64,000 bases of DNA from the NCBI GenBank assembly GCA_038030265.1, contig CM075941.1, positions 14,198,001-14,262,000 of the forward strand, in the 5' to 3' direction. The notes below the pieces were generated by a model that worked only from the letters and a program-made list of their open reading frames with translations, did not search any database and had not been told where the DNA came from. The first letter of the stretch is position 1. Each line of letters begins with the position of its first letter. Source of the DNA: Corythucha ciliata. Its lineage: Eukaryota > Arthropoda > Insecta > Hemiptera > Tingidae. Made by a program: the position numbers and the translations under genes. Shown here piece by piece: positions 1 through 64,000 of the stretch.

Positions 1-905
1 AACCCGTTTATTCGTGACTGAAAATGAGAAGAACTGCTTAGCGATTTTTCCTATTTCAGCCAAAAATTAGCAATTTGTCTCAATTTCAGTACCAAATTAA
101 AACGTTTTACTTAAACTTTATTCGCGAATCAGCAATATTTAATATTTTGAATTTTCTGTGAATGAGCAACAAATAGTTTTCAATGTAACCTTCGAATTAG
201 CAATTTTTCTGGATTTTAGGCGCAAATACGCGTTTTTCCTCATTATAGTCACTAATTGACGATTTTGTTTTAACATTTTGGCCAGAGGAGCTTTCTCCAC
301 AATTTTGCCGCTAATTAGAACATTTTCAGAAATTTTACCCGTGAATTAGCGCTTATTGCTCATTTTACCGCGGACTAGCTTTTTTGTTAATTTTCAACAA
401 ACACAGTTGGCTTCGGCTCTGTCACCACGCCTTGAATGGGAGTTTTCTACATTTTTTGAGCCACGAGTAAGCAATTTACCAGAAAAAATGTCCGTTAATT
501 CGCGTTTTTCCCAATTTTACTTGTGAATAGCGTTTTTTCGTAATTTTAGCCACGAATCAGCGATTTTTTCACTTTTAACCATAAATTAGCGCTTTCTCTT
601 AGTTTGAGCCACGAACATGCCTTCAGAAGCCGATAATTAGCGCTTTATCCACGGAATTAGCACCTTTTCTCAATTTATTTTAACGGGTGAATTATCGATT
701 TTCCTTCATTTTAGCCTACAATTAGCGTGTTTTTCTCATCTTTAGTCGTGAATTAAGCGCTTCTTTCCGGGAGTTATTTTTGTTACCCCGTGACATAGTT
801 TTTTAAAATCCATTTTAGCCGTGATTTGGCGCTTTTTCTCACTTCTATATTCATGAATTCTCGATTTTTGCTCAATTTCAACTTTGAATTAGCTTGCTCA
901 AGAGA
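1..905 (+). repeat. Family A degenerate ~30-bp array, plus orientation
   Basis: The stretch repeats a unit of about 30 bp: GAATTAGCG, a T-rich run, CTCAATTTTAG, then CCGC or CCGT. Units are strongly diverged and vary by a few bases in length. A distinctive monomer (CCACGAAC.TGCCTTCAGAAGCCG) occurs near 610-640; the same monomer recurs in other family A copies. No open frame is supported. The array runs off the left edge of the window. Confidence 0.85.
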
Positions 906-1900
906 GAAGGGTGGGCAGTTTTTCGCGTTCCCCGGAGCAGTTTGCACTCTAGCGTGATCGTCTCAACAACGAGCGCTACGGACAATGACAGTGGGGGTGG
1001 GTGGGTGTTTCACTAAGCTTTTAGCGCTCCCGTAGACGACTGGACTGGTCCAGTGCCACGCAGGTCGGCGGTTGTGGAAAAAAAAAAAAAAAAAAAAAGC
1101 CCTGAAACTGGCCATTTCTCCGATATTTAGATCCAAAACTTACAATCGCGTGGGTATTCAGCCAGGAGCCTTCTAATTTTGTGGGCATTTGGCAGGCTCT
1201 GAGTGCTGATGGGGCCGGCTAGCTAGAGTTTCGCAGCGTTCAAAAATGCCCCGTTTGAACCCGCTAAGTTTGGGTTTTGGCAAAATCGATTTTTTAAACG
1301 GACAAACCCGTGAAAAATTATGTTTTGAAAGAGCTAATGCCACAAAGTTGGCTGTTGAAGTGAGCCCAAACCTATGAAGTCTGGTTTTCCCACGAGTGGA
1401 CTCCGCAAAATTGCTTTTTGAATAAAAAAAAAAAACTTTTATATGGGAACTTTTCGGGCCTGTTCGTGCTTAAATTTTGCGAGGAATGTCTCCAGTTCGA
1501 GGGCAGTTCAATCAGCCTCGGTCGACATTGAAAAAATTCCCTTTACAACGTTACTGTTGCGCCTCCCATGCAGCATTGGTCGCATCGCACGGACTTCGGT
1601 CGTTCTTTTTTAATGCCAAACATTAGAGTTAATATGAACTTGTGGCAGAGTTTGCGAGCAAGTAAACTTCAGTTCCGCCCACCCTTCCACCAACGTGGCA
1701 TTTTGGCCGCTAAAATATTAAATCTAACTACGAGGGGGGAGTAACAAGTCCCTTTCTCGCTCCTATACGTATATTTGGTTCATCGAACATAACAAATCCA
1801 TACTAACGATTTTTATTTTAATTGATTTTTATGGTTATGGGGGGAAAGGGGTGGGATTTTCCAAGTTGCGGCTGTGAGCGGTAACCCAGACCAGAGAGTA
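906..1900. other. Gene-free stretch with poly(A) run
   Basis: No coding region is recognised. A poly(A) run lies at about 1078-1098. The following 400 bp has faint repetitive texture (phrases such as GGCCATTTC and CCCGTTTGAACCCG) but no clear period. Confidence 0.5.
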
Positions 1901-3047
1901 GGTCCATTAACTTGTTCTGCGACCATGAGATATTTTCAAAAACGAAAAAGATTCGGTTGGGATTTTGCTTGTACCGTATTGTACCGCCACCGGAACCGTT
2001 TGGAACGCAATATTTACCTGGTTTTCCGAAATTAAATTTTGCAGTAAAAGTTAATGGAAATTTTGCAGGGTGGTAAAATTTCATGAAACACCATAATTCA
2101 TGACTAATGGACTTTGTACCCCATTGTACCGTCAAAATATCATTTTGGAACACCCAGGAACTGCCCAAAAAAAGGGGAGGAAAAGCGCAGAACAACTTTA
2201 TGAAATTTTGGCATGACAGGTACAAAGTGCCAAAATAGTACCATTCAACAGTTTGGTCAAAGTACCGTCAACAAAAAACTTCGGAACACTCACCCCCCAC
2301 CCCTTCAGTTCCATAAAGTTTAAGCCACGCACACACGGAGAGCGTCGCGTTCGCCATCTATGGGAGGTACAAAGAATCAATTTGGTGCTATTTGATACTT
2401 CATTCAACGTACCTTAAAGTACCGTCAACGCTCTTCGTGTGGGCGTGGCTTAAACTTTATGGAACTGCTGGGGTGGGGGGTAGGTGTTCCAAAGTTTTTT
2501 GTTGACGGTACTTGAAGGTACTTTGGATGAGGTGTCGAATAGCACCAAATTAATTCTTTGTACCTCTCATAGATGGCGAATGTGACGCTCTTCGTGTGGG
2601 CGTGGCTTAAACTTTATGGAACTGCAGGGGTGGGGGGTGAGTGTTCCGAAGTTTTTTGTTGACGGTACTTGAAGGTACTTTGATCAAACTGTTGAATGGT
2701 ACTATTTTGGCACTTTGTACCTGTCATGCCAAAATTTCATAAAGTTGTTCTGCGCTTTTCCTCCCCTTTTTTTGGGCAGTTCTGGGCGTTCCAAAATGAC
2801 GTTTTGACGGTTCAATGGGGTACAAAGTCCATTAGTCATGAATTATGGTGTTTCATGAAATTTTACCACCCTGCAAAATTTTCCATTATCTTGTACTGCG
2901 AAATTTAAATTTCGGAAAACCAGGTAAATATTGCGTTCCAAACGGTTCCGGTGGCGGTACAATACGGTACAAGCAAAGTCCCAACCGAATCTTTTTCGTT
3001 TTTGAAAATATCTCATGGTCGCAGAACAAGTTAATGGACCTCTAGAG
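1901..3047. mobile_element. Foldback element with ~500-bp inverted arms
   Basis: The left arm (about 1901-2405) is the reverse complement of the right arm (about 2526-3047) with few differences. Outer ends read AGGTCCATTAACTTG on the left and CAAGTTAATGGACCT on the right. AGAGAGT lies just outside both ends (left flush, right after a CT), a candidate target duplication. The ~120-bp centre holds a partial extra direct copy of arm sequence: the phrase around TGGGCGTGGCTTAAAC at 2437 recurs near 2597. Repeated GGTACTT/GGTAC words are scattered in the arms. Long open frames in the arms are mirror images and show no protein family. The element ends about 290 bp upstream of the DNase II start site. 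Confidence 0.8.
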
Positions 3048-3310
3048 AGTTACACTACTGTCACGCATCTTGCCTCAAGTGCACATCGTGGAATCACTTT
3101 GTTTGAGTTGTTTAACGTCTGGAAAAGTAAATCAATAGAACAATCGGTATGTCGAAACAAGAAATAGGAGAAGAGGCTCTTTGTAAACAAAGTACTTCAG
3201 GCTTTTAATATTCCGATTAGTAAAATTGGTTTTTAATGTTTTTTCTCCGGGCGGAATTGGCATATCATCTAATTGTTACTTTATCTATCAATTAATAAAT
3301 ACTATAAGAG

Positions 3311-3340
3311 TATAAAAGGATCGCTATGAATGAAATCAGT
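3311..3340 (+). promoter_or_regulatory. Core promoter of the DNase II gene: TATA box plus initiator
   Basis: TATAAAAG lies at 3311-3318 and TCAGTA at 3336-3341. TCAGT is the arthropod-type initiator; its A at 3338 would be +1, 27 bp from the first T of the TATA box. This gives a 5' leader of about 19 nt before the ATG at 3357. An ATG at 3325 lies upstream of the predicted start site and out of frame, so it was not used. Confidence 0.65.
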
Positions 3341-3356
3341 ATCAAACTATACTGGA

Positions 3357-4837
3357 ATGATTCAGTACGTTCTTCTCGCTGTACTCCTTGCCACGGGCAT
3401 TGAGGCCGATCTTCAGTGCAGGGACGAAGACGGAAATGCGGTTGATTGGTACGTTTAAAATAATACGATTTTGGCGATTTATTTTTTTTTAAGTATGAAT
3501 AATCGTGATAGGTTTGTCGTTTACAAATTACCGCTATTGTCCGACTCGGACGCGGAACTGACTCAGACCGGACTCAGCTACTTGTACATGACGTCCAATC
3601 AGAGTGACGGCTGGACGGTTTCCGAGCAGGAAATTAGTAGCGAGACGTCAATTATCGCTCAAACGATTAACTCGATGTACGATAATAGTACCGATGTAAG
3701 TGTTTTTTTTTTTTAGCGGTGACCCTAGCTCCCTCTTCACCCCTCCCCCTATCGGTCATCAACCGTTCGTTGATTGCAGGCTCTCTGGCTCGTCTACAAC
3801 GACCAAGGAACAACTACGTCGTCTCTGCTCACCTCCTCATATTACAGTTCGTCCTATGGTCATACGAAGGGAATCGTCGGTGGTGATGAAAACGGTGGTT
3901 TCTGGCTTATTCACAGTGTTCCTCATTTCCCTAGTCTGGTGAGCTACGCGTATCCGACTACGGGTCATCGCTACGGTCAGAGCGCCATTTGCGTTAGCAT
4001 GGACGCGGAAAACTTGGACCTCGTTGGTAATTTAGATGCTTTTAAAAGCGTGGTTAAGGGGACTTTATAATAATTTTGTCTCTCAAATTTCAAGGGGAAC
4101 TGATTCAGTTTAACCACCCGGAATTTTTCGAGATCTCAATCAGCGACTCGCTCAAATCGCTGTATCCTAACTTAGTGGAAGCCTCCGAAGGAGATTCAGT
4201 GTCATCAACTAACAAGACGGTCACTATAACGTCTATGGCTGGAACCGAATTCCAAGGTTTTGGAAAATCGTCAAAATTCGGCCAAGGTAAATGTTTTCAG
4301 TGGCATATCAAGGGATATGTTTCTTCTCACTAACGCTAATGAAAGTTTCAAATTTCAAACAGATTTGTACGAATGGGTGGCCGATACATTGGAAACTAAC
4401 GTTTACGTCGAATGTTGGATAAATCAAGCGAATATTTTGTCGTCTTCGTGTGACATTGATTACAAGTAACTCCTTTTCCCTTCTCCTTGACCATCCTAGT
4501 TCATTTTGACAGCAAATCTAAAAAATTCAATATAATCAGGGTGATGAACATCGCAAGCATTTTAATTGAGGACGCCGGCGTTAATTTCACGACGCACCAC
4601 GACCATTCCAAATGGGCAGTCTCAGCGACGTCGTCTAAACCTTGGGTTTGCGTTGGTGACATCAACCGCGCTGTAAGCCAACCCCCCCGCCTTTTAATAC
4701 GTAAAAATTTGCATATTCATTTTTGTTTTTATTCCAAGGTGTCTCAAGAGAAACGAGGTGGTGGAACGATGTGCACATCTAACGAGGCTCTTTGGACCGC
4801 CTATAATGCCATAATCGACTCAGCGAGTGAATGTTAA
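3357..4837 (+). CDS. Deoxyribonuclease II family protein (secreted/lysosomal acid nuclease), seven exons
   Basis: DNase II enzymes cut double-stranded DNA at acid pH without metal, in lysosomes or after secretion. My exon model is 3357-3448, 3512-3695, 3780-4026, 4095-4286, 4363-4465, 4513-4672 and 4739-4837, all GT-AG, joining in frame to 358 residues, close to the family's usual ~350. Residues 1-17 form a hydrophobic signal peptide ending in IEA. The family N-terminus with AVDWF..YKLP is at 28-38. The first catalytic block, HTKG, is at 120-123, followed by GFWLIHSVPHFP. The second catalytic block, DHSKW, is at 303-307, then WVCVGDINR and the GGGTMC..ALW..YNAI tail. Both active-site histidines are present and no stop or frameshift is seen, so the gene looks functional. 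Introns are 63, 84, 68, 76, 47 and 66 nt. Large DNase II expansions are known in some invertebrates; only one copy lies here. Confidence 0.93.
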
Positions 4838-4902
4838 GAACTCCGTCGCATATTATACATTCATAATGGTCTCTGTTTTAAAACTCAGGAAAAAATAATA
4901 AT

Positions 4903-4908
4903 AATAAA
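4903..4908 (+). promoter_or_regulatory. Polyadenylation signal AATAAA of the DNase II gene
   Basis: AATAAA lies 66 nt after the stop codon inside an AATAATAATAATAAA run, at a normal distance for a short 3' UTR. Confidence 0.6.
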
Positions 4909-6796
4909 CCGGCGCATTTTCCGCCAACTTAACCGCAAAAAAGAATGAAGAAAATTATGAGACAAAAGCGCCATAAAAACCTTCCCTCTTGAAAAAACAT
5001 AATGAAACCGTTATATTCTTCTTCCCAACCGCCACGACCCCCTCCCTCCCACCACACAGCACACTCCCCTCATTCGCCTTCTATCCTAGAAAGGAAATAA
5101 CTCCTTCTTAAATAAAGTATCGCCGTCAGTTCCCTCAAATTAGTGCGGGACTTGCCCCCCTCGCCCCTTTCACTCACTCCTCACCTCGTATTCTTCTGCT
5201 TTACTTTTTGATGAGTTCCAAAGAAGCAAAAGAAGCCAGAAGGATGAGCGGGGGGTGGATGGGAAGCCGTGAAGCGTCACAACTTCTTATCCTAACGCCT
5301 TTTTTTTTGGGGACCACCCCTTGTATGAATAAAACTTTCGTTGGCGGTGGTGTAAGGATGTAATGCATTTTTTTTTTCTTCGCCTTCTGATTAAAGTTCC
5401 TCGAACATTTTCTTTTCTTTTTTTTTACCGATTAAGCGACTTTTTTTTTGTGAAAGAAATCTGAAAAATTCATTCTCATTTTTTCCCCGCTGCGTCCTCT
5501 TTCAGCTTATAACAAGACCTTTTGCGTTGGAAAAGGCACCGGAGAAAAAGCCGGGCATCTGCTCCTGACATACTAATTCGATTTCTCTACTCTTGTTTAC
5601 TTTAGAGACACCCAAGGAAGGACTGAAAAGAAGAAAATACGTCGGTAGGTAATGTGGTGGGGGGGGAGGGTCGGTTCAATTTGCTTGCAATCTCACTCGT
5701 CACGAGTTTCGATGGTTGAGAGAGTACAAGAAAGGAAAAAAAGTTTGTTTTTCGAAAAGGATGTCAGAGCAAGGTGGTTGAAGGGCAGTGATGGAGAGGG
5801 GTCCAAGGACTAATTGTCGGAAAGCCGTCTCGTTGTGAAGGAAGATGACCCGGAGAGGTGTGGCGCTGTGTTGTAATTAAAGTGAAACTGTTGAACTGTT
5901 CCCTCGAGAGACACCCATTTCGGTTCTTCCGCCCCTTCCACCATCAGCTTGTAACCGAAAGCTCTATACCGTTGGTGAAATGGCCAAGTGTTTCATAGTG
6001 TGGTGGTGGGGGTGTCGAGATGGGGGATGTCGTTTCTATTTCTCGGTGTCATCCCTATACCGACCGACTTTCTGTAAAACCCTTCTCTTTTAACGCTATA
6101 TGGGATGTGTGTGGGTGTGTGCGCGCGGGGTTAGGGCGAAACAATGTAATTATATGCTATGCTCTTCGTCAGAGACACAGTTTTGACCTGTCCACACCAC
6201 ACGAGGGTCACCAATTATGTGTCCCCTCGCCACCTTTTAAGGGTGAAACTTGGAAGTTTCTTTATTACTTTATCAACTCATCAAAAACTTTTCGTTTTGC
6301 GTCGCGGTCGGTCTGTGGGGCTGGTCCTACTGCCCGGTATGGTGCGGGGGAAGGAGGAATGAGATAATGTTCAAGTTGTGGTCGGCGTAAAGGTTAAGAG
6401 AGGGGGACCATACGTTGTGCGAAACATGTTGAAGGAAGTTTGATGACCAAAAACAGGCGTGGAGGGGGTGAAACGTCTGTTGATGACAGTTGATAACACA
6501 GTTGGTCTCACCATTCTCCTTTGAAGTCAAAATTTTGCCTCCCACGGGAACATTTTCGGTCCTATTTTTATGTAAAATCCTACTGATTCGTGCGTCGATT
6601 TTTTAAAACAACACCACCGCTAACGCTAACGCAAACGATAAATCAGTCGTTGCTAGGTTCCGAAACATCTGATTGGTTGAAATTTGAAAATAAAGTTTCC
6701 GGAGGATTTAACGGGAGAGTGCTAAAACTCACTGATAATTTCCCGGAGGATGGCTCAAAAAACAAAAAAATATAAATTTTAAGGGATTTTTTTAAT
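4909..6796. other. Intergenic, no gene recognised
   Basis: The sequence is rich in T-runs and short G- or C-rich phrases. Open frames near 6020-6367 are low-complexity and show no family signature. Nothing else was recognised. Confidence 0.5.
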
Positions 6797-7193
6797 AGGG
6801 AGTTATTGCATAACCGTCTGAAGGTTAACGTTAACGGTTATGAGTGACGTCACGCAAGCGTAGCTGTTTGTGTCGGTGGAAAAAGAGTTATTGCAAATAA
6901 TATAGTAGCTCTAAAATATGAACACACGGTAGGGCATAGATGCACTTAATTGCTTCAAACAAATTTATAAAACACCTCCTCATATTGGTCTATGAACGTT
7001 TGTGATTAACGCTTAAACTCAAAATTTGAATTTTACTCTTATCATGACGTCACATAACCGTTAACGTTAACCGTCAGAAGGTTATGCAATAACTCACCAA
7101 TAACTCTTTTTCCACGGACACAAACGGCTACGCTTATGGTGACGTCACATAACCGTAAACGTTAAGCGTCAGACGGCTATGCAATAACTTCCT
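6797..7193. mobile_element. MITE with ~100-bp TIRs carrying CRE-like palindromes
   Basis: The left end starts AGGGAGTTATTGCATAACC and the right end, reversed, starts AGGAAGTTATTGCATAGCC. Similarity continues inward about 100 bp through GTTAACG.TTAACGG, TGACGTCA and GTGGAAAAAGAGTTATTG. A third copy of the terminal block, in the right-end orientation, lies inside at about 7020-7100. TAAT lies at 6793-6796 and 7193-7196, a candidate target duplication. TGACGTCA, the CREB/ATF palindrome, occurs at 6845, 7045 and 7140. No open frame of note, so the element is non-autonomous. Confidence 0.82.
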
Positions 7194-7230
7194 AATGTGT
7201 TGCGCCGTTTACTACTCCAAAGAGCAGGAG

Positions 7231-7485
7231 GGGGGATCCGTGAATTAGCGCTTTTTCTTCATTTAGCCGCGGATTAACGAGTTTGTCCGCTCGCTGTAGC
7301 CACGGACCTATCTTCAGAAGCCATCACGAACTGGCGTTTTCTCAATTAACGGCGGATTATCGTTTTGTCCACACGTCAGCGCTTCTTCTCAATTCGATCG
7401 CTTAATTAGCTCGATTTTAGCTGCGAATTAGCGATTATCTTCACTTTAACCATTAATTAGCGATTTTTCTCAATTTTAACTTTCA
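7231..7485 (+). repeat. Family A array fragment, plus orientation
   Basis: Units such as GAATTAGCGCTTTTTC and CAATTTTAGC recur. The CCACGGACCTATCTTCAGAAGCC monomer near 7305 matches the diagnostic monomer of other copies. Confidence 0.7.
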
Positions 7486-8054
7486 GCCAAGGAACTTCCC
7501 CCTGAATTTACTTCTCGGATACTAAAAGCTCCAAATTGTTGCAATTTCGCGGATATTCGTCAATACTTTGGGCACTGTCGTGGCGGCTTACACGTTCACT
7601 GAAAAACATGCACCGAAACTTTCAATTTCACGCACATAAATACCAAAAAACTACCTAGCTATTTCGTGAATCTTCAGACCCAGAAATTTCGCCGACTTTT
7701 GACCCTGTCATGGCTGATTTGTCCGGGCATCATGGTCACTAAAAAACGAGGCCTGAAAATTGCAATTTTGGGAAAATTAAGACCATGTATGTATACTCAA
7801 TATTTAGAATGTTCAGACCCGTAACACACAATTACGCGGCTCCGGCGGATATTTTGCTCCGAATGATGCAATTTCGTGGCTGTATGATCCCGGAACTATA
7901 TGGCCATTTCGCGAAAGTAAAGACCAAAAAAAAAGGCGCAGCTATTTTGTTGAAATTTGGACCAGGCAATTCTGCAGATTTTCATCGCCGAATGTAGGAA
8001 TATCTCGCTGACATGGCTCCAATGTTCAGTGCCGGCCTTTTAGAGCGCTTTCAC
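7486..8054. repeat. Weakly periodic sequence of a different monomer type
   Basis: Loose repetition of AATTTCGC, GACC.TGTCATGGC and ACTAAAAA phrases suggests a diverged array related to, but distinct from, family A. Sequence near 1100-1300 has a similar texture. No gene is seen; the open frame at 7785-7997 follows the repeat phrasing. Confidence 0.35.
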
Positions 8055-8180
8055 ACTTGAGATTCCGGTATCTGATACTAAAAGTATGCGATTCCGGAAT
8101 CTATGTGAGAAGGAGCGCCTTGACTGTAGTGTATCTTTGTAGTATCCTAGATACGGGAATCGGATACCGGAATCTCAAGT
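8055..8180. mobile_element. Small MITE with 18-bp perfect TIRs
   Basis: ACTTGAGATTCCGGTATC at 8055-8072 is the exact reverse complement of the block at 8163-8180. The inside also contains partial copies of the terminal words (ATTCCGGAATC, GATACGGGAATC). No clear target duplication was seen, so the family is not assigned. Confidence 0.7.
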
Positions 8181-8194
8181 CCGAAAATCCCTCT

Positions 8195-8460
8195 GATTAG
8201 AGATTTTTCTTGATTTTTGCCGCGCATTAGCGATTATCCTTATTTTAGCCTCTATTTACTATGATATTTTTACATTTCATCCGTGAATTAGAGCTTTTCC
8301 TGAATGTTTTCCACCAATTAGCACTCTTTCCTCATTTTGCCACAGATAAGCATTTTTTTTGTTTTTTTTTCCGGCCGTGTCACAGCGCCAAAACAATTTC
8401 AACGCTCCTTTTCAACTTATATATTTTTATGTTTATCGTTTTTAAATATTCAAAATAATC
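8195..8460 (+). repeat. Family A array fragment, plus orientation
   Basis: Units with GCATTAGCGATTATC, GTGAATTAGAGC and CCAATTAGCAC followed by T-rich spacers. A T-rich interruption occurs at 8345-8370. Confidence 0.6.
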
Positions 8461-11400
8461 ATAAATAATCAATTTCGTTTCTTGGAGCATTTTGTATCGT
8501 CCCCATTTTGTGCACGCATTTCGTGTTTCCCGTGAGCATTTTGTGTTTCCCTCTCGTTTTGCTATAGATGCGCCCCTTATGACCCGGCGCCCCGGGTGGT
8601 CTCGCCTTCCTCCCCCTCGCTTAAAGCCGGCACTGCCAAAATTGCGATTGAGCGGCTTTTCAGCCGTACATTTTGTTCATTGAATAATTAATTTGCTGGG
8701 TCGGGTCGACCGCATGTCCGTTTAAGCATTTAAGCGATTTTGTGTACAAAAAACTGAATTCTGATTGGCGTTTAAGCTCATATATGCTCAGCTTAGGGCT
8801 AAACGGAACTTTTACCCCATGTGATTGACTCGGGTCTTAGCCCTTAGCAACACTTAAATGACACGTAGGCCCGTTGTGTACAAGGCCCGCGTGAATGATT
8901 ATGAATACCGTAGAGGCGAATCACCCCTCCTATACCATGCTATCGTTACGCCACTGACTGGATGTTTTTCCTCAACCTATTTCTGAATTACGCTTGAATT
9001 GACTCAAAATCATATGGTTTCCCCTTCGATATCAGTATTTCTATTTATCTAACGTCAAATTACGTCATTTATTTTCCTGCCGTTGGCAATAGATGTCAAA
9101 TTCCTTTCATCGTCATCGTCGCAACAAAATTCCTCCACTCGTCACCCACCCATTTTCGTGCGACGAGAAACATAAATTTTAATCGGGATAAAATCGTTAT
9201 CAACGCGGATATAATTATCAAGCCGTATCCAAAGTTCATTGTTCGAGGAGAGTTTTGTCGCAGACTCGTGGTCTGTAGCAGGAGGAAAGTTATTCCCCTG
9301 TTGGCGACGTACGCTTGTCCCTCCTCCCTCCACTCTGAAATTTCCAACCAGAATAGGCTTTTATCACCGTGACAATTTTCCCATTTTAAAGTGAACGAGC
9401 TTTTCCCTGTAAATTAGCCTCAGTTCATACATTTTTTTAAACGTTAACAGCGCTCTCAATCTTAAACTCGTAAGCCCATTTTTTGTTGTCCAACTTCGAG
9501 CCGCTTATTCCGATCAGAAATAAATGGGCTCTCGAGTCGGCGCTTATCTTTTGAATCGGTTAAAGGGAGGTCTCAAGATACTTTTTAACACGTAATTACG
9601 CGGCAACAGATATCGAGAGCGCCTTCGGATTTATGACGGGTAAATTATAGACAAGAAGCCTCATCTTTTTCTATCGCTTTGAAAGGGGGCTCTTTCATTA
9701 TCGAGTTGTCGGCAGGCGGATTGTCTTTTTTCTTCATCTTTCTGTGTTAATGCTGGATATAAAAACCTTGTAGTTTTTTATTTCTTTCTTTCTTAAGTGC
9801 ACAAAAAAAAGGGGGCGATCGCGGGATTGAGTTCCACGCACCCGAACGTGATCTAAATTCTTGCAGTCTTAAAACAAATCGTTGGGGGAGGGACGAAACT
9901 GTGGAGCCGCTTGTTAATTTTGAGTACCCACAAAAGTTAGTTTCGCGGTGTTTTGAAAAACCCGTTAAATTATTTATTTCTGGGCTCGTGACGTTTAAAC
10001 CCCACACACGGCCCCATCGGATAAACACCCCATTTACAGTTTAGCAGGGAGTAAATCTCGTTTTTTTTTTTGTGTGTGTGTTCATGGCAAGAAGTGGAGG
10101 GAGGTGGTTCTCGTCACCTTCTGCACGCAACGTTTTGACAGTCGATTCATAGTTTTTCTGAGAATCATCACGTCGATGAGTTTTTCATTGCAACCCCCTC
10201 CATTCCCAAAGGGAACAGAAAAAGGGATCATACAACGCACCCGTCGTCGTTCGATTTTCAATGGAAAAACTGTTTTGCACGCGGCGCACTCGTATAGGGA
10301 CGCTTAGCAGATGTTGCCACCACCCTCCACCACTATCCCCCATCACCGCACAATCCACGTTGATGACTTAGGTTTTAGGCGGAAGTAAGAAAACAGTGTG
10401 AACGATGATGGTCGGTTGCCACCATAAGGGGGTTGTGATGGTTGGGCGGGGGCGGGTGGTTCAAAGTGATTTCAAGATGACTTGTATATTCGACGAGCAT
10501 CGGCTGCTTTTTTTTCAACTTATCACTTTGATTAAATCGACATGGGGAGTAGTACAAAATAAACAAAATTATTGAAAAAAAAGAAGTTTTAAATAAAAAG
10601 TTCGAGGATCTTGAAAACGTGTTTTTCTTGTTAAAGAAGCGAGCGAATGGATTAATATCTGTAACCCTCCTCCGTTCCGTCACGTAAAGAGTCACGAAAG
10701 TAAGAGTAAACCGATGAAGGAACTGCATCAGTCAGTGTTAGGTTCTAAGCTAACTGATAAACTCCGAAAACCCATCACGCAACAGCTCGCTCACTCCTTT
10801 CCAAAATTCTCTTACTTTGACCCCTCCCACTTCACCATGCACATCTCAACAACATAATATCCTCCGAGGATTTCTCCTCACCGCCTTTACACTGCGTTTC
10901 ATAACCATCTCAACCGCCCCCTCTCCTTCACCACCGCCAAGTAAAGTATTTCTAGCTTTTAGCGCTCGGGAACCGCGGGCACGACCTCTCTCACCGCGTT
11001 CACATCGTTTTCTCTGGAGACGTAAGCCTTTTTTTTTTTTTTTTTGGTGGCGAGAGAGGTGTGTTTTCCCGTACAACAACCAGCGTTTCTCGGCAACAAC
11101 CAAAAACGGAAACTAACGGTATCCCGCCTCCGCAGCGATGCGATGCGATAGAGGGGGTAAACAAGAAACTTCCTTTCTCAAGGAAGATACGCGGAAGGGA
11201 TGTAAGGATGTAACTTTATAGCTTAAATGTTATTTATTGTTGTTGTTTTGTTAATATACCTACGCGTTATACTTTCACCTGTGAAAGTTTAAACGAGTTT
11301 TTTCTTCTCTTTAAATAAAGAAAATAATGGATGAACATCGCTGGGAGCATTCACAGAGTTGTTTTTAAGGCTCCTGAAGCTTAAAAGTGAACCCATGGGA

Positions 11401-12260
11401 TTCAGCCAGAAGCCAAAAGCGCGAAAAAAAACCACAAACTCTCCTGGAATAGTGACAAATTTAAAAGGAACGCCCCTCCCACCCATCTCCTTACCATCAT
11501 AACCTGACTTTTGCGATAACTGTCCCTTCACGATCAGTATCTTATGAAAACCATCAGCTACATGTGTCAATGTCGATAATGCTGGGGAGCGTGTATAGGG
11601 AAGCATCTGCCTCCATTAGACGATTTTTTTAGTTTTTTTCGGGGGAAAAAACACTGTGGGATGCGACCGCGTAAAAGGCCCTTTAAAGAGGCGTGTTGGG
11701 TGGTGGACGGGGTGGTTAAAACGTATGAAGTGAAACGCCCTGTGTCGATTCAGGACGATGGGACCGAATACCATCCCATCGGCCCCAATCAAACGTGATC
11801 ATGTCGACTCATCGAGAACTATTTGACCTCAAAACCAATTTACCGACCAAAACTGATTGTTCTGGTCCTTTTCAGGCTTAATAGTAAGCCAAGCTCAAGT
11901 AAGCAGCTTGGCCTTAAAATTGTTTGTAGACCGTCAAGGACCCAGTCTGACTACGGTCTTACTTACGGCGGATTTACGGGTTGGGTTTCAGGGATTTAAC
12001 CTCTGAAACCCAGGGGTTCCCCCCCCTCCAACAGGAAGACGGCGTCTACTATAATTTGTTGATAGTCATTCGAGAGATTTCTTTCACCTTTTACCAAAGG
12101 GCTGTAGAAGGCCGAGCTGCTTATTGATGCAGATGATTCCTCGACCCGCCTCTACTCATTCCTCGTGTACAATGCAGCACTAGTGCATCAACAAAGGAAC
12201 GAGGGGGGCAGTCCGACCCAGGCCACAACTAAGAGGCGAGGGGGATATGGATTTGTAGGA
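8461..12260. other. Long intergenic stretch, no gene recognised
   Basis: No protein family or RNA gene was recognised. A transposon-end-like motif CGTTACGCCACTG occurs near 8944, the reverse of CAGTGGCGTAACG. Open frames at 9096-9347, 10375-10728 and 10846-11116 are low-complexity and antisense to each other in places. Homopolymer runs of T and C are common. Confidence 0.45.
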
Positions 12261-13690
12261 TTTTAGGTTTTAAAGCGCTGATTAGCGGCAAATATTGAGG
12301 AAAAACTCTCACTTAAATGAGGAAAAATACACCAATTCGAGATTTCTGAAGACAACTATACGGAAAAAACAGAGAAACTAAACGCTACGAGTTTCGGCGG
12401 ACATAAACAAAATTAAGATGGTGTTCTTGTGCTAATCTAAAGAAAAATACACGGCAAAACATTGGGGAAAAACGCTAATATTCGCGCCTGGAATAGCGAA
12501 AAAAGTGCTCATTCATAGTAAAAGAAATCACTAATTTGAGGCTAAAAATGGATAAAAACACTAATACGCAACGATAATGTAGAAAAAGCCGTTTAAAATT
12601 GAGAAAATGCTGAAGGCCACCGCTCAGCACCGTTAGCAGGCTCAACTATTATTTTAAACAATGCCAATTCATTTTTTCGCGAGGCTTCAACGGGGCTGAA
12701 ATTGAGAAAAGGCGCTCTTTCACATGGATAAAAGTGAAAAAATAGGTAATTCATGGCTAAAATCACTAAAATTGAGAAATTCACCTGATTCGCGGCTAAA
12801 ACTGAAACAAATCTGCTATGCCCAATCTGTAAGTGAAGTAAAACGCTTATTCGCAACTAAAATGGAAAAATACGCCAATTCACGGCTAAAATTACAATAC
12901 AGCGCTAACATAAAGAAAACAATTCGCGGCAAAAGTCGAAAAAAAAGCGGCGATGTGATGCTAAAATTTATAAAAACGCTACTTCATACGTGATCAAAAT
13001 AATAAAATCCGCATGTTCGCTGCTAAAACTTGGACAAACCGTTTGTAAAAATCACTAGTTAGTAGCTAAAGTGGAGGAAGACGCTAATTATGGATCAATT
13101 TGAGATAAAGCGCTAATTTGCAGAGCTAAGATTGAGGAACGTGGTGTTTCGTGGCCGAAATTATGAAATGATCCACCGCTAAAATTGGGAAAATAATTCG
13201 CAGCTAAAAAGGAAAAATAGTGCCAATTCACGGCAAAATTAGAGAAATTGCGCTAATGCAAAGCTAAAATGCAGAAAAACGCTGATTCACGGATTTTGTA
13301 AAAATCATCCGGTTCGGAGCTGAAATTGAGTAAAAACGGTGATTCTTGGGTGAAATTCAGAAATAAAATGAAATGGAAAAAAAAAAAAAAAAAGCTTATT
13401 CGCGGATCAATTCGTGAAAATCCACCATTTCTGAAAAAATAAGACGTTAAGTCACGGCTTAAACTGAATCAAAACGCTAATTTCCGTCTAACATGTAGAT
13501 AAATAGCTCAATCGCTGCTAAAATTGAGAAAATTCGCCGTTAAAGTGGACAAGATTGCTTTCGTCCGCTGCTGAAACGGAGAAAAACGATAAATGCCGGA
13601 TCAATTTGAAAAAATCCGCTAATTCAGTGCTAAAAATGAGGTTCCTATGGAGGTTCAATTTTACCCTCAAATTGGCCTCCAGACATCAGA
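12261..13690 (-). repeat. Family A element body, minus orientation
   Basis: About 45 degenerate ~30-bp units of the form GCTAAAATTGAGAAAAACGCTAATTCGCGG. Unit order matches the copy at 21.1-22.9 kb: both have TTAGC.GCAAATATTGAG, then AATTCGAGAT.TCTGAAG, CGAGTTTCGGCGGA, ACACGGCAAAA, GATGTGATGCTAAAATTTATAAAAAC and GAAATGA.CCACCGCTAAAAT in the same sequence. A poly(A) run at 13378-13394 interrupts it. No gene. Confidence 0.85.
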
Positions 13691-13740
13691 AATTGATTTT
13701 CCCTAAAATCAAGCTGCAACGATGTAGCTTTACCACAACT

Positions 13741-14580
13741 TTTACTTTTTAGGCCCAAATTATCGCTTTTTATCAATAATATATCCGCGAGGTAGTTCTT
13801 TTTAATTAGTGCTTTTTCTCAAATTTATCCGTGAACGAGCGCACTATATCAAATGCCCCCAAGGACCAGAACATTGTAATGTAAATGTACAGTGCTTTTC
13901 CTCAATCTTCAGAAATTGCAATTTTCGGAATTTAGGCATCAGCTAAAGAGCCGCAAAGTTCTGCATTTTAGCCACGGCTTAACGAAAACTTTTCCTGAGA
14001 ATAGCCCATGCCCACGCACATGCGAACCTCCAAGGAGCGATTCTAGAAGTTCAGAAGATAGAAAAGATAGACCAAAACCAGCGACGGGGCAAATATTTTC
14101 CATGTTCTGCTACTTTTGAGGAAGTTCCTTGATATTTTTTTTTCCTCAATTTTAGGCCACGATCGAGCCATTTTACTCAATAAGAGCAATTTTTTCCCAT
14201 TTCAACCGTGAATTGGCGTTTTTTCTCACAATTTTTTCGCAAATGAGTGCTTCTTCTCACTCTGTTCTATACCGTGAACAAGCCCCTTTTATCATTTTAA
14301 GCCGTGAAAAGGTCTCCATAAACCCTTGGCCTGGACGTAGGATCACGAAGCCACGCGTGTGATTGTTTTCTCAAATTCAGATGCAAATATGAGCTTTATA
14401 TCTTCATTTTATTCACGATTAGGTATTTTTACACAATTTCAGACGCAAATTAGCGTAATTTTGACAACAGAATCGCCCCCCAAAAGAACAGTTGATTATA
14501 CATATTATTGCTCATTTTCTCAATTTTTGTCTGGTTGTTGCAACGAAAAGGTGCATGTTTTTGTCTAAATTTTGGCCACG
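13741..14580 (+). repeat. Family A array, plus orientation
   Basis: Units such as TTAGTGCTTTTTCTCAAATTTATCCGTGAACGAGCGC follow the family A pattern in the opposite orientation to the preceding array, so the two could form an imperfect hairpin. Longer non-repeat phrases containing CACATGCGAACCTCCAAGG (near 14019) and CATGTGAATCTCAAGG (near 14610) recur between units. Confidence 0.7.
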
Positions 14581-14869
14581 GATTAAAGGAATCTTTCCTT
14601 AAAAACAGCGCATGTGAATCTCAAGGGGCTATTCTGGAAGTCGGGAGTCGTGAATATCCATCAAAACCATGTGAACTGACAAGGCATAACAGTTACATTT
14701 TCTGCCAGTTTGAGAGCCGCTGGCGGCAATTTGACGGGCGTTTTGATCGTGTGAACGGCTTAGATTCCGGGGGAAGCGGGCTCATGTACCGCTTCCAGCT
14801 CGAATAGAAATATTTTGAAAAAATGATATTAGGTACCTATTTTATTAAAACCCAGGCTTAATCAAAATT

Positions 14870-16000
14870 GAGATGGATTTTCACGGCGTGATTCGCGGCT
14901 AAAATTAAGAAAAAGTGCTTGAATTCAGGAAACCGCGTAATTCGCTATAAAATAGAGAAATATCGCTAATCCAAATGACGAATAAGTGAAATGCTGAAAT
15001 GGGAAAAACGGATCAATTCGAGAAAATGCGCTAATTTACTGTTAAGATTGAGGAGTGCGGCGATTTCGTGATACGGCTAAAATTAAGAAATGATCTGCCG
15101 CTAAAATTGTGGAAATAATCGCGGCTAAAATGAGAAGTAGCGCTAATTCACGGCAAAACTTGAGAAAAAGCGCTGTTTTAAATGGAGAAAATCGCTAATT
15201 TACGGCTGTATTTAATAATCTCGCTTGTTCACGACTAAAACTGATGGCATTTTCCATTTGCATAAAATTCAGGTCTGGAGGCAAGCATTGCTACCGCTCC
15301 GTTACCATATGATATAATCAGAGAAGACGGGTGGAAATGGACGGCTTTCGAACTGAATTTTATGTAAATGGAAAACGCTATGAGTCAGACAGCTAATGCC
15401 CGTAAAAAAATTGCTGAGATAAAGACCTTATTCGGTGCTAAAATTGAGAAAATGTGATGATTCGCGGCTAATATACCAAAAGCGCTTATTCGGATCAAAA
15501 ATGAAGAAAAACGCCGCTAATTCATGGATTTTGTGAAAATCCTCTAAATCGGAACTGAAAGTGGGTAAAAGCGTCGGTTCGAGGGTGAAGTTAACGGGTG
15601 AATTCACGGTTAGAATTCTGAAATAATTCATAGCTAAAATTGAATTAAATGAAAAAACCGCTAATTCGCTGATCAATTTGAAAAAATCCGCTGTTTCGTG
15701 GATAGAATTGAGGCACAGCGGTGAATAAAAATGCTAAAATTTAACTAACAACTAAAACTGAGACAAACCGCTAATACTTATACCCGTCTAAAATGTAGAC
15801 AATGAAGATTTAACTTGTCGCTAAAGTGGGCAAGACGCTGGCTTATTCACTGCTGACACGAAGAAAAACAATAAATCGCGGATCAATTTGATAAAATCCG
15901 CCAATTCACGCCTGAAATTGAGAAAGAACGCTTAGATTGCGACGAAAATTTGGGAAAAATCGCTTATTCTTGGCTAAAATTGAGAAAACGCCAATTCGCG
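14870..16000 (-). repeat. Family A element body, minus orientation; resumes at 16526
   Basis: Same unit type and order as the copies at 13.1 kb and 22.3 kb; the marker GAAATGATCTGCCGCTAAAAT is near 15087. It is interrupted by a small MITE at 15250 and by the tRNA-bearing element at 16001-16525. It resumes at 16526 with AGAGGAAAGTTTGTGG, matching AGAGGCAAGTTTGTGA at 22900 in the other copy, and ends at the terminus at 16605-16620. Confidence 0.82.
15250..15375. mobile_element. 126-bp MITE with 23-bp TIRs
   Basis: The first 23 bases, beginning TTTTCCATTTGCATAAAATT, match the reverse complement of 15353-15375 with one difference. It sits inside the family A array, which continues on both sides. 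Family not assigned; no convincing target duplication. Confidence 0.72.
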
Positions 16001-16101
16001 GTTCCTGCCGAGGCAATTAAATAAATGAAATGAACTCTATGTCTTCCGGACGACGATGGAAGGGCATAGCCAAATAAGATTTGAGTTTGAGAAAAAATGA
16101 G

Positions 16102-16162
16102 CTCCCCGGCGGGATTTGAACCCGCGACCTCTAGATTACTACAGTCCAGCACGCTGCCAATT
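16102..16162 (-). tRNA. tRNA-like sequence, 5' part lost (likely pseudogene)
   Basis: On the minus strand it reads GGCAGCGTGCTGGACTG, then a two-base insertion in the anticodon loop, then a T arm with GGGTTCAAATCCCGCC and a 3' acceptor strand CGGGGAG. The 5' acceptor strand and D arm are missing, so it should not yield a tRNA. Confidence 0.55.
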
Positions 16163-16343
16163 GCAATTTATTCAATTAAATACCAGCGACAACATATTTC
16201 CTCGTCTATCGAACTACATCTATGATATTATAACATTTGCGTGGTTTACCTTTGTCGCAAGGAGAAACGCTTAGCGTTTCGGGAAACAATGACCCTGGTT
16301 GGAGTTCGGGTTAGCTGATTCCTCGCAGTACGACTGCGAAAAG

Positions 16344-16416
16344 CGTCACCGCGGCGCTATTGACAGCGTGCTGGACAAGTAATTCGGAGGTAGTGAGTTC
16401 AAATCCCGCCGGGGAG
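16344..16416 (+). tRNA. Degenerate tRNA-like sequence, anticodon position reads AGT
   Basis: The acceptor strands GTCACCG and CGGGGAG pair with a mismatch, the D arm is GCGGCGCTATTGACAGCGT and the T arm GTGAGTTCAAATCCCGC. The loop is CAAGTAA; base 33 is A, not the required T, so this is a decayed copy. A TTTTTT run follows, typical of pol III termination. Confidence 0.5.
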
Positions 16417-16604
16417 CCCATTTTTTCTCGAAAATAGGAATCGCGTTTCTGAAGATATCAATTTCATTTCATTTATTTAATTAAATCTCGGCGACAACAT
16501 CTTTTCTCATCTATCGACCTATAAAGAGGAAAGTTTGTGGATAAAACTCAAAAAAGAAGAAAGAGCCAACCAGATTTATGGTAGAACCCCTCTCATGATA
16601 AATT

Positions 16605-16620
16605 CCTAGATCCGCCACTG
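16605..16620 (-). other. Terminal motif of a family A element
   Basis: Read in reverse this is CAGTGGCGGATCTAGG. The same terminus, with minor changes, closes the family A copies at 22973-22988 and 36125-36140. CAGNGG starts are common in hAT-like and some other cut-and-paste transposons; the superfamily is not proved here. Confidence 0.6.
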
Positions 16621-19600
16621 AACCGCACCCTGCTCGAATGAAACCAATTTGAAAAAAAACGTCATGTATTCTTCTGAACCAATTTCGCTTAGTTAATAAG
16701 TAGCTCGAACAATGAATTTAGCAAGGTTCACGCATTTGGCCCACTTGGGTCAATGATCATTCACGAATTGTTTATACGAAGAGGATTCGTAGAAATTCGT
16801 AAAACGTAGAAAACTGTCAATAAATTATGACGACTTCTTTCATAAATAACAGGCACGTCGTAAGACGCTTTCTATATAGGGCGGTAGGTCTATTTTTTGT
16901 GTTTCATTCTATCCTACAAAAGAGGTGTTCTAAGAGAGAGGATTAAAACTCTCCGGCCCAGGGTAAAGGTGAGCCGGATGGAAAGGGTGTTAAAGAAAGG
17001 GTGGTGGGGGTGGGGGTTGCGAGAATGGCCCTAATATGTGGCAACGGGAGAGAAACTCCACAACTCCGCTCACGTTCCAGACAACTCAGCAGGAATTCAG
17101 ATATATCTTTTTCCCCTTCGCTTTTTGGGTTTTCACCGTCTATATACCAACCACCGCAGGTTTCATCCACACGCACACACCACAAAGACAACAATTTACC
17201 CCACTGCTGAGTTGTACCGAACGGCTCTTTTATTAAGATAATAAAATAAATGAGCCCCGCTCACCCAACTTGTCAATCAATTTCCAAGAGTGGCATTAAA
17301 AAGTGGTTTTGAAACTTTTCAGTCAAAAAAAGGATTAACTCATTAAGAGTTTCGCTTCTATACAACTATATTCACAGTGTAATGCAGCTTGGTGTTATGA
17401 CAATCCAGGGGGGGAGGGGAAGATAAAAATCCGTTTTTAAAGCTAAAAGAAGTTATGGCTGTATTTTCTTCGGCGGGAATGGATTTTTGAATATTTGATG
17501 GAATTCGCCGGAAGATGTAAGCCTGATGGGAAGAAGAGGAGAAAAAAAACGAGGGCAGAGGTATTAAAGCTTCTCGGAGAACGTTTAAATAAACAATAGC
17601 ATCACCCCACCCCACCCAACCCTCAATCACCCGGCTACACCTTGTCTCGTGCCATATTATGTCTTGAAGTTTCCTACTTTGAAAAGGCAGTGAGAGAGAA
17701 AAAGAAAAAAAAAGGAACGAGACTCCTTTAAATCTGATCAATAAAACAACGTCGTAACACGAACACCTCTCACCCTGAGACCACTTAGGCGAATTGACGG
17801 GCTTACATCGCGGAAATAACAAGGTAATTCCACCGTTGAAGAGGAACAAAAAAAAAAGAACTTTTCAAAGACGGAATAATTCCACGCCGGTGCGGTGGAG
17901 AGTGCAAGGGAGTAAAGCTTTAAACTCCTCGATTAGGTTTTGAGTACTTAGGCTCACCCCTCCCCTCCTCCTCAACTACTAGGCTCTTTTGTTCGAAGTT
18001 TTCATAAAGTTTATCCTCCACCCATCCACCACCCCCTCTAAACCACGCCTTTTCTATTGTTAAAAGTCGCACGGGTGACAAGGGCTAGTGATTGGATGGG
18101 AGAGAGATCTGCAAATTCAGTAATGACTTAGATTGTAGTCGAAATGTTCTTGGGTGGGGGGGGGGAGGTGGATTGAGAACTTAGAATTAGAGAGCGTTTG
18201 CCTTTCCTCTCATTAAATTTGTCTAGAGAAGGGAAAAAGGTTCTCTCGGTGGAAAAACTTTAAGACCGGGTTGGGGGGGGGGGGGTAAAAGAGAGTTTTT
18301 TTCAAGGAAAAAGCGTTGTGTTCGGAAAAGCGCGTGCAGTGCACTTGAGAAACTCGGTGAGTTGTTGTTGTTGGTAGTGGTAGTGGGTTTGGGGGCTGAG
18401 AAAATTCTTCCATAAATAAAATGTGCGCTCAACCCTACAGATTTATTGTGAAACGAAATTCGCTTTTTTTTTACACTTTCATATATCTTCAATAATGTCA
18501 AATCATTGCCTTAACTGTGGAAGAAAAGTTCAAGCGAGCTCTTTGAAGACTCAAGTATAGCAATTCTCGATATTTTTGCCGTGATTAATTCTCGTATTTC
18601 TATTGAAAATACTAGTCACGTGGAGAGACGATGGGTGAATTGGATGGGAGTGGTGGGTGATTCGTTTCAAAGGAATAAATTAAAGCAGATTTTCGGAGTA
18701 ATACCTCTCACAAAAAGGGGTCGAAATTAAATGATGTCACGGTGCGAGGTCAGAAATGGTAGTGAGGTGGGGGGGGGGGATATTCATTGTTGCGAAAAAT
18801 TAAGAAAGTCTTTGAACTCTTCAAAGTCGGTCATCTTTCATTCACGTTTTTTTGTCCACCGACTCTTTCCAATTTCATTTCAATTTTATACCGCGCGACT
18901 CCGTCTTTTTCAAAAAGCCTTGGCCGTTTTGTTTTTAATTAAATTTTAAAAGGCGAGGTCGAGTGATATTCGTGATGGAACAGGACGCTTTTAATTTTCC
19001 AAGGTTTCCAGTAAGTTGAAAAGGTTGGCGTTAGAACTATACTGAAGGAAACCAAAGTGTTACCCTTTAGACGACTGGGAATTTCGTTTAAAGCCCCTCC
19101 CTTGCGTCAGTATACTTAATTACCTCGACGAATTCTCCTCGGCTCACAAAGTTTAATATTTGGAACAGAAATAAAACTTTATTGCGTCATTTTGTGCTAT
19201 ACAGGGGGAATTGTTTCAATTGTCTTTCATCCCTTAGTGTATACCTACGCTCTATAGCGCCACTACTATAGTAAGGCAATTCCGTCGCCCGGTTAGTGTG
19301 TTTTTTCCCCATTCTCCGCTACTTTTATCTGATCCGAACAGGTTTTTTCGGTCGGGCGGGGGGGGGGGGGGCGAGACAACGTGCTTTAATCCACTTTCCA
19401 AAGTCATCGGGTAAACTTTCTGGCCATGAGCCACCAAACGTTTATTAAGATGCGGATGGTAGTTCACAATTGGGCAGCTTAAACAAAGATCCGTATAGTC
19501 CGAGCGAAAAGCTCATGGGATCGGTGAAAGTAAATTTCAAGAGGTTTGGAAGGCATAAACGACCCCCCCCCCCTCCTTCGATTATTAGAAGTTCCTTCCC

Positions 19601-19680
19601 TCTAAATAATAAGGGAAGAAGTTTGCTATTTCAGGCTAAACAAAAAGATTTCTCCAGAATATGACTTCTTAAGACAATAA
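16621..19680. other. Intergenic, no gene recognised; right part lies in the duplicated segment
   Basis: G- and C-runs of 8-13 bases are frequent (18157, 18273, 18770, 19360, 19562). The 163-residue open frame at 17358-17849 is low-complexity and repeats at 24214-24705 only because the segment is duplicated. No known domain seen. Confidence 0.5.
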
Positions 19681-19689
19681 TGATCTTAT

Positions 19690-20290
19690 TTTTATCGGTG
19701 AAGTAGCGTTTCTAACCCATCTTAGCGATTTTTCTCAATTTTTGCTGCAAATCAGAGAATTTTCACCTTTTCAGCAGCGAATTAGCACTTTTGCTCACTT
19801 TGATCTTCAAATTAGCGTTTATCTTAGCTTCAGTTATCTTAACTTCAGCCGCGCTGATTCGTTATTTTTCTCAATATTGGCCGCAAATTAGCCGTGTTTG
19901 AATTTTTGTCTTGCATTACCCATTTTTTTTTCACTTATTAGCTTTATGGATTACCATTTTTTCTCAGGTTTGGGCACGATGTTGCATTCAGAGACCTTGG
20001 ATTTGTGTTATCCTAAATTTTGGCCGCGAATCACCGTTTTACTAAAATTTAGTCGTGAATTAGTGTTTTTCTCAATTTAGCCGTGAATTATACGATTTTT
20101 TCATTTGTATGCGAATTAACGTCTAGACCTTATCCGCGAATGAATTAGCGTTTTCCCATACTTTTTCATTTTCTCTGTTAGCCCCGAATTAGTGTTTTTT
20201 GTTTCTTTCTTTCTTAAATTTCAGTCGTGATTTTTTTCTCAATTTTATAGCCTTGAATTAGCGTTTTATGCCTTTTTGGCTTATTATTTC
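19690..20290 (+). repeat. Family A array, plus orientation (copy A)
   Basis: Units such as TTAGCGATTTTTCTCAATTTTTGCTGC and GCGAATTAGCACTTTTGCTC. It faces the minus-oriented array at 20930-22988 across a ~400-bp non-repeat stretch. The equivalent in copy B is at about 26545-27145. Confidence 0.8.
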
Positions 20291-20698
20291 TCAATAATAA
20301 GTCTTTGTAGTCGTATCGCAAAACAATTTTTTTGACCCCCCCTCAAAATTTGTAGTTTTACGTTTCAAAGTGCGTAGAATCCATATCTGCAATAAAAAAA
20401 AATGTCCTTCCGCCGTCCGGGCCATATCTTGCCCTAGGATTGCTCGAAAAAACTCGTTCTTTCGCACATAGACTCCATTTGGGGTCTAGTTGGTCCTAAC
20501 ATCTGATCAATTTGATCAAATAACTCCCTGGGGTTTTATGGGCCAAAAGCGGGTCCAAAATGGGGATTTTCAAAGGATTTGGGATCATAGGGGTGTGGGG
20601 TGTCGATTTTCATGTAATTTCAAGCCGGATTTGACTACATCGATGAATATTAAACCCACAGTCGAAATAATAAGGCATTGTTCGATAATTCGCAGCGT

Positions 20699-20878
20699 TT
20701 TCATTTGTATCCGCGAATTAACGTCTAGACCTTATCCGCGAATGAATTAGTGTTTTCCCATACTTTTTCATTTTCTCTGTTAGCCCCGAATTAGTGTTTT
20801 TGTTTCTTTCTTCCTTAAATTTCAGTCGTGATTCTTTTCTTAATTTTATAGCCTTGAATTAGCGGTTTATGCCTTTTT
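20699..20878 (+). repeat. ~180-bp array segment duplicated only in copy A
   Basis: This block repeats the array segment at about 20092-20275, from TCATTTGTAT.CGAATTAACG to AGCCTTGAATTAGCG, with a few differences. Copy B goes straight from CGCAGCGTTTT to AAAGTCTTTTTT at about 27550, so the insertion is specific to copy A. Confidence 0.85.
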
Positions 20879-20929
20879 AAAGTCTTTTTTTGCCTTTTGC
20901 TTGAAAAAAAAAAAAAAAAAAAAACCGGG

Positions 20930-22988
20930 GCTGAAGGTAAGCGAGGAAAAACGCTAATTTGCTGCTAAATTTAAGAAAAACGGCTAATTTGGGAAGACAT
21001 TTGATAAAATTGGCTATTTCACAGAAAATTGAGAAAATGGCAACCTCGTGGCCAATTAGGAAAGAGCGCTAATTTACGGCATTCAGTGACAAGGAGGGAG
21101 TATGGATTTATAGATTTCATATCGTCCATTAGCAGCAAATATTGAGAAAACGCGCTCGCTTAAATTATGAAAAATATATCAATTCGAGATATCTGAAGGT
21201 AACTTCGCGGAAAAAACAGAAAAAACTACTCTAACTTCGAGTTTCGGCGGATAAAATTGAGAAGGAGTTCTAATGTGCTAATCTTGAGATAAGTACACGG
21301 CAAAAAGTTGGCGCCTGATTCAAATTAAAAAAAAACAAAAAAAACACTAATTTGACGCTAAAAATTGAGAAAAACACTTAACATGTGACGTCCATGCGAA
21401 AGAACGCTTTTTCTCAATTTCAGTCCCGTTGTTTTTCGAGAAACCACGAATTGACATTTTTAAGAATACTAGTTGTGCCTGCTAGCCGTACTAAGCGGTG
21501 AGCTGCTGCTTTTTCTCAATTTTATAGCGGCGAATTAGCGCTTTTTCTGAATCATCGTCACATCGCTCATTCGTAACTAAAATGAAGAAAGACGCCAATG
21601 GACCATTTTCCAACATGAAAAACCCGCTGTTTTGGCTATGAAACCTTGTAGTACGTGGTATATTAATGTTTTAAAGGCAAATATTTGCCTTGAATTAGAA
21701 GCACCAATCTTGAAATCAAAGATTAAAACTGGCAGGATTTTGAGCTTTCCCGTTTGAAAGTGACAGAACTAGATATAATAAATGTTTTCTCCGTTGTTAT
21801 CATGCGTTTTATAAAAATATTGAACGATATTTTGTGGTTAGTTTAATACTTTAGCCTCTGTTTACAATGTTGTGACGTCACATCCCTGTTACTTTATTTT
21901 CCAATTTTTTGTATGGGACTGGGGCAAAACAGTTTCAAAGTGTTTTTTCGTGATCATTTCATCCTAACAACTCATTTTTCTAACAATTCATTTTTATTTT
22001 TCTATTTTTTCCGGCTAAAATTGAGAAATTGTGCTAATTCGCGGCAAAAGTAGAGAAAAAGTGGCAATGTGATGCTAAAATTTATAAAAACTCTAATTCA
22101 TGGATGCATGTGTACATGGAGCCAAAACCCCGCTAACTCTTGCCTGTTATTGGTACCATACGCTCATTTGCAGTTCAAATAGAGACAAATATCAAATTCG
22201 TGGCAAAAAGCGCTAAAAAACGCAAAAGACGCTAATTCACGGATCTAGGGATAATGCTCTAATTTCCAGCTAAGATTGAGAATCGCGGTGTTTCGCTGCT
22301 GAAATTAAGAAATGAGCCACCGCTAAAATCAGGAAAATAATTCGCAGGTAAAATTAGAAATAGCGCTATGTGAAGCTAAAATGGAAGAAAACACTAATTA
22401 ACGGATTTTTGTGAAAATTCTCCAATTCGGAGTTGAAATTGAGTAAAAGCACTGATTTCTTGGTGAAGTTTAGAAATAATTTGCAGCTAGAATGAAATAA
22501 TAAAAATAAAAAACCGCTTATTTCGGATCAACTCGAAAAAATTCGCTAATTAGTGACTAAAATGGAGATAAAACGCCTATTCGCATCACTAAGAAGTGAA
22601 GGAAAACGCTAAAATTTGAAAATACGTCAACTCACGGGTGAAACTGAGACAAACCGCTAATGCCCGTCTAAAATGTAGATAAAGAGCTCAATCGCAGCTA
22701 AAATTGAGAAAATTCGCGGCTAAAGTGAACAAGAATGCGCCCATTCGCTGCAGAAACGGTGAAAAACGGTAAATAGCGGATCCATTTGAGAAAATCCGCT
22801 AATGCACGGCTAAAATTGAGGAAAAGCGGTAATTCACGGCTAAAATTGATGAATAATTCGCAACTGAAATTGAGACAACGTATTTTACGGTTGCTTAGAG
22901 GCAAGTTTGTGACTGAAACTCAGAAAGAAAGAGTAAATCAGATTTACGGTAGAAGCCCACCCAAGATGAAATCCTTGATCCACCACTG
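20930..22988 (-). repeat. Family A element, minus orientation, most complete copy
   Basis: An ordered series of ~30-bp degenerate units runs to the terminus CCTTGATCCACCACTG at 22973-22988. A possible opposite end is CAGTGACAAGGAGGGAGTATGGAT near 21085. It includes the diagnostic monomer AATTCGAGATATCTGAAGGTAACTTCGCGG-type block (21180-21210), the reverse of the CCTTCAGAA monomer of plus arrays. A ~450-bp AT-rich insertion without array pattern lies at about 21590-22010. No coding capacity seen. Confidence 0.8.
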
Positions 22989-23035
22989 ATAGACGCCAAA
23001 TCGCGACTTATTCTGAACGGTGAATTTATTGGAAC

Positions 23036-23535
23036 NNNNNNNNNNNNNNNNNNNNNNNNNNNNNNNNNNNNNNNNNNNNNNNNNNNNNNNNNNNNNNNNN
23101 NNNNNNNNNNNNNNNNNNNNNNNNNNNNNNNNNNNNNNNNNNNNNNNNNNNNNNNNNNNNNNNNNNNNNNNNNNNNNNNNNNNNNNNNNNNNNNNNNNNN
23201 NNNNNNNNNNNNNNNNNNNNNNNNNNNNNNNNNNNNNNNNNNNNNNNNNNNNNNNNNNNNNNNNNNNNNNNNNNNNNNNNNNNNNNNNNNNNNNNNNNNN
23301 NNNNNNNNNNNNNNNNNNNNNNNNNNNNNNNNNNNNNNNNNNNNNNNNNNNNNNNNNNNNNNNNNNNNNNNNNNNNNNNNNNNNNNNNNNNNNNNNNNNN
23401 NNNNNNNNNNNNNNNNNNNNNNNNNNNNNNNNNNNNNNNNNNNNNNNNNNNNNNNNNNNNNNNNNNNNNNNNNNNNNNNNNNNNNNNNNNNNNNNNNNNN
23501 NNNNNNNNNNNNNNNNNNNNNNNNNNNNNNNNNNN
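23036..23535. other. Scaffold gap, 500 N
   Basis: Exactly 500 N, a conventional placeholder for a gap of unknown length. Copy A of the duplication ends flush with it. Confidence 1.
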
Positions 23536-23948
23536 AAGGATTGTGTCGATTTTGTCCATTTTAACAGCCAGCGCATCAAGTTTTTTACTAAGCGCCTCCA
23601 TTGTGAGAACTGTGAGAAGAAGAAGAAAAAGGAGACGAAAGCGAAGTGGAAGTGAGTAAGAAACGCGGCACTCGAAACACGAAAGTCCAAAGTTTCTTTT
23701 ATCTTTTTTACAAGCGCGAGGCTCTTATGATTACTCTCACAATTAAACAAAGAGTAAATATTAATTATAACGAGGACTTTCCACCCGTCCAGCCCGCGCT
23801 AAACTTAACAATTACTTACAATTACAGTCCGGTTCACTCTGGACCCAAGAAAAATATATGTGCACACTCCGGCTCATCAATAAATTCGCGTTTTTATCGG
23901 AGCGACCAATAACGACAACCTCTCTGCTTGACAGTCAGAGACCAACCC
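23536..23948 (-). mobile_element. 5' end of a LINE-like retrotransposon, cut by the gap
   Basis: On the minus strand a leader of about 347 bp precedes an ATG at 23601. The 22 visible residues, MEALSKKLDALAVKMDKIDTIL, have coiled-coil heptad character like the start of ORF1 in some non-LTR retrotransposons. The rest lies in the gap. The outer end abuts copy B at GAATTCAG, where copy A has unrelated flanking DNA, so the element was probably inserted at this point. Another TE class is possible. Confidence 0.45.
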
Positions 23949-26900
23949 GAATTCAGATATATCTTTTTCCCCTTCGCTTTTTGGGTTTTCACCGTCTATA
24001 TACCAACCACCGCAGGTTTCATCCACACGCACACACCACAAAGACAACAATTTACCCCACTGCTGAGTTGTACCGAACGGCTCTTTTATTAAGATAATAA
24101 AATAAATGAGCCCCGCTCACCCAACTTGTCAATCAATTTCCAAGAGTGGCCTTAAAAAGTGGTTTTGAAACTTTTCAGTCAAAAAAAGGATTAACTCATT
24201 AAGAGTTTCGCTTCTATACAACTATATTCACAGTGTAATGCAGCTTGGTGTTATGACAATCCAGGGGGGGAGGGGAAGATAAAAATCCGTTTTTAAAGCT
24301 AAAAGAAGTTATGGCTGTATTTTCTTCGGCGGGAATGGATTTTTGAATATTTGATGGAATTCGCCGGAAGATGTAAGCCTGATGGGAAGAAGAGGAGAAA
24401 AAAAACGAGGGCAGAGGTATTAAAGCTTCTCGGAGAACGTTTAAATAAACAATAGCATCACCCCACCCCACCCAACCCTCAATCACCCGGCTACACCTTG
24501 TCTCGTGCCATATTATGTCTTGAAGTTTCCTACTTTGAAAAGGCAGTGAGAGAGAAAAAGAAAAAAAAAGGAACGAGACTCCTTTAAATCTGATCAATAA
24601 AACAACGTCGTAACACGAACACCTCTCACCCTGAGACCACTTAGGCGAATTGACGGGCTTACATCGCGGAAATAACAAGGTAATTCCACCGTTGAAGAGG
24701 AACAAAAAAAAAAGAACTTTTCAAAGACGGAATAATTCCACGCCGGTGCGGTGGAGAGTGCAAGGGAGTAAAGCTTTAAACTCCTCGATTAGGTTTTGAG
24801 TACTTAGGCTCACCCCTCCCCTCCTCCTCAACTACTAGGCTCTTTTGTTCAAAGTTTTCATAAAGTTTATCCTCCGCCCATCCACCACCCCCTCTAAACC
24901 ACGCCTTTTCTATTGTTAAAAGTCGCACGGGTGACAAGGGCTAGTGATTGGATGGGAGAGAGATCTGCAAATTCAGTAATGACTTAGATTGTAGTCGAAA
25001 TGTTATTGGGAGAGGGGGGGGGTGGATTGAGAACTTAGAATTAGAGAGCGTTTGCCTTTCCTCTCATTAAATTTGTCTAGAGAAGGGAAAAAGGTTCTCT
25101 CGGTGGAAAAACTTTAAGACCGGATTGGGGGGGGGGGGGGTAAAAGAGAGTTTTTTTCAAGGAAAAAGCGTTGTGTTCGGAAAAGCGCGTGCAGTGCACT
25201 TGAGAAACTCGGTGAGTTGTTGTTGTTGGTAGTGGTAGTGGGTTTGGGGGCTGAGAAAATTCTTCCATAAATAAAATGTGCGCTCAACCCTACAGATTTA
25301 TTGTGAAACGAAATTCGCTTTTTTTTTACACTTTCATATATCTTCAATAATGTCAAATCATTGCCTTAACTGTGGAAGAAAAGTTCAAGCGAGCTCTTTG
25401 AAGACTCAAGTATAGCAATTCTCGATATTTTTGCCGTGATTAATTCTCGTATTTCTATTGAAAATACTAGTCACGTGGAGAGACGATGGGTGAATTGGAT
25501 GGGAGTGGTGGGTGATTCGTTTCAAAGGAATAAATTAAAGCAGATTTTCGGAGTAATACCTCTCACAAAAAGGGGTCGAAATTAAATGATGTCACAGTGC
25601 GAGGTCAGAAATGGTAGTGAGGTGGGGGGGGGGGTATTCATTGTTGCGAAAAATTAAGAAAGTCTTTGAACTCTTCAAAGTCGGTCATCTTTCATTCACG
25701 TTTTTTTGTCCACCGACTCTTTCCAATTTCATTTCAATTTTATACAGCGCGACTCCGTCTTTTTCAAAAAGCCTTGGCCGTTTTGTTTTTAATTAAATTT
25801 TAAAAGGCGAGGTCGAGTGATATTCGTGATGGAACAGGACGCTTTTAATTTTCCAAGGTTTCCAGTAAGTTGAAAAGGTTGGCGTTAGAACTATACTGAA
25901 GGAAACCAAAGTGTTACCCTTTAGACGACTGGGAATTTCGTTTAAAGCCCCTCCCTTGCGTCAGTATACTTAATTACCTCGACGAATTCTCCTCGGCTCA
26001 CAAAGTTTAATATTTGGAACAGAAATAAAACTTTATTGCGTCATTTTGTGCTATACAGGGGGAATTGTTTCAATTGTCTTTCATCCCTTAGTGTATACCT
26101 ACGCTCTATAGCGCCACTACTATAGTAAGGCAATTCCGTCGCCCGGTTAGCGTGTTTTTTCCCCATTCTCCGCTACTTTTATCTGATCCGAACAGGTTTT
26201 TTCGGTCGGGCGGGGGGGGGGAGCGAGACAACGTGCTTTAATCCACTTTCCAAAGTCATCGGGTAAACTTTCTGGCCATGAGCCACCAAACGTTTATTAA
26301 GATGCGGATGGTAGTTCACAATTGGGCAGCTTAAACAAAGATCCGTATAGTCCGAGCGAAAAGCTCATGGGATCGGTGAAAGTAAATTTCAAGAGGTTTG
26401 GAAGGCATAAACGACCCCCCCCCCCCTCCTTCGATTATTAGAGGTTCCTTCCCTCTAAATAATAAGGGAAGAAGTTTGCTATTTCAGGCTAAACAAAAAG
26501 ATTTCTCCAGAATATGACGTCTTATGACAATAATGATCTTATTTTTAGCGGTGAAGTAGCGTTTCTAACCCATCTTAGCGATTTTTCTCAATTTTTGCTG
26601 CAAATCAGAGATTTTCCACCTTTTCAGCAGCGAATTAGCACTTTTGCTCACTTTGATCTTCAAATTAGCGTTTATCTTAGCTTCAGTTATCTTAACTTCA
26701 GCCGCGCTGATTCGTTATTTTTCTCAATATTGGCCGCAAATTAGCCGTGTTTGAATTTTTGTCTTGCATTACCCATTTTTTTTTCACTTATTAGCTTTAT
26801 GGATTACCATTTTTTCTCAGCTTTGGACCCGATGTTGCATTCAGAGACCTCGGATTTGTGTTATCCTAAATTTTGGCCGCGAATCACCGTTTTACTAAAA

Positions 26901-29291
26901 TTTAGTCGTGAATTAGTGTTTTTCTCAATTTAGCCGTGAATTATACGATTTTTTCATTTGTATGCGAATTAACGTCTAGACCTTATCCGCGAATGAATTA
27001 GTGTTTTCCCATACTTTTTCATTTTCTCTGTTAGCCCCGAATTAGTGTTTTTTGTTTCTTTCTTTCTTAAATTTCAGTCGTGATTTTTTTCTCAATTTTA
27101 TAGCCTTGAATTAGCGTTTTATGCCTTTTTGGCTTATTATTTCTCAATAATAAGTCTTTGTAATCGTATCGCAAAACAATTTTTTTGACCCCCCCTCAAA
27201 ATTTGTAGTTTTACGTTTCAAAGTGCGTAGAATCCATATCTGCAATAAAAAAAAAATGTCCGTCCGCCGTCCGGGCCATATCTTGCCCTAGGATTGCTCG
27301 AAAAAACTCGTTCTTTCGCACATAGACTCCATTTGGGGTCTAGTTGGTCCTAACATCTGATCAATTTGATCAAATAACTCCCTGGGGTTTTATGGGCCAA
27401 AATCGGGTCCAAAATGGGGATTTTCAAAGGATTTGGGATCATAGGGGTGTGGGGTGTCGATTTTCATGTAATTTCACGCCGGATTTTACTACATCCATGA
27501 ATAATAAACCTATAAACAGTCGAAATAATAAGGCATTGCTCGATAATTCGCAGCGTTTTAAAGTCTTTTTTTGTCTTTTTGTGCTTGCAAAAAAAAAAAC
27601 AAACAAAAACCGGGGCTAAAGGTTAGCGGCTAGAATGAGGAAAAACGCTAATTTGCTGCTAAATTTAAGAAAAACGGCTAATTTGGGAAGACATTTGATA
27701 AAATTGGCTATTTCACAGAAAATTGAGAAAATGGCAACCTCGTGGCCAATTAGGAAAGAGCGCTAATTTACGTCATTCAGCGACAGGGAGGGGGATATGG
27801 ATTTATAGATTTCATATCGTTCATTAGCAGCAAATATTGAGAAAACGCGCTCGTTTAAATTATGAAAAATATATCAATTCGAGATATCTGAAGGTTACTT
27901 CGCGGAAAAAACAGAAAAAACTAAGCTAACTTCGAGTTTCGGCGGATAAAATTGAGAAGGAGTTCTACTGTGCTAATCTTGAGATAAGTACGCGACAAAA
28001 AGTTGGCAAAAAACGCGCCGATTCGCCTGTTCGCGCCTGATTCAAAGTAAAAAAAAAAAAAAACACTAATTTGACGCTAAAAATTGAGAAAAACACTTAA
28101 CATGTGACGTCCATGCGAAAGAACGCTTTTTCTCAATTTCAGTCCCGTTGTTTCTCGAGAAACCACGAATTGACATTTTTAAGAATAATAGTTGTGCCTG
28201 CTAGCCGTACTAAGCGGTGAGCTGCTGCTTTTTCTCAATTTTATAGCGGCGAATTAGCGCTTTTTCTGAATGATCGTCACATCGCTCATTCGTAACTAAA
28301 ATGAAGAAAGACGCCAATGGACTATTTTCCAACATGGAAAACCCGCTGTTTTGGCTATGAAACCTTGTAGTACGTGGTATATTAATGTTTTAAAGGCAAA
28401 TATTTGCCTTGAATTAGAAGCACCAATCTTGAAATCAAAGATTAAAACTGGCAGGATTTTGAGCTTTCCCGTTTGAAAGTGACAGAACTAGTGGTAAATG
28501 TTTTCTCCGTTGTTATCATGCGTTTTATAAAAATATTGAACGATATTTTGTGGTTAGTTTAATACTTTAGCCTCTGTTTACAATGTTGTGACGTCACATC
28601 CCTGTTACTTTATTTTCCAATTTTTTGTATGGGACTGGGGCAAAACAGTTTCAAAGTGTTTTTTCGTGATCATTTCATCCCAACAACTCATTTTTCTAAC
28701 AATTAATTTTTATTTTTCTATTTTTTCCGGCTAAAATTGAGAAATTGTGCTAATTCGAGGCAAAAGTAGAGAAAAAGTGGCAATGTGATGCTAAAATTTA
28801 TGAAAACTCTAATTCATGGATGCATGTGTACATGGAGCCAAAACCCCGCTAACTCTTGCCTATTATTGGTTCCATACGCTCATTTGCAGTTCAAATAGAG
28901 ACAAATATCAAATTCGTGGCAAAAAGCGCTAAAAAACGCAAAAGACGCTAATTCACGGATCTAGGGATAATGCTCTAATTTCCAGCTAAGAATGAGAATC
29001 GCGGTGTTTCGCTGCTGAAATTAAGAAATGAGCCACGGCTAAAATCAGGAAAATAATTCGCAGGTAAAACTAGAAATAGCGCTATGTGAAGCTAAAATGG
29101 AGAAAAACACTAAGTCACGGATTTTTGTAAAAATCCTCCAATTCGGAGCTGAAATTGAGTAAAATCACTGATTTCTTGGTGAAGTTTAGAAATAATTTGC
29201 AGCTAGAATGAAATAATAAAAATAAAAAATCGCTTATTTGCGGATTAATTCGAAAAAATTCGCTAATTAGTGACTAAAATGGAGATAAAAC

Positions 29292-29598
29292 TGTGACCGT
29301 AACACGATCACGAACCCCCCCCCCCTCTCCAGGAGTATGTTCCATCCGCCCTTCCCATAAATCCCCCCCTCACCATTCGCTCTTTTGTGAGCCTGCGGAA
29401 AAAGGTGGAAGCTCTCCCGTCTCTCTCTCTCGGTCTGTTTTGTCGGAAGGACGTGTCGTGTGGACTTAAGCTCCTCCCGTTTGACTATACGTGCGAAGTG
29501 CCCTACTTCCGGACTTTCTTTTCGCCACGAAGATTCGCGCAGCCTCCTTCTCCTTCCTATTTTCCCTCCCCAATCAATTAGCGGACGGGAGTCTTGCA
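29292..29598 (+). repeat. 5' LTR of the Gypsy element
   Basis: It starts TGTGACC and ends CTTGCA. From about 29398 it matches the 3' LTR (GGTGGAAGCTCTCCC onward). The first ~100 bp, with a C-run near 29316, has no counterpart in the truncated 3' LTR. Confidence 0.85.
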
Positions 29599-29603
29599 AA
29601 TTT

Positions 29604-29615
29604 TGGCGCCCAAAC
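29604..29615 (+). promoter_or_regulatory. Primer-binding site, tRNA-Lys type
   Basis: TGGCGCCCAAAC begins 5 nt after the LTR end. TGGCGCC complements the 3' end of tRNA-Lys species used as primer by many LTR elements. Confidence 0.6.
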
Positions 29616-29904
29616 AAATTAATTACACATTCGAAACCCTCAGAACCCTAGAATTGTATAATTAACGTCCTCCCCCATCCCCCAATACCCTCTGCCATTA
29701 GTAGTTTTTTTTATTTATTTTTAACGAGTGTACCGACGAGGAAAGTTGTACCTTGCCCCTTTGGTTTCTAATCTTCCTGTAGAAGAAAGTTTTTTTTTCT
29801 TTTCTTTCCCTGGACTATTCTACCGAAATATTCCGTTTTATTTTATTTTATTTCCCTGCCGTTAGAATATTCCAGCGATCCCTGGACAACACGGATACCA
29901 CAAG

Positions 29905-30924
29905 ATGAGCAAGGAAGAGGAGAAAAATAAAAGCCCTGATGAAAACCTAAAGCAAAGTCAATGTTCAAATTGTCTCATCAAAATTATTTCCATTGATAAC
30001 CCGATTACGTGCTCAAAATGCGGAAGAATTCGGTGCGAGTCTTGCAGTTCCATCACCCACGTCAATTATAAAAAACTACCACTAGACCGAAAATCAAGAT
30101 TCATAAACTATTGCTGTTCCACCCCTCCCCTTTTTTCCAGCCTGAATCAAAAAATAACAGAGTTTCAAGTTCTGTTATCTCAACAACCAGAAATTATTCA
30201 ATCCCTTATCTCCCAAAATCCGACAACAGAGCAACTCCAAAAAAACTTTGAGAACCTTTCTTTAACCGTTAATAAAATCCTCGAAATATTGTCTAATAAA
30301 CAAATCACCGATAACCCCCCGCCATCCGAACCATCACAAACACGCCGTGAAACCCCCTACGAGAGCGACACCGTTGAAAAATTAAACCCCTCCGGTGAAA
30401 TTCTTCACCATCAAAAAATAATTCCAAAATTACCAAGTTCTCTTCAAGTCGACGAGACTGGAAAAGTAACCTTCAAGAGGCCCCCCACCCCACCGTCATT
30501 CGGCCAAAATAAATCCGTCCTCCCAGAAGATTTCAATAAAAAACTTCCAAAATATTTGCAAACGGCAATCAATCAAATTCCGACCTTGAAAACTAATAGT
30601 CTTAAATCCATTATTACGTTCCTACTTAAGTTGCAACAACTTGAAACAATATCCGGTCATTACTATCAGGAAGTCCTCATAAATGTAGCGATTCATCAAC
30701 AAAACGAATTCCTCCAAAGAATTGTTTTCACGAATAACGTCAAAACATTCATGACCCTGAGGAACATTATATTCACAGAACTCATTAACAATACCGCTAA
30801 GACGGAACTACAGACCTCTTACTTGTTTCGTAAACAGTACCAAAACGAATCCTTCCGAACATTCTCAGAAAATATCCGCCGCGTTAGCGACATTCTCCAA
30901 ACTCATATACCGAGAGTGAAATAA
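29905..30924 (+). pseudogene. Gag of the Gypsy element, with N-terminal cysteine-rich zinc finger
   Basis: The ATG at 29905 opens 339 residues. Residues 20-71 carry C20-x2-C23, C36-x2-C39, C44-x2-C47, H52 and C70, a PHD-like zinc-finger spacing that is unusual at the start of a Gag. A coiled-coil-like stretch follows (about 85-135), then a helical capsid-like region (about 205-335) ending ENIRRVSDILQ. The reading frame then shifts near 30915 by -1, continues to a stop at 31038, and the same frame goes on into the basic tail at 31041. Gag is therefore broken. PHD identity is inferred from cysteine spacing only. Confidence 0.75.
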
Positions 30925-31040
30925 TACAAATTATTGTCCACAATGCCAACCTCGCCACCAAAGGTAGCTTCTATTCCCTCCAGCCCCCGACTAATTTTAC
31001 CGAGCTCGATCAGTTCGTAAACTCAGTCGAGAAGATCTAA

Positions 31041-31556
31041 TTGAATTTTTCCCATGTAACCATTCCTAATAAACCAGCAAATCAGTACCAGCGCTACAAT
31101 AACTCATTTCCAAAATGGAACCCCCCAGATCACTACCCCAGCCATCAAACGGAAAAATCAAATAATTACTACCCAAACCATACTAAAAGTAAGCCTTCCC
31201 ACGAATATGCTTCTCACCAAAATAATAAATACAAACCCCCTCCCCCCCAGCCATTGCACCAAAACAAAAAACCTTTTCACAAACCAATGAGCCCCCACTA
31301 CCTAAATAGTGTCGGTAATAAGCCCCTCTACATAGATATGCACGGGAATTTCCATAATAAAGCCCTAAATATTTCCCCAAATAATAGTAAATCCTCAAGC
31401 AGAAAAAACAATAAAAACACCTCCCGCCCCAGTAGTCGATCCCCTTCACCCGTTCCTCACCCTACTAAGGGAATAACTAATCAAACTTATAAACACCCTC
31501 CCTCGCAAAATCAAAAAAACCCTTGCAGGGGGGCGAGGTACACTTGCACAAATTAG
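31041..31556 (+). pseudogene. C-terminal basic tail of Gag (nucleocapsid-like), no CCHC knuckle
   Basis: About 170 residues rich in Asn, Pro, His, Lys and Ser, in the frame that follows the gag shift. It presumably binds RNA as a nucleocapsid tail, but no CCHC zinc knuckle is present. It overlaps the protease frame by 34 nt and contains the slippery site. The first codon here follows a stop, so it is part of gag and not a separate gene. Confidence 0.6.
31514..31520 (+). promoter_or_regulatory. -1 ribosomal frameshift site A AAA AAC
   Basis: The heptamer is phased CA-A AAA AAC in the gag frame, exactly the X XXY YYZ form. A -1 slip leads directly into the protease frame (LQGGEVHLHKLD). The GC-rich sequence just after it (GCAGGGGGGCGAGG) could form a stimulatory structure. 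Confidence 0.72.
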
Positions 31557-32063
31557 ACAGCCTCCCCCCCAATCACGTCAAAATTACCCTCAACAATGGC
31601 CCAAAAGTAACGGTGCTACTCGACACAGGCGCTACTCGCTCCTTTGTAAGCGAGGAAACTGTAAAAAAACATTTTCCCAAAATTCTCCGTCGCCGCAAAA
31701 ATACCACGAACGTTCCATTGGCTGACAGTAAAACAATTACCATCAACCAAGCCATTAACCTAACCATCTCCCTAAATAATGAGCCCTGCACGCACAACTT
31801 ACTTATCGTGCCAGAACTCTCATCCGACGTAATACTCGGCCTCGACTACTTAAAAAGAGCCGACATCATCATCCACCCCGCGAACCACCAATATTACTTT
31901 GCCTCAAAACCCCGAGTCAAATACAACTTTCTAAGCCAAGTAGAAAACTCTACTATAGAACATAATAAGCTACCTATCACCCCTTCCAGCTGCCCACGAA
32001 AAACACCGCCTATGCCTCGCTCCACAAAACGCACACCGGCCACATCTCCCCTTACAACGGCTA
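31520..32063 (+). CDS. Aspartic protease of the Gypsy element (pol N-terminus)
   Basis: The frame entered by the -1 slip encodes a retroviral-type aspartic protease. The active-site motif VLLDTGATRSFVS is followed by the second conserved block VILGLDYL, normal for the family. The enzyme would cut the Gag-Pol polyprotein in the virus-like particle. The frame stays open to the MULE insertion at 32064, where pol is interrupted; it resumes on the other side at about 33394. The 13-bp sequence duplicated by the MULE encodes the LTTA seen on both sides. Confidence 0.88.
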
Positions 32064-32313
32064 CTAACGAAAAGCGCCAATCCTGTTTTAATGATGGATG
32101 AAAAGCGCCAACAGGTTGACGTGAGAAGTTATGAAAAGCGCAAAGTAATGTACTCGAAAAACGCCAAGAAAAATACTCGAAAAGCGCCACAAAGACAGGT
32201 AGAAAAGAGAAACGCAATTGCACTGATTTGGTCATAAATTTATTGACACAACGAAGGAATTGAATAAAACGAATTGAATAAAATTCATAGTCAAAGTCGT
32301 CGGTCGTGCGAGT

Positions 32314-33051
32314 TTAAAGGACAACTTGTTTTCGTATGCCCACTTTCGTGATGTACTCCAAAGCGCTTAGTTTGCCTGAAACGTATTTCGCGTACAAACG
32401 TAAGATGGCACAATCCTTGCAAACTTGACGCTTACGTTTACGTGTTGGTTCAGCCGAATTCATTTTCACGTAAGTCTCGGATTGAAATTTGGCTAGACAA
32501 TCAATTACCTCGTGTATGGAGCAGTGAGGTGATTGAAATTGATCCTTGATATGCCTATGAAATGCCTCAGCTCCGTTAGTAGTCCTAGGGGCCTCAGTGA
32601 TTGGAGGGGAGGCCCATAATTGTGGGGGGAATGAACTTCGAGGACCGATATACGTTTCGGCGACATACTGAACGAATAGCCCCACTCTTTCATCGGGAGG
32701 TACTTCTTGTAATAAATCGAGAAAAGCTGATTCGACGGCTGACGAAAAGCTGATGACTTGGGACGGTCTCCTGTGCACCTCACCGGCAGCGCGCGCTTTG
32801 CATGAGTTCCTCACAATATGCCGCTCAACATAGGTATCGGTATTTCTGTCGTGATTATGATCGCCATCATGCTGTAATATCTGCGAATGCGCGCTGTTCG
32901 TAATAATTTTACTGGAACATAGTCTCTTCGTACATCGCCAGCACACCCTGCCGTCAACCGTTTCACGATATTTACGAAACACGAAATTGTTCAAAATGAT
33001 ACACGGCACACCTTTATTAGTGGACCCGACACGAAACGCGGTGGAGTTCAT
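32314..33051 (-). CDS. FLYWCH zinc-finger protein with MULE transposase C-terminus
   Basis: The first ATG at 33051 gives 245 residues; the open frame extends seven codons upstream without another ATG. Residues about 20-70 form a FLYWCH finger (FVFRKY, then W38-R-C40, C45 and H65-x-H67), a DNA-binding domain common at the N-terminus of MULE transposases and in domesticated derivatives. Residues about 158-185 (TNGAEAFHRH..IKDQF) match the conserved block after the catalytic domain of MULE transposases, where TN..E..H is typical. The intervening DDE region of about 200 residues is missing, so it cannot transpose by itself. The frame is intact. It might act as a binding-only repressor, but that is speculation. 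Confidence 0.82.
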   Translation of the reverse strand: MNSTAFRVGSTNKGVPCIILNNFVFRKYRETVDGRVCWRCTKRLCSSKIITNSAHSQILQHDGDHNHDRNTDTYVERHIVRNSCKARAAGEVHRRPSQVISFSSAVESAFLDLLQEVPPDERVGLFVQYVAETYIGPRSSFPPQLWASPPITEAPRTTNGAEAFHRHIKDQFQSPHCSIHEVIDCLAKFQSETYVKMNSAEPTRKRKRQVCKDCAILRLYAKYVSGKLSALEYITKVGIRKQVVL

Positions 33052-33148
33052 TGTGACGGCACTGAACTGCAAGGCCTACTGACAAACGCGACCAAACAAG
33101 ACTAAACAAATCCAACAAACGCAAAGCAAATCCAACGTAAGCAAATAA

Positions 33149-33248
33149 TGTATTTACAAGTCCACTGTTCAATCACTCGATTCTCCTTTGCCTCTGATTG
33201 TATTTACAAGTCCACTGTTCAATCACTCGATTCTCCTTTGCCTCTGAT
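33149..33248 (+). repeat. Exact 50-bp tandem duplication in the MULE
   Basis: Two adjacent copies of a 50-bp unit starting TGTATTTACAAGTCCACTG and ending CTTTGCCTCTGAT lie upstream of the MULE gene's start, on its 5' side. Confidence 0.9.
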
Positions 33249-33393
33249 TGCCTCGATCGTAATGGCGCTTCTAATACACCTGTACCAACAGCTCTTTGCG
33301 CTATTCATACACCTTACCTTGCCGACTTTTTTGGCGCTTTCAATGTGCATTCCGGCCCTGAAAGAAACAGATTGGCGCTTTTCAGTGGCACCG

Positions 33394-34140
33394 CTTACAA
33401 CTGCTAGTATTGCGTCATACTTCAAGGAAAAATACCCTACCGTCCTTACCGAAAACCTAGGTAAAACCCACCTTATGGAATATCACATTCATACCCGGTA
33501 TGATGCAAACTGGAATTTCAAACCCAAACTCTATCACTTAGCCCCGGACAAACTTCACACTCTCAGAAACGTACTTGACGACCTGTTAAAAAGGAAAGTA
33601 ATTTCCCCGGTCATCTCCTCCTTTGCCTCCCCATGTTTCTTAGTAAAAAAAAAACATGAACCCGTGAGTCAGCAACAACACCGCCTCGTTGTTGATTACA
33701 CCCATTTAAACAAGCAAATTTACCCTATTAAATACCACCTCCCGAGCGTCCAACAAGCCTTCTTTTACCTAAAGGACGCGAAGTTTTTCAGCTTAATCGA
33801 CCTAAAAAAGAGTTACCACCAAATACCATTAGACCTAGCTTCACGAAAATTAACCGCTTTATAACCCCATTCGGTACTTTCCAGTACAACACCCTCCCCT
33901 TCGGAATTTCCACAGGAGCTCAAATTCTGTCTGCGCTCCTGGACAGAATCCTGAGCGATCTTAAATTTAATGGGATATTTAATTTTATGGACGATATCCT
34001 TTTGTACTCAAAGACAAAGCAAGAACATTTACGCCTTCTAAATACCCTTTTTCCCCGTTTAAAATATGCCAACCTAACAGTAAATCCAGATAAAATAAAA
34101 TTCATGACAGAAGAAATTTCTTATTTGGGACATATTATTA
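33394..34140 (+). pseudogene. Reverse transcriptase of the Gypsy element, frameshifted
   Basis: The frame from 33394 encodes the RT N-terminus: HRLVVDYTHLNKQ and the motif A region SLIDLKKSYHQIPL, ending in a stop at 33864. A shift near 33840 moves the rest to another frame: RFITPFGTFQYNTLPFGISTGAQ, then FMDDILLYS, the YMDD-type catalytic box, then YLGHIIS. The shift and the MULE upstream make it non-functional. The motifs place it in the Ty3/Gypsy group. Confidence 0.9.
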
Positions 34141-34748
34141 GTCATGGTACCCCCGGAACGCATTTTGTCTACACTGACAATTCAGCATTATCCTTCATGC
34201 AACATAACGCGACTAAAAACCCCCGCGTACTTCGTACGATGCTAAAAATGCAAACGTACCATTTCACGCCCCACCACATTCCAGGTCATAAAAATACTAT
34301 CGCCGATCTCCTCAGCAGATTTCCATTCGAACCCCCTCACCCAGAAGAGACTAAAATTTATGAAATGGCCACAATTTCCGTCGCCCCCTCCCCCTCATCC
34401 ACCAATTTAGCCACAATACTCGACGATTTCCCCATGTCTTACAAGGATATTTTCAAACATCAACAGGAATATGTGCAACTAGGCCCAATTATCTCCAATA
34501 TTAAAAATAAATCGTACACCGGTCCATATTTCATCAAATATAGCAAATTACTCCATCAACCACCTAACGAAAAGACCCCTAAAATAGTATTACCCAAATC
34601 CCTCGTACCCATCGTCCTCAAATACTATCACGATTCGATCGTATCTGGACATTTCGCCAAAGAAAAAACCCTCCAAAAAATCAAGCTTAAGTTTTTCTGG
34701 CCGGATATGCGACAGCAAATTAATATACGACTACGTCACATCATGTGA
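34141..34748 (+). pseudogene. RNase H remnant joined to integrase zinc-binding domain
   Basis: Right after LGHIISHGTPG the protein jumps to the C-terminal part of RNase H (VYTDNSALSFMQHN, then HHIPGHKNTIADLLSRF). The RT thumb and the N-terminal part of RNase H, roughly 200 residues, are deleted in frame. An integrase zinc-binding region follows: YYHDSIVSGHF supplies the two histidines, and the two cysteines (CDVCQ) lie just past a frameshift at about 34729, which ends this frame at 34748. Confidence 0.85.
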
Positions 34749-35406
34749 TGTATGCCAAAGGGCCAAACAAAAAAACATCGGCGCACAACCCCCTCTTTCG
34801 TCCACCCCGTGTGAGTTCCCCCTCCAAAAGTTATTCCTTGACATCGCCGGTCCCCTTCCATCATCACTCAACTTTAAATTCTTCCTCATAATTGTCGACG
34901 GATTCTCCAAATTCACCATTCTGGCCCCATTAAAAACCGCCACTACCTCAACCGTCATATCAGCCCTGAAAGACAAATTAATCGCAACCTTCGGTTTTCC
35001 CATCTCCCCCATTAGTGACAATGCATCGATTTTTACCAGTAGCCACTTCCGAAATTTCTGCTTCACCTCCGGCATTCGCCATATAACCTTGATTCCCTAC
35101 CGTCCCCACCCAAACATAGCTGAACGCCAAATAAAAACAGTTAAAACCGTTCTTTCTACCTTTTACTCTTCGAAACAAACAAATTGGGCTCATGACCTCC
35201 ATTATATACAATTCGCCCTCAATAACATCAATAATTCATCTCATGGTAACAGTCTCTCCTTCCTAATGTTCAGACGACAGGCCAACACTCCTCTAGATCT
35301 AGCGTGGAACCTTCACGACATCCCGGTCTCGCAAACCCCAAGTCTATTTCAAAACGCAATCAAAAACCTAAAGTCAGCCCATAAAAAAAATAGCAAAATC
35401 TTATAA
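34729..35406 (+). pseudogene. Integrase catalytic core of the Gypsy element
   Basis: The frame begins with the CDVCQRAK end of the zinc-binding domain. The three catalytic acidic residues of the DD35E core are visible: FLDIAGPL, ISDNASIF and PNIAERQIK. The frame stays open to the stop at 35406, after which a degenerate stretch leads to the truncated 3' LTR. The enzyme would insert the cDNA, but the frame break upstream prevents normal expression. Confidence 0.88.
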
Positions 35407-35501
35407 TAAATCGCAAGGGTCGCACACCTTCCGCTTAGGCGACTGCGTCGTATTACAACAAAAAACAATTTCTATTATATCCAAGCGGATTACTAGCAAG
35501 C

Positions 35502-35762
35502 AAAAAGGTGGAAGCTCTCCCATCTCTCTCTCACGGTCTGTTTTGTCGGAAGGACGTGTCGTGTGGACTTAAGCTCCTCCCGTTTGACTATACGTGCGAA
35601 GTGCCCTACTTCCGGACTTTCTTTTCGCCAAGAAGATTCGCGCAGCCTCCTTCTCCTTCCTATTTTCCCCCTTCCGCTCGGTGAGTAACTTTAATTTTAA
35701 TTTTTTAATTTCTACACCTCCCCCCCCCACTCACCAATCAATTTGCGGACGGGAGTCTTGCA
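35502..35762 (+). repeat. 3' LTR of the Gypsy element, 5'-truncated
   Basis: It matches the 5' LTR from GGTGGAAGCTC to the CTTGCA end but lacks the first ~100 bp. It also has about 60 extra bases after TATTTTCCC, beginning with CTTCCGCTCGGTGAGTAAC and T-rich sequence, absent from the 5' LTR. Few substitutions separate the shared parts. Confidence 0.85.
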
Positions 35763-36187
35763 AAAGCCTATTCGCATCACTAAGAAGTGAAGGGAAACGC
35801 TAAAATTTGAAAATACGTCAACTCACGGGTGAAAATGAGACAAACCGCTAATGCCCGTCTAAAATGTAGATTAAGAGCTCAATCGCAGCTAAAATTGAGA
35901 AAATTCGTGGCTAAAGTGAACAAGAATGCGCCCATTCACTGCAGAAACGGTGAAAAACGGTAAATAGCGGATCCATTTGAGAAAATCCGCCAATGCACGG
36001 CTAAAATTGATGAATAATTCGCAACTGAAATTGAGACAACGTATTTTACGGTTGCAAGTTTATGACTGATACTCAGAAAGAAGAGTAAATCAGATTTACG
36101 GTAGAAGCCCACCCAAGATGAAATCCTTGATCCACCACTGATAGACGCCAAATCGCGACTAATTCTGAACGGTGAATTTATTGGAAC

Positions 36188-36489
36188 GCTGACGAAAGAT
36201 TCGCCTGATGGGGGCGCCACATGTCTAAGGCCAGCACTAACCCCCTCCCCTCTACCCATGTACCATACAGCCTGCAATATCTGAACATTTCCAGTCAATA
36301 GAGAACCCCCCGTCACCATTGACATGAATGCCAAATTTCTGAGGTTCACAGCTTGGGACTGTTAATTCGTACCAATTCGGCATTCGCCTCATTCACGTGG
36401 GCCGAACAACAAACTAATTGGTCCTTGTAGGGGGTTGTACGTCCACGGGATAAAGTGTTGCAGTAACCAGTAGCTATTTTTAGGGCAGT
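36188..36489. other. Intergenic, nothing recognised
   Basis: Unique sequence beyond the end of the duplicated segment, leading into a family B array. No gene seen. Confidence 0.5.
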
Positions 36490-37081
36490 TATCGTCAGTC
36501 AATACACTTTCTAGGCGTGAAGGCACAGTTTGGCCAATTTTGTCGCGTGATTGTTGAATTTGGCCATTTTCAGGACAGAGTTACTCTGTTTATGCGCCTT
36601 TTCAACGTGCGAATCTTCAGTGCGTAACCCTTTTTTAGGCCGCATACAAATTACATTCACCATTTTTATGGAGCCCGTTAAGCCATTTTGTAGTGTGTGT
36701 AGGGTCAGTTGGCCATGTCTTCGGTGTATAAATGGTCTGCAGTAGGTACCTATGCGGTAATTTTATGGGAATGAATAGCCAGTGTGATATTTTTATTGCA
36801 CGTATGTTTTTGACATTTTTTAGGGTCCGAATGGTAATTTTTGCCGTTTTGAGATCGAGAATTGCCCGTTTGAGCATTTTTAGAATGGAATACCCTGTTT
36901 GGCCATCTAATTTCTTCCTTAGGCATGTTTAGGGCCGTGAGGTCGGTAGTGTGGGCCTTTCAGGGCACATGAAGTCAGTTTGGCTATATTTAGAGCAGGA
37001 ATTGCCACAGTTTGGCTACATTAGCCAGCACACAATTTTCCAAATCCTTCTCTCGCGAGCAAATCCTGAACCCGCTCCCTG
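36490..37081 (+). repeat. Family B degenerate ~30-bp array with terminus
   Basis: The unit is about CAGTTTGGCCATTTTTAGGGCGCGAATAGT, strongly diverged. It ends with GAGCAAATCCTGAACCCGCTCCCTG at 37057-37081, in reverse a CAGGGAGCGGGTTCAGG-type terminus shared with the family B copy at 44521. No coding capacity. Confidence 0.75.
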
Positions 37082-40000
37082 AAACATGTGAGTCACTTTA
37101 AAAGCCAGGAAGTGTGTAGTGATGTTGGCAGGATGCCCCCTCCACCACCCCTTTCTAAAAGTTTCCCTACTAAAAAAAACGTGATGTTTCATCGCCTTGA
37201 AAGCGTCTAAATTATTTACACAAAGACGAGAGAAACCGTGTATTTCGATCTCGAAACATTATTCATCATCTTTTTACAACAATTTCTTTCGCGAAGAATC
37301 CTCCCTGCCTTCTGTGTAAAAGAGGTGTTGTGGGTTGGGGGGGATGTTCCAAGTGATTACTCTAATACGAAATTATTTTTTTATTCATTAGGCGTTAAGA
37401 TCCTAGGGATCAAGAAGAAGAGAGTTTTAATAGATTTGTAAGAGAAAAGCAAGAGAGCGGGTGAGAGAGGTTGAGGGTGCGAGAGAGTTTTTGTTAGGAA
37501 GAAGGAAGTGTTACCATAAAATGAGAAAGCAGAGGCTCATCATTACTTAATATGATTAATGAAACGTCAGTTATAATGAGATTAGTGGATCTTTCCTCCC
37601 CTCACCACACCGCACCCACCAAAGAAAACCCAGTAGAGTGACGCTGTCCTGTAGAATAATGGAAATTTGATAACTGCTTTCTAACAACAATGGCCTTCCA
37701 GATTCCTTTTGCATACAACAGACTCGTAAAAAGCCTCGCTGATTATTTTATAGGCAGGCGGGCTGGGGTAAAGGGCAATTAACCCTTTGACCAATTAGCG
37801 GGGACGTCTATATACGGGCGCGCTTCAATACGAAGTAAAAATATAGTTGTCTATTCAAAAATTCAATTAAGAAACAAAACAATAACCACCGCCCCGCGGA
37901 GTTTAATTTGCCCCAGCACAGAGCAAACCCCTTCAATTTCATTATTTTACTTTCCTTAAACGTTTTAACAACCGGGGAAAATTCAATTCGACGGTGGAGA
38001 GGGAGAGTTTTCCGTACTTTTAGAGACGAGTGCCCTCCCATCCTTTGCTCTCCTCAACACCATCCACAATAGTCCCGCTTATTAAGATAAGTAAAAAGCT
38101 CGTGAATTTGCATACGCATGGGTGTAGAACTAATCAACCTTGATAAGGTGAGCATGTTTGTTCTTTTTTCCGAGGTAATATCCGAGAGGCAGATGCTTCC
38201 GCAGTTGTCTTTATTCTTACCGTCTCTCTCGAAATTTTTGTTTTGTTTTCAGCCGGATTATCGCTCGGTTGTTCATTTTTTTAAAACCTTCATTAAATCT
38301 ATGATGTAAATCGGGAAACATTTCGCTTGTTTAGCAGCCCCCCCCCCCCTATTTACCCATTCAATTTTCCCTGAAGATGTTGATTATTTGCTCCCAATAG
38401 GGAAAGAAACCTCGTTGCTTCCGAACTTTTAAAGTAGGTCAAACCCCCACTCCCATCTCAAAGCTTTTTAATATCAACGAAAATATTTACGGAAAAACAC
38501 CGGCGCTTTTCATAATTTTTATGAACTCCCTGCGAAAAAGAGCTACCGCGTCTGATTACGCCACCCAAAGTCTAAAATGTAATTAAAGAGGTACGTTGAG
38601 AAAACGTGACGCACCCATTAAAACGAGACACTAAAACCCACCGCAAATAGCTCGTTTGGGCGTGAGAGAGGAGCGAGGTACGGGTATATGCGGATTTGGT
38701 GGCGCCGATGGGGATGTGAGGTGGTTGTGATGGTGGGAGGGGGTTGAAAGAGGGAAAATTTCTGAATAGAAACTAAAGTCGTGGGGGCACCCTGTTGAAA
38801 ACTTTCCCTTTAAACTTAATCTCGTTTAGTGTTGGGGCTGGTGGCGGTTGTGTGTGTGTGTGAGAGGGGGGGGGGTATTTAATTCTCTTCCCTCTCCACC
38901 CCCAGACCGGCTGTTTCTGTAACTATATGACCGTACACAGTCGACTGATGTGTACGGTTCAAAAACTGGAGTTTTCTTTTGTTTTTGATCTTTGACCTTC
39001 TTGGGGTAGGACGTTTTGATTTTATGGCAATTAAGGCTGTGTGCGGGTAAAGAAGACTCACCTTTACGCATGTATAATGGTGGATATCACTACCGAATCG
39101 GCGGACCCAGCTGTTCATCATTTTGTTGTTCACATTGATCACCAGCCAAGACGATGCCCCCTCCCCACCAACCTCACAGTGTGACCGGATGGGTACTCCA
39201 TCAGTATACCGCTTAAAGGGAGAAAAAAGTGATTGATAGCGCTATGTTTGGTTGAAATAGAGTTTGGATAGTGGTTTGGCTGAGGAGAGGGGGTTGGCTG
39301 TCCACAACCACGAAATATATACGTTCTCCTGGTCTGAAAGAGGAATCTGGGTTAGAAGGTAACAAAAGACCCCCCTCCCCACCACAACTCCCACATTTTC
39401 CGTGGTATACCTACACCACCCCAGTGACCCACACTTGCCAGGGAAAACTATTTTCATTCCTCTTCAGCACCTCACCCATCCCCCCTTCAACGTTAAGGCA
39501 ACAATCATCGGACTGATATCCAATGGAATGAGTTTGGCCGTAAAAAGGAATGAAACGGGAGGGCTCATTGTGTACTCACGTGGTAGTTGGTTGGACAAGA
39601 GGGCGACAATGTGTGTTGAAAAGGGATAAAAGAGTGAAGAAGAACCGTGGGGGGGGGCAGGGGTATCCCTCACCCACACATAAATACGCGACGGTGTGTG
39701 CTGTTAATGGTTGTCTGTTGTCTGTTCCTCCCCGGAAAAAAAAAAGACAACTCATCATGACAAAATTCTTGTCCTGGGCGACGTTGATCGTTCATCATGA
39801 AAAGGAAAACAAAAGAATAACCTCTGGCAAGCAGAGAGTAGAACGACAACGATAGAGGGAATAAAAAGGGTTGTCAGCGACGTTTGTGGTGCTGTGAGGG
39901 AGCGGGGGGATGATTTGTAAACAAAAAGGATCCAAGCCGTTAGACTTTAGGAAAAAAAAGTAACGTCGACCTATTTCTCCTGGTTAGCACCCGGGGGGGG

Positions 40001-40167
40001 GGGGGAGTTGGAAAAGAACTCACTGAACGTCAAGACAATGGTGCTGGTGGTGGTTCCAAATCCATTGCAATACAACTGGTGCAGAAAAGTTTGATTGCGA
40101 AGATCTTTCTGGACCGCTATACAACATGGGTCCACAAAAAGGGTTGCTGCTGGTTTGCGAATACACG
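37082..40167. other. Long intergenic stretch, no gene recognised
   Basis: Short open frames are low-complexity and overlap on both strands. There are TG and G runs near 38850-38875 and G- or C-runs at 38339, 39645 and 39990. No domain, RNA gene or TE was identified. Confidence 0.45.
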
Positions 40168-40185
40168 CAGGGGCGTAGCCAGCCC
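40168..40185 (+). other. Transposon-terminus-like motif
   Basis: CAGGGGCGTAGCCAGCCC resembles the CAGNGGCGKAKCYAG ends of other repeats in the window, e.g. CAGGGGTGTAGCCAGCG at 49644. A GACTGGGCAG phrase follows, as in many such termini. Confidence 0.4.
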
Positions 40186-40327
40186 TTAAGACCCAGGACT
40201 GGGCAGAAGATGTCGGATGTTCTAGAGAGACCCCATCAAAAGAACAGGTAGTTCATTAGATCAGAAATAGTCGAAATAAATCGTCAAATTCTTTCCCGGA
40301 AAGTAAGTTTTCACAAAAAGGGTCTTG

Positions 40328-40464
40328 AGGCCCGTTCACAAGCTCTATGTTTGCGTTGTGTGGAGTTTATGCAACCAAACAGATTGTTTCCCTCGAAAAA
40401 TGAAGCATTTTGATAGGTTGCATGGACACCACACAACACAAACATAGAGCTTGTGAACAGGCCT
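40328..40464. mobile_element. 137-bp near-palindromic MITE with a visible empty site
   Basis: The ends read AGGCCCGTTCACAAGCTCTA and, reversed, AGGCCTGTTCACAAGCTCTA; pairing continues about 49 bp inward. The flanks (GGGTCTT / TTAATCCATCG) are joined without it at 41602-41617 (GGGTCTTAATCCATCG) in a related segment. This shows a very short TT or TTA-like target duplication, as in PIF/Harbinger or similar families; assignment is tentative. Confidence 0.82.
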
Positions 40465-40495
40465 TTAATCCATCGAAACTAACATCTTTGTTGTT

Positions 40496-40670
40496 GGGCC
40501 CCTACGTCATACCCATTGAAAGTCCCGGACTCGGAAGGGCTAGCTTGGCTCCCCAAACCTTCTTACCCTCCCTAGAAACTCCAGAACCCGGACCCCCTGA
40601 GCCCTGGAGAATTCTAGTTCGGTCAACCTATTCGTTCCGAACACTGCCATTCTTGCCGCCGCGAATCTAT
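40496..40670 (-). mobile_element. LINE 3' fragment, copy 1
   Basis: Nearly identical to 41699-41874. On the minus strand it encodes part of the LINE C-terminus (MAVFGTNRLTELEFSRAQ...) followed by 3' UTR. It lacks the poly(A)-side 3' end. Confidence 0.8.
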
Positions 40671-41490
40671 ATGCCCCTCGCTTGTTAGCACGATCACGGT
40701 CGCAATTTTTGACTTAGGGCAACCAAATTTGGTCTAAAAATCAATAGCGTGAATATCTCGACGAGTTCGTGATCCAGATGAATCGGTCCACGGAACGGTG
40801 TGAAAGAGGGGTTTGAATTAGTTGAAAATTCGCTACCGCACGGCTGTTGCTGCAATTGCCCCCAAAATTGACACGAGTAATGAAAAATGAACGCGCTTTC
40901 GTATGAAACCTTGTGAACCAAATCCGTTGATATGGCAGGGGAGTTCTCGGCGGAGGGGAGCTATTAAATTAACGCTATGCCTTACTGGACCACCCAATTA
41001 CCAAAAAATTTCATTGACACTGAATTTTGAGCCGTCTCTTTTATTTGATTTGCCTACAGCCTAATAAATATTGAGTAAAAAATCCTGAGGTGGGCCAAAA
41101 AGGGAGGAACAAAAAAAAATTAAAAAAAATTGTTTCGGATTCGAACCCAGGCACTCCGCATTCCGCAATGATGAAATTGTGACATACCATTTAACCTAAT
41201 GTAACTGATCTGAAAATTAACGTAATCTGAAAAAAGTTTTGTTCCGACAGCAGCCTGTCGGGAAAAGTGCATTTCATTCATGCGACAATCGAGTCAAACC
41301 TCATAAGTTAGAACGAGATCAATCAATTATGAATGAAATTTAGGCCGGGATAAAGATTTTAATTGCAAATAACTCCTCTAATAAGAGTCCGCTTTCCCAT
41401 ATCGTGTAGGCAACCAAACCGACTCTGTTTCATTTTTCATTTTCATCATTTTGTTCCCCCTCAGTTGGTGCCAAAAAAGGGGCCTGCGGA

Positions 41491-41494
<4 letters not shown>
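40671..41494. other. Intergenic, nothing recognised
   Basis: No gene or clear repeat. The small open frame at 40694-40921 shows no family signature. Confidence 0.45.
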
Positions 41495-41521
<27 letters not shown>

Positions 41522-41584
41522 GTGCCTCCCCGGCCAAGCCAAGTCCGGCGACGCCAAGGCCACCAGTGGGCCCCTACGTCATAC
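41495..41584 (-). mobile_element. LINE 3' end, short 5'-truncated copy 2
   Basis: A T-run at 41495-41521 (the poly(A) tail on the minus strand) precedes GTGCCTCCCCGGCCAAGCC, identical to the 3' UTR of the longer copy at 41656. The copy stops after about 62 bp. Confidence 0.8.
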
Positions 41585-41635
41585 GTAAGTTTTCACAAAA
41601 AGGGTCTTAATCCATCGAAACTAACATCTTTGTTG

Positions 41636-42300
41636 GTTTTTTTGTTTTTTTTGGTGACTCCCCGGCCAAGCCAAGTCCGGCGACGCCAAGGCCACCAGTG
41701 GGCCCCTACGTCATACCCATTGAAAGTCCCGGACTCGGAAGGGCTAGCTTGGCTCCCCAAACCTTCTTACCCTCCCTAGAAACTCCAGAACCCGGACCCC
41801 CTGAGCCCTGGAGAATTCTAGTTCGGTCAACCTATTCGTTCCGAACACTGCCATTCTTGCCGCCGCGAATCTATCACAGTCGCAAAGAACATTGTTTCAT
41901 TGACTCCTCCTGCAGCCCACTCCCCTCACAAGTTGGGTCCGCTATCAGTCCCATCGTGTGCAAGTGTTTCCGCACCGCGAAATGACCTGTGTACGCTCCT
42001 ACAATCGTTCTGGCTTGTAGCCTTCCCAACCCCAACAACCACTTCGTTGTTTGTCCTCGTATTTCTTTATCCCCTCTTTTGCCTGCCTACAATGGGCCTC
42101 TGCCGCCCAAACAGCCTGGGCCTCTCTCCTCGCCCATTTCCGAATTTCCCCTGTTCCTGTATCCCTAGCCATGCCTACTACAGGCTCAGGGCCGATATAG
42201 TCTGTCATGGCCCCTCAACTGGCTAACTCATCCGCTCTCTCATTCCCTGGGATGCCAGCACGTCCTGGCACCCATCTTGGGTAACAAATTGGGTAACTAC
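41636..42300 (-). pseudogene. LINE C-terminus with RNase H domain, 5'-truncated copy 3
   Basis: On the minus strand the sequence opens with PRWVPGRAGIPGNERADELA, the end of the RNase H domain found in Jockey/I/R1-type LINEs. GTGEIRKWARREAQAVWAAEAHC and, in another frame, YTGHFAVRKHLHTMGLIADPTC..CGLQEES-type sequence follow, then MAVFGTNRLTELEFSRAQGVRVLEFLGRVRRFGEPS and a stop at 41744. A 3' UTR and A-rich tail (T-run at about 41636-41655) complete the end. Frameshifts near 42000 and 41880 and loss of the whole 5' part show it is dead. Such elements copy themselves by target-primed reverse transcription. Confidence 0.85.
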
Positions 42301-42309
42301 CGGTTTTAG

Positions 42310-43335
42310 CCTTTTATTCCTGATTTTCTAAACCCCAAAACTGACAATTCCCCCCTCCCCGAAAATCCATACTTGGCCCTCAAATCTTCGGGGTGTCCGA
42401 CTTTTCATCAACGTCCTGTTTTAGAAACGTAAAAATCCAACATTTTTTAACTAAATAATAACGTTTTTCAACTCAAAACTGACGTTCTTTAACCCAAGAC
42501 TGAATATTTCACTCTATAACTGAATATTTTACTTCAAAACTGACGTTTTTATACAAAAGCCGATGTGTTTACGCCTAAACTAAAAAAATCACAGTACAAC
42601 TTTTAAAATCCAAACCCTAAAAACTGACGATTTCAGCCTAAAACTGGCAAGTTTAACCCAAAACGATGAAAAACAAATGATCTTACCAAAACAGACCACT
42701 CCGCATTAAAAACTGCCGATTCTATCCATCAAGTGGCGATTTTACTAAAAAAACATACAATTTCTCGCCAAAGCTGACGTGCCCCCCCCCCCCAATCCAG
42801 CTGAAGATGCTTCTACAAAACTGGTGATTTTAACCTAAAACTAAATTTTTCGGTTCCTTAATATTGCACACCCGAGACGACAATAATTCCCTCAAAATTG
42901 ACAATGTCACACTTCAACTAAAGTTTTCTCTTTCACCGGTTCTGGCCTGAAAACCGACGATTTCACCACAAAACTGACGAATCCGACCCCAAATGTGACG
43001 ATTTTATACCGTAACACACAATTTCACGTAAAGCTGACTGAAGACGTCACTACAAAACGTCATTGGTCAAAACCATAGACGGTTTAACCTCAAAAATAAT
43101 TGATCAACCCGAAATCGGTTATTTTGATACATAACTAACGGTACTCTCAAAACCTGGAGTATTCTCCTGAAGAATTCCCTACAAAAACTGGCAATTTTGC
43201 CCCAAAACTAACTGTTTTAATTCCAATACTTACTATTTCATTCCAAAAACGTTCCTAAACTGACGATTTTACCCTGAAACTTGCGGTTCCACAAAAAAAT
43301 ATGATTTTACTTCATGAACTGACATTTTATTTTGT
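42310..43335 (+). repeat. Family C degenerate ~20-bp array
   Basis: The unit is about AAAACTGACGATTTTACCCC with much divergence, repeated some 45 times. A C-run interrupts at 42781. The same family recurs at 62186-62690. Confidence 0.8.
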
Positions 43336-43339
43336 TAGG

Positions 43340-44544
43340 CAAATAGCCATTTTGAAAGGCCCGAATCGCCATTAACAACATCTGTAGCCTCTGTAAAAGG
43401 CCAAAATTATCAGTTTGACAATTAGTAGAGCGTTAATCGCTAATGGTATGCCATTTTACCCACGCCAACTAAGAGCGTGAGTAGTCAGTTTTGCCTTTTT
43501 GTAGTTGACGAATAGTCAGTTTGCCATTTTTAGGGCGCAAATTGTCAGTATGACAATTTACAGGGAATTGAATAGTCAGTATGAAATTTTCATGGTTCGA
43601 ATGGTCAGTTTCGCCGTTTTTAGAGTAGGAATTGCCAGTTTAGCCTTTTTTTTTTAGAGCGGGAACGGCCAGTTCTGCCCCATTTTCCAGATGCCAATGG
43701 GCAGTTTGGTCATTTTCAGGGCATTTTCAATGCGCTAATAATCATCCATTTAGCTATTTTCAGGGTACATGGAGTCAGTTTTGACAATTAATAGCTGGAA
43801 TAGCCATAATTGCCATTTTTAGGGCGCGTAGAGTCAGTTTTTATAGTTGTAGGCGCGAATACTACGTCCCAAAGTCAAGGCGAGAACAGCCAGGTTGGTC
43901 ATTTTCGGTGCTTGAATGGTCGATTTTGCCATTTTCAGGGCAGAAGTCACCTGTTCAGGCATTTTTACAGCGCGATGCTTTAGTTTATCCATTGTTAGAG
44001 CTCGTAAAGTAAATTCGGCAATTTCCAGGGTTCAAATATAATAATTTTAGCCTTTTTCAAGAACCGAATCGTCAGTTCACTTTGCCATTTTTAGGGCTCA
44101 AATATACTCCATCAAGCCTAGGCCATAAAGTTTGACCATTCCTGGCGCGCAAATTGTCGATTTTGCCATTTTCAGGGCAGGATTAATCTTTTTAGGCATT
44201 CACAGGGTGCGTGAAGTCATTTTGGCTGAGAAGATGTGAGTTTGGTCATTTTTAGCGCGCGAATAATCAATTTGGCGATACTTTCGGGCGATAATAATGA
44301 TATTTTCAAGCAATGTCAGAAGTTCAGACCAATCGCCAGTTTAGCCATTTTTAGGGCGCGTGAAGTCAATTTAGCCATTTTCAAAACTCGAATCGTCAGT
44401 TTTGTATTTTTGGGCGCGGTTTTTGTTAGCATAGCCGTTTTTATAGTGGGAATAGCTAGTTTTAGCTATTTTTAGGAAGCGAAAGGCTGTCAAGCCACCC
44501 ATTTTTCCAGCCCCTCCCTTGAGCAAATCCTGAATCCGCGTCTG
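43340..44544 (+). repeat. Family B array with terminus
   Basis: Units like CAGTTTGGCCATTTTTAGGGCGCGAATAGT recur about 40 times. The right end is GAGCAAATCCTGAATCCGC (44521-44539), in reverse a GCGGATTCAGGATTTGCTC terminus, close to the family A terminus GGATCAAGGATTTCAT. Confidence 0.8.
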
Positions 44545-44639
44545 TCTGCGAAAATGGTATTGTATGGCGCAAAAACGGCGAATTTGGTCTTTGACTTATG
44601 ATACCCTCGCGAAATTCGTTTTGTGAGCAACAAACATCT

Positions 44640-45530
44640 TTGAAATTTGAATACTTTTTCTCAATTTAAGCAGCAAAGTAGCAATTTTTTTATCTCGTTT
44701 TGCAGGGAAATAGCACTTTTCTCAGATTCAGCTGATAAATAGCGTTGTACTCAAGTTTTTTCCTCAAAATTAGACGCAAAATAGCGTTTTTTTTTTTCAA
44801 ACTTTGGAACAATTCACAATTTTTCTCAGTTCTAGCCGCGAATCGGCTTTTTTTTTTTTTTACTTATAGTCATGAAACCGCCGGTTTTCTCAATTTTAGC
44901 CACAAAGTTGCCTTCAGAAGGCGTAAAGGCTCATATTTAAATTAGACATTTTACCACACTTTAACCGCGAATCAGTATGACTTTTCTCAAGTTAAGCCGC
45001 TAACTAGCGCTTTTTCTCAATTTTAGCAGCGTAGTAGCTCTTCTAACTCGTGAATTCGCGAATTTGCTCCATTTTTGCCACGAATTGGCGTTTTCCTCAA
45101 GTTTAGCTGCAAATGAGCCATTTTTCCATTTACACCAAAGAATTAGCACTTTTTTCCAATTTAAGCTAAAAATTGGTGATTTTTCATTAAATACCTCGCT
45201 AATTAGTGTTTTTTTCTCACTTTAGTCCCGTATCGACATTTTTTCTATGTAATTTTTGATATGGATTAGCGTTTTTGTTTCTGCTCCAACGGAAGCTCCG
45301 CATTTGTATTTTTTCAATTTCAGCAGCGATTTCGTGATTTTATTCAATTTTAGCCGCGGGTTGGCACTTCACCTCAATTTTATCAGTGTATAGTAGCGTT
45401 TCTCTCCCGTGCATTAGCGATTTTCTTCCATTTTAGCCACGATGAATTGGTGTTTTCCTTAATTTTAGCAGCGGATTCATCCATTTTTCCTGTTTTGAGC
45501 AGCGCATTAGCACTTTTCATTAGTTTTAGC
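44640..45530 (+). repeat. Family A array, plus orientation
   Basis: Typical units (AATTAGCGCTTTTTCTCAATTTTAGC) with one diagnostic CCACAAAGTTGCCTTCAGAAGGCG monomer near 44900. It ends at an (AT) run at 45531-45546. Confidence 0.82.
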
Positions 45531-48500
45531 ATATATATATATATTCATACAGGTCGGGTAGACTGAAATTCGTAGAAAGGAGCCAGCTCGTTGTCTAGCC
45601 GTCCAACAAGGCGCGAATTATTTCAATTTGCGCCATCAGAATAGCGCTTTCTTAGGGCTCAATAGAATATTTAGCTATACTATATTTGCTGATCACTAGG
45701 AATCGTTCCATTCTCCAGGTCAGATGAACTGAAAATGGCTGAAAGAAACAAAATCGCTGATGTCAATCGTTTATCAAAACTCCTTTTCACGCACCCAAAT
45801 TCATGAACATATAGAACATAAAAATCTTCATTTTTCCGTATTTAAATCTTTTCGGGGGCCCCGACTGATGGCGGACCCGGGGTGGTCCGCAGAGAAAAGT
45901 CCACTAAATATTTTTATTTTTGAAAGAGGAAAACGCGCATGATTGCTTTTGATTCATACTCTTAGCCAAATTGTCTGGTTTGTTGGTTGAATGTTCTGGA
46001 TATGTGAAGTTCGAGACCTCAGAAGAATAAATAAAAAGCGTCTCTCATCGCAAAACCATTTGTGCAAGAAGCTTGGGTCAATACAGAACGCTGGTGTTCT
46101 GTGAATGTTCTAATTTTATCGTCATGCCATTTCGCCCAGGAAAAACTGGAAAACTTTGTTTCTTCCCCCCTCCCCACCCAATGCCCCCCCCCAACGACAA
46201 CCCTTCCACCCTATACAGCCTCATATAATACACTGTGGTGTTCATCGAAGACATTGTGCTCATTCCCTTTCCGCTGTTTTTATTTTTTCGGGGACTCTCT
46301 CCCATTGATTTCCGTTACAAAATCAGAAATTTCAGACCACAACATAAATAAAACTCTCTGCTGCCTCTCTCACAAGGCGACCCAAAAAAAAGAAGAAAAA
46401 AAAAAGCGGAAAGATTCAAGAAAAAGAGGACAACTATATACTCGTATAAGGGTCATTTACATGCCACCCCTAAACCATGCTTGTTTACTTACAAGGGGAA
46501 ACTGTAGGACTGGTTTGGGGGTGGGGGAGATCCTGAACTCATATAATTTATTTCCTTAAATGTTTCCCCATGTAGGAGGATCACCCTCGCCCCTTAAACC
46601 ATTATTTTCAAAGGCAATAAATTGTTTATGTAAGCGGCAAACAAATCGTTATAGCAGTGCGATGTTGTATGGTGGAGTGGTAGAGGGTAGGAAAAATTCA
46701 ATTTTTCAATGGTGTGGTGGTTTGTATGGTGGAAGGGGAAGGGTTGTAATTGGTGTTCCAGTGGTGCTCTCTAAACTAACCAATCAACTCAATTAAGAGT
46801 TTGCAATGTATTTTAATGATGATATAATGGTGGAGGAGGGGGGTAGATAAGAGAGTTTTCCTTTCAACTTCTTTTAATATTGGTATGGGACCCTTAAGTG
46901 CTCTTGGATGTCCTTCGATTCGAAGTAAGACACTAAATTTCGTTAAAATCAATCAAGACAAACAACTGGCACGTCAGGTGACGCCACGTGGCGTGTTATT
47001 ACGTGTTTCTACCTTAACATCGCTTCTAATAATGTTGTCTTAAAATCTATATACCTTGAGCTTTCGATATTGAGGCCCTGCGGATCGCATTACCAAGCCT
47101 CTTCCAACCTCAAAATGTTGTGCAACCTCAGGGTAATTAATTTGACAACGATAAATTCACAATGAATTTTTGTTAAAAGAAAAGAAAAGAAAACCCACTC
47201 CTTTAGGGACCTCTGTAGAGGTGGACGGATGGGTGAAATACTTAAAAATATAAAATGTTATCCCCGGGCAAAACTTCACGTCACGTCGTTCAAGCAATTA
47301 CATTTCTGTTGACTCATTTTAAACGACTAAGAGAGGCTCTTAACCTCCCCTCCTCTTCCAGAAATAATAGACGGGCGAAGAAAAGCCGGACCTCTAAATT
47401 ACAGCGGAAAGTACGGTGGAGGTGTTCGTTGTGAAGGGGGGGGGGGTTGTAAGAAAAAGAGAGAAATAAAATGAACGCTGTCGTTTTCGAATTAAATAAA
47501 TAAGGACGCGTTCTTGAGACAAAACAGTTGAAAGACGCTCAATTTAATATAGCTAAAGCGAAGCGCAAATATTTAGTAAAACAAAAATAAAAACCGTATT
47601 TTAATATTTAAAATTGTTAAATAATTATTGAAATATATAAGTAGGTATCTATTTTAATATTTTAACTTTCATTACGACCCGTACAAAATGAAGCTTCTAC
47701 GTATAATAACGCTTTCATTTTGTACAACTTATAGGCTTACTGTGGGCTACAGGGATAATGCCCCACTCACGTCTCACCGTGAACAAAGACGGTCACGGGT
47801 GGTTTGACTAAGGATCGTTGGTGAGAGGGAGGGGGTTAATTGTCTTATTTCGTGCAAATAAAACCCGAGAAGTTCCTCTCGTAATTCTCGCTTATGTAAA
47901 ATCCCATTGTTTGATATACTTGAAGAAAACTTGAAAATTTAACCGTTTAATCCCATTGAATGTACGAAAGTGTTTGTTGAGGGGGGGGGGGCATTAAAAG
48001 AGGCAAGGGCGTAGCCTTGTCCATGAGCTAGGGAACGAACACTCGTTTTCTGATGACGATCAAAGCTCCCTCCACTCCCCAAAGCCACCAGGAATTTCTT
48101 CAGTTCCCAATTACTCTATTCATTTTATATTGCTGTTGTTCCGCCCCCCCTCACCACCCCTTAACTAATATCGTTTACTCTAGACTGTAGACTTTTCAAA
48201 CAGTACCACCTGCGCTCACTTATTTAGCGAGAAAATGTACAGAGCTCCCAAGACTGAAAAAAATTTATTCGACTCAACATAGTTTCTTCACTCCCCCTCC
48301 ACTCACAAGTTACCAATATATCGCGATACTTTACCGCCGGCCTGTATAGTAATAATGTAGGCCAAAAGAAAATGGAGAGAGAGAAAGTGTATACGCACTT
48401 ATACGGTACAAACTAACTTGGCACCTGCTGTAGAAGAAAAAAATTCCGTGCTCCGAGGAAACAATCGTGCAGTTTGAAACATGCCCGCGGGGATATTTTT

Positions 48501-49100
48501 TTATATGAGAAGCTTAAGGAAGCGTAGTAATGACGGGGAAGGGGGAGACGTTGCTTCAAGCTTTAAAATGGCTTTAAAGAAATCAATTAAACTTTAAAAG
48601 AAATAATTGAATTCGGTGAAAACAATTAAGCTCGCCAAATTCCACGCAAGAAAAGTTTTTATAACGAAGACGCTTAATGGTGCGTGGCTGAATATTATCT
48701 AACGAATCTAACGCTGTTTAATCCTCGGGTTTCATAAAATCGATTTTTGTGTATGTGTGCACAGTTTTTTTTTTCGACGCTTCAAATAGCATTTTGAACT
48801 TGAACGACGACGTGTAGCATTAAAGACGAAGCGCCCAAAAACGCAAGAGTTGCATTGCCGGAGCGGCAAACCTTCAACCGAAAATCTGTTTCAATTTCTG
48901 GCTCCCCTCGTCGTTTTGCGGGGCAATTTCAACTATTTTAGGCAATTTTTTCAACGCGTTATACCTAGGCCGGACGCGGTTATTTACAAGTCTCTCGTAA
49001 CTTTTCGAACTTTTAGCACCGGAACTTGCCCCCATATAGCGTAACTTCTCAATTTTAGTCGCAAAGTTATAAAGGTTCATTCAAAACAGCGTTACGAGTG
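45531..49100. other. Long intergenic stretch, no gene recognised
   Basis: Contains a short (AT)n run, G-runs at 47438 and 47983, and low-complexity open frames (e.g. 46062-46559, rich in Lys, Thr and Pro) that show no family. Nothing is supported as a gene. Confidence 0.45.
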
Positions 49101-49114
49101 TCTCGCACAATATA

Positions 49115-49640
49115 GTGAGTTGTGGGGGTGGCAAGAGCCACCCCCCGCATTTATTTTTTGATAACAACGAGCCAAAAAACGCGAAATTTGCCTTTCTAAA
49201 GAGCCACCACCAAAACTTATTTATTGAAAAGCCAACAAAGGTTTTAAGAGAGTCAAATCTGCGAAATATACACTTCAGGGGGCTGAACCCTCGGAATTTG
49301 ATGTTTTATGAAGCCAACCAAACCCATGAAAATTGTTGATTTAAGAATCAAAAACTGAGAAAACCGTTTATACGCGAATAAAATGGAAAAACGCCAATTT
49401 TGCCTAATTTACGAGTGAAATGTTGTAAAAATCGGCATTTGAATGGTAATCCATTGCTGAAATTAAGAAAAACCGCTAATTTGTGGGGGACATTGGAGAA
49501 ACCCCCTCCGCTAATGTACTGTTTTTGGGGAAAAAATCGGCTGAAATCTGGGGGAAAAAACGAGAATTCTTTGGTAAAAGTGAAAAAACTTGCCATTTGA
49601 CGCAGAAATCGAGAAAAACGCAAATTCGCGACTACAAAAG
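49115..49640. repeat. Family E units followed by family A units (minus)
   Basis: From 49150 to 49340 units resemble GAGCCAAAAAACGCGAAATTTG; from 49345 to 49640 they become family A in minus orientation (AAACTGAGAAAACCG, GAGAAAAACGCAAATTCGCG). A perfect 9-bp hairpin GGGGGTGGC-AAGA-GCCACCCCC lies near 49124-49146. A transposon-type terminus follows immediately at 49644. Confidence 0.6.
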
Positions 49641-49643
49641 AGA

Positions 49644-49660
49644 CAGGGGTGTAGCCAGCG
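49644..49660 (+). other. Transposon-terminus-like motif
   Basis: CAGGGGTGTAGCCAGCG directly follows the family A units and is followed by GGTGGGCAG, the arrangement seen at 40168. Confidence 0.4.
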
Positions 49661-50140
49661 CTTGATCTAGAGGTGGGCAGTTTCCTTTGGGAAAATTTCA
49701 GATGTACCATTGTCTTTTTGCAGGCGTGTATTCGGGGATGCGCGACCTGGGAATCGTCAATTCATGATCACCCAGATACTGAATTTGCACAGAAACGGTA
49801 ATTATCCATTGAAAATTTTTCTGCTGGAAAACTGTCGTTTGTATAGCCTTCTATTCCGGATTATCTGTCTGGAAACTGATAACTTTTGCCTCAAGAAATT
49901 GATGCTTAATCGGCCTGTACCTCAAATTTCAGTCCCCTGAGGCGCCAATCTGCGGTAATGTAGTCCCTCAAACCCTCAAAGCGAATAGTTGAGCGAATAG
50001 TTGATCGTCAGGAACTCACACAGGCCTGGAAACTGCCAAGTGGCAGTCCTCGCAACAAGCGCGAACCGCTGTTAAAAGCAGTGGATTTCTAGACAATAGG
50101 AAAATAAACCTTTTGCAAAGAAAAGAGAAAACCGAATGAC

Positions 50141-50172
<32 letters not shown>

Positions 50173-50309
50173 TTAAATTAACATGTGCGAAAGTGTTGCT
50201 TCAAAATTGTTTCCAACAGCATACCTCTTGGTCTTGGAAAAGGGACAGGGACTGATTGAGCTGGCATTTCCCCTCCCATCAGCCTATAGCGCAGGTGGCT
50301 GATGACGTT
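49661..50309. other. Mixed intergenic sequence with a (TTA)n microsatellite
   Basis: No gene. A TTA triplet run occupies about 50144-50173. Some family C-like phrases (GGAAACTGATAACTTTTGCC) occur before it. Confidence 0.5.
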
Positions 50310-50760
50310 TTAAGTAGTTTCTAAGCCCACAAAAGTGGTGATTTAGTGAACAATACCCGCCAAAATGATTTTTTAGCGTGAAAAATCCGTTAAATGTTTT
50401 CTAGCGAGCCAAATAAGCTGTCGAATCAACGAAAATGGTATGTTAGTGGGCAAAATACCGAAAAACTGAGTTTTTGCCGCCCAAAAATCCAGAGAGCCGA
50501 ATCCGGAAAATTGTTTTCACTCAAATCATTTGTTAGCGAGTGTAACGCTCGAAAATTGCTTTTTAGTGTGCCAGAGCCAAACAAAAAAAATTGTATAGTG
50601 AGAAAAACCCGTGAAATTGGTTTTTAGAGAGCGATATTCAAGAAATTGTTTTTATTGTGGATGAAACCAGGTGAAATCGGGTTTTACAGAGCAAAAAATT
50701 AGCGTAATCGTTCTCTGAAATACAGGCTCATCCAGTAAAATTGGTTTGCTGGCAAAAAAA
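50310..50760. repeat. Family E degenerate ~33-bp array
   Basis: Units resemble AGCGAGCCAAATACCGNNAAAATTGGTTTTTAG. The same family recurs at about 52110-52310. Confidence 0.65.
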
Positions 50761-50764
50761 AAAA

Positions 50765-51790
50765 AAATCCCCGAAATTAGACAATTTCTTCATAATATTG
50801 TCAATTTGCTCATAAAATTGACAATTACCACAAACATTCAGCAATTCGCGTTGAAAAAATTCAAGTTTGAAGCCCAAATAAACGACAGCCAGCTACTTTA
50901 TTAACAATTGTCACCGAAAGGACAATTGCCGATCGAGTCATTGGGCAAAATTAATAAGTCGAGAGACTAAAAATAAAACTATTGAGGATAAATTACAATT
51001 TCCTCGGAAAATAGACAGTTTCCTCACAGAAGGGGCAGGGGGGTTTCCTCATAGAATTTACGTTTCCTTTGAAAAACTTATAATTTCCTCATAAAATTGA
51101 AGAAAAAAAAAAAAAAAAAAAACATAAAATTAATCATTTTCTTATATTTCCGACAATTTCCCTAGATAATTAAGAATTTCAGCCTCAAATTGACAATTCG
51201 CTGATAAAAATAACCATTTTCAAGTAAAACTGCCAATTTTCTCATGAAATTTACAATTTCTTCTCGAAATTAAAAATTTCCTAATCAAACTGGCAATGTA
51301 CTAAAAAATGACAATTTCCTTACAACATGGAAGTAAAAATTGACAATTTATTCACAAAATTGGCAGTTTCCGCGTAGAATGTACAGTTTTATCATAAAAT
51401 TGAAAATTATTTCATAAAATTGACAAAAAATTCATAAAATTGACTAACTTTCTTATAATTCCAACAATTTCCATATAAATTGACACTTTCTGCATCAGAT
51501 TGACAATTCCCTTGTAAAATTGACAATTTACTAAATAAAAATGACAATTTCATCATAAAATTGACAATTTCATCACAAAATTGACAATATCCTCTTAGAA
51601 CTGACGATTTACTCATTGAAGTGACTCCTTTTAAACTAAAAATGTCTTCATAATTCAACCTGACTCTGACATAGACGATTCCCCTTAAAATTGCAAGTTT
51701 TCTCATAAAAACAAACATTGTTCTTATAAAATTAACAATTTCTGCGTCAAACTGACAAGTTTTTTCACCATACAAATTCCAATATCTTAA
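50765..51790. repeat. Family F degenerate ~20-bp array
   Basis: The unit is about CTCATAAAATTGACAATTTC, repeated some 45-50 times with strong divergence. A poly(A) run lies at about 51105-51122. The open frame at 51407-51775 is made of array units. Confidence 0.8.
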
Positions 51791-52330
51791 TCAATACCAT
51801 AGTCGTAAAATGTCTGTTTTCTCGAATGTTGCGTTTTGCCCACAATGGTGCACTTCGTGTACATTTTATCCCTCGGAGCACCGCGGCCGTTTCGAATCAT
51901 ATTGCGACTTTTCTCTTAAATTTTACCCTTGGAGTGGCTTTTCACGTAAATTCCCCCAGAACGTATGGCGTTTCGCGCATACATTTCTCGGATTTTTCCC
52001 ACTGAACAGCCCAAACTTCGAGGATTTTTGTTGCCCAGCAAAGCAACAATTATTCGCCGGGTGAACCAATTCAGAGACCGACCGTGGTCTGACAATGAGT
52101 TGGGTGACCAGTGAAGTTGGTTTGCCCGCAGCCAAAATTCTCGATAAATTAATTCCATAGTGAGCCAGATCCGGGAAAATTTTTTTCGTTTGCGAGAAAA
52201 ATCCGCAAAATTTGGTATTTTAGAGAGCGAAATCGAAGAAATTAATTATTTGGCGAGTATCCGACCTGCGAATGTTTTTTTTTTTTTTTTTTTGTGCGAA
52301 AAATCAGTGAAACCGGTCATTAAAATTGTA
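51791..52330. repeat. Other loosely periodic units, then family E units
   Basis: 51830-52060 has weak periodicity around CACTTCGTGTACATTTTATCCC, similar in texture to 8480-8560. From about 52110 family E units return (GAGCCAGATCCGGGAAAATTT). A T-run lies at about 52278-52295. No gene. Confidence 0.4.
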
Positions 52331-52393
52331 ATTGGCCATGTCACCGTGGAGTTATTCAGATGTCCAGGTGGTTTTTATTTCTTTCTTGGTCTT

Positions 52394-52435
52394 GGTCTAA
52401 TCGATTTTCTGCCTGACTAGGCCATCATCAGGACC
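52394..52435 (-). ncRNA. Minimal hammerhead ribozyme at the 3' side of the Penelope-like element
   Basis: Read on the minus strand: GGTC, core CTGATGA, a stem II hairpin (GCCT-AGTC-AGGC within TGGCC...GGCA), core GAAA, a tiny stem III around ATCGAT, cleavage triplet TTA, then GACC pairing with GGTC. All invariant core bases are present. Very short stem III is the known form in Penelope-like elements, where dimers are thought to cut. Confidence 0.68.
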
Positions 52436-52563
52436 ATTATTAAAATATTGTTATTCTTTTCTCCGAAGAGAACTAGATGGGTGGTGTAGCGGAGGTAAAC
52501 GAATTAAATGAAATAAAAACGTTAAGAGGACGTCTCTCCGCGATGTTTTTCCTTTATTTAACA

Positions 52564-52598
52564 GTACCTTTCGGTCACTTGGTAACCATTCTCAACTG
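52564..52598 (-). ncRNA. Degenerate hammerhead-like hairpin
   Basis: On the minus strand a six-pair stem GGTTAC-CAA-GTGACC is followed by GAAA, as stem II of a hammerhead, but the expected CTGANGA is replaced by TTGAGAA. Probably a decayed second ribozyme copy of the same element class. Confidence 0.35.
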
Positions 52599-54043
52599 AA
52601 ATTTTTAATCATACTAATCCTAGGAGAACATCATAAATAAATAAAATAGACAAATAGCTGTACTTTACAATACAAACTTCCACTTGGGACCACCCCGTCA
52701 ACGATTTCGTCAATACTTAAACCAAACAAATAATGATCAAATTAACGAATAAATAAATAAATATATAAACAAAAATACCTTTAAAAAACTAATTATATGA
52801 AATACAGGGGTAAAGGCAAACAGTCCCGCTGGAACTCTAAGATAAAACTGACTGCATTTGCTGTTTAGGAATTCTCTCCGATGGTAAAGTGTCTATCACT
52901 GAAAGCAGTGGTGAGAGGGAACACTCAAACCTTTCATTAAGGCACGCCTCTGAATCCCTGAGCTCCCTGTAAATTAATAGGTTTTCCAATGAATTGAGCA
53001 GTCCCACATGACTCTCGCAGAGCAGGACTTGCACCGTATGTCCGTGAAACCCACAAACGGCATTACAATGCGCAAAGAAGGCCAAGTCTCAGATGCTCCT
53101 TCCATCGAGTCTTGCAGTGCGACCGCAGTATAACTAGCCCCACAGCTACCACACTCAAGCCTATATACTTATATATACGGAACATGTCCTGCAATCAGCG
53201 TGCTACCGGGTGTCGTTCCGCTGTGGAAACACACTGAAAAGCTCAATCAGCCATGGGAAGGATCGTGTTCCGATCGAGGAAAAGAGTGATGTCGGTAGCA
53301 GTCGGCTTTCTGTATATGCTAAACTGAATTGTCTCACGGTTCCTCTTGAGGGTAAGACTAAGAAAATTCAAGGTGCCCTCCTCCTCTTTGTCCACAGTGA
53401 ACTTTATGTGTGGTGAAAGGGAGTTCAAGTATTGCAGAAAGGATTCAAGCTTTCCATCATCCCCCACGAAAGCGCAAACCACGTCGTCGACGTACCGTGC
53501 CCGCAAAACAAGACGTGATCCTTCCAGCATTGCTGATCTAGGACATAATTTTCTTTCAAAATTATCCATATAAATTTCCGCACTCAATGGCGACAGCGGG
53601 AACCCGTAGCGAGACCCTTGTCCTGTTTGTAAAATTTAGAGTTAAACTTAAGATAATTTTGACTCAAACACAACCGAAAAGCCTCCATGAGCTCCTCCCC
53701 CAGCAGCTTCTCCTTACATTTGATATCAATGATAGAGGTTGCTAAATCGAGTACTTCATACGGAGGAATACTAGGATAGGTTAGTTACATCGAAGCTGAC
53801 GAACCGGCACGAATCATTCAATTTCACTTGACGCAGCCTATCTATAAGTTCGATACTGTTCTTAATCCCATGCCTAGCGCTGACACCAGTTAGCCGTTTA
53901 AATTCAGTGTTAACTTTTTTGGAGAGCAGCTCAGATGGCGATCCGCTGAACGAAACTGTGGGGCGCATTTTCAAATCACCTTTTTTATGAATTTTAGGCA
54001 AACCGTATAGTAATGGGGGCTGAAAATTACTCAATATACTAAG

Positions 54044-54348
54044 CTTATGTAATAATATCGATGACTCTCATTATTTGATCGCCGCACTCTGGGCTTTGCC
54101 CAGAACCTGCAGTCTCAAGAGAGAGAACACCCGGACGGTTATCTCATATATCATGCTTCGAACTGGCGACCTTCTCACGACCTTCCCTTCAGTTTTTCAC
54201 AATGTATTTTATGCTCCTTGTTCACTCTTAAAGAATTCACTTGAAATTCTAATTTCGCCTGTAATTCGTCGTAACAGTTGCAATAAATGATATTAACCAT
54301 TTGTCGGCTATTAATTACAGCCACGCAAATTAGGTAGAGTGAACTCAC
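54044..54348 (-). other. Probable spliceosomal intron in the Penelope-like element
   Basis: On the minus strand GTGAGTTC after GGGCAAATAAGT gives a strong donor, and ACATAAG before CTTAGTATATTG an acceptor. Removing 305 nt joins GQIS to LSILSNFQPPLLYGLPKIHK in phase 0. Penelope-like elements are known to keep introns. Confidence 0.5.
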
Positions 54349-54500
54349 ACTTATTTGCCCGTTTCTCCATTTCTTTTTCACCATTTCTTTAGCCTTCTTT
54401 AAAAAAGAGGTGGTAGGGTCTCTTGCGATTTCCTCGAAGCGGTTGTCCATCAGAAACTGTTCAGTGCGTTTTACGTAGGTAGTCCTCTTTTTTCGTTAGA

Positions 54501-55799
54501 GAGTTTTAGCAATCTCTTCCGCTAGCGCTAACTGTAACGCTATTCATTACCGTGTTGGACTTAGCGTGTGAGCTTACTGATCAGTTTTAGCAAGATATTT
54601 ATACGCTAAATCAAGAACTGTACGTTATTTATGTTTACCAGTGAGGTTATCCTTACCTAAAGTTTTGTTTTCGCGCTGTTCCCACGAATAGACTAAAGTT
54701 GGTTTAAATTTTAAATTTTTCGTTGAATTATCTGTGATGAAAATCTCGGGGTAAACTAGAAAAACACGCCCTAAGCACGGCTTCAAAGTAAGCTTCACAG
54801 GTTATAACAGCCCGATGGGTACTATTGGCGATTCAGATTAACCAAATGCGCTCTGGTGGCGGCCCCACCGAAGTAAGAAGAGCGGTAGACTTTCCATAGG
54901 CTCTTATGAGAAAACGCAGTTTTTGTTCTTTTTTATGAGTTTTTAGGATTTTTAAAGTTCATTTCTTTGAAATATTAGTTGGTATTACTACCGAATATTA
55001 ACAATAAAACTCACCGTCGAGAAATAATTGAGATAAAATGAAAGAACTCGCGGTGAGAAAATGATGCCGTTTTCCATTTACCGGCTGCGAGAGAGATTTT
55101 TCCTCCCGTCCTTGATGAATGATGGAAAAATCCCCCTACCCTATGCAGAATATTGTGCAAATGAAAAACGCAAGAAGTTTTCAACTATCTTTGCGAATTT
55201 CCGGTTAAGAAGGGTTGTTCAGCCCCAAAAACAGACTGTCCTTAACCAAATATTATGTAATTTTCCCCAACAAGGGTGTGTTTATCAATGCACTTATTCT
55301 ACAGACAAAGCTGGGACAAGTCTGGTTGCTATGGGCCTTTTGGTAAACTGTAATGCAAAGTTCTCCGAGCTATTACATGAGAAATCCGGTGATTGATAAA
55401 CCCACCCTGCACGGTGTAAATATCCATCACAGTTGGGGGTCTAATTCACCTCCAGTAGGCACAGGAAGTTAATTAAAGGAGTTATTAATAAAAGGTTTTC
55501 TGTATGAAATTTTTACTAGTCACATTTGAAACTTTTTGAGACTCAAATGCCTTGTTTGAATTGAACAAGCTGGAACAAGTCGGATTATGGATAAGTGGTA
55601 GTTTTTTATCCAAGTGGTTAAGTTTTCAAGTAAAATCAGCGCATTAAAAGACGCGATTTCATGAGTTTACCCTACTCTGCAAAGAAAGCGAATTTCATCC
55701 TAGAAACTGACTGTGCTCACATTAAAAGGGACAATATGTTGCACGAAGAACTTCCACTTTTGCCGGTTAAACGATCGGTGTAGCCTTCTAATGGATAAA
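54501..55799. other. Intergenic, no gene recognised
   Basis: A 111-residue open frame at 55061-55396 contains no motif I recognise. No RNA gene seen. The part next to 54500 may include Penelope-like leader sequence. Confidence 0.4.
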
Positions 55800-57060
55800 A
55801 GCTGTCAATTCTTGAATTAACGATTTGTCTCCATTTTAGCCGCGAATTAGCGATTTTCCTTGCAAATAATTTGTGTTTTTTCTGATTTGAGCCGCTAATG
55901 AGCCATGTGATTATTGCCCGTGAATTAGCGCTAAATTTTCTAATTTTAGCCACGAAGTTGTCTCAAGAAACCGCGACTTGCCATTTGCTCTATTCAACCC
56001 AGCAAATGTTTTCAATTTTACGCGGTAAACATCCATTTTTTCCTGACTTCAGCCGCAAATTAGCGATTTTCATCAGTCTATCAGCTAATTAAGGATTTTT
56101 CTACGTTTCATCAACGAATTAAAAGTTCCCCCAATTTTCATCGCGAACTACCCAACGCTTTTTCTGAAATTTGGCCGCGGATTAGCGATTTTTTTCACTT
56201 TCTGGCACGAAGTTACGATCAGAAGCCGCAAATTGACGTTTTCTCTACTTAATCCACGAATCTGTCAATTTTATTGATAAATTATCAAGTTTTCACCCAT
56301 GTTAGCCGTGAATTATAGCGATTTATCTGAATTTTGCAGTGAGTTCGTATTTTTCTTTATTTCATCCGCTAATTAGCGATTTTTCTCAATTGCATCCATG
56401 AATTAGCAACTTTTATTAATTTCAGCTCCGGCTTAGCGATTTGCTTCGCTTGCTTTTAGCTATGAATTAGCGTTTTTTCGCAGTTTGAGCCACGAACTTG
56501 CCTTCAGAAGCTCAAAATTTTCGTTTCCTTACATCTAGCATCTGGGCGCTTTTATTTATTTATTCGTCACGTTAGCCGTGAATACGGGATTTTGACTGCT
56601 AAAGAGCGATTTCCCACAATTGTATCCGTGAACTAGCACTTTTCTTAATTTTCCCCACGAATTAGCTTTTTTTTTTCACTTTTAGCAATGAATTAGCGTT
56701 TTTTCAGATTGAGCCACGAACTTCCGTTCTGAATAAGCCGAGAATTCATGTTTTCGTAATTTTAGGGGCGAATTAGCGCTTTTTTTCATTGGCGAATTAT
56801 TGATTTTTCACAATTTTATCCGTTAATTAGCGTTTTTCATAATTTTAAACGCTAATGACTGTAATTTACACTTTATCCGCGATTTTAAGGCTTTTTCTAA
56901 ATTTTTGCTGTGAAGTTTTCTTAACTTTATCCGTGATTTAGCACTTTTTCTTATTTATGGCCGAGAATCAGTTTTTTTTTCTCAATAATTTCAGCCGTTA
57001 ATTAGCCATTTATCTCAATTTCAGTCCCCAATTAGCCTTATTTTCCGTTTTGGTCTGGAT
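55800..57060 (+). repeat. Family A array, plus orientation, longest plus copy
   Basis: About 40 units (GAATTAGCGATTTTTCTCAATT..ATCC) with at least three copies of the CCACGAACTTGCCTTCAGAAG monomer (56210, 56485, 56712). It suggests a higher-order repeat of several monomers, roughly 230-280 bp apart. Confidence 0.82.
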
Positions 57061-58099
57061 TAAGCGGGGGATTGGCCGACCACGAGAAGGCGCGAATTTG
57101 TAGCGATTTTCATTTCCACAAAAATCCTAGGGGCGCCAAAATCCAAACATTAAAGATGATTATTTACCACTGTATGCCACGGGCGGTCCATTTAGGAAGG
57201 CTCAGCTGAATCAGCGGGCCACTTTTTGGCCCGCGAGCTCTCGGTTGGGCCTACGGCGGCCTACGCCTTGGCGTCCTCTATTTGGCCGCGTATACTATAT
57301 TTGGTGCTTAACTCCACTTCCCCTTTTTTGTAGCTCCTTGATGAGACCGTGCATTTATCAAATTTATATTGATTCACATAGGCAACATTGTGAGACAACA
57401 AAAAGAGATAATGACTACGTACTGTCCATTATAGGTACAAACCATAGGATACTAAATTCACTACGTTCCCGAAATGTAATCCTTTGAAATCAGGTCGTAG
57501 AAGGTCGATCGAAGAAAGGTCGTAACCTCAAATCTTTTTCAATCAAGTGTGGCGATAATTAAGACGGAAAACATTGTAAACTCCTTAAAAACTGCAAAAC
57601 ACCATTATTTAGCCCATACGTTGGTGGTAAGAGTAGGGCTCTTTTCCGCCATTGCGCCTCGACGCTAGCGCTACAAGTGATAATCTGAATCGCCAATACC
57701 GTTCCCTTAAATCTCTCCGCTATTCCTCTCCATTTAGTGTATCCCGCTTTTCAAATAACGTCAACGTCATTTCTGAGCATGCGCAATTACGATTATTTAT
57801 CGTTAGCGTATGCGGTAAGCGTGAGCTAAAACTCTCTATTATGACTGTCGAATTTCCCTTATCGCCTTCATAACCACTAAGTCGTTCAGTTTGAGCGTAT
57901 TCCTCAAGCCTCGTACCGCGCTCTCCTCCTTGAGGTCGTTGGATGATTGTCGTCGAGTCAGTTGAGGCAAACAACTTCTTACTTTAAACGCAACTTCCTG
58001 TTTTGCTTGACTGCTACAAATATTAATTGATTTTATCTGGGTAATAATTTTTTTTTTAATTATCATTGTTATAAAACTTGTTGATAGCTTTGTTCGTGA
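57061..58099. other. Unassigned sequence, possibly Penelope-like leader before the hammerhead
   Basis: No supported gene. GCGGGCCA-CTTTT-TGGCCCGC near 57215 is a perfect 8-bp hairpin. GCTAAAACTCTCT at about 57825 is shared with the minus strand upstream of the Penelope-like gene (near 54500), which hints that 57.6-58.15 kb derives from a related element. Confidence 0.35.
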
Positions 58100-58146
58100 T
58101 AGGTCTGAAGATGATGCGATAAAAACATCGAAAACCGGTTAACCTA
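58100..58146 (+). ncRNA. Second minimal hammerhead ribozyme motif
   Basis: TAGGT, core CTGAAGA, stem II GATG...CATC, core GAAA, a tiny stem III (ACCGGT palindrome), cleavage triplet TTA, then ACCTA, which pairs fully with TAGGT to make a 5-bp stem I. One unpaired T sits next to the core. It is followed by AAATAAAAAG. No reverse transcriptase adjoins it, so it marks an orphan end of a Penelope-like element. Confidence 0.62.
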
Positions 58147-60373
58147 TTAAATAAAAAGGGCAAATACGTGAGTAGACAATTCATTCATGCACACGATGCT
58201 GCTGAGTCGTAGGGGAGGGCAACTGCCCACCCCTGCCCCCTTTTGGCTATGCCTGTGAAAAGATGAAACGCTCCATAACGTGCCAATAATGTAGACGAAC
58301 CGTAATTTGCGGCTAAAATTGAGACATTTTTCACACGTTTTAAGTCTAAACGTTTTTCCGGTTGATTAGGGACTGTTACCAACTCTCGAACTACATACCA
58401 ACTCCTATACCCTACAACCCAGAAGATCTTCACGGTAATGCGGTACTTTATTTTCACTTATGAAGAAGGAAGCTGTGAAATTTGCGCAAGCGATGATGAC
58501 GACGCTTTTTTCCCGCGGAACTTTGGAAAAAGTGATCATGCGAAGGGACGGGGTGTGGGGATGGAGAAGAAAATGCGGGCACCCTCATTGTTCGCTTATT
58601 TGTGAAAATAAACCTTCAGGTGGGTAAACCTGTACACACACAAAGCGCTTTGTGCGAGAGGGTGAGAAAAAGATAATAACATAATTTACGGAAGGTTATC
58701 TTTTTTTTTATACGTTATTATTGCGTAGTTGTGGCTTTACGTATAGCAGTGAAGTGCTTGGGGAAGGGGTTGTGGTGTACGGGGGATTTATTCTTCGACT
58801 ATTTTTTCATCCCCCCTTCCCCTCCACCACAGAACCCCTTGGAAATAATGCGAAAAGTTAACACACGCGGTGTCATATTTACCTTGCAGGTATACGCTTC
58901 CCATTATTTCTTATTTTATACGTCCTTAGTGGCTATAAAAAAAGTTTCTCTTTCCTCTTTCTACATAACAGCGAATTTTAATTCCGTAGCCTGGTTGCTT
59001 TAGGTTTGGGGGTGATATTTTGTTATTTTCCGACTTAAAACACTTAATTTTACCGCCTTAGCACAATTATTGCAACATTATTTTCACCGTGGAGCACCGT
59101 TACTCCATTAATACCCGATGTTGTCCAAATACACACACAAAAAAAGAAGAGGGTAAATCGTTAATATTTTTGTTTTATTTATTTAAGGGCGAGCCTCCTA
59201 ACTTTGCTGAGCGTAAACAGCTCTCCAGAGTCACGTATTTCCTTGGAGCTAAGACGGAGGATATATTATTTAGAGAAATAAAAAAGTAACTAAAAAGGGC
59301 CTCGTGGGAGAGCCCTTAGGAGCCGAATTTTCCCGAATCGGATTATAGTTGGGTGGTGGGTGGATGGATTGGCCAGGGATGAAGGGGGATGTAGAGTTTT
59401 GAAATCGAATATTTCAACAACTACACGCTCATTGCAGCGTTGGAACACAGTAAGAAGAAAAAGAAGAAAAAACAGCTTGAACGACGCTGATTAAATGAAT
59501 TCTTCACGAAAGGGAAGAAGCTAAATAAAAACGGATCTTGTACCCTTTTTTTGTCGAGTACAAAGTACTTTTGGGTGTCGACTTAAGCAGAAATACTAAC
59601 TTTAAACAGCCCTCTGTTCTCTTTTCCCGAAGAAAAACATTTGCCAGTATAATTTCCGTGGAGTATCCTTCTTCCTTTTCCCTTTTTCTACAAGTGTACC
59701 CTGCCCTGAAGGGCTGAAAAAAAAAAGAAGAGTTTTGAGCACTTTCTTTTACATAATGCAAACTGCGGAGATGCGAAAAGAAGAGAATCTGTGTGATGGG
59801 GCCGGTGTGCATTACCGGCTTTTTATTAAATAATAGGGCCATCCAGTTCACTTAGAAGAACATCCACCCTTGCGCTCTTAGCATTTATAATGCAAGTGAT
59901 TCTTTTTTTCTTCTTCGACCCCCCCCCCCTCACAATTCTTTCAGCTTTTTTTATTCACTCCTTGAACTCTATTTCGTTACCCTCCACCACGTCACTCGTT
60001 CAAAAGGATTGTTTGACTCTTCAAGGCCCTACTGTCAGTTTCTTCGTTGAATTGGCCAAAAAAAAAAAAACAAAAAAAAACAAAAAAAAAAAAAACGTTA
60101 TGGAAAAGGTGTTTTACGAGCTTCAGACGTTGCGCCACGTTGATAATCGACTGCCCTGGGAAAGTCGCATCAATTCCTCGTTTCGCGATGCAGTGGTGCC
60201 GAAACGATTTCAATGAGGTGTAGCCGAACTCTGGAACATGGACACCAACAAGTGATGCTCCAATGGGTGGCAGGGGAGGTCGTTCCCCTTGAATTGAAAA
60301 AAAAAAAAAATGTTTTTGTTCCAATTTTAGTCGCTAGTTAGCCCTTTTTTCCCAATTTGATTCGTGAATTAGC
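58147..60373. other. Intergenic, no gene recognised
   Basis: TGCCCACCCCTGCC..TTTTGGCTATGCCTGTG at 58224-58257 resembles a transposon terminus. A-rich tracts lie at about 60060-60094 and 60297-60310. Open frames at 58731, 59504 and 59890 are low-complexity. Family A units reappear just before 60374. Confidence 0.45.
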
Positions 60374-60948
60374 GTGAGTTTCAACAGTGAACCAATCAGC
60401 GACTTTTGCCACTTGTCCTTGGGTGTTATTGCAACTGGCGAAGCTACTTACGAAGTCAACGTATCTATCGGGACATGTCTCTGCAAGGATGGGACGAATG
60501 GGGCATTTGGCACGCACCAGGCTCTTGTTCATTCGAAATTTAGTGGTGCCTTCCCGAATGCCCCAGTTGTAACAGCCCAGGATTGTTACAAATTGGCCAA
60601 ACTTGCATACGGTGATGAGTGTCCAGAGCCAGCTTTCTACCTCGGAATGAAGGACGACGAACGAATGACGGATACGTGGAACCTGAACTCAAATGGTAAT
60701 GTCCAGCAGAATAATTATGAGAGTGTCATTACCACACAAGACGCGGGCCCAGTAAGATCAGCGACCGATGAGTTGAGTGAGGCAAGTAAAATCGCCATTT
60801 TAGATGATTTTAAATCGGAATTGGAAATATGGATATAATGAATAAATCTGTCGCCGGTATTTTAATTAATAAATTAATTAGACTGATATTATCCGGACGA
60901 CGATGGGAGGGCATAGCCCAACACGATTCGAGTTTCGAGAAAAAATGG

Positions 60949-61020
60949 CTCCCCGGCGAGGTTTGAACCCGCAACCTCTGGATTACCAGTCCAGCACGCT
61001 GCCATTTGCGCCACGGAGAC
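60949..61020 (-). tRNA. tRNA-like sequence, anticodon position GGT (Thr), left arm
   Basis: Folds as a cloverleaf: acceptor GTCTCCG/CGGGGAG with a G-G mismatch at 1-72, anticodon stem CTGGA/TCCAG perfect, loop CTGGTAA. The B box GGTTCAAACCT deviates slightly in the T stem. A TTTTTT follows. Resembles animal tRNA-Arg(TCT) in the D arm but not in the anticodon. Confidence 0.6.
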
Positions 61021-61132
61021 GCCTATGGGAGTCGTACTCCGAGGGATAAGCTAAGCCGAACCCCACCCAGGTCCATTGTTTCTCGAAACTGTAGGCGCTT
61101 CTCCTGATCGGTAAACCACGCCGATAAACCAC

Positions 61133-61204
61133 GTCTCCGTGGCGCAAATGGCAGCGTGCTGGACTGGTAATCTAGAGGTTGCGGGTTCAAATCCCGCCGG
61201 AGAG
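61133..61204 (+). tRNA. tRNA-like sequence, anticodon position GGT (Thr), right arm
   Basis: Acceptor GTCTCCG/CGGAGAG (G-G at 1-72), D arm with A box TGGCGCAAATGG, anticodon loop CTGGTAA, perfect B box GGTTCAAATCC, and a T-run terminator CCATTTTTTC. Pol III transcription is plausible. GGT-anticodon tRNA-Thr is essentially absent from animal nuclear genomes, which use AGT, so this is more likely a SINE-type head than a working tRNA. Confidence 0.65.
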
Positions 61205-61633
61205 CCATTTTTTCTCGAAATTCGAATCGTGTTGGGCTATGCCCTTCCATCGTCGTCCGGATAATATCAGTCTAATTAATTTATCAATTAAGAATTGGAA
61301 ATACTCTGTTCAATTTCGGCTGATGAGCCAAATTGTATTCATTACCTCAAGAGCTGTACCAAGTCTTTAAAAAGACTAAGAACAGGCACCAGTGTAGCTG
61401 GGGCAACGCTGAGGTTTTCACAAGCCCTGCGCCAGCACTCCAGTAGACGGGGTAAGATAGCTTGCCAACCCACCTCTGTTTCGCGCCGAAGGGGAGGATC
61501 ATCTAGAGGGAGCGCAAGACTTACACCAGGCAGGCGACCAAGCCAGGGTCATGCTGCCCCCACCAAACCAAAGCGACGACGGGTGTTGGGTGACAGTATG
61601 AACAACAACGTAGCCCATGTCAAAAAACATTAA

Positions 61634-62185
61634 CTAGGTACTTTTCCCCAATTATTGTAATATAATATATTAAAATTATAATTTATAAAATAATGTAAAA
61701 TGAACATGTAAGTCTCCAAGTTGTGAGTCGTCTTATTGTCGTTTTAAATTGAAGAGCGCTGTGTCGAAATAAATTCTGCCAAATTTCAAAGGGCTTCGGT
61801 AGAAATTAACGAGTTCCCCCCTCTCCCAAGACAAGCTCATTTAGCTAACCCCTCGAACCCTGTCAATATATTAAAATGTAATTTTAAAAAATATTGCACT
61901 GATCCAGGCGGTGAAAAGCGACGCCAATCGAGTTTCTTCACTAAATGTCGCCATAAAAAAGAGTCCCCTACTGTTTCCGATACTTGTTACTTCCTCATTC
62001 TGCATCCAAGGAAGGCAACCAAGCCAATGAGGGCTCGCCGTAGAAGCCGTACTGGGGTGGGGTTTCGAATTACGCCCCCGGGCTAGCCAGCTCCGGGGCG
62101 TAACGTGTCGTAGGTTGACGATGCCCATAGGCAACATTCAGAGGGCAAATATCTGTGAAATTGGATCCTTCCAGGCGAAATTGGG
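61634..62185. other. Intergenic, no gene recognised
   Basis: AT-rich, with terminus-like words near 62095 (CCGGGGCGTAACG). The minus open frame at 61871-62137 has no recognised family. Confidence 0.45.
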
Positions 62186-62690
62186 TTTCTATAACCAGTC
62201 CAACCCCTTTGACGGTTTTCCCTAAAAACTGAATATTTTACCCAGAAAATGACAATTTCACCACAAAACTGGCGATTTTACCCGAAAGAGCTGACGATCT
62301 TATAAAAATTAAAATAAAAAAATACGATTTTACCCGGAAGCTCACGTGAATCACCAAAAAATCTGAAGATTATAAAATTGGCGGTTTTACACTATGACAG
62401 ATTATTTCACCCCAAAACTGAATATTTTATTTCACAACAGACAATTTTGACACCAAAGCTGGCATTTTCCTCCGAAACTTACGTTTTACAAAAAATGAAC
62501 GATTTTACGCCGAAACATACGACTCTGAATTGAAAACTGATGATTTTACCACAAAACGGACGATTTCACAAAAAAAAAAAAAAAAAAAAAAAAAACTCAC
62601 AATTTTATCATAAAACTTACGATTTTATCTCAGAAGTGACGATTTTACTCCGAAACAAACGACTTTACACCGAAACGACTCCACAACACA
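62186..62690 (+). repeat. Family C array
   Basis: Units such as CAAAACTGGCGATTTTACCC, as at 42310-43335. An A-run lies at about 62571-62596. Confidence 0.75.
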
Positions 62691-62764
62691 CAAACCCCCT
62701 GCAAACGCCACTGCAATTCTATTCCCAATTCTATTCCCGAATTATCATTGTTCTAAACCATTAA

Positions 62765-63345
62765 CATCAATTAACGCGTCCTCAATTTAAGTGATTTCTC
62801 ACGTTTATCCGGGACTTAACGTTTTATTTATTTCAGCCACGAATGACACGTTTTTTCTCAATTTTAGCCGTGAATTTGTGATTTTTATCACATTTAGCTA
62901 TGTATTTTTTCAACCATTTTAGTCACGAATTTGTCTCTATGAAATGGCGTTTCCGGTCTTCCGTATTTTCGCTTTTAATGAGCGCTTTTTCTTTGTTTTC
63001 GCGAATTAGAGCCTTTTTTCAATTTATAATAGTGAATTAGAGCTTTTCCTCAATTTTTGCCCGAAATATTTACAGTTTTCTTCAACTTTAGCCTCAAATT
63101 AGTGATTTTGATCACTTATTCAGCAATTAAATTTTTCCGCGTTATTTCAGCTTTTTGCGGTGAGAAAGTTTTTCTTTCGTTTTAGCTATGAATTAGCGTT
63201 TTTCTCAATTCAGCCTCGAATAACCGTATTTTCTCTATTTTATAGCCAAGAAGTTTGCCTTGGGAAACCGTGAATTGTCTATTTATCGGAACTCGAGCGG
63301 CGAGTGATGGATTTCTTTTAACTTTAGCCTCAAATTAGCGATTAT
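62765..63345 (+). repeat. Family A array, plus orientation
   Basis: Units like ATTTTAGCCGTGAATTTGTGATTTTTATC. The diagnostic monomer appears in decayed form near 62930 and 63245 (GCCAAGAAGTTTGCCTTGGGAAACCG). Confidence 0.75.
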
Positions 63346-64000
63346 AATCATTTTGGCCGTGTGTCCCAACAGCCAACCGCCTTCCGCCCTTCCGCTTTCC
63401 TCGCGCGTTCCGTCCCATGTGAATCCTGCTTAATTATGGTGCTGCTTAACCTTTGATCACACCACTCATTTCTTGGGCTTATAGAACCTGCCCCCCTCCC
63501 ATAGCCATAGGTCCCCGCCCGCCGGAACAAGTGGACACCTGCGCCACGCGTCCACATCGTCGTGTTGGGCCGCGGAAATTCGCTTCGGCACTTGAGATGT
63601 TCGGAAATAAGGTGAATATAATAGCGATTGTCAATTTATTCGAATGGCTTTTCAACTTTTTCTCATTTTTCACACTGTAAAGTGCGCTACGCAAGGGGGA
63701 CAAAGGTTGCCGGTCCCGAGGCTGAACAACATTACGGTATGGGACAGGGGGGCTGAGCAAAGAGACTAAAGCTCACTTGAACGGCACGGCAAGTGTCGCA
63801 ATAGGCAACCTAGTTTTCAATTCCCCTCTTACCCAATCCCGAATTTTCCAGGCGGACGGAGTGCCGAAATAGAGGAGTCGATCGCCAGCTACCGGCTCGT
63901 GAAAGTGTATCCTGTTTAATTGTGCCCTGAGAGCCTTCGTGCCCCCCCCCCCTAGTAGTCACTTAGTTATAATCGTAAGTGGGTTTGGTTTGCTTAGTTA
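63346..64000. other. Intergenic to window edge, nothing recognised
   Basis: GC-rich relative to its neighbours, with a C-run at 63940. No gene is supported. Confidence 0.4.

Follow-up and report, generated by a model that had tools for sequence, protein, structure and literature searches.

Results

Two copies of the element in the window

The window, a stretch of 64,000 nucleotides from contig CM075941.1 of Corythucha ciliata, carries two copies of an element whose arms are arranged head to head (Table 1). The original prediction, made from the letters alone, assigned both copies the same plan: a tRNA-like sequence in each outward-diverging arm around a shared centre, with a perfect 12-bp target duplication at the better copy. 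This plan was confirmed in full for copy 2 (60830-61291), in which both arms contain a tRNA-like gene according to ARAGORN and Rfam, both genes point outward and the perfect duplication is found at the flanks. Its inverted arms (60862-61021 and 61132-61291) measure 160 nt, are 96% complementary and enclose a spacer of 110 nt. Copy 1 (16001-16525) displays the plan in degenerate form: neither arm was called as a tRNA by ARAGORN, nor by Rfam at gathering score, and a clear target duplication was not seen by eye. The centres are homologous between the copies, as predicted, because both are part of the same 322-bp unit (in the left arm of copy 2 and the right arm of copy 1) and not because of a fixed dimer. 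The ORF adjoining copy 2 had no homologue at E ≤ 0.001 among 23 candidates.

Table 1. Features of both copies, in window positions. Sites 1 and 2 are the unit positions at which outer ends lie.
Feature	Position	Strand	Basis
Target site duplication, left copy, 12 bp, GAATTGGAAATA	60818..60829	.	repeat-family search
Target site duplication, right copy, 12 bp, GAATTGGAAATA	61292..61303	.	repeat-family search
Copy 2 left arm: putatively one cDNA, reading backwards from the unit 3' end (site 2) via tail, tRNA and centre as far as about unit 28	60830..61131	-	60829-61124 = unit 1<-28, 98%
Copy 2 left-arm last bases, no match to unit (junction)	61125-61131	-	alignment to unit
Copy 2 right arm: putative second cDNA, unit 131->290, ends at site 1	61132..61291	+	97% to unit
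One-sided extension ('tail'), copy 2, left end only, between initiation sites 1 and 2	60830..60861	-	
tRNA-Thr(GGT)-like gene, copy 2 left arm	60947..61020	-	ARAGORN; above Rfam tRNA gathering score
tRNA-Thr(GGT)-like gene, copy 2 right arm	61133..61206	+	ARAGORN; above Rfam tRNA gathering score
T6 run directly 3' of left tRNA, copy 2; possible Pol III terminator	60940..60945	-	sequence; conserved in copies
T6 run directly 3' of right tRNA, copy 2	61208..61213	+	sequence; conserved in copies
5' strand of stem GTCGtCCGG/CCGGCGAC enclosing initiation site 1, copy 2	60893..60901	-	sequence, fold
3' strand (CCGGCGAC) of site-1 stem, copy 2	60850..60857	-	sequence, fold
Copy 2 'centre': 5' part of unit, belongs to left arm	61021..61131	-	alignment to unit
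Copy 1 left arm, older subfamily, unit 288<-143	16015..16164	-	85% to unit
Copy 1 right arm: unit 277 -> unit junction, centre, degenerate tRNA, tail	16165..16521	+	16165-16447 = unit 277->232, 78%; right limit by eye

A tandem unit of 322 bp underlies the retrieved copies

Loci were selected by a 20-base tail motif or by similarity to the query. At ≤ 2 mismatches the motif has 3659 sites in the genome and its reversed control none, which places the element far from chance. The retrieved copies share a single building block, a tandem unit of 322 bp composed of a 5' region, a tRNA-Thr, a T6 run and a tail, and the period of 322 returns in 17 of the 20 same-strand spacings within tail-motif clusters. 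On C1, 54 clusters were picked by the tail motif alone and 37 of these were examined. Two arms were present in 26 of the 37 (24/35 without two likely segmental duplicates), so the outcome named beforehand as refuting, mostly single-arm SINEs with occasional inverted pairs arising by chance, was not encountered; one-arm copies do exist besides the two-arm copies. Two-arm copies consist of two stretches, each starting with its tail, whose head-to-head meeting point differs from copy to copy. Every one of the 26 mixed-strand motif clusters has this head-to-head order, with no tail-to-tail case. An arm can hold about nine tandem units (L009), and identical or near-identical units occur inside arrays such as L016 and L009.

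The tRNA-related module of tRNA-derived SINEs is present: across 93 loci, 149 Thr-GGT, 12 Thr-AGT and 7 other tRNAs were called, and 83 loci have at least one. Its acceptor stem is 78% paired, with G-G as first pair in 59/63. Covariation in the tRNA and flanking stems is weak, with changes on both sides at one pair only (113-123; GC 48, CG 8, CT 5, GT 1), and it is not used to support any claim. The automatic consensus fold gave an untrustworthy structure. Alignment columns 207-212, upstream of both initiation sites, are almost invariably T (61 or 62 of the 62 letters per column). The distance from this T6 to site 1, which is downstream, is about 75 nt, so a Pol III transcript terminated there would end short of the initiation sites. 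In single-sequence folds, site 1 of the unit is enclosed by a stem-loop, and the Penelope-like elements (PLEs) A, A2 and B of the same genome have stem-loops in a similar arrangement near their ends; the tail stem is absent from the fold of the right tail of copy 1.

Ends, junctions and target duplications

Outer ends fall at two sites with a median spacing of 38 nt. Among two-arm insertions ending at these sites, one end lies at each site in 19/19 of those picked by the motif on C1 (p = 3.8e-6 against a free, equal choice), in 46/48 overall and in 40/42 of those with a flank word of at least 10. The exceptions, L017 and L028, were query-selected and use a single site for both ends; L028 is a palindrome that includes its flanks. 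An end elsewhere was found in 10 of 58 two-arm loci, and L106 runs beyond the retrieved stretch.

The 55 head-to-head junctions vary by insertion and show short overlaps or extra bases, with an overlap of 0-5 bp in 33. L091 and L104 have a common apparent junction (204/61), located inside an internal inverted repeat. Junction ends peak at unit 61-90; since internal palindromes blur the alignment ends and the set is partly query-selected, this peak was not used to place the cDNA 5' end (transcription start).

Of 74 loci, 73 were mapped, and a flank word of at least 10 was found at 46 of these, with a mode of 12, against 4/600 in mismatched-flank controls. It is far more frequent at two-arm than at one-arm copies (40/48 vs 3/13, p = 8.7e-5). 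The target is A-rich before the duplication and T-rich towards its end and after it.

A chance meeting of two SINEs, already dismissed in the original prediction, is rejected on the exclusive head-to-head order and the single duplication around the pair. The prediction's further claim, that the dimer moves as one unit, did not survive: a fixed mobile dimer or MITE is rejected because junctions differ per insertion and the ends are non-equivalent, and an arm may hold some nine tandem units.

Penelope-like elements of the same genome

PLE family A, which has long open frames, was used as positive control. Five of six retrieved pairs have one end at each of two sites, with flank words of 12-14 bp; pairs L073 and L055 also fit by eye, the flank repeat of L055 matching at 11 of 12. 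In total, the ends are split between the two sites in 7/8 head-to-head pairs of family A, and the flank repeats measure 12-14 bp (one mismatch in one). Within family A, the pair L108/L109 and its flanks together form a palindrome, and at the A2 pair L072 a clear 12-bp duplication was not seen by eye. The best listed public relative of family A has 46% identity and an uncharacterised Anolis protein 43%; identity is at most 52% among the best 120 of 563 matches.

Comparison of the unit with six 10-kb PLE loci (blastn) returned unit copies and short weak matches, without any PLE terminal sequence matching the unit tail; L072 and L073 gave no match to the unit. Unit copies are contained in 4/6 of these loci, a density for which there was no control, so no claim is made on units beside PLEs. 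The hammerhead motif is present in PLE families A, A2 and B. A motif search of the circular reference unit, covering both strands, found neither CTGANGA nor a relaxed CTGA..GAAA core. Rfam reported no hammerhead in the unit either, which says little because it also missed the motif of family A; the motif search alone counts.

Discussion

In its insertion marks the element agrees with Penelope-like retrotransposons, suggesting that it is SINE-like but parasitises Penelope and not LINEs. Like PLEs of the Penelope/Poseidon clade, it has tandem or partial-tandem units, head-to-head inverted copies, two initiation sites about 30-40 nt apart that leave a tail of ~30-40 bp at one end, a short duplication and an AT-rich target, with cutting and priming presumably on both strands (PMC11167929, PMC3846280). 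For the Anolis PLE, 5'-ATT-3' cleavage on both strands is described, with which the A-rich/T-rich target pattern is compatible, and two initiation sites account for its 'tail' (PMC11167929). Rotifer Penelope copies are described with inverted head-to-head pLTRs, an optional 31-bp tail at one of them and TSDs of 8-10 bp, shorter than the mode of 12 found here (PMC3846280). PLE family A shows the same insertion grammar in this very genome. Unlike PLEs, however, the element has no ORF, a unit of 322 bp, a tRNA-like gene and no hammerhead core, and its tail sequence is not shared with families A, A2 and B. The unit has no room for an RT plus GIY-YIG ORF, so it is not an autonomous PLE.

We therefore consider it highly probable that the element is a non-autonomous, tRNA-bearing SINE-like retrotransposon mobilised in the Penelope way, by two-sided target-primed reverse transcription, with a putative PLE partner. 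On the most plausible reading, every insertion makes the inverted form anew from repeat-unit RNA. The mobile entity would be the 322-nt unit with its 5' region, tRNA-Thr-like gene with T6 and 3' tail with stem-loop, and its RNA may be multimeric or circular. Judging from duplications and target composition, a PLE protein would cut A/T-rich sites on both strands with a stagger of about 12 bp and so produce 3' overhangs. Each 3' end would then prime reverse transcription on unit RNA, one at site 1, in the loop of the tail stem-loop, and the other at site 2, ~38 nt downstream. The inward extension of the two cDNAs would vary in length between a fraction of a unit and many units, and the cDNAs would then be joined head to head, probably by end joining in view of the observed junction variation; fill-in would yield the 12-bp duplication. 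One-arm copies may represent attempts that kept only one cDNA. The tRNA-like part might supply a Pol III promoter or tRNA-type RNA processing, which is a guess.

Beyond this, we lean towards the view that the family represents a new SINE class, tRNA-headed and parasitising PLEs instead of LINEs, in which the tRNA-like gene replaces the retrozyme hammerhead to launch or process multimeric RNA. The insertions would record that each PLE initiation site is used once, on opposite sides of the break, and a complete insertion would accordingly be a head-to-head pair. Among the literature matches listed, there was no PLE-dependent tRNA SINE. A related case of non-PLE sequence moved in trans is described in Adineta vaga, in which a Penelope-borne host gene (NRPS) lies between pLTRs (PMC3846280); that is a gene capture, whereas the element is a multiplied short family.

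A tRNA-like module, short length, lack of an ORF and a TSD are shared with tRNA-derived SINEs. Known dimers among those, such as Twin of Culex, are direct, unlike the inverted arrangement here, which is probably formed at insertion. The T6 also precedes the 3' tail, unlike in tRNA-derived SINEs, and would leave that tail outside a terminated Pol III transcript. The tRNA head, duplications of about 12 bp and junctions resembling end joining would suit an ordinary LINE-mobilised tRNA SINE inverting by twin priming. In LINE-1 twin priming, however, the inverted part begins at an internal, variable place, whereas here the same 3' tail holds both outer ends, each at a fixed site; most of the examined copies have two arms (26/37), and the one-site-each rule equals that of a PLE in the same genome. 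We regard this origin as improbable.

Slightly less credit is given to a diverged metazoan non-LTR retrozyme that follows the same PLE-dependent circular-RNA cycle with a ribozyme too degenerate to detect or of another class. Such retrozymes are described as short non-coding tandem units with co-resident PLEs as suspected helper, and are proposed PLE clients (PMC7229834, PMC7761336). The element likewise has non-coding tandem units of a few hundred bp, identical or nearly so within some arrays, in a genome with PLEs, and the silence of Rfam hardly counts against it. Retrozymes are, however, defined by a type I hammerhead, of which no core was found, and the unit has instead a tRNA gene, which is not among the retrozyme features described in these sources; the word 'inverted' is absent from the main text of PMC7229834. 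Least probable of all, though implied by the original prediction's single moving unit, is cut-and-paste transposition of an inverted dimer, namely a TIR DNA element (MITE or foldback) with an acquired tRNA gene. The long inverted arms and the almost constant TSD length speak for it, but the ends are not the equivalent inverted ends of such transposons, one extending ~38 nt further, the inner junction differs among insertions, and both tandem arrays of the unit and one-arm copies occur.

The paper on the first in-vitro-active PLE states that what follows reverse transcription still awaits validation (PMC11167929), and a helper role of PLEs for small non-coding elements has only been proposed (PMC7229834). 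A family with 3659 tail-motif sites, whose complete insertions are often just a few hundred bp, offers a natural assay of PLE-type integration, with the staggered cut, the site used per side and the joining of cDNAs as readouts. In addition, it illustrates a possible route by which SINE-type parasites adapt to an enzyme other than that of LINEs.

Divergence between units amounts to 0.36% within the same arm, 0.8% between opposite arms of one insertion and 2.5% between loci, with exceptions at some loci. The lower divergence inside an insertion favours the proposed mechanism, although the similarity of units within a locus could stem from gene conversion.

Structure and abundance of the element

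The two-armed, tRNA-bearing element is real, ordered and informative: it is the insertion product, of the type made by Penelope-like elements (PLEs), of a tRNA-bearing unit and not a fixed inverted transposon. The original prediction of head-to-head arms, each with a tRNA-like gene, around a shared centre was confirmed for copy 2, which has 160-nt arms (96% complementary) separated by 110 nt, a perfect 12-bp duplication and an outward-pointing tRNA-Thr(GGT) in each arm (ARAGORN, Rfam). Copy 1 follows the same plan and is older, and neither of its arms is called as a tRNA by these tools. No further unit copies were found in the window at E ≤ 1e-4 when the unit was mapped to it.

The assembly comprises 400.9 Mb in 57 contigs, with the window located within C5. 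At least 156 genome matches were obtained with the copy 2 query (462 bases; 40 of 1503 candidates scored) and at least 133 with the copy 1 query (40 of 1712 scored), while a 20-base tail motif occurs at 3659 genome sites at ≤ 2 mismatches versus 0 for the reversed pattern. For a sample selected by sequence and not by structure, 100 exact motif sites were taken among the matches listed (C1, 1.28-16.66 Mb). These form 54 clusters (26 both-strand, 26 single-motif and 2 same-strand), and all 26 both-strand clusters are oriented head to head. Two arms were found in 26 of the 37 clusters examined (20/22 of the 28 multi-motif and 6/15 of the 26 single-motif clusters), which extrapolates to about two thirds of all 54. 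Loci L082/L094 and L089/L090 have a common junction and flank word (direct repeat common to both flanks) and were treated as segmental duplicates, leaving out one of each pair from the junction or the end-site analysis onwards; L075, under the identity filter, was left out of the duplication and later analyses.

The 322-bp head-to-tail unit was resolved from the first fetched loci and 41 mapped loci (L008/L009 overlap). Of these 41, 38 join two strands head to head and the other three (L013, L022, L023) have a single arm. In sense order it consists of TCTAACAACATC.., the centre, the tRNA, a T6 run, GGGCTATGCCC, the stem strand GTCGTCCGG, an AT-rich loop, CCGGCGAC and ..ATATCCA. The length of an arm lies anywhere between a fraction of a unit and about nine units, the latter in L009, and same-strand motif spacing is 322 in 17/20 cases. 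A 19-nt inverted repeat brackets the centre and tRNA; 18/19 positions pair in the reference, 91.6% of cells are paired over 63 rows, and it is identical in the reference and the diverged line.

Coordinates of features in the window, the repeat unit and related loci
Feature	Sequence	Position	Remark
Copy 1	window	16001-16525	
Copy 2	window	60830-61291	
Direct repeats, overall span	window	17093-22574 and 23949-29291	
Direct repeat	window	17093-20701/23949-27559	98.8%
Direct repeat	window	20875-22574/27556-29291	94.8%
N run	window	23036-23535	500 bases
LTR-retrotransposon-like stretch	window	29399-35669	
Terminal direct repeats	window	29399-29566/35502-35669	168 bp, 98%
FLYWCH zinc-finger ORF	window	32317-33075	minus strand
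Inverted repeat	unit	61-79/204-222	19 nt
tRNA	unit	about 132-204	
Site 1, duplications trimmed	unit	282-290	37/40 at 284-288
Site 2, duplications trimmed	unit	316-337	34/40 at 322-326
Two end sites	PLE family A end fragment	149-156, 183-184	
Palindrome	L072	451-5598	99.3%
Further repeat	L053	5353-5671	
Further repeat	L052	4382-4650	
Locus L029, with uvrC-like ORF	G000 C1	437177-440407	ORF of 626 codons

The tRNA-like gene

ARAGORN called 149 Thr-GGT, 12 Thr-AGT and 7 other tRNAs over 93 loci, with at least one call in 83. In 15 diverged copies the majority line has anticodon AGT, that of the eukaryotic Thr isoacceptor; the young reference copy carries GGT. The diverged line differs from the reference at 0/76 positions in unit 61-79 and 204-260 and at 9/124 in 80-203. 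The T6 run is retained, with T making up at least 61 of the 62 letters in each column, even though one T lies opposite a C in the flanking repeat, which suggests selection on the run itself. T6 lies upstream of both sites of initiation, so the RNA that serves as template is probably made by Pol II or by read-through.

End sites and target duplications

After removal of duplicates, both outer ends lie at site 1 or site 2, two putative initiation sites in the unit tail, in 19 of the 24 two-arm loci of the motif-picked C1 sample. Without exception, these 19 combine a site 1 end with a site 2 end (p = 3.8e-6 versus free equal choice; right end of L095 placed by hand). The remaining five have an end elsewhere, including L106, which runs off the fetched stretch. 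The query-selected sample gave asymmetric ends in 27/29 (exceptions L017 and L028), with five further loci having an end elsewhere. Site 1 falls on the left of the target in 10 and on the right in 9 C1 loci, i.e. evenly.

A common flank word of ≥ 10 bases (mode 12) is present in 46/73 mapped loci versus 4/600 mismatched-flank controls, and in 40/48 two-arm loci whose outer ends each fall at site 1 or site 2, versus 3/13 one-arm loci. Among two-arm insertions with such a word, 40/42 show the site 1/site 2 pattern at a median spacing of 38 (exceptions L004 and L062). In raw counts, the 23 insertions with exactly 12 bases have an A-rich upstream flank (A at -4 to -2: 13, 17 and 15) and T at 10, 11 and 14 (14, 14 and 15), with T rarer at 13 and 15 (9 and 8). 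This base pattern is roughly symmetric, as it would be for a dimer cutting both strands.

Junctions and template

The prediction that the dimer moves as one fixed inverted unit did not hold, given that the paired unit positions vary widely among the 55 head-to-head junctions, a partly query-selected set. Arms overlap by 0-5 bases in 33, are separated by 1-46 unmatched bases in 14 and overlap by 12-47 bases in 8, several of these at internal palindromes such as the 19-nt inverted repeat; L091 and L104 share an identical apparent junction there (204/61). Such variation fits end joining of two cDNAs. Over 148 segments from 69 loci, units of one insertion diverge by 0.36% when they share an arm and by 0.8% when they lie in opposite arms, versus 2.5% for units of different loci; L004, L015, L064, L066 and L106 are among the exceptions. 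A single circular or multimeric RNA would produce this similarity, as would a uniform source array, and gene conversion could also have done so.

Comparison with Penelope-like elements

The genome contains elements with RT and GIY-YIG domains. PLE family A (L073) has an open frame of 789 codons whose product matches an uncharacterised protein of Anolis carolinensis at 43% identity over 98%; the family is putatively assigned to the Penelope/Poseidon clade. A motif search found hammerhead core motifs near the ends of families A, A2 and B; in A2 (L072, C47), two 798-codon frames lie head to head in one palindrome, with these motifs near both its ends.

As a control, both ends were fetched for six head-to-head family A pairs picked among the matches. 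In five of these, one end falls at the first and the other at the second of two sites, and the flanks share a word of 12-14 bases. By eye, L073 (AAATTAGAGTTT) and L055 (11/12) also fit, so that 7/8 family A pairs obey the rule of the tRNA unit; no clear 12-bp duplication was seen by eye at the A2 pair L072. The sixth fetched pair (L108/L109) is a palindrome including host flanks, and L028 is likewise one around a tRNA unit; both are perhaps large inverted duplications or assembly artefacts.

In single-sequence folds, unit site 1 lies within the loop of stem GTCGtCCGG/CCGGCGAC, with site 2 about 20 nt beyond the stem; in family A, AAGCCA and TGGCTT pair on either side of that family's site 1, and a GUGGAG/CUCCAC stem is present in A2 and B. 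The tail stem did not form in the right tail of copy 1.

Excerpts of PMC11167929 describe an Anolis PLE that cleaves both strands, preferring ATT, and extends them; its reverse transcription begins at either of two positions inside the element, the stretch between which is the 'tail', and later steps are given as not validated. Excerpts of PMC3846280 describe PLE pLTRs inverted head-to-head with a 31-bp tail optional at one, TSDs of 8-10 bp and a host gene moved in trans. A PLE was proposed as helper of retrozymes in the portions consulted of PMC7229834 and PMC7761336. For the tRNA unit, the anatomy, the end sites, the target duplications and the PLE control are direct observations, and we infer from them a PLE helper, the form of the RNA, the joining of the cDNAs and a role for the tRNA. 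No PLE-dependent tRNA SINE appeared in the literature listings searched, which covered a minority of subscription papers and no bioRxiv preprints.

Neighbouring sequences

In 4/6 PLE loci (L052, L053, L054 and L056), copies of the unit occur no more than a few kb from PLE coding pieces, and a further repeat adjoins units in two of these. In the window, long direct repeats and an N run precede the LTR-retrotransposon-like stretch, which holds gag-, protease-, RT- and integrase-like ORFs (by eye) and the FLYWCH ORF. Locus L029, on a chromosome-size contig, carries an ORF with a GIY-YIG domain, bacterial uvrC-like by eye, possibly an endosymbiont insertion or assembly contamination.
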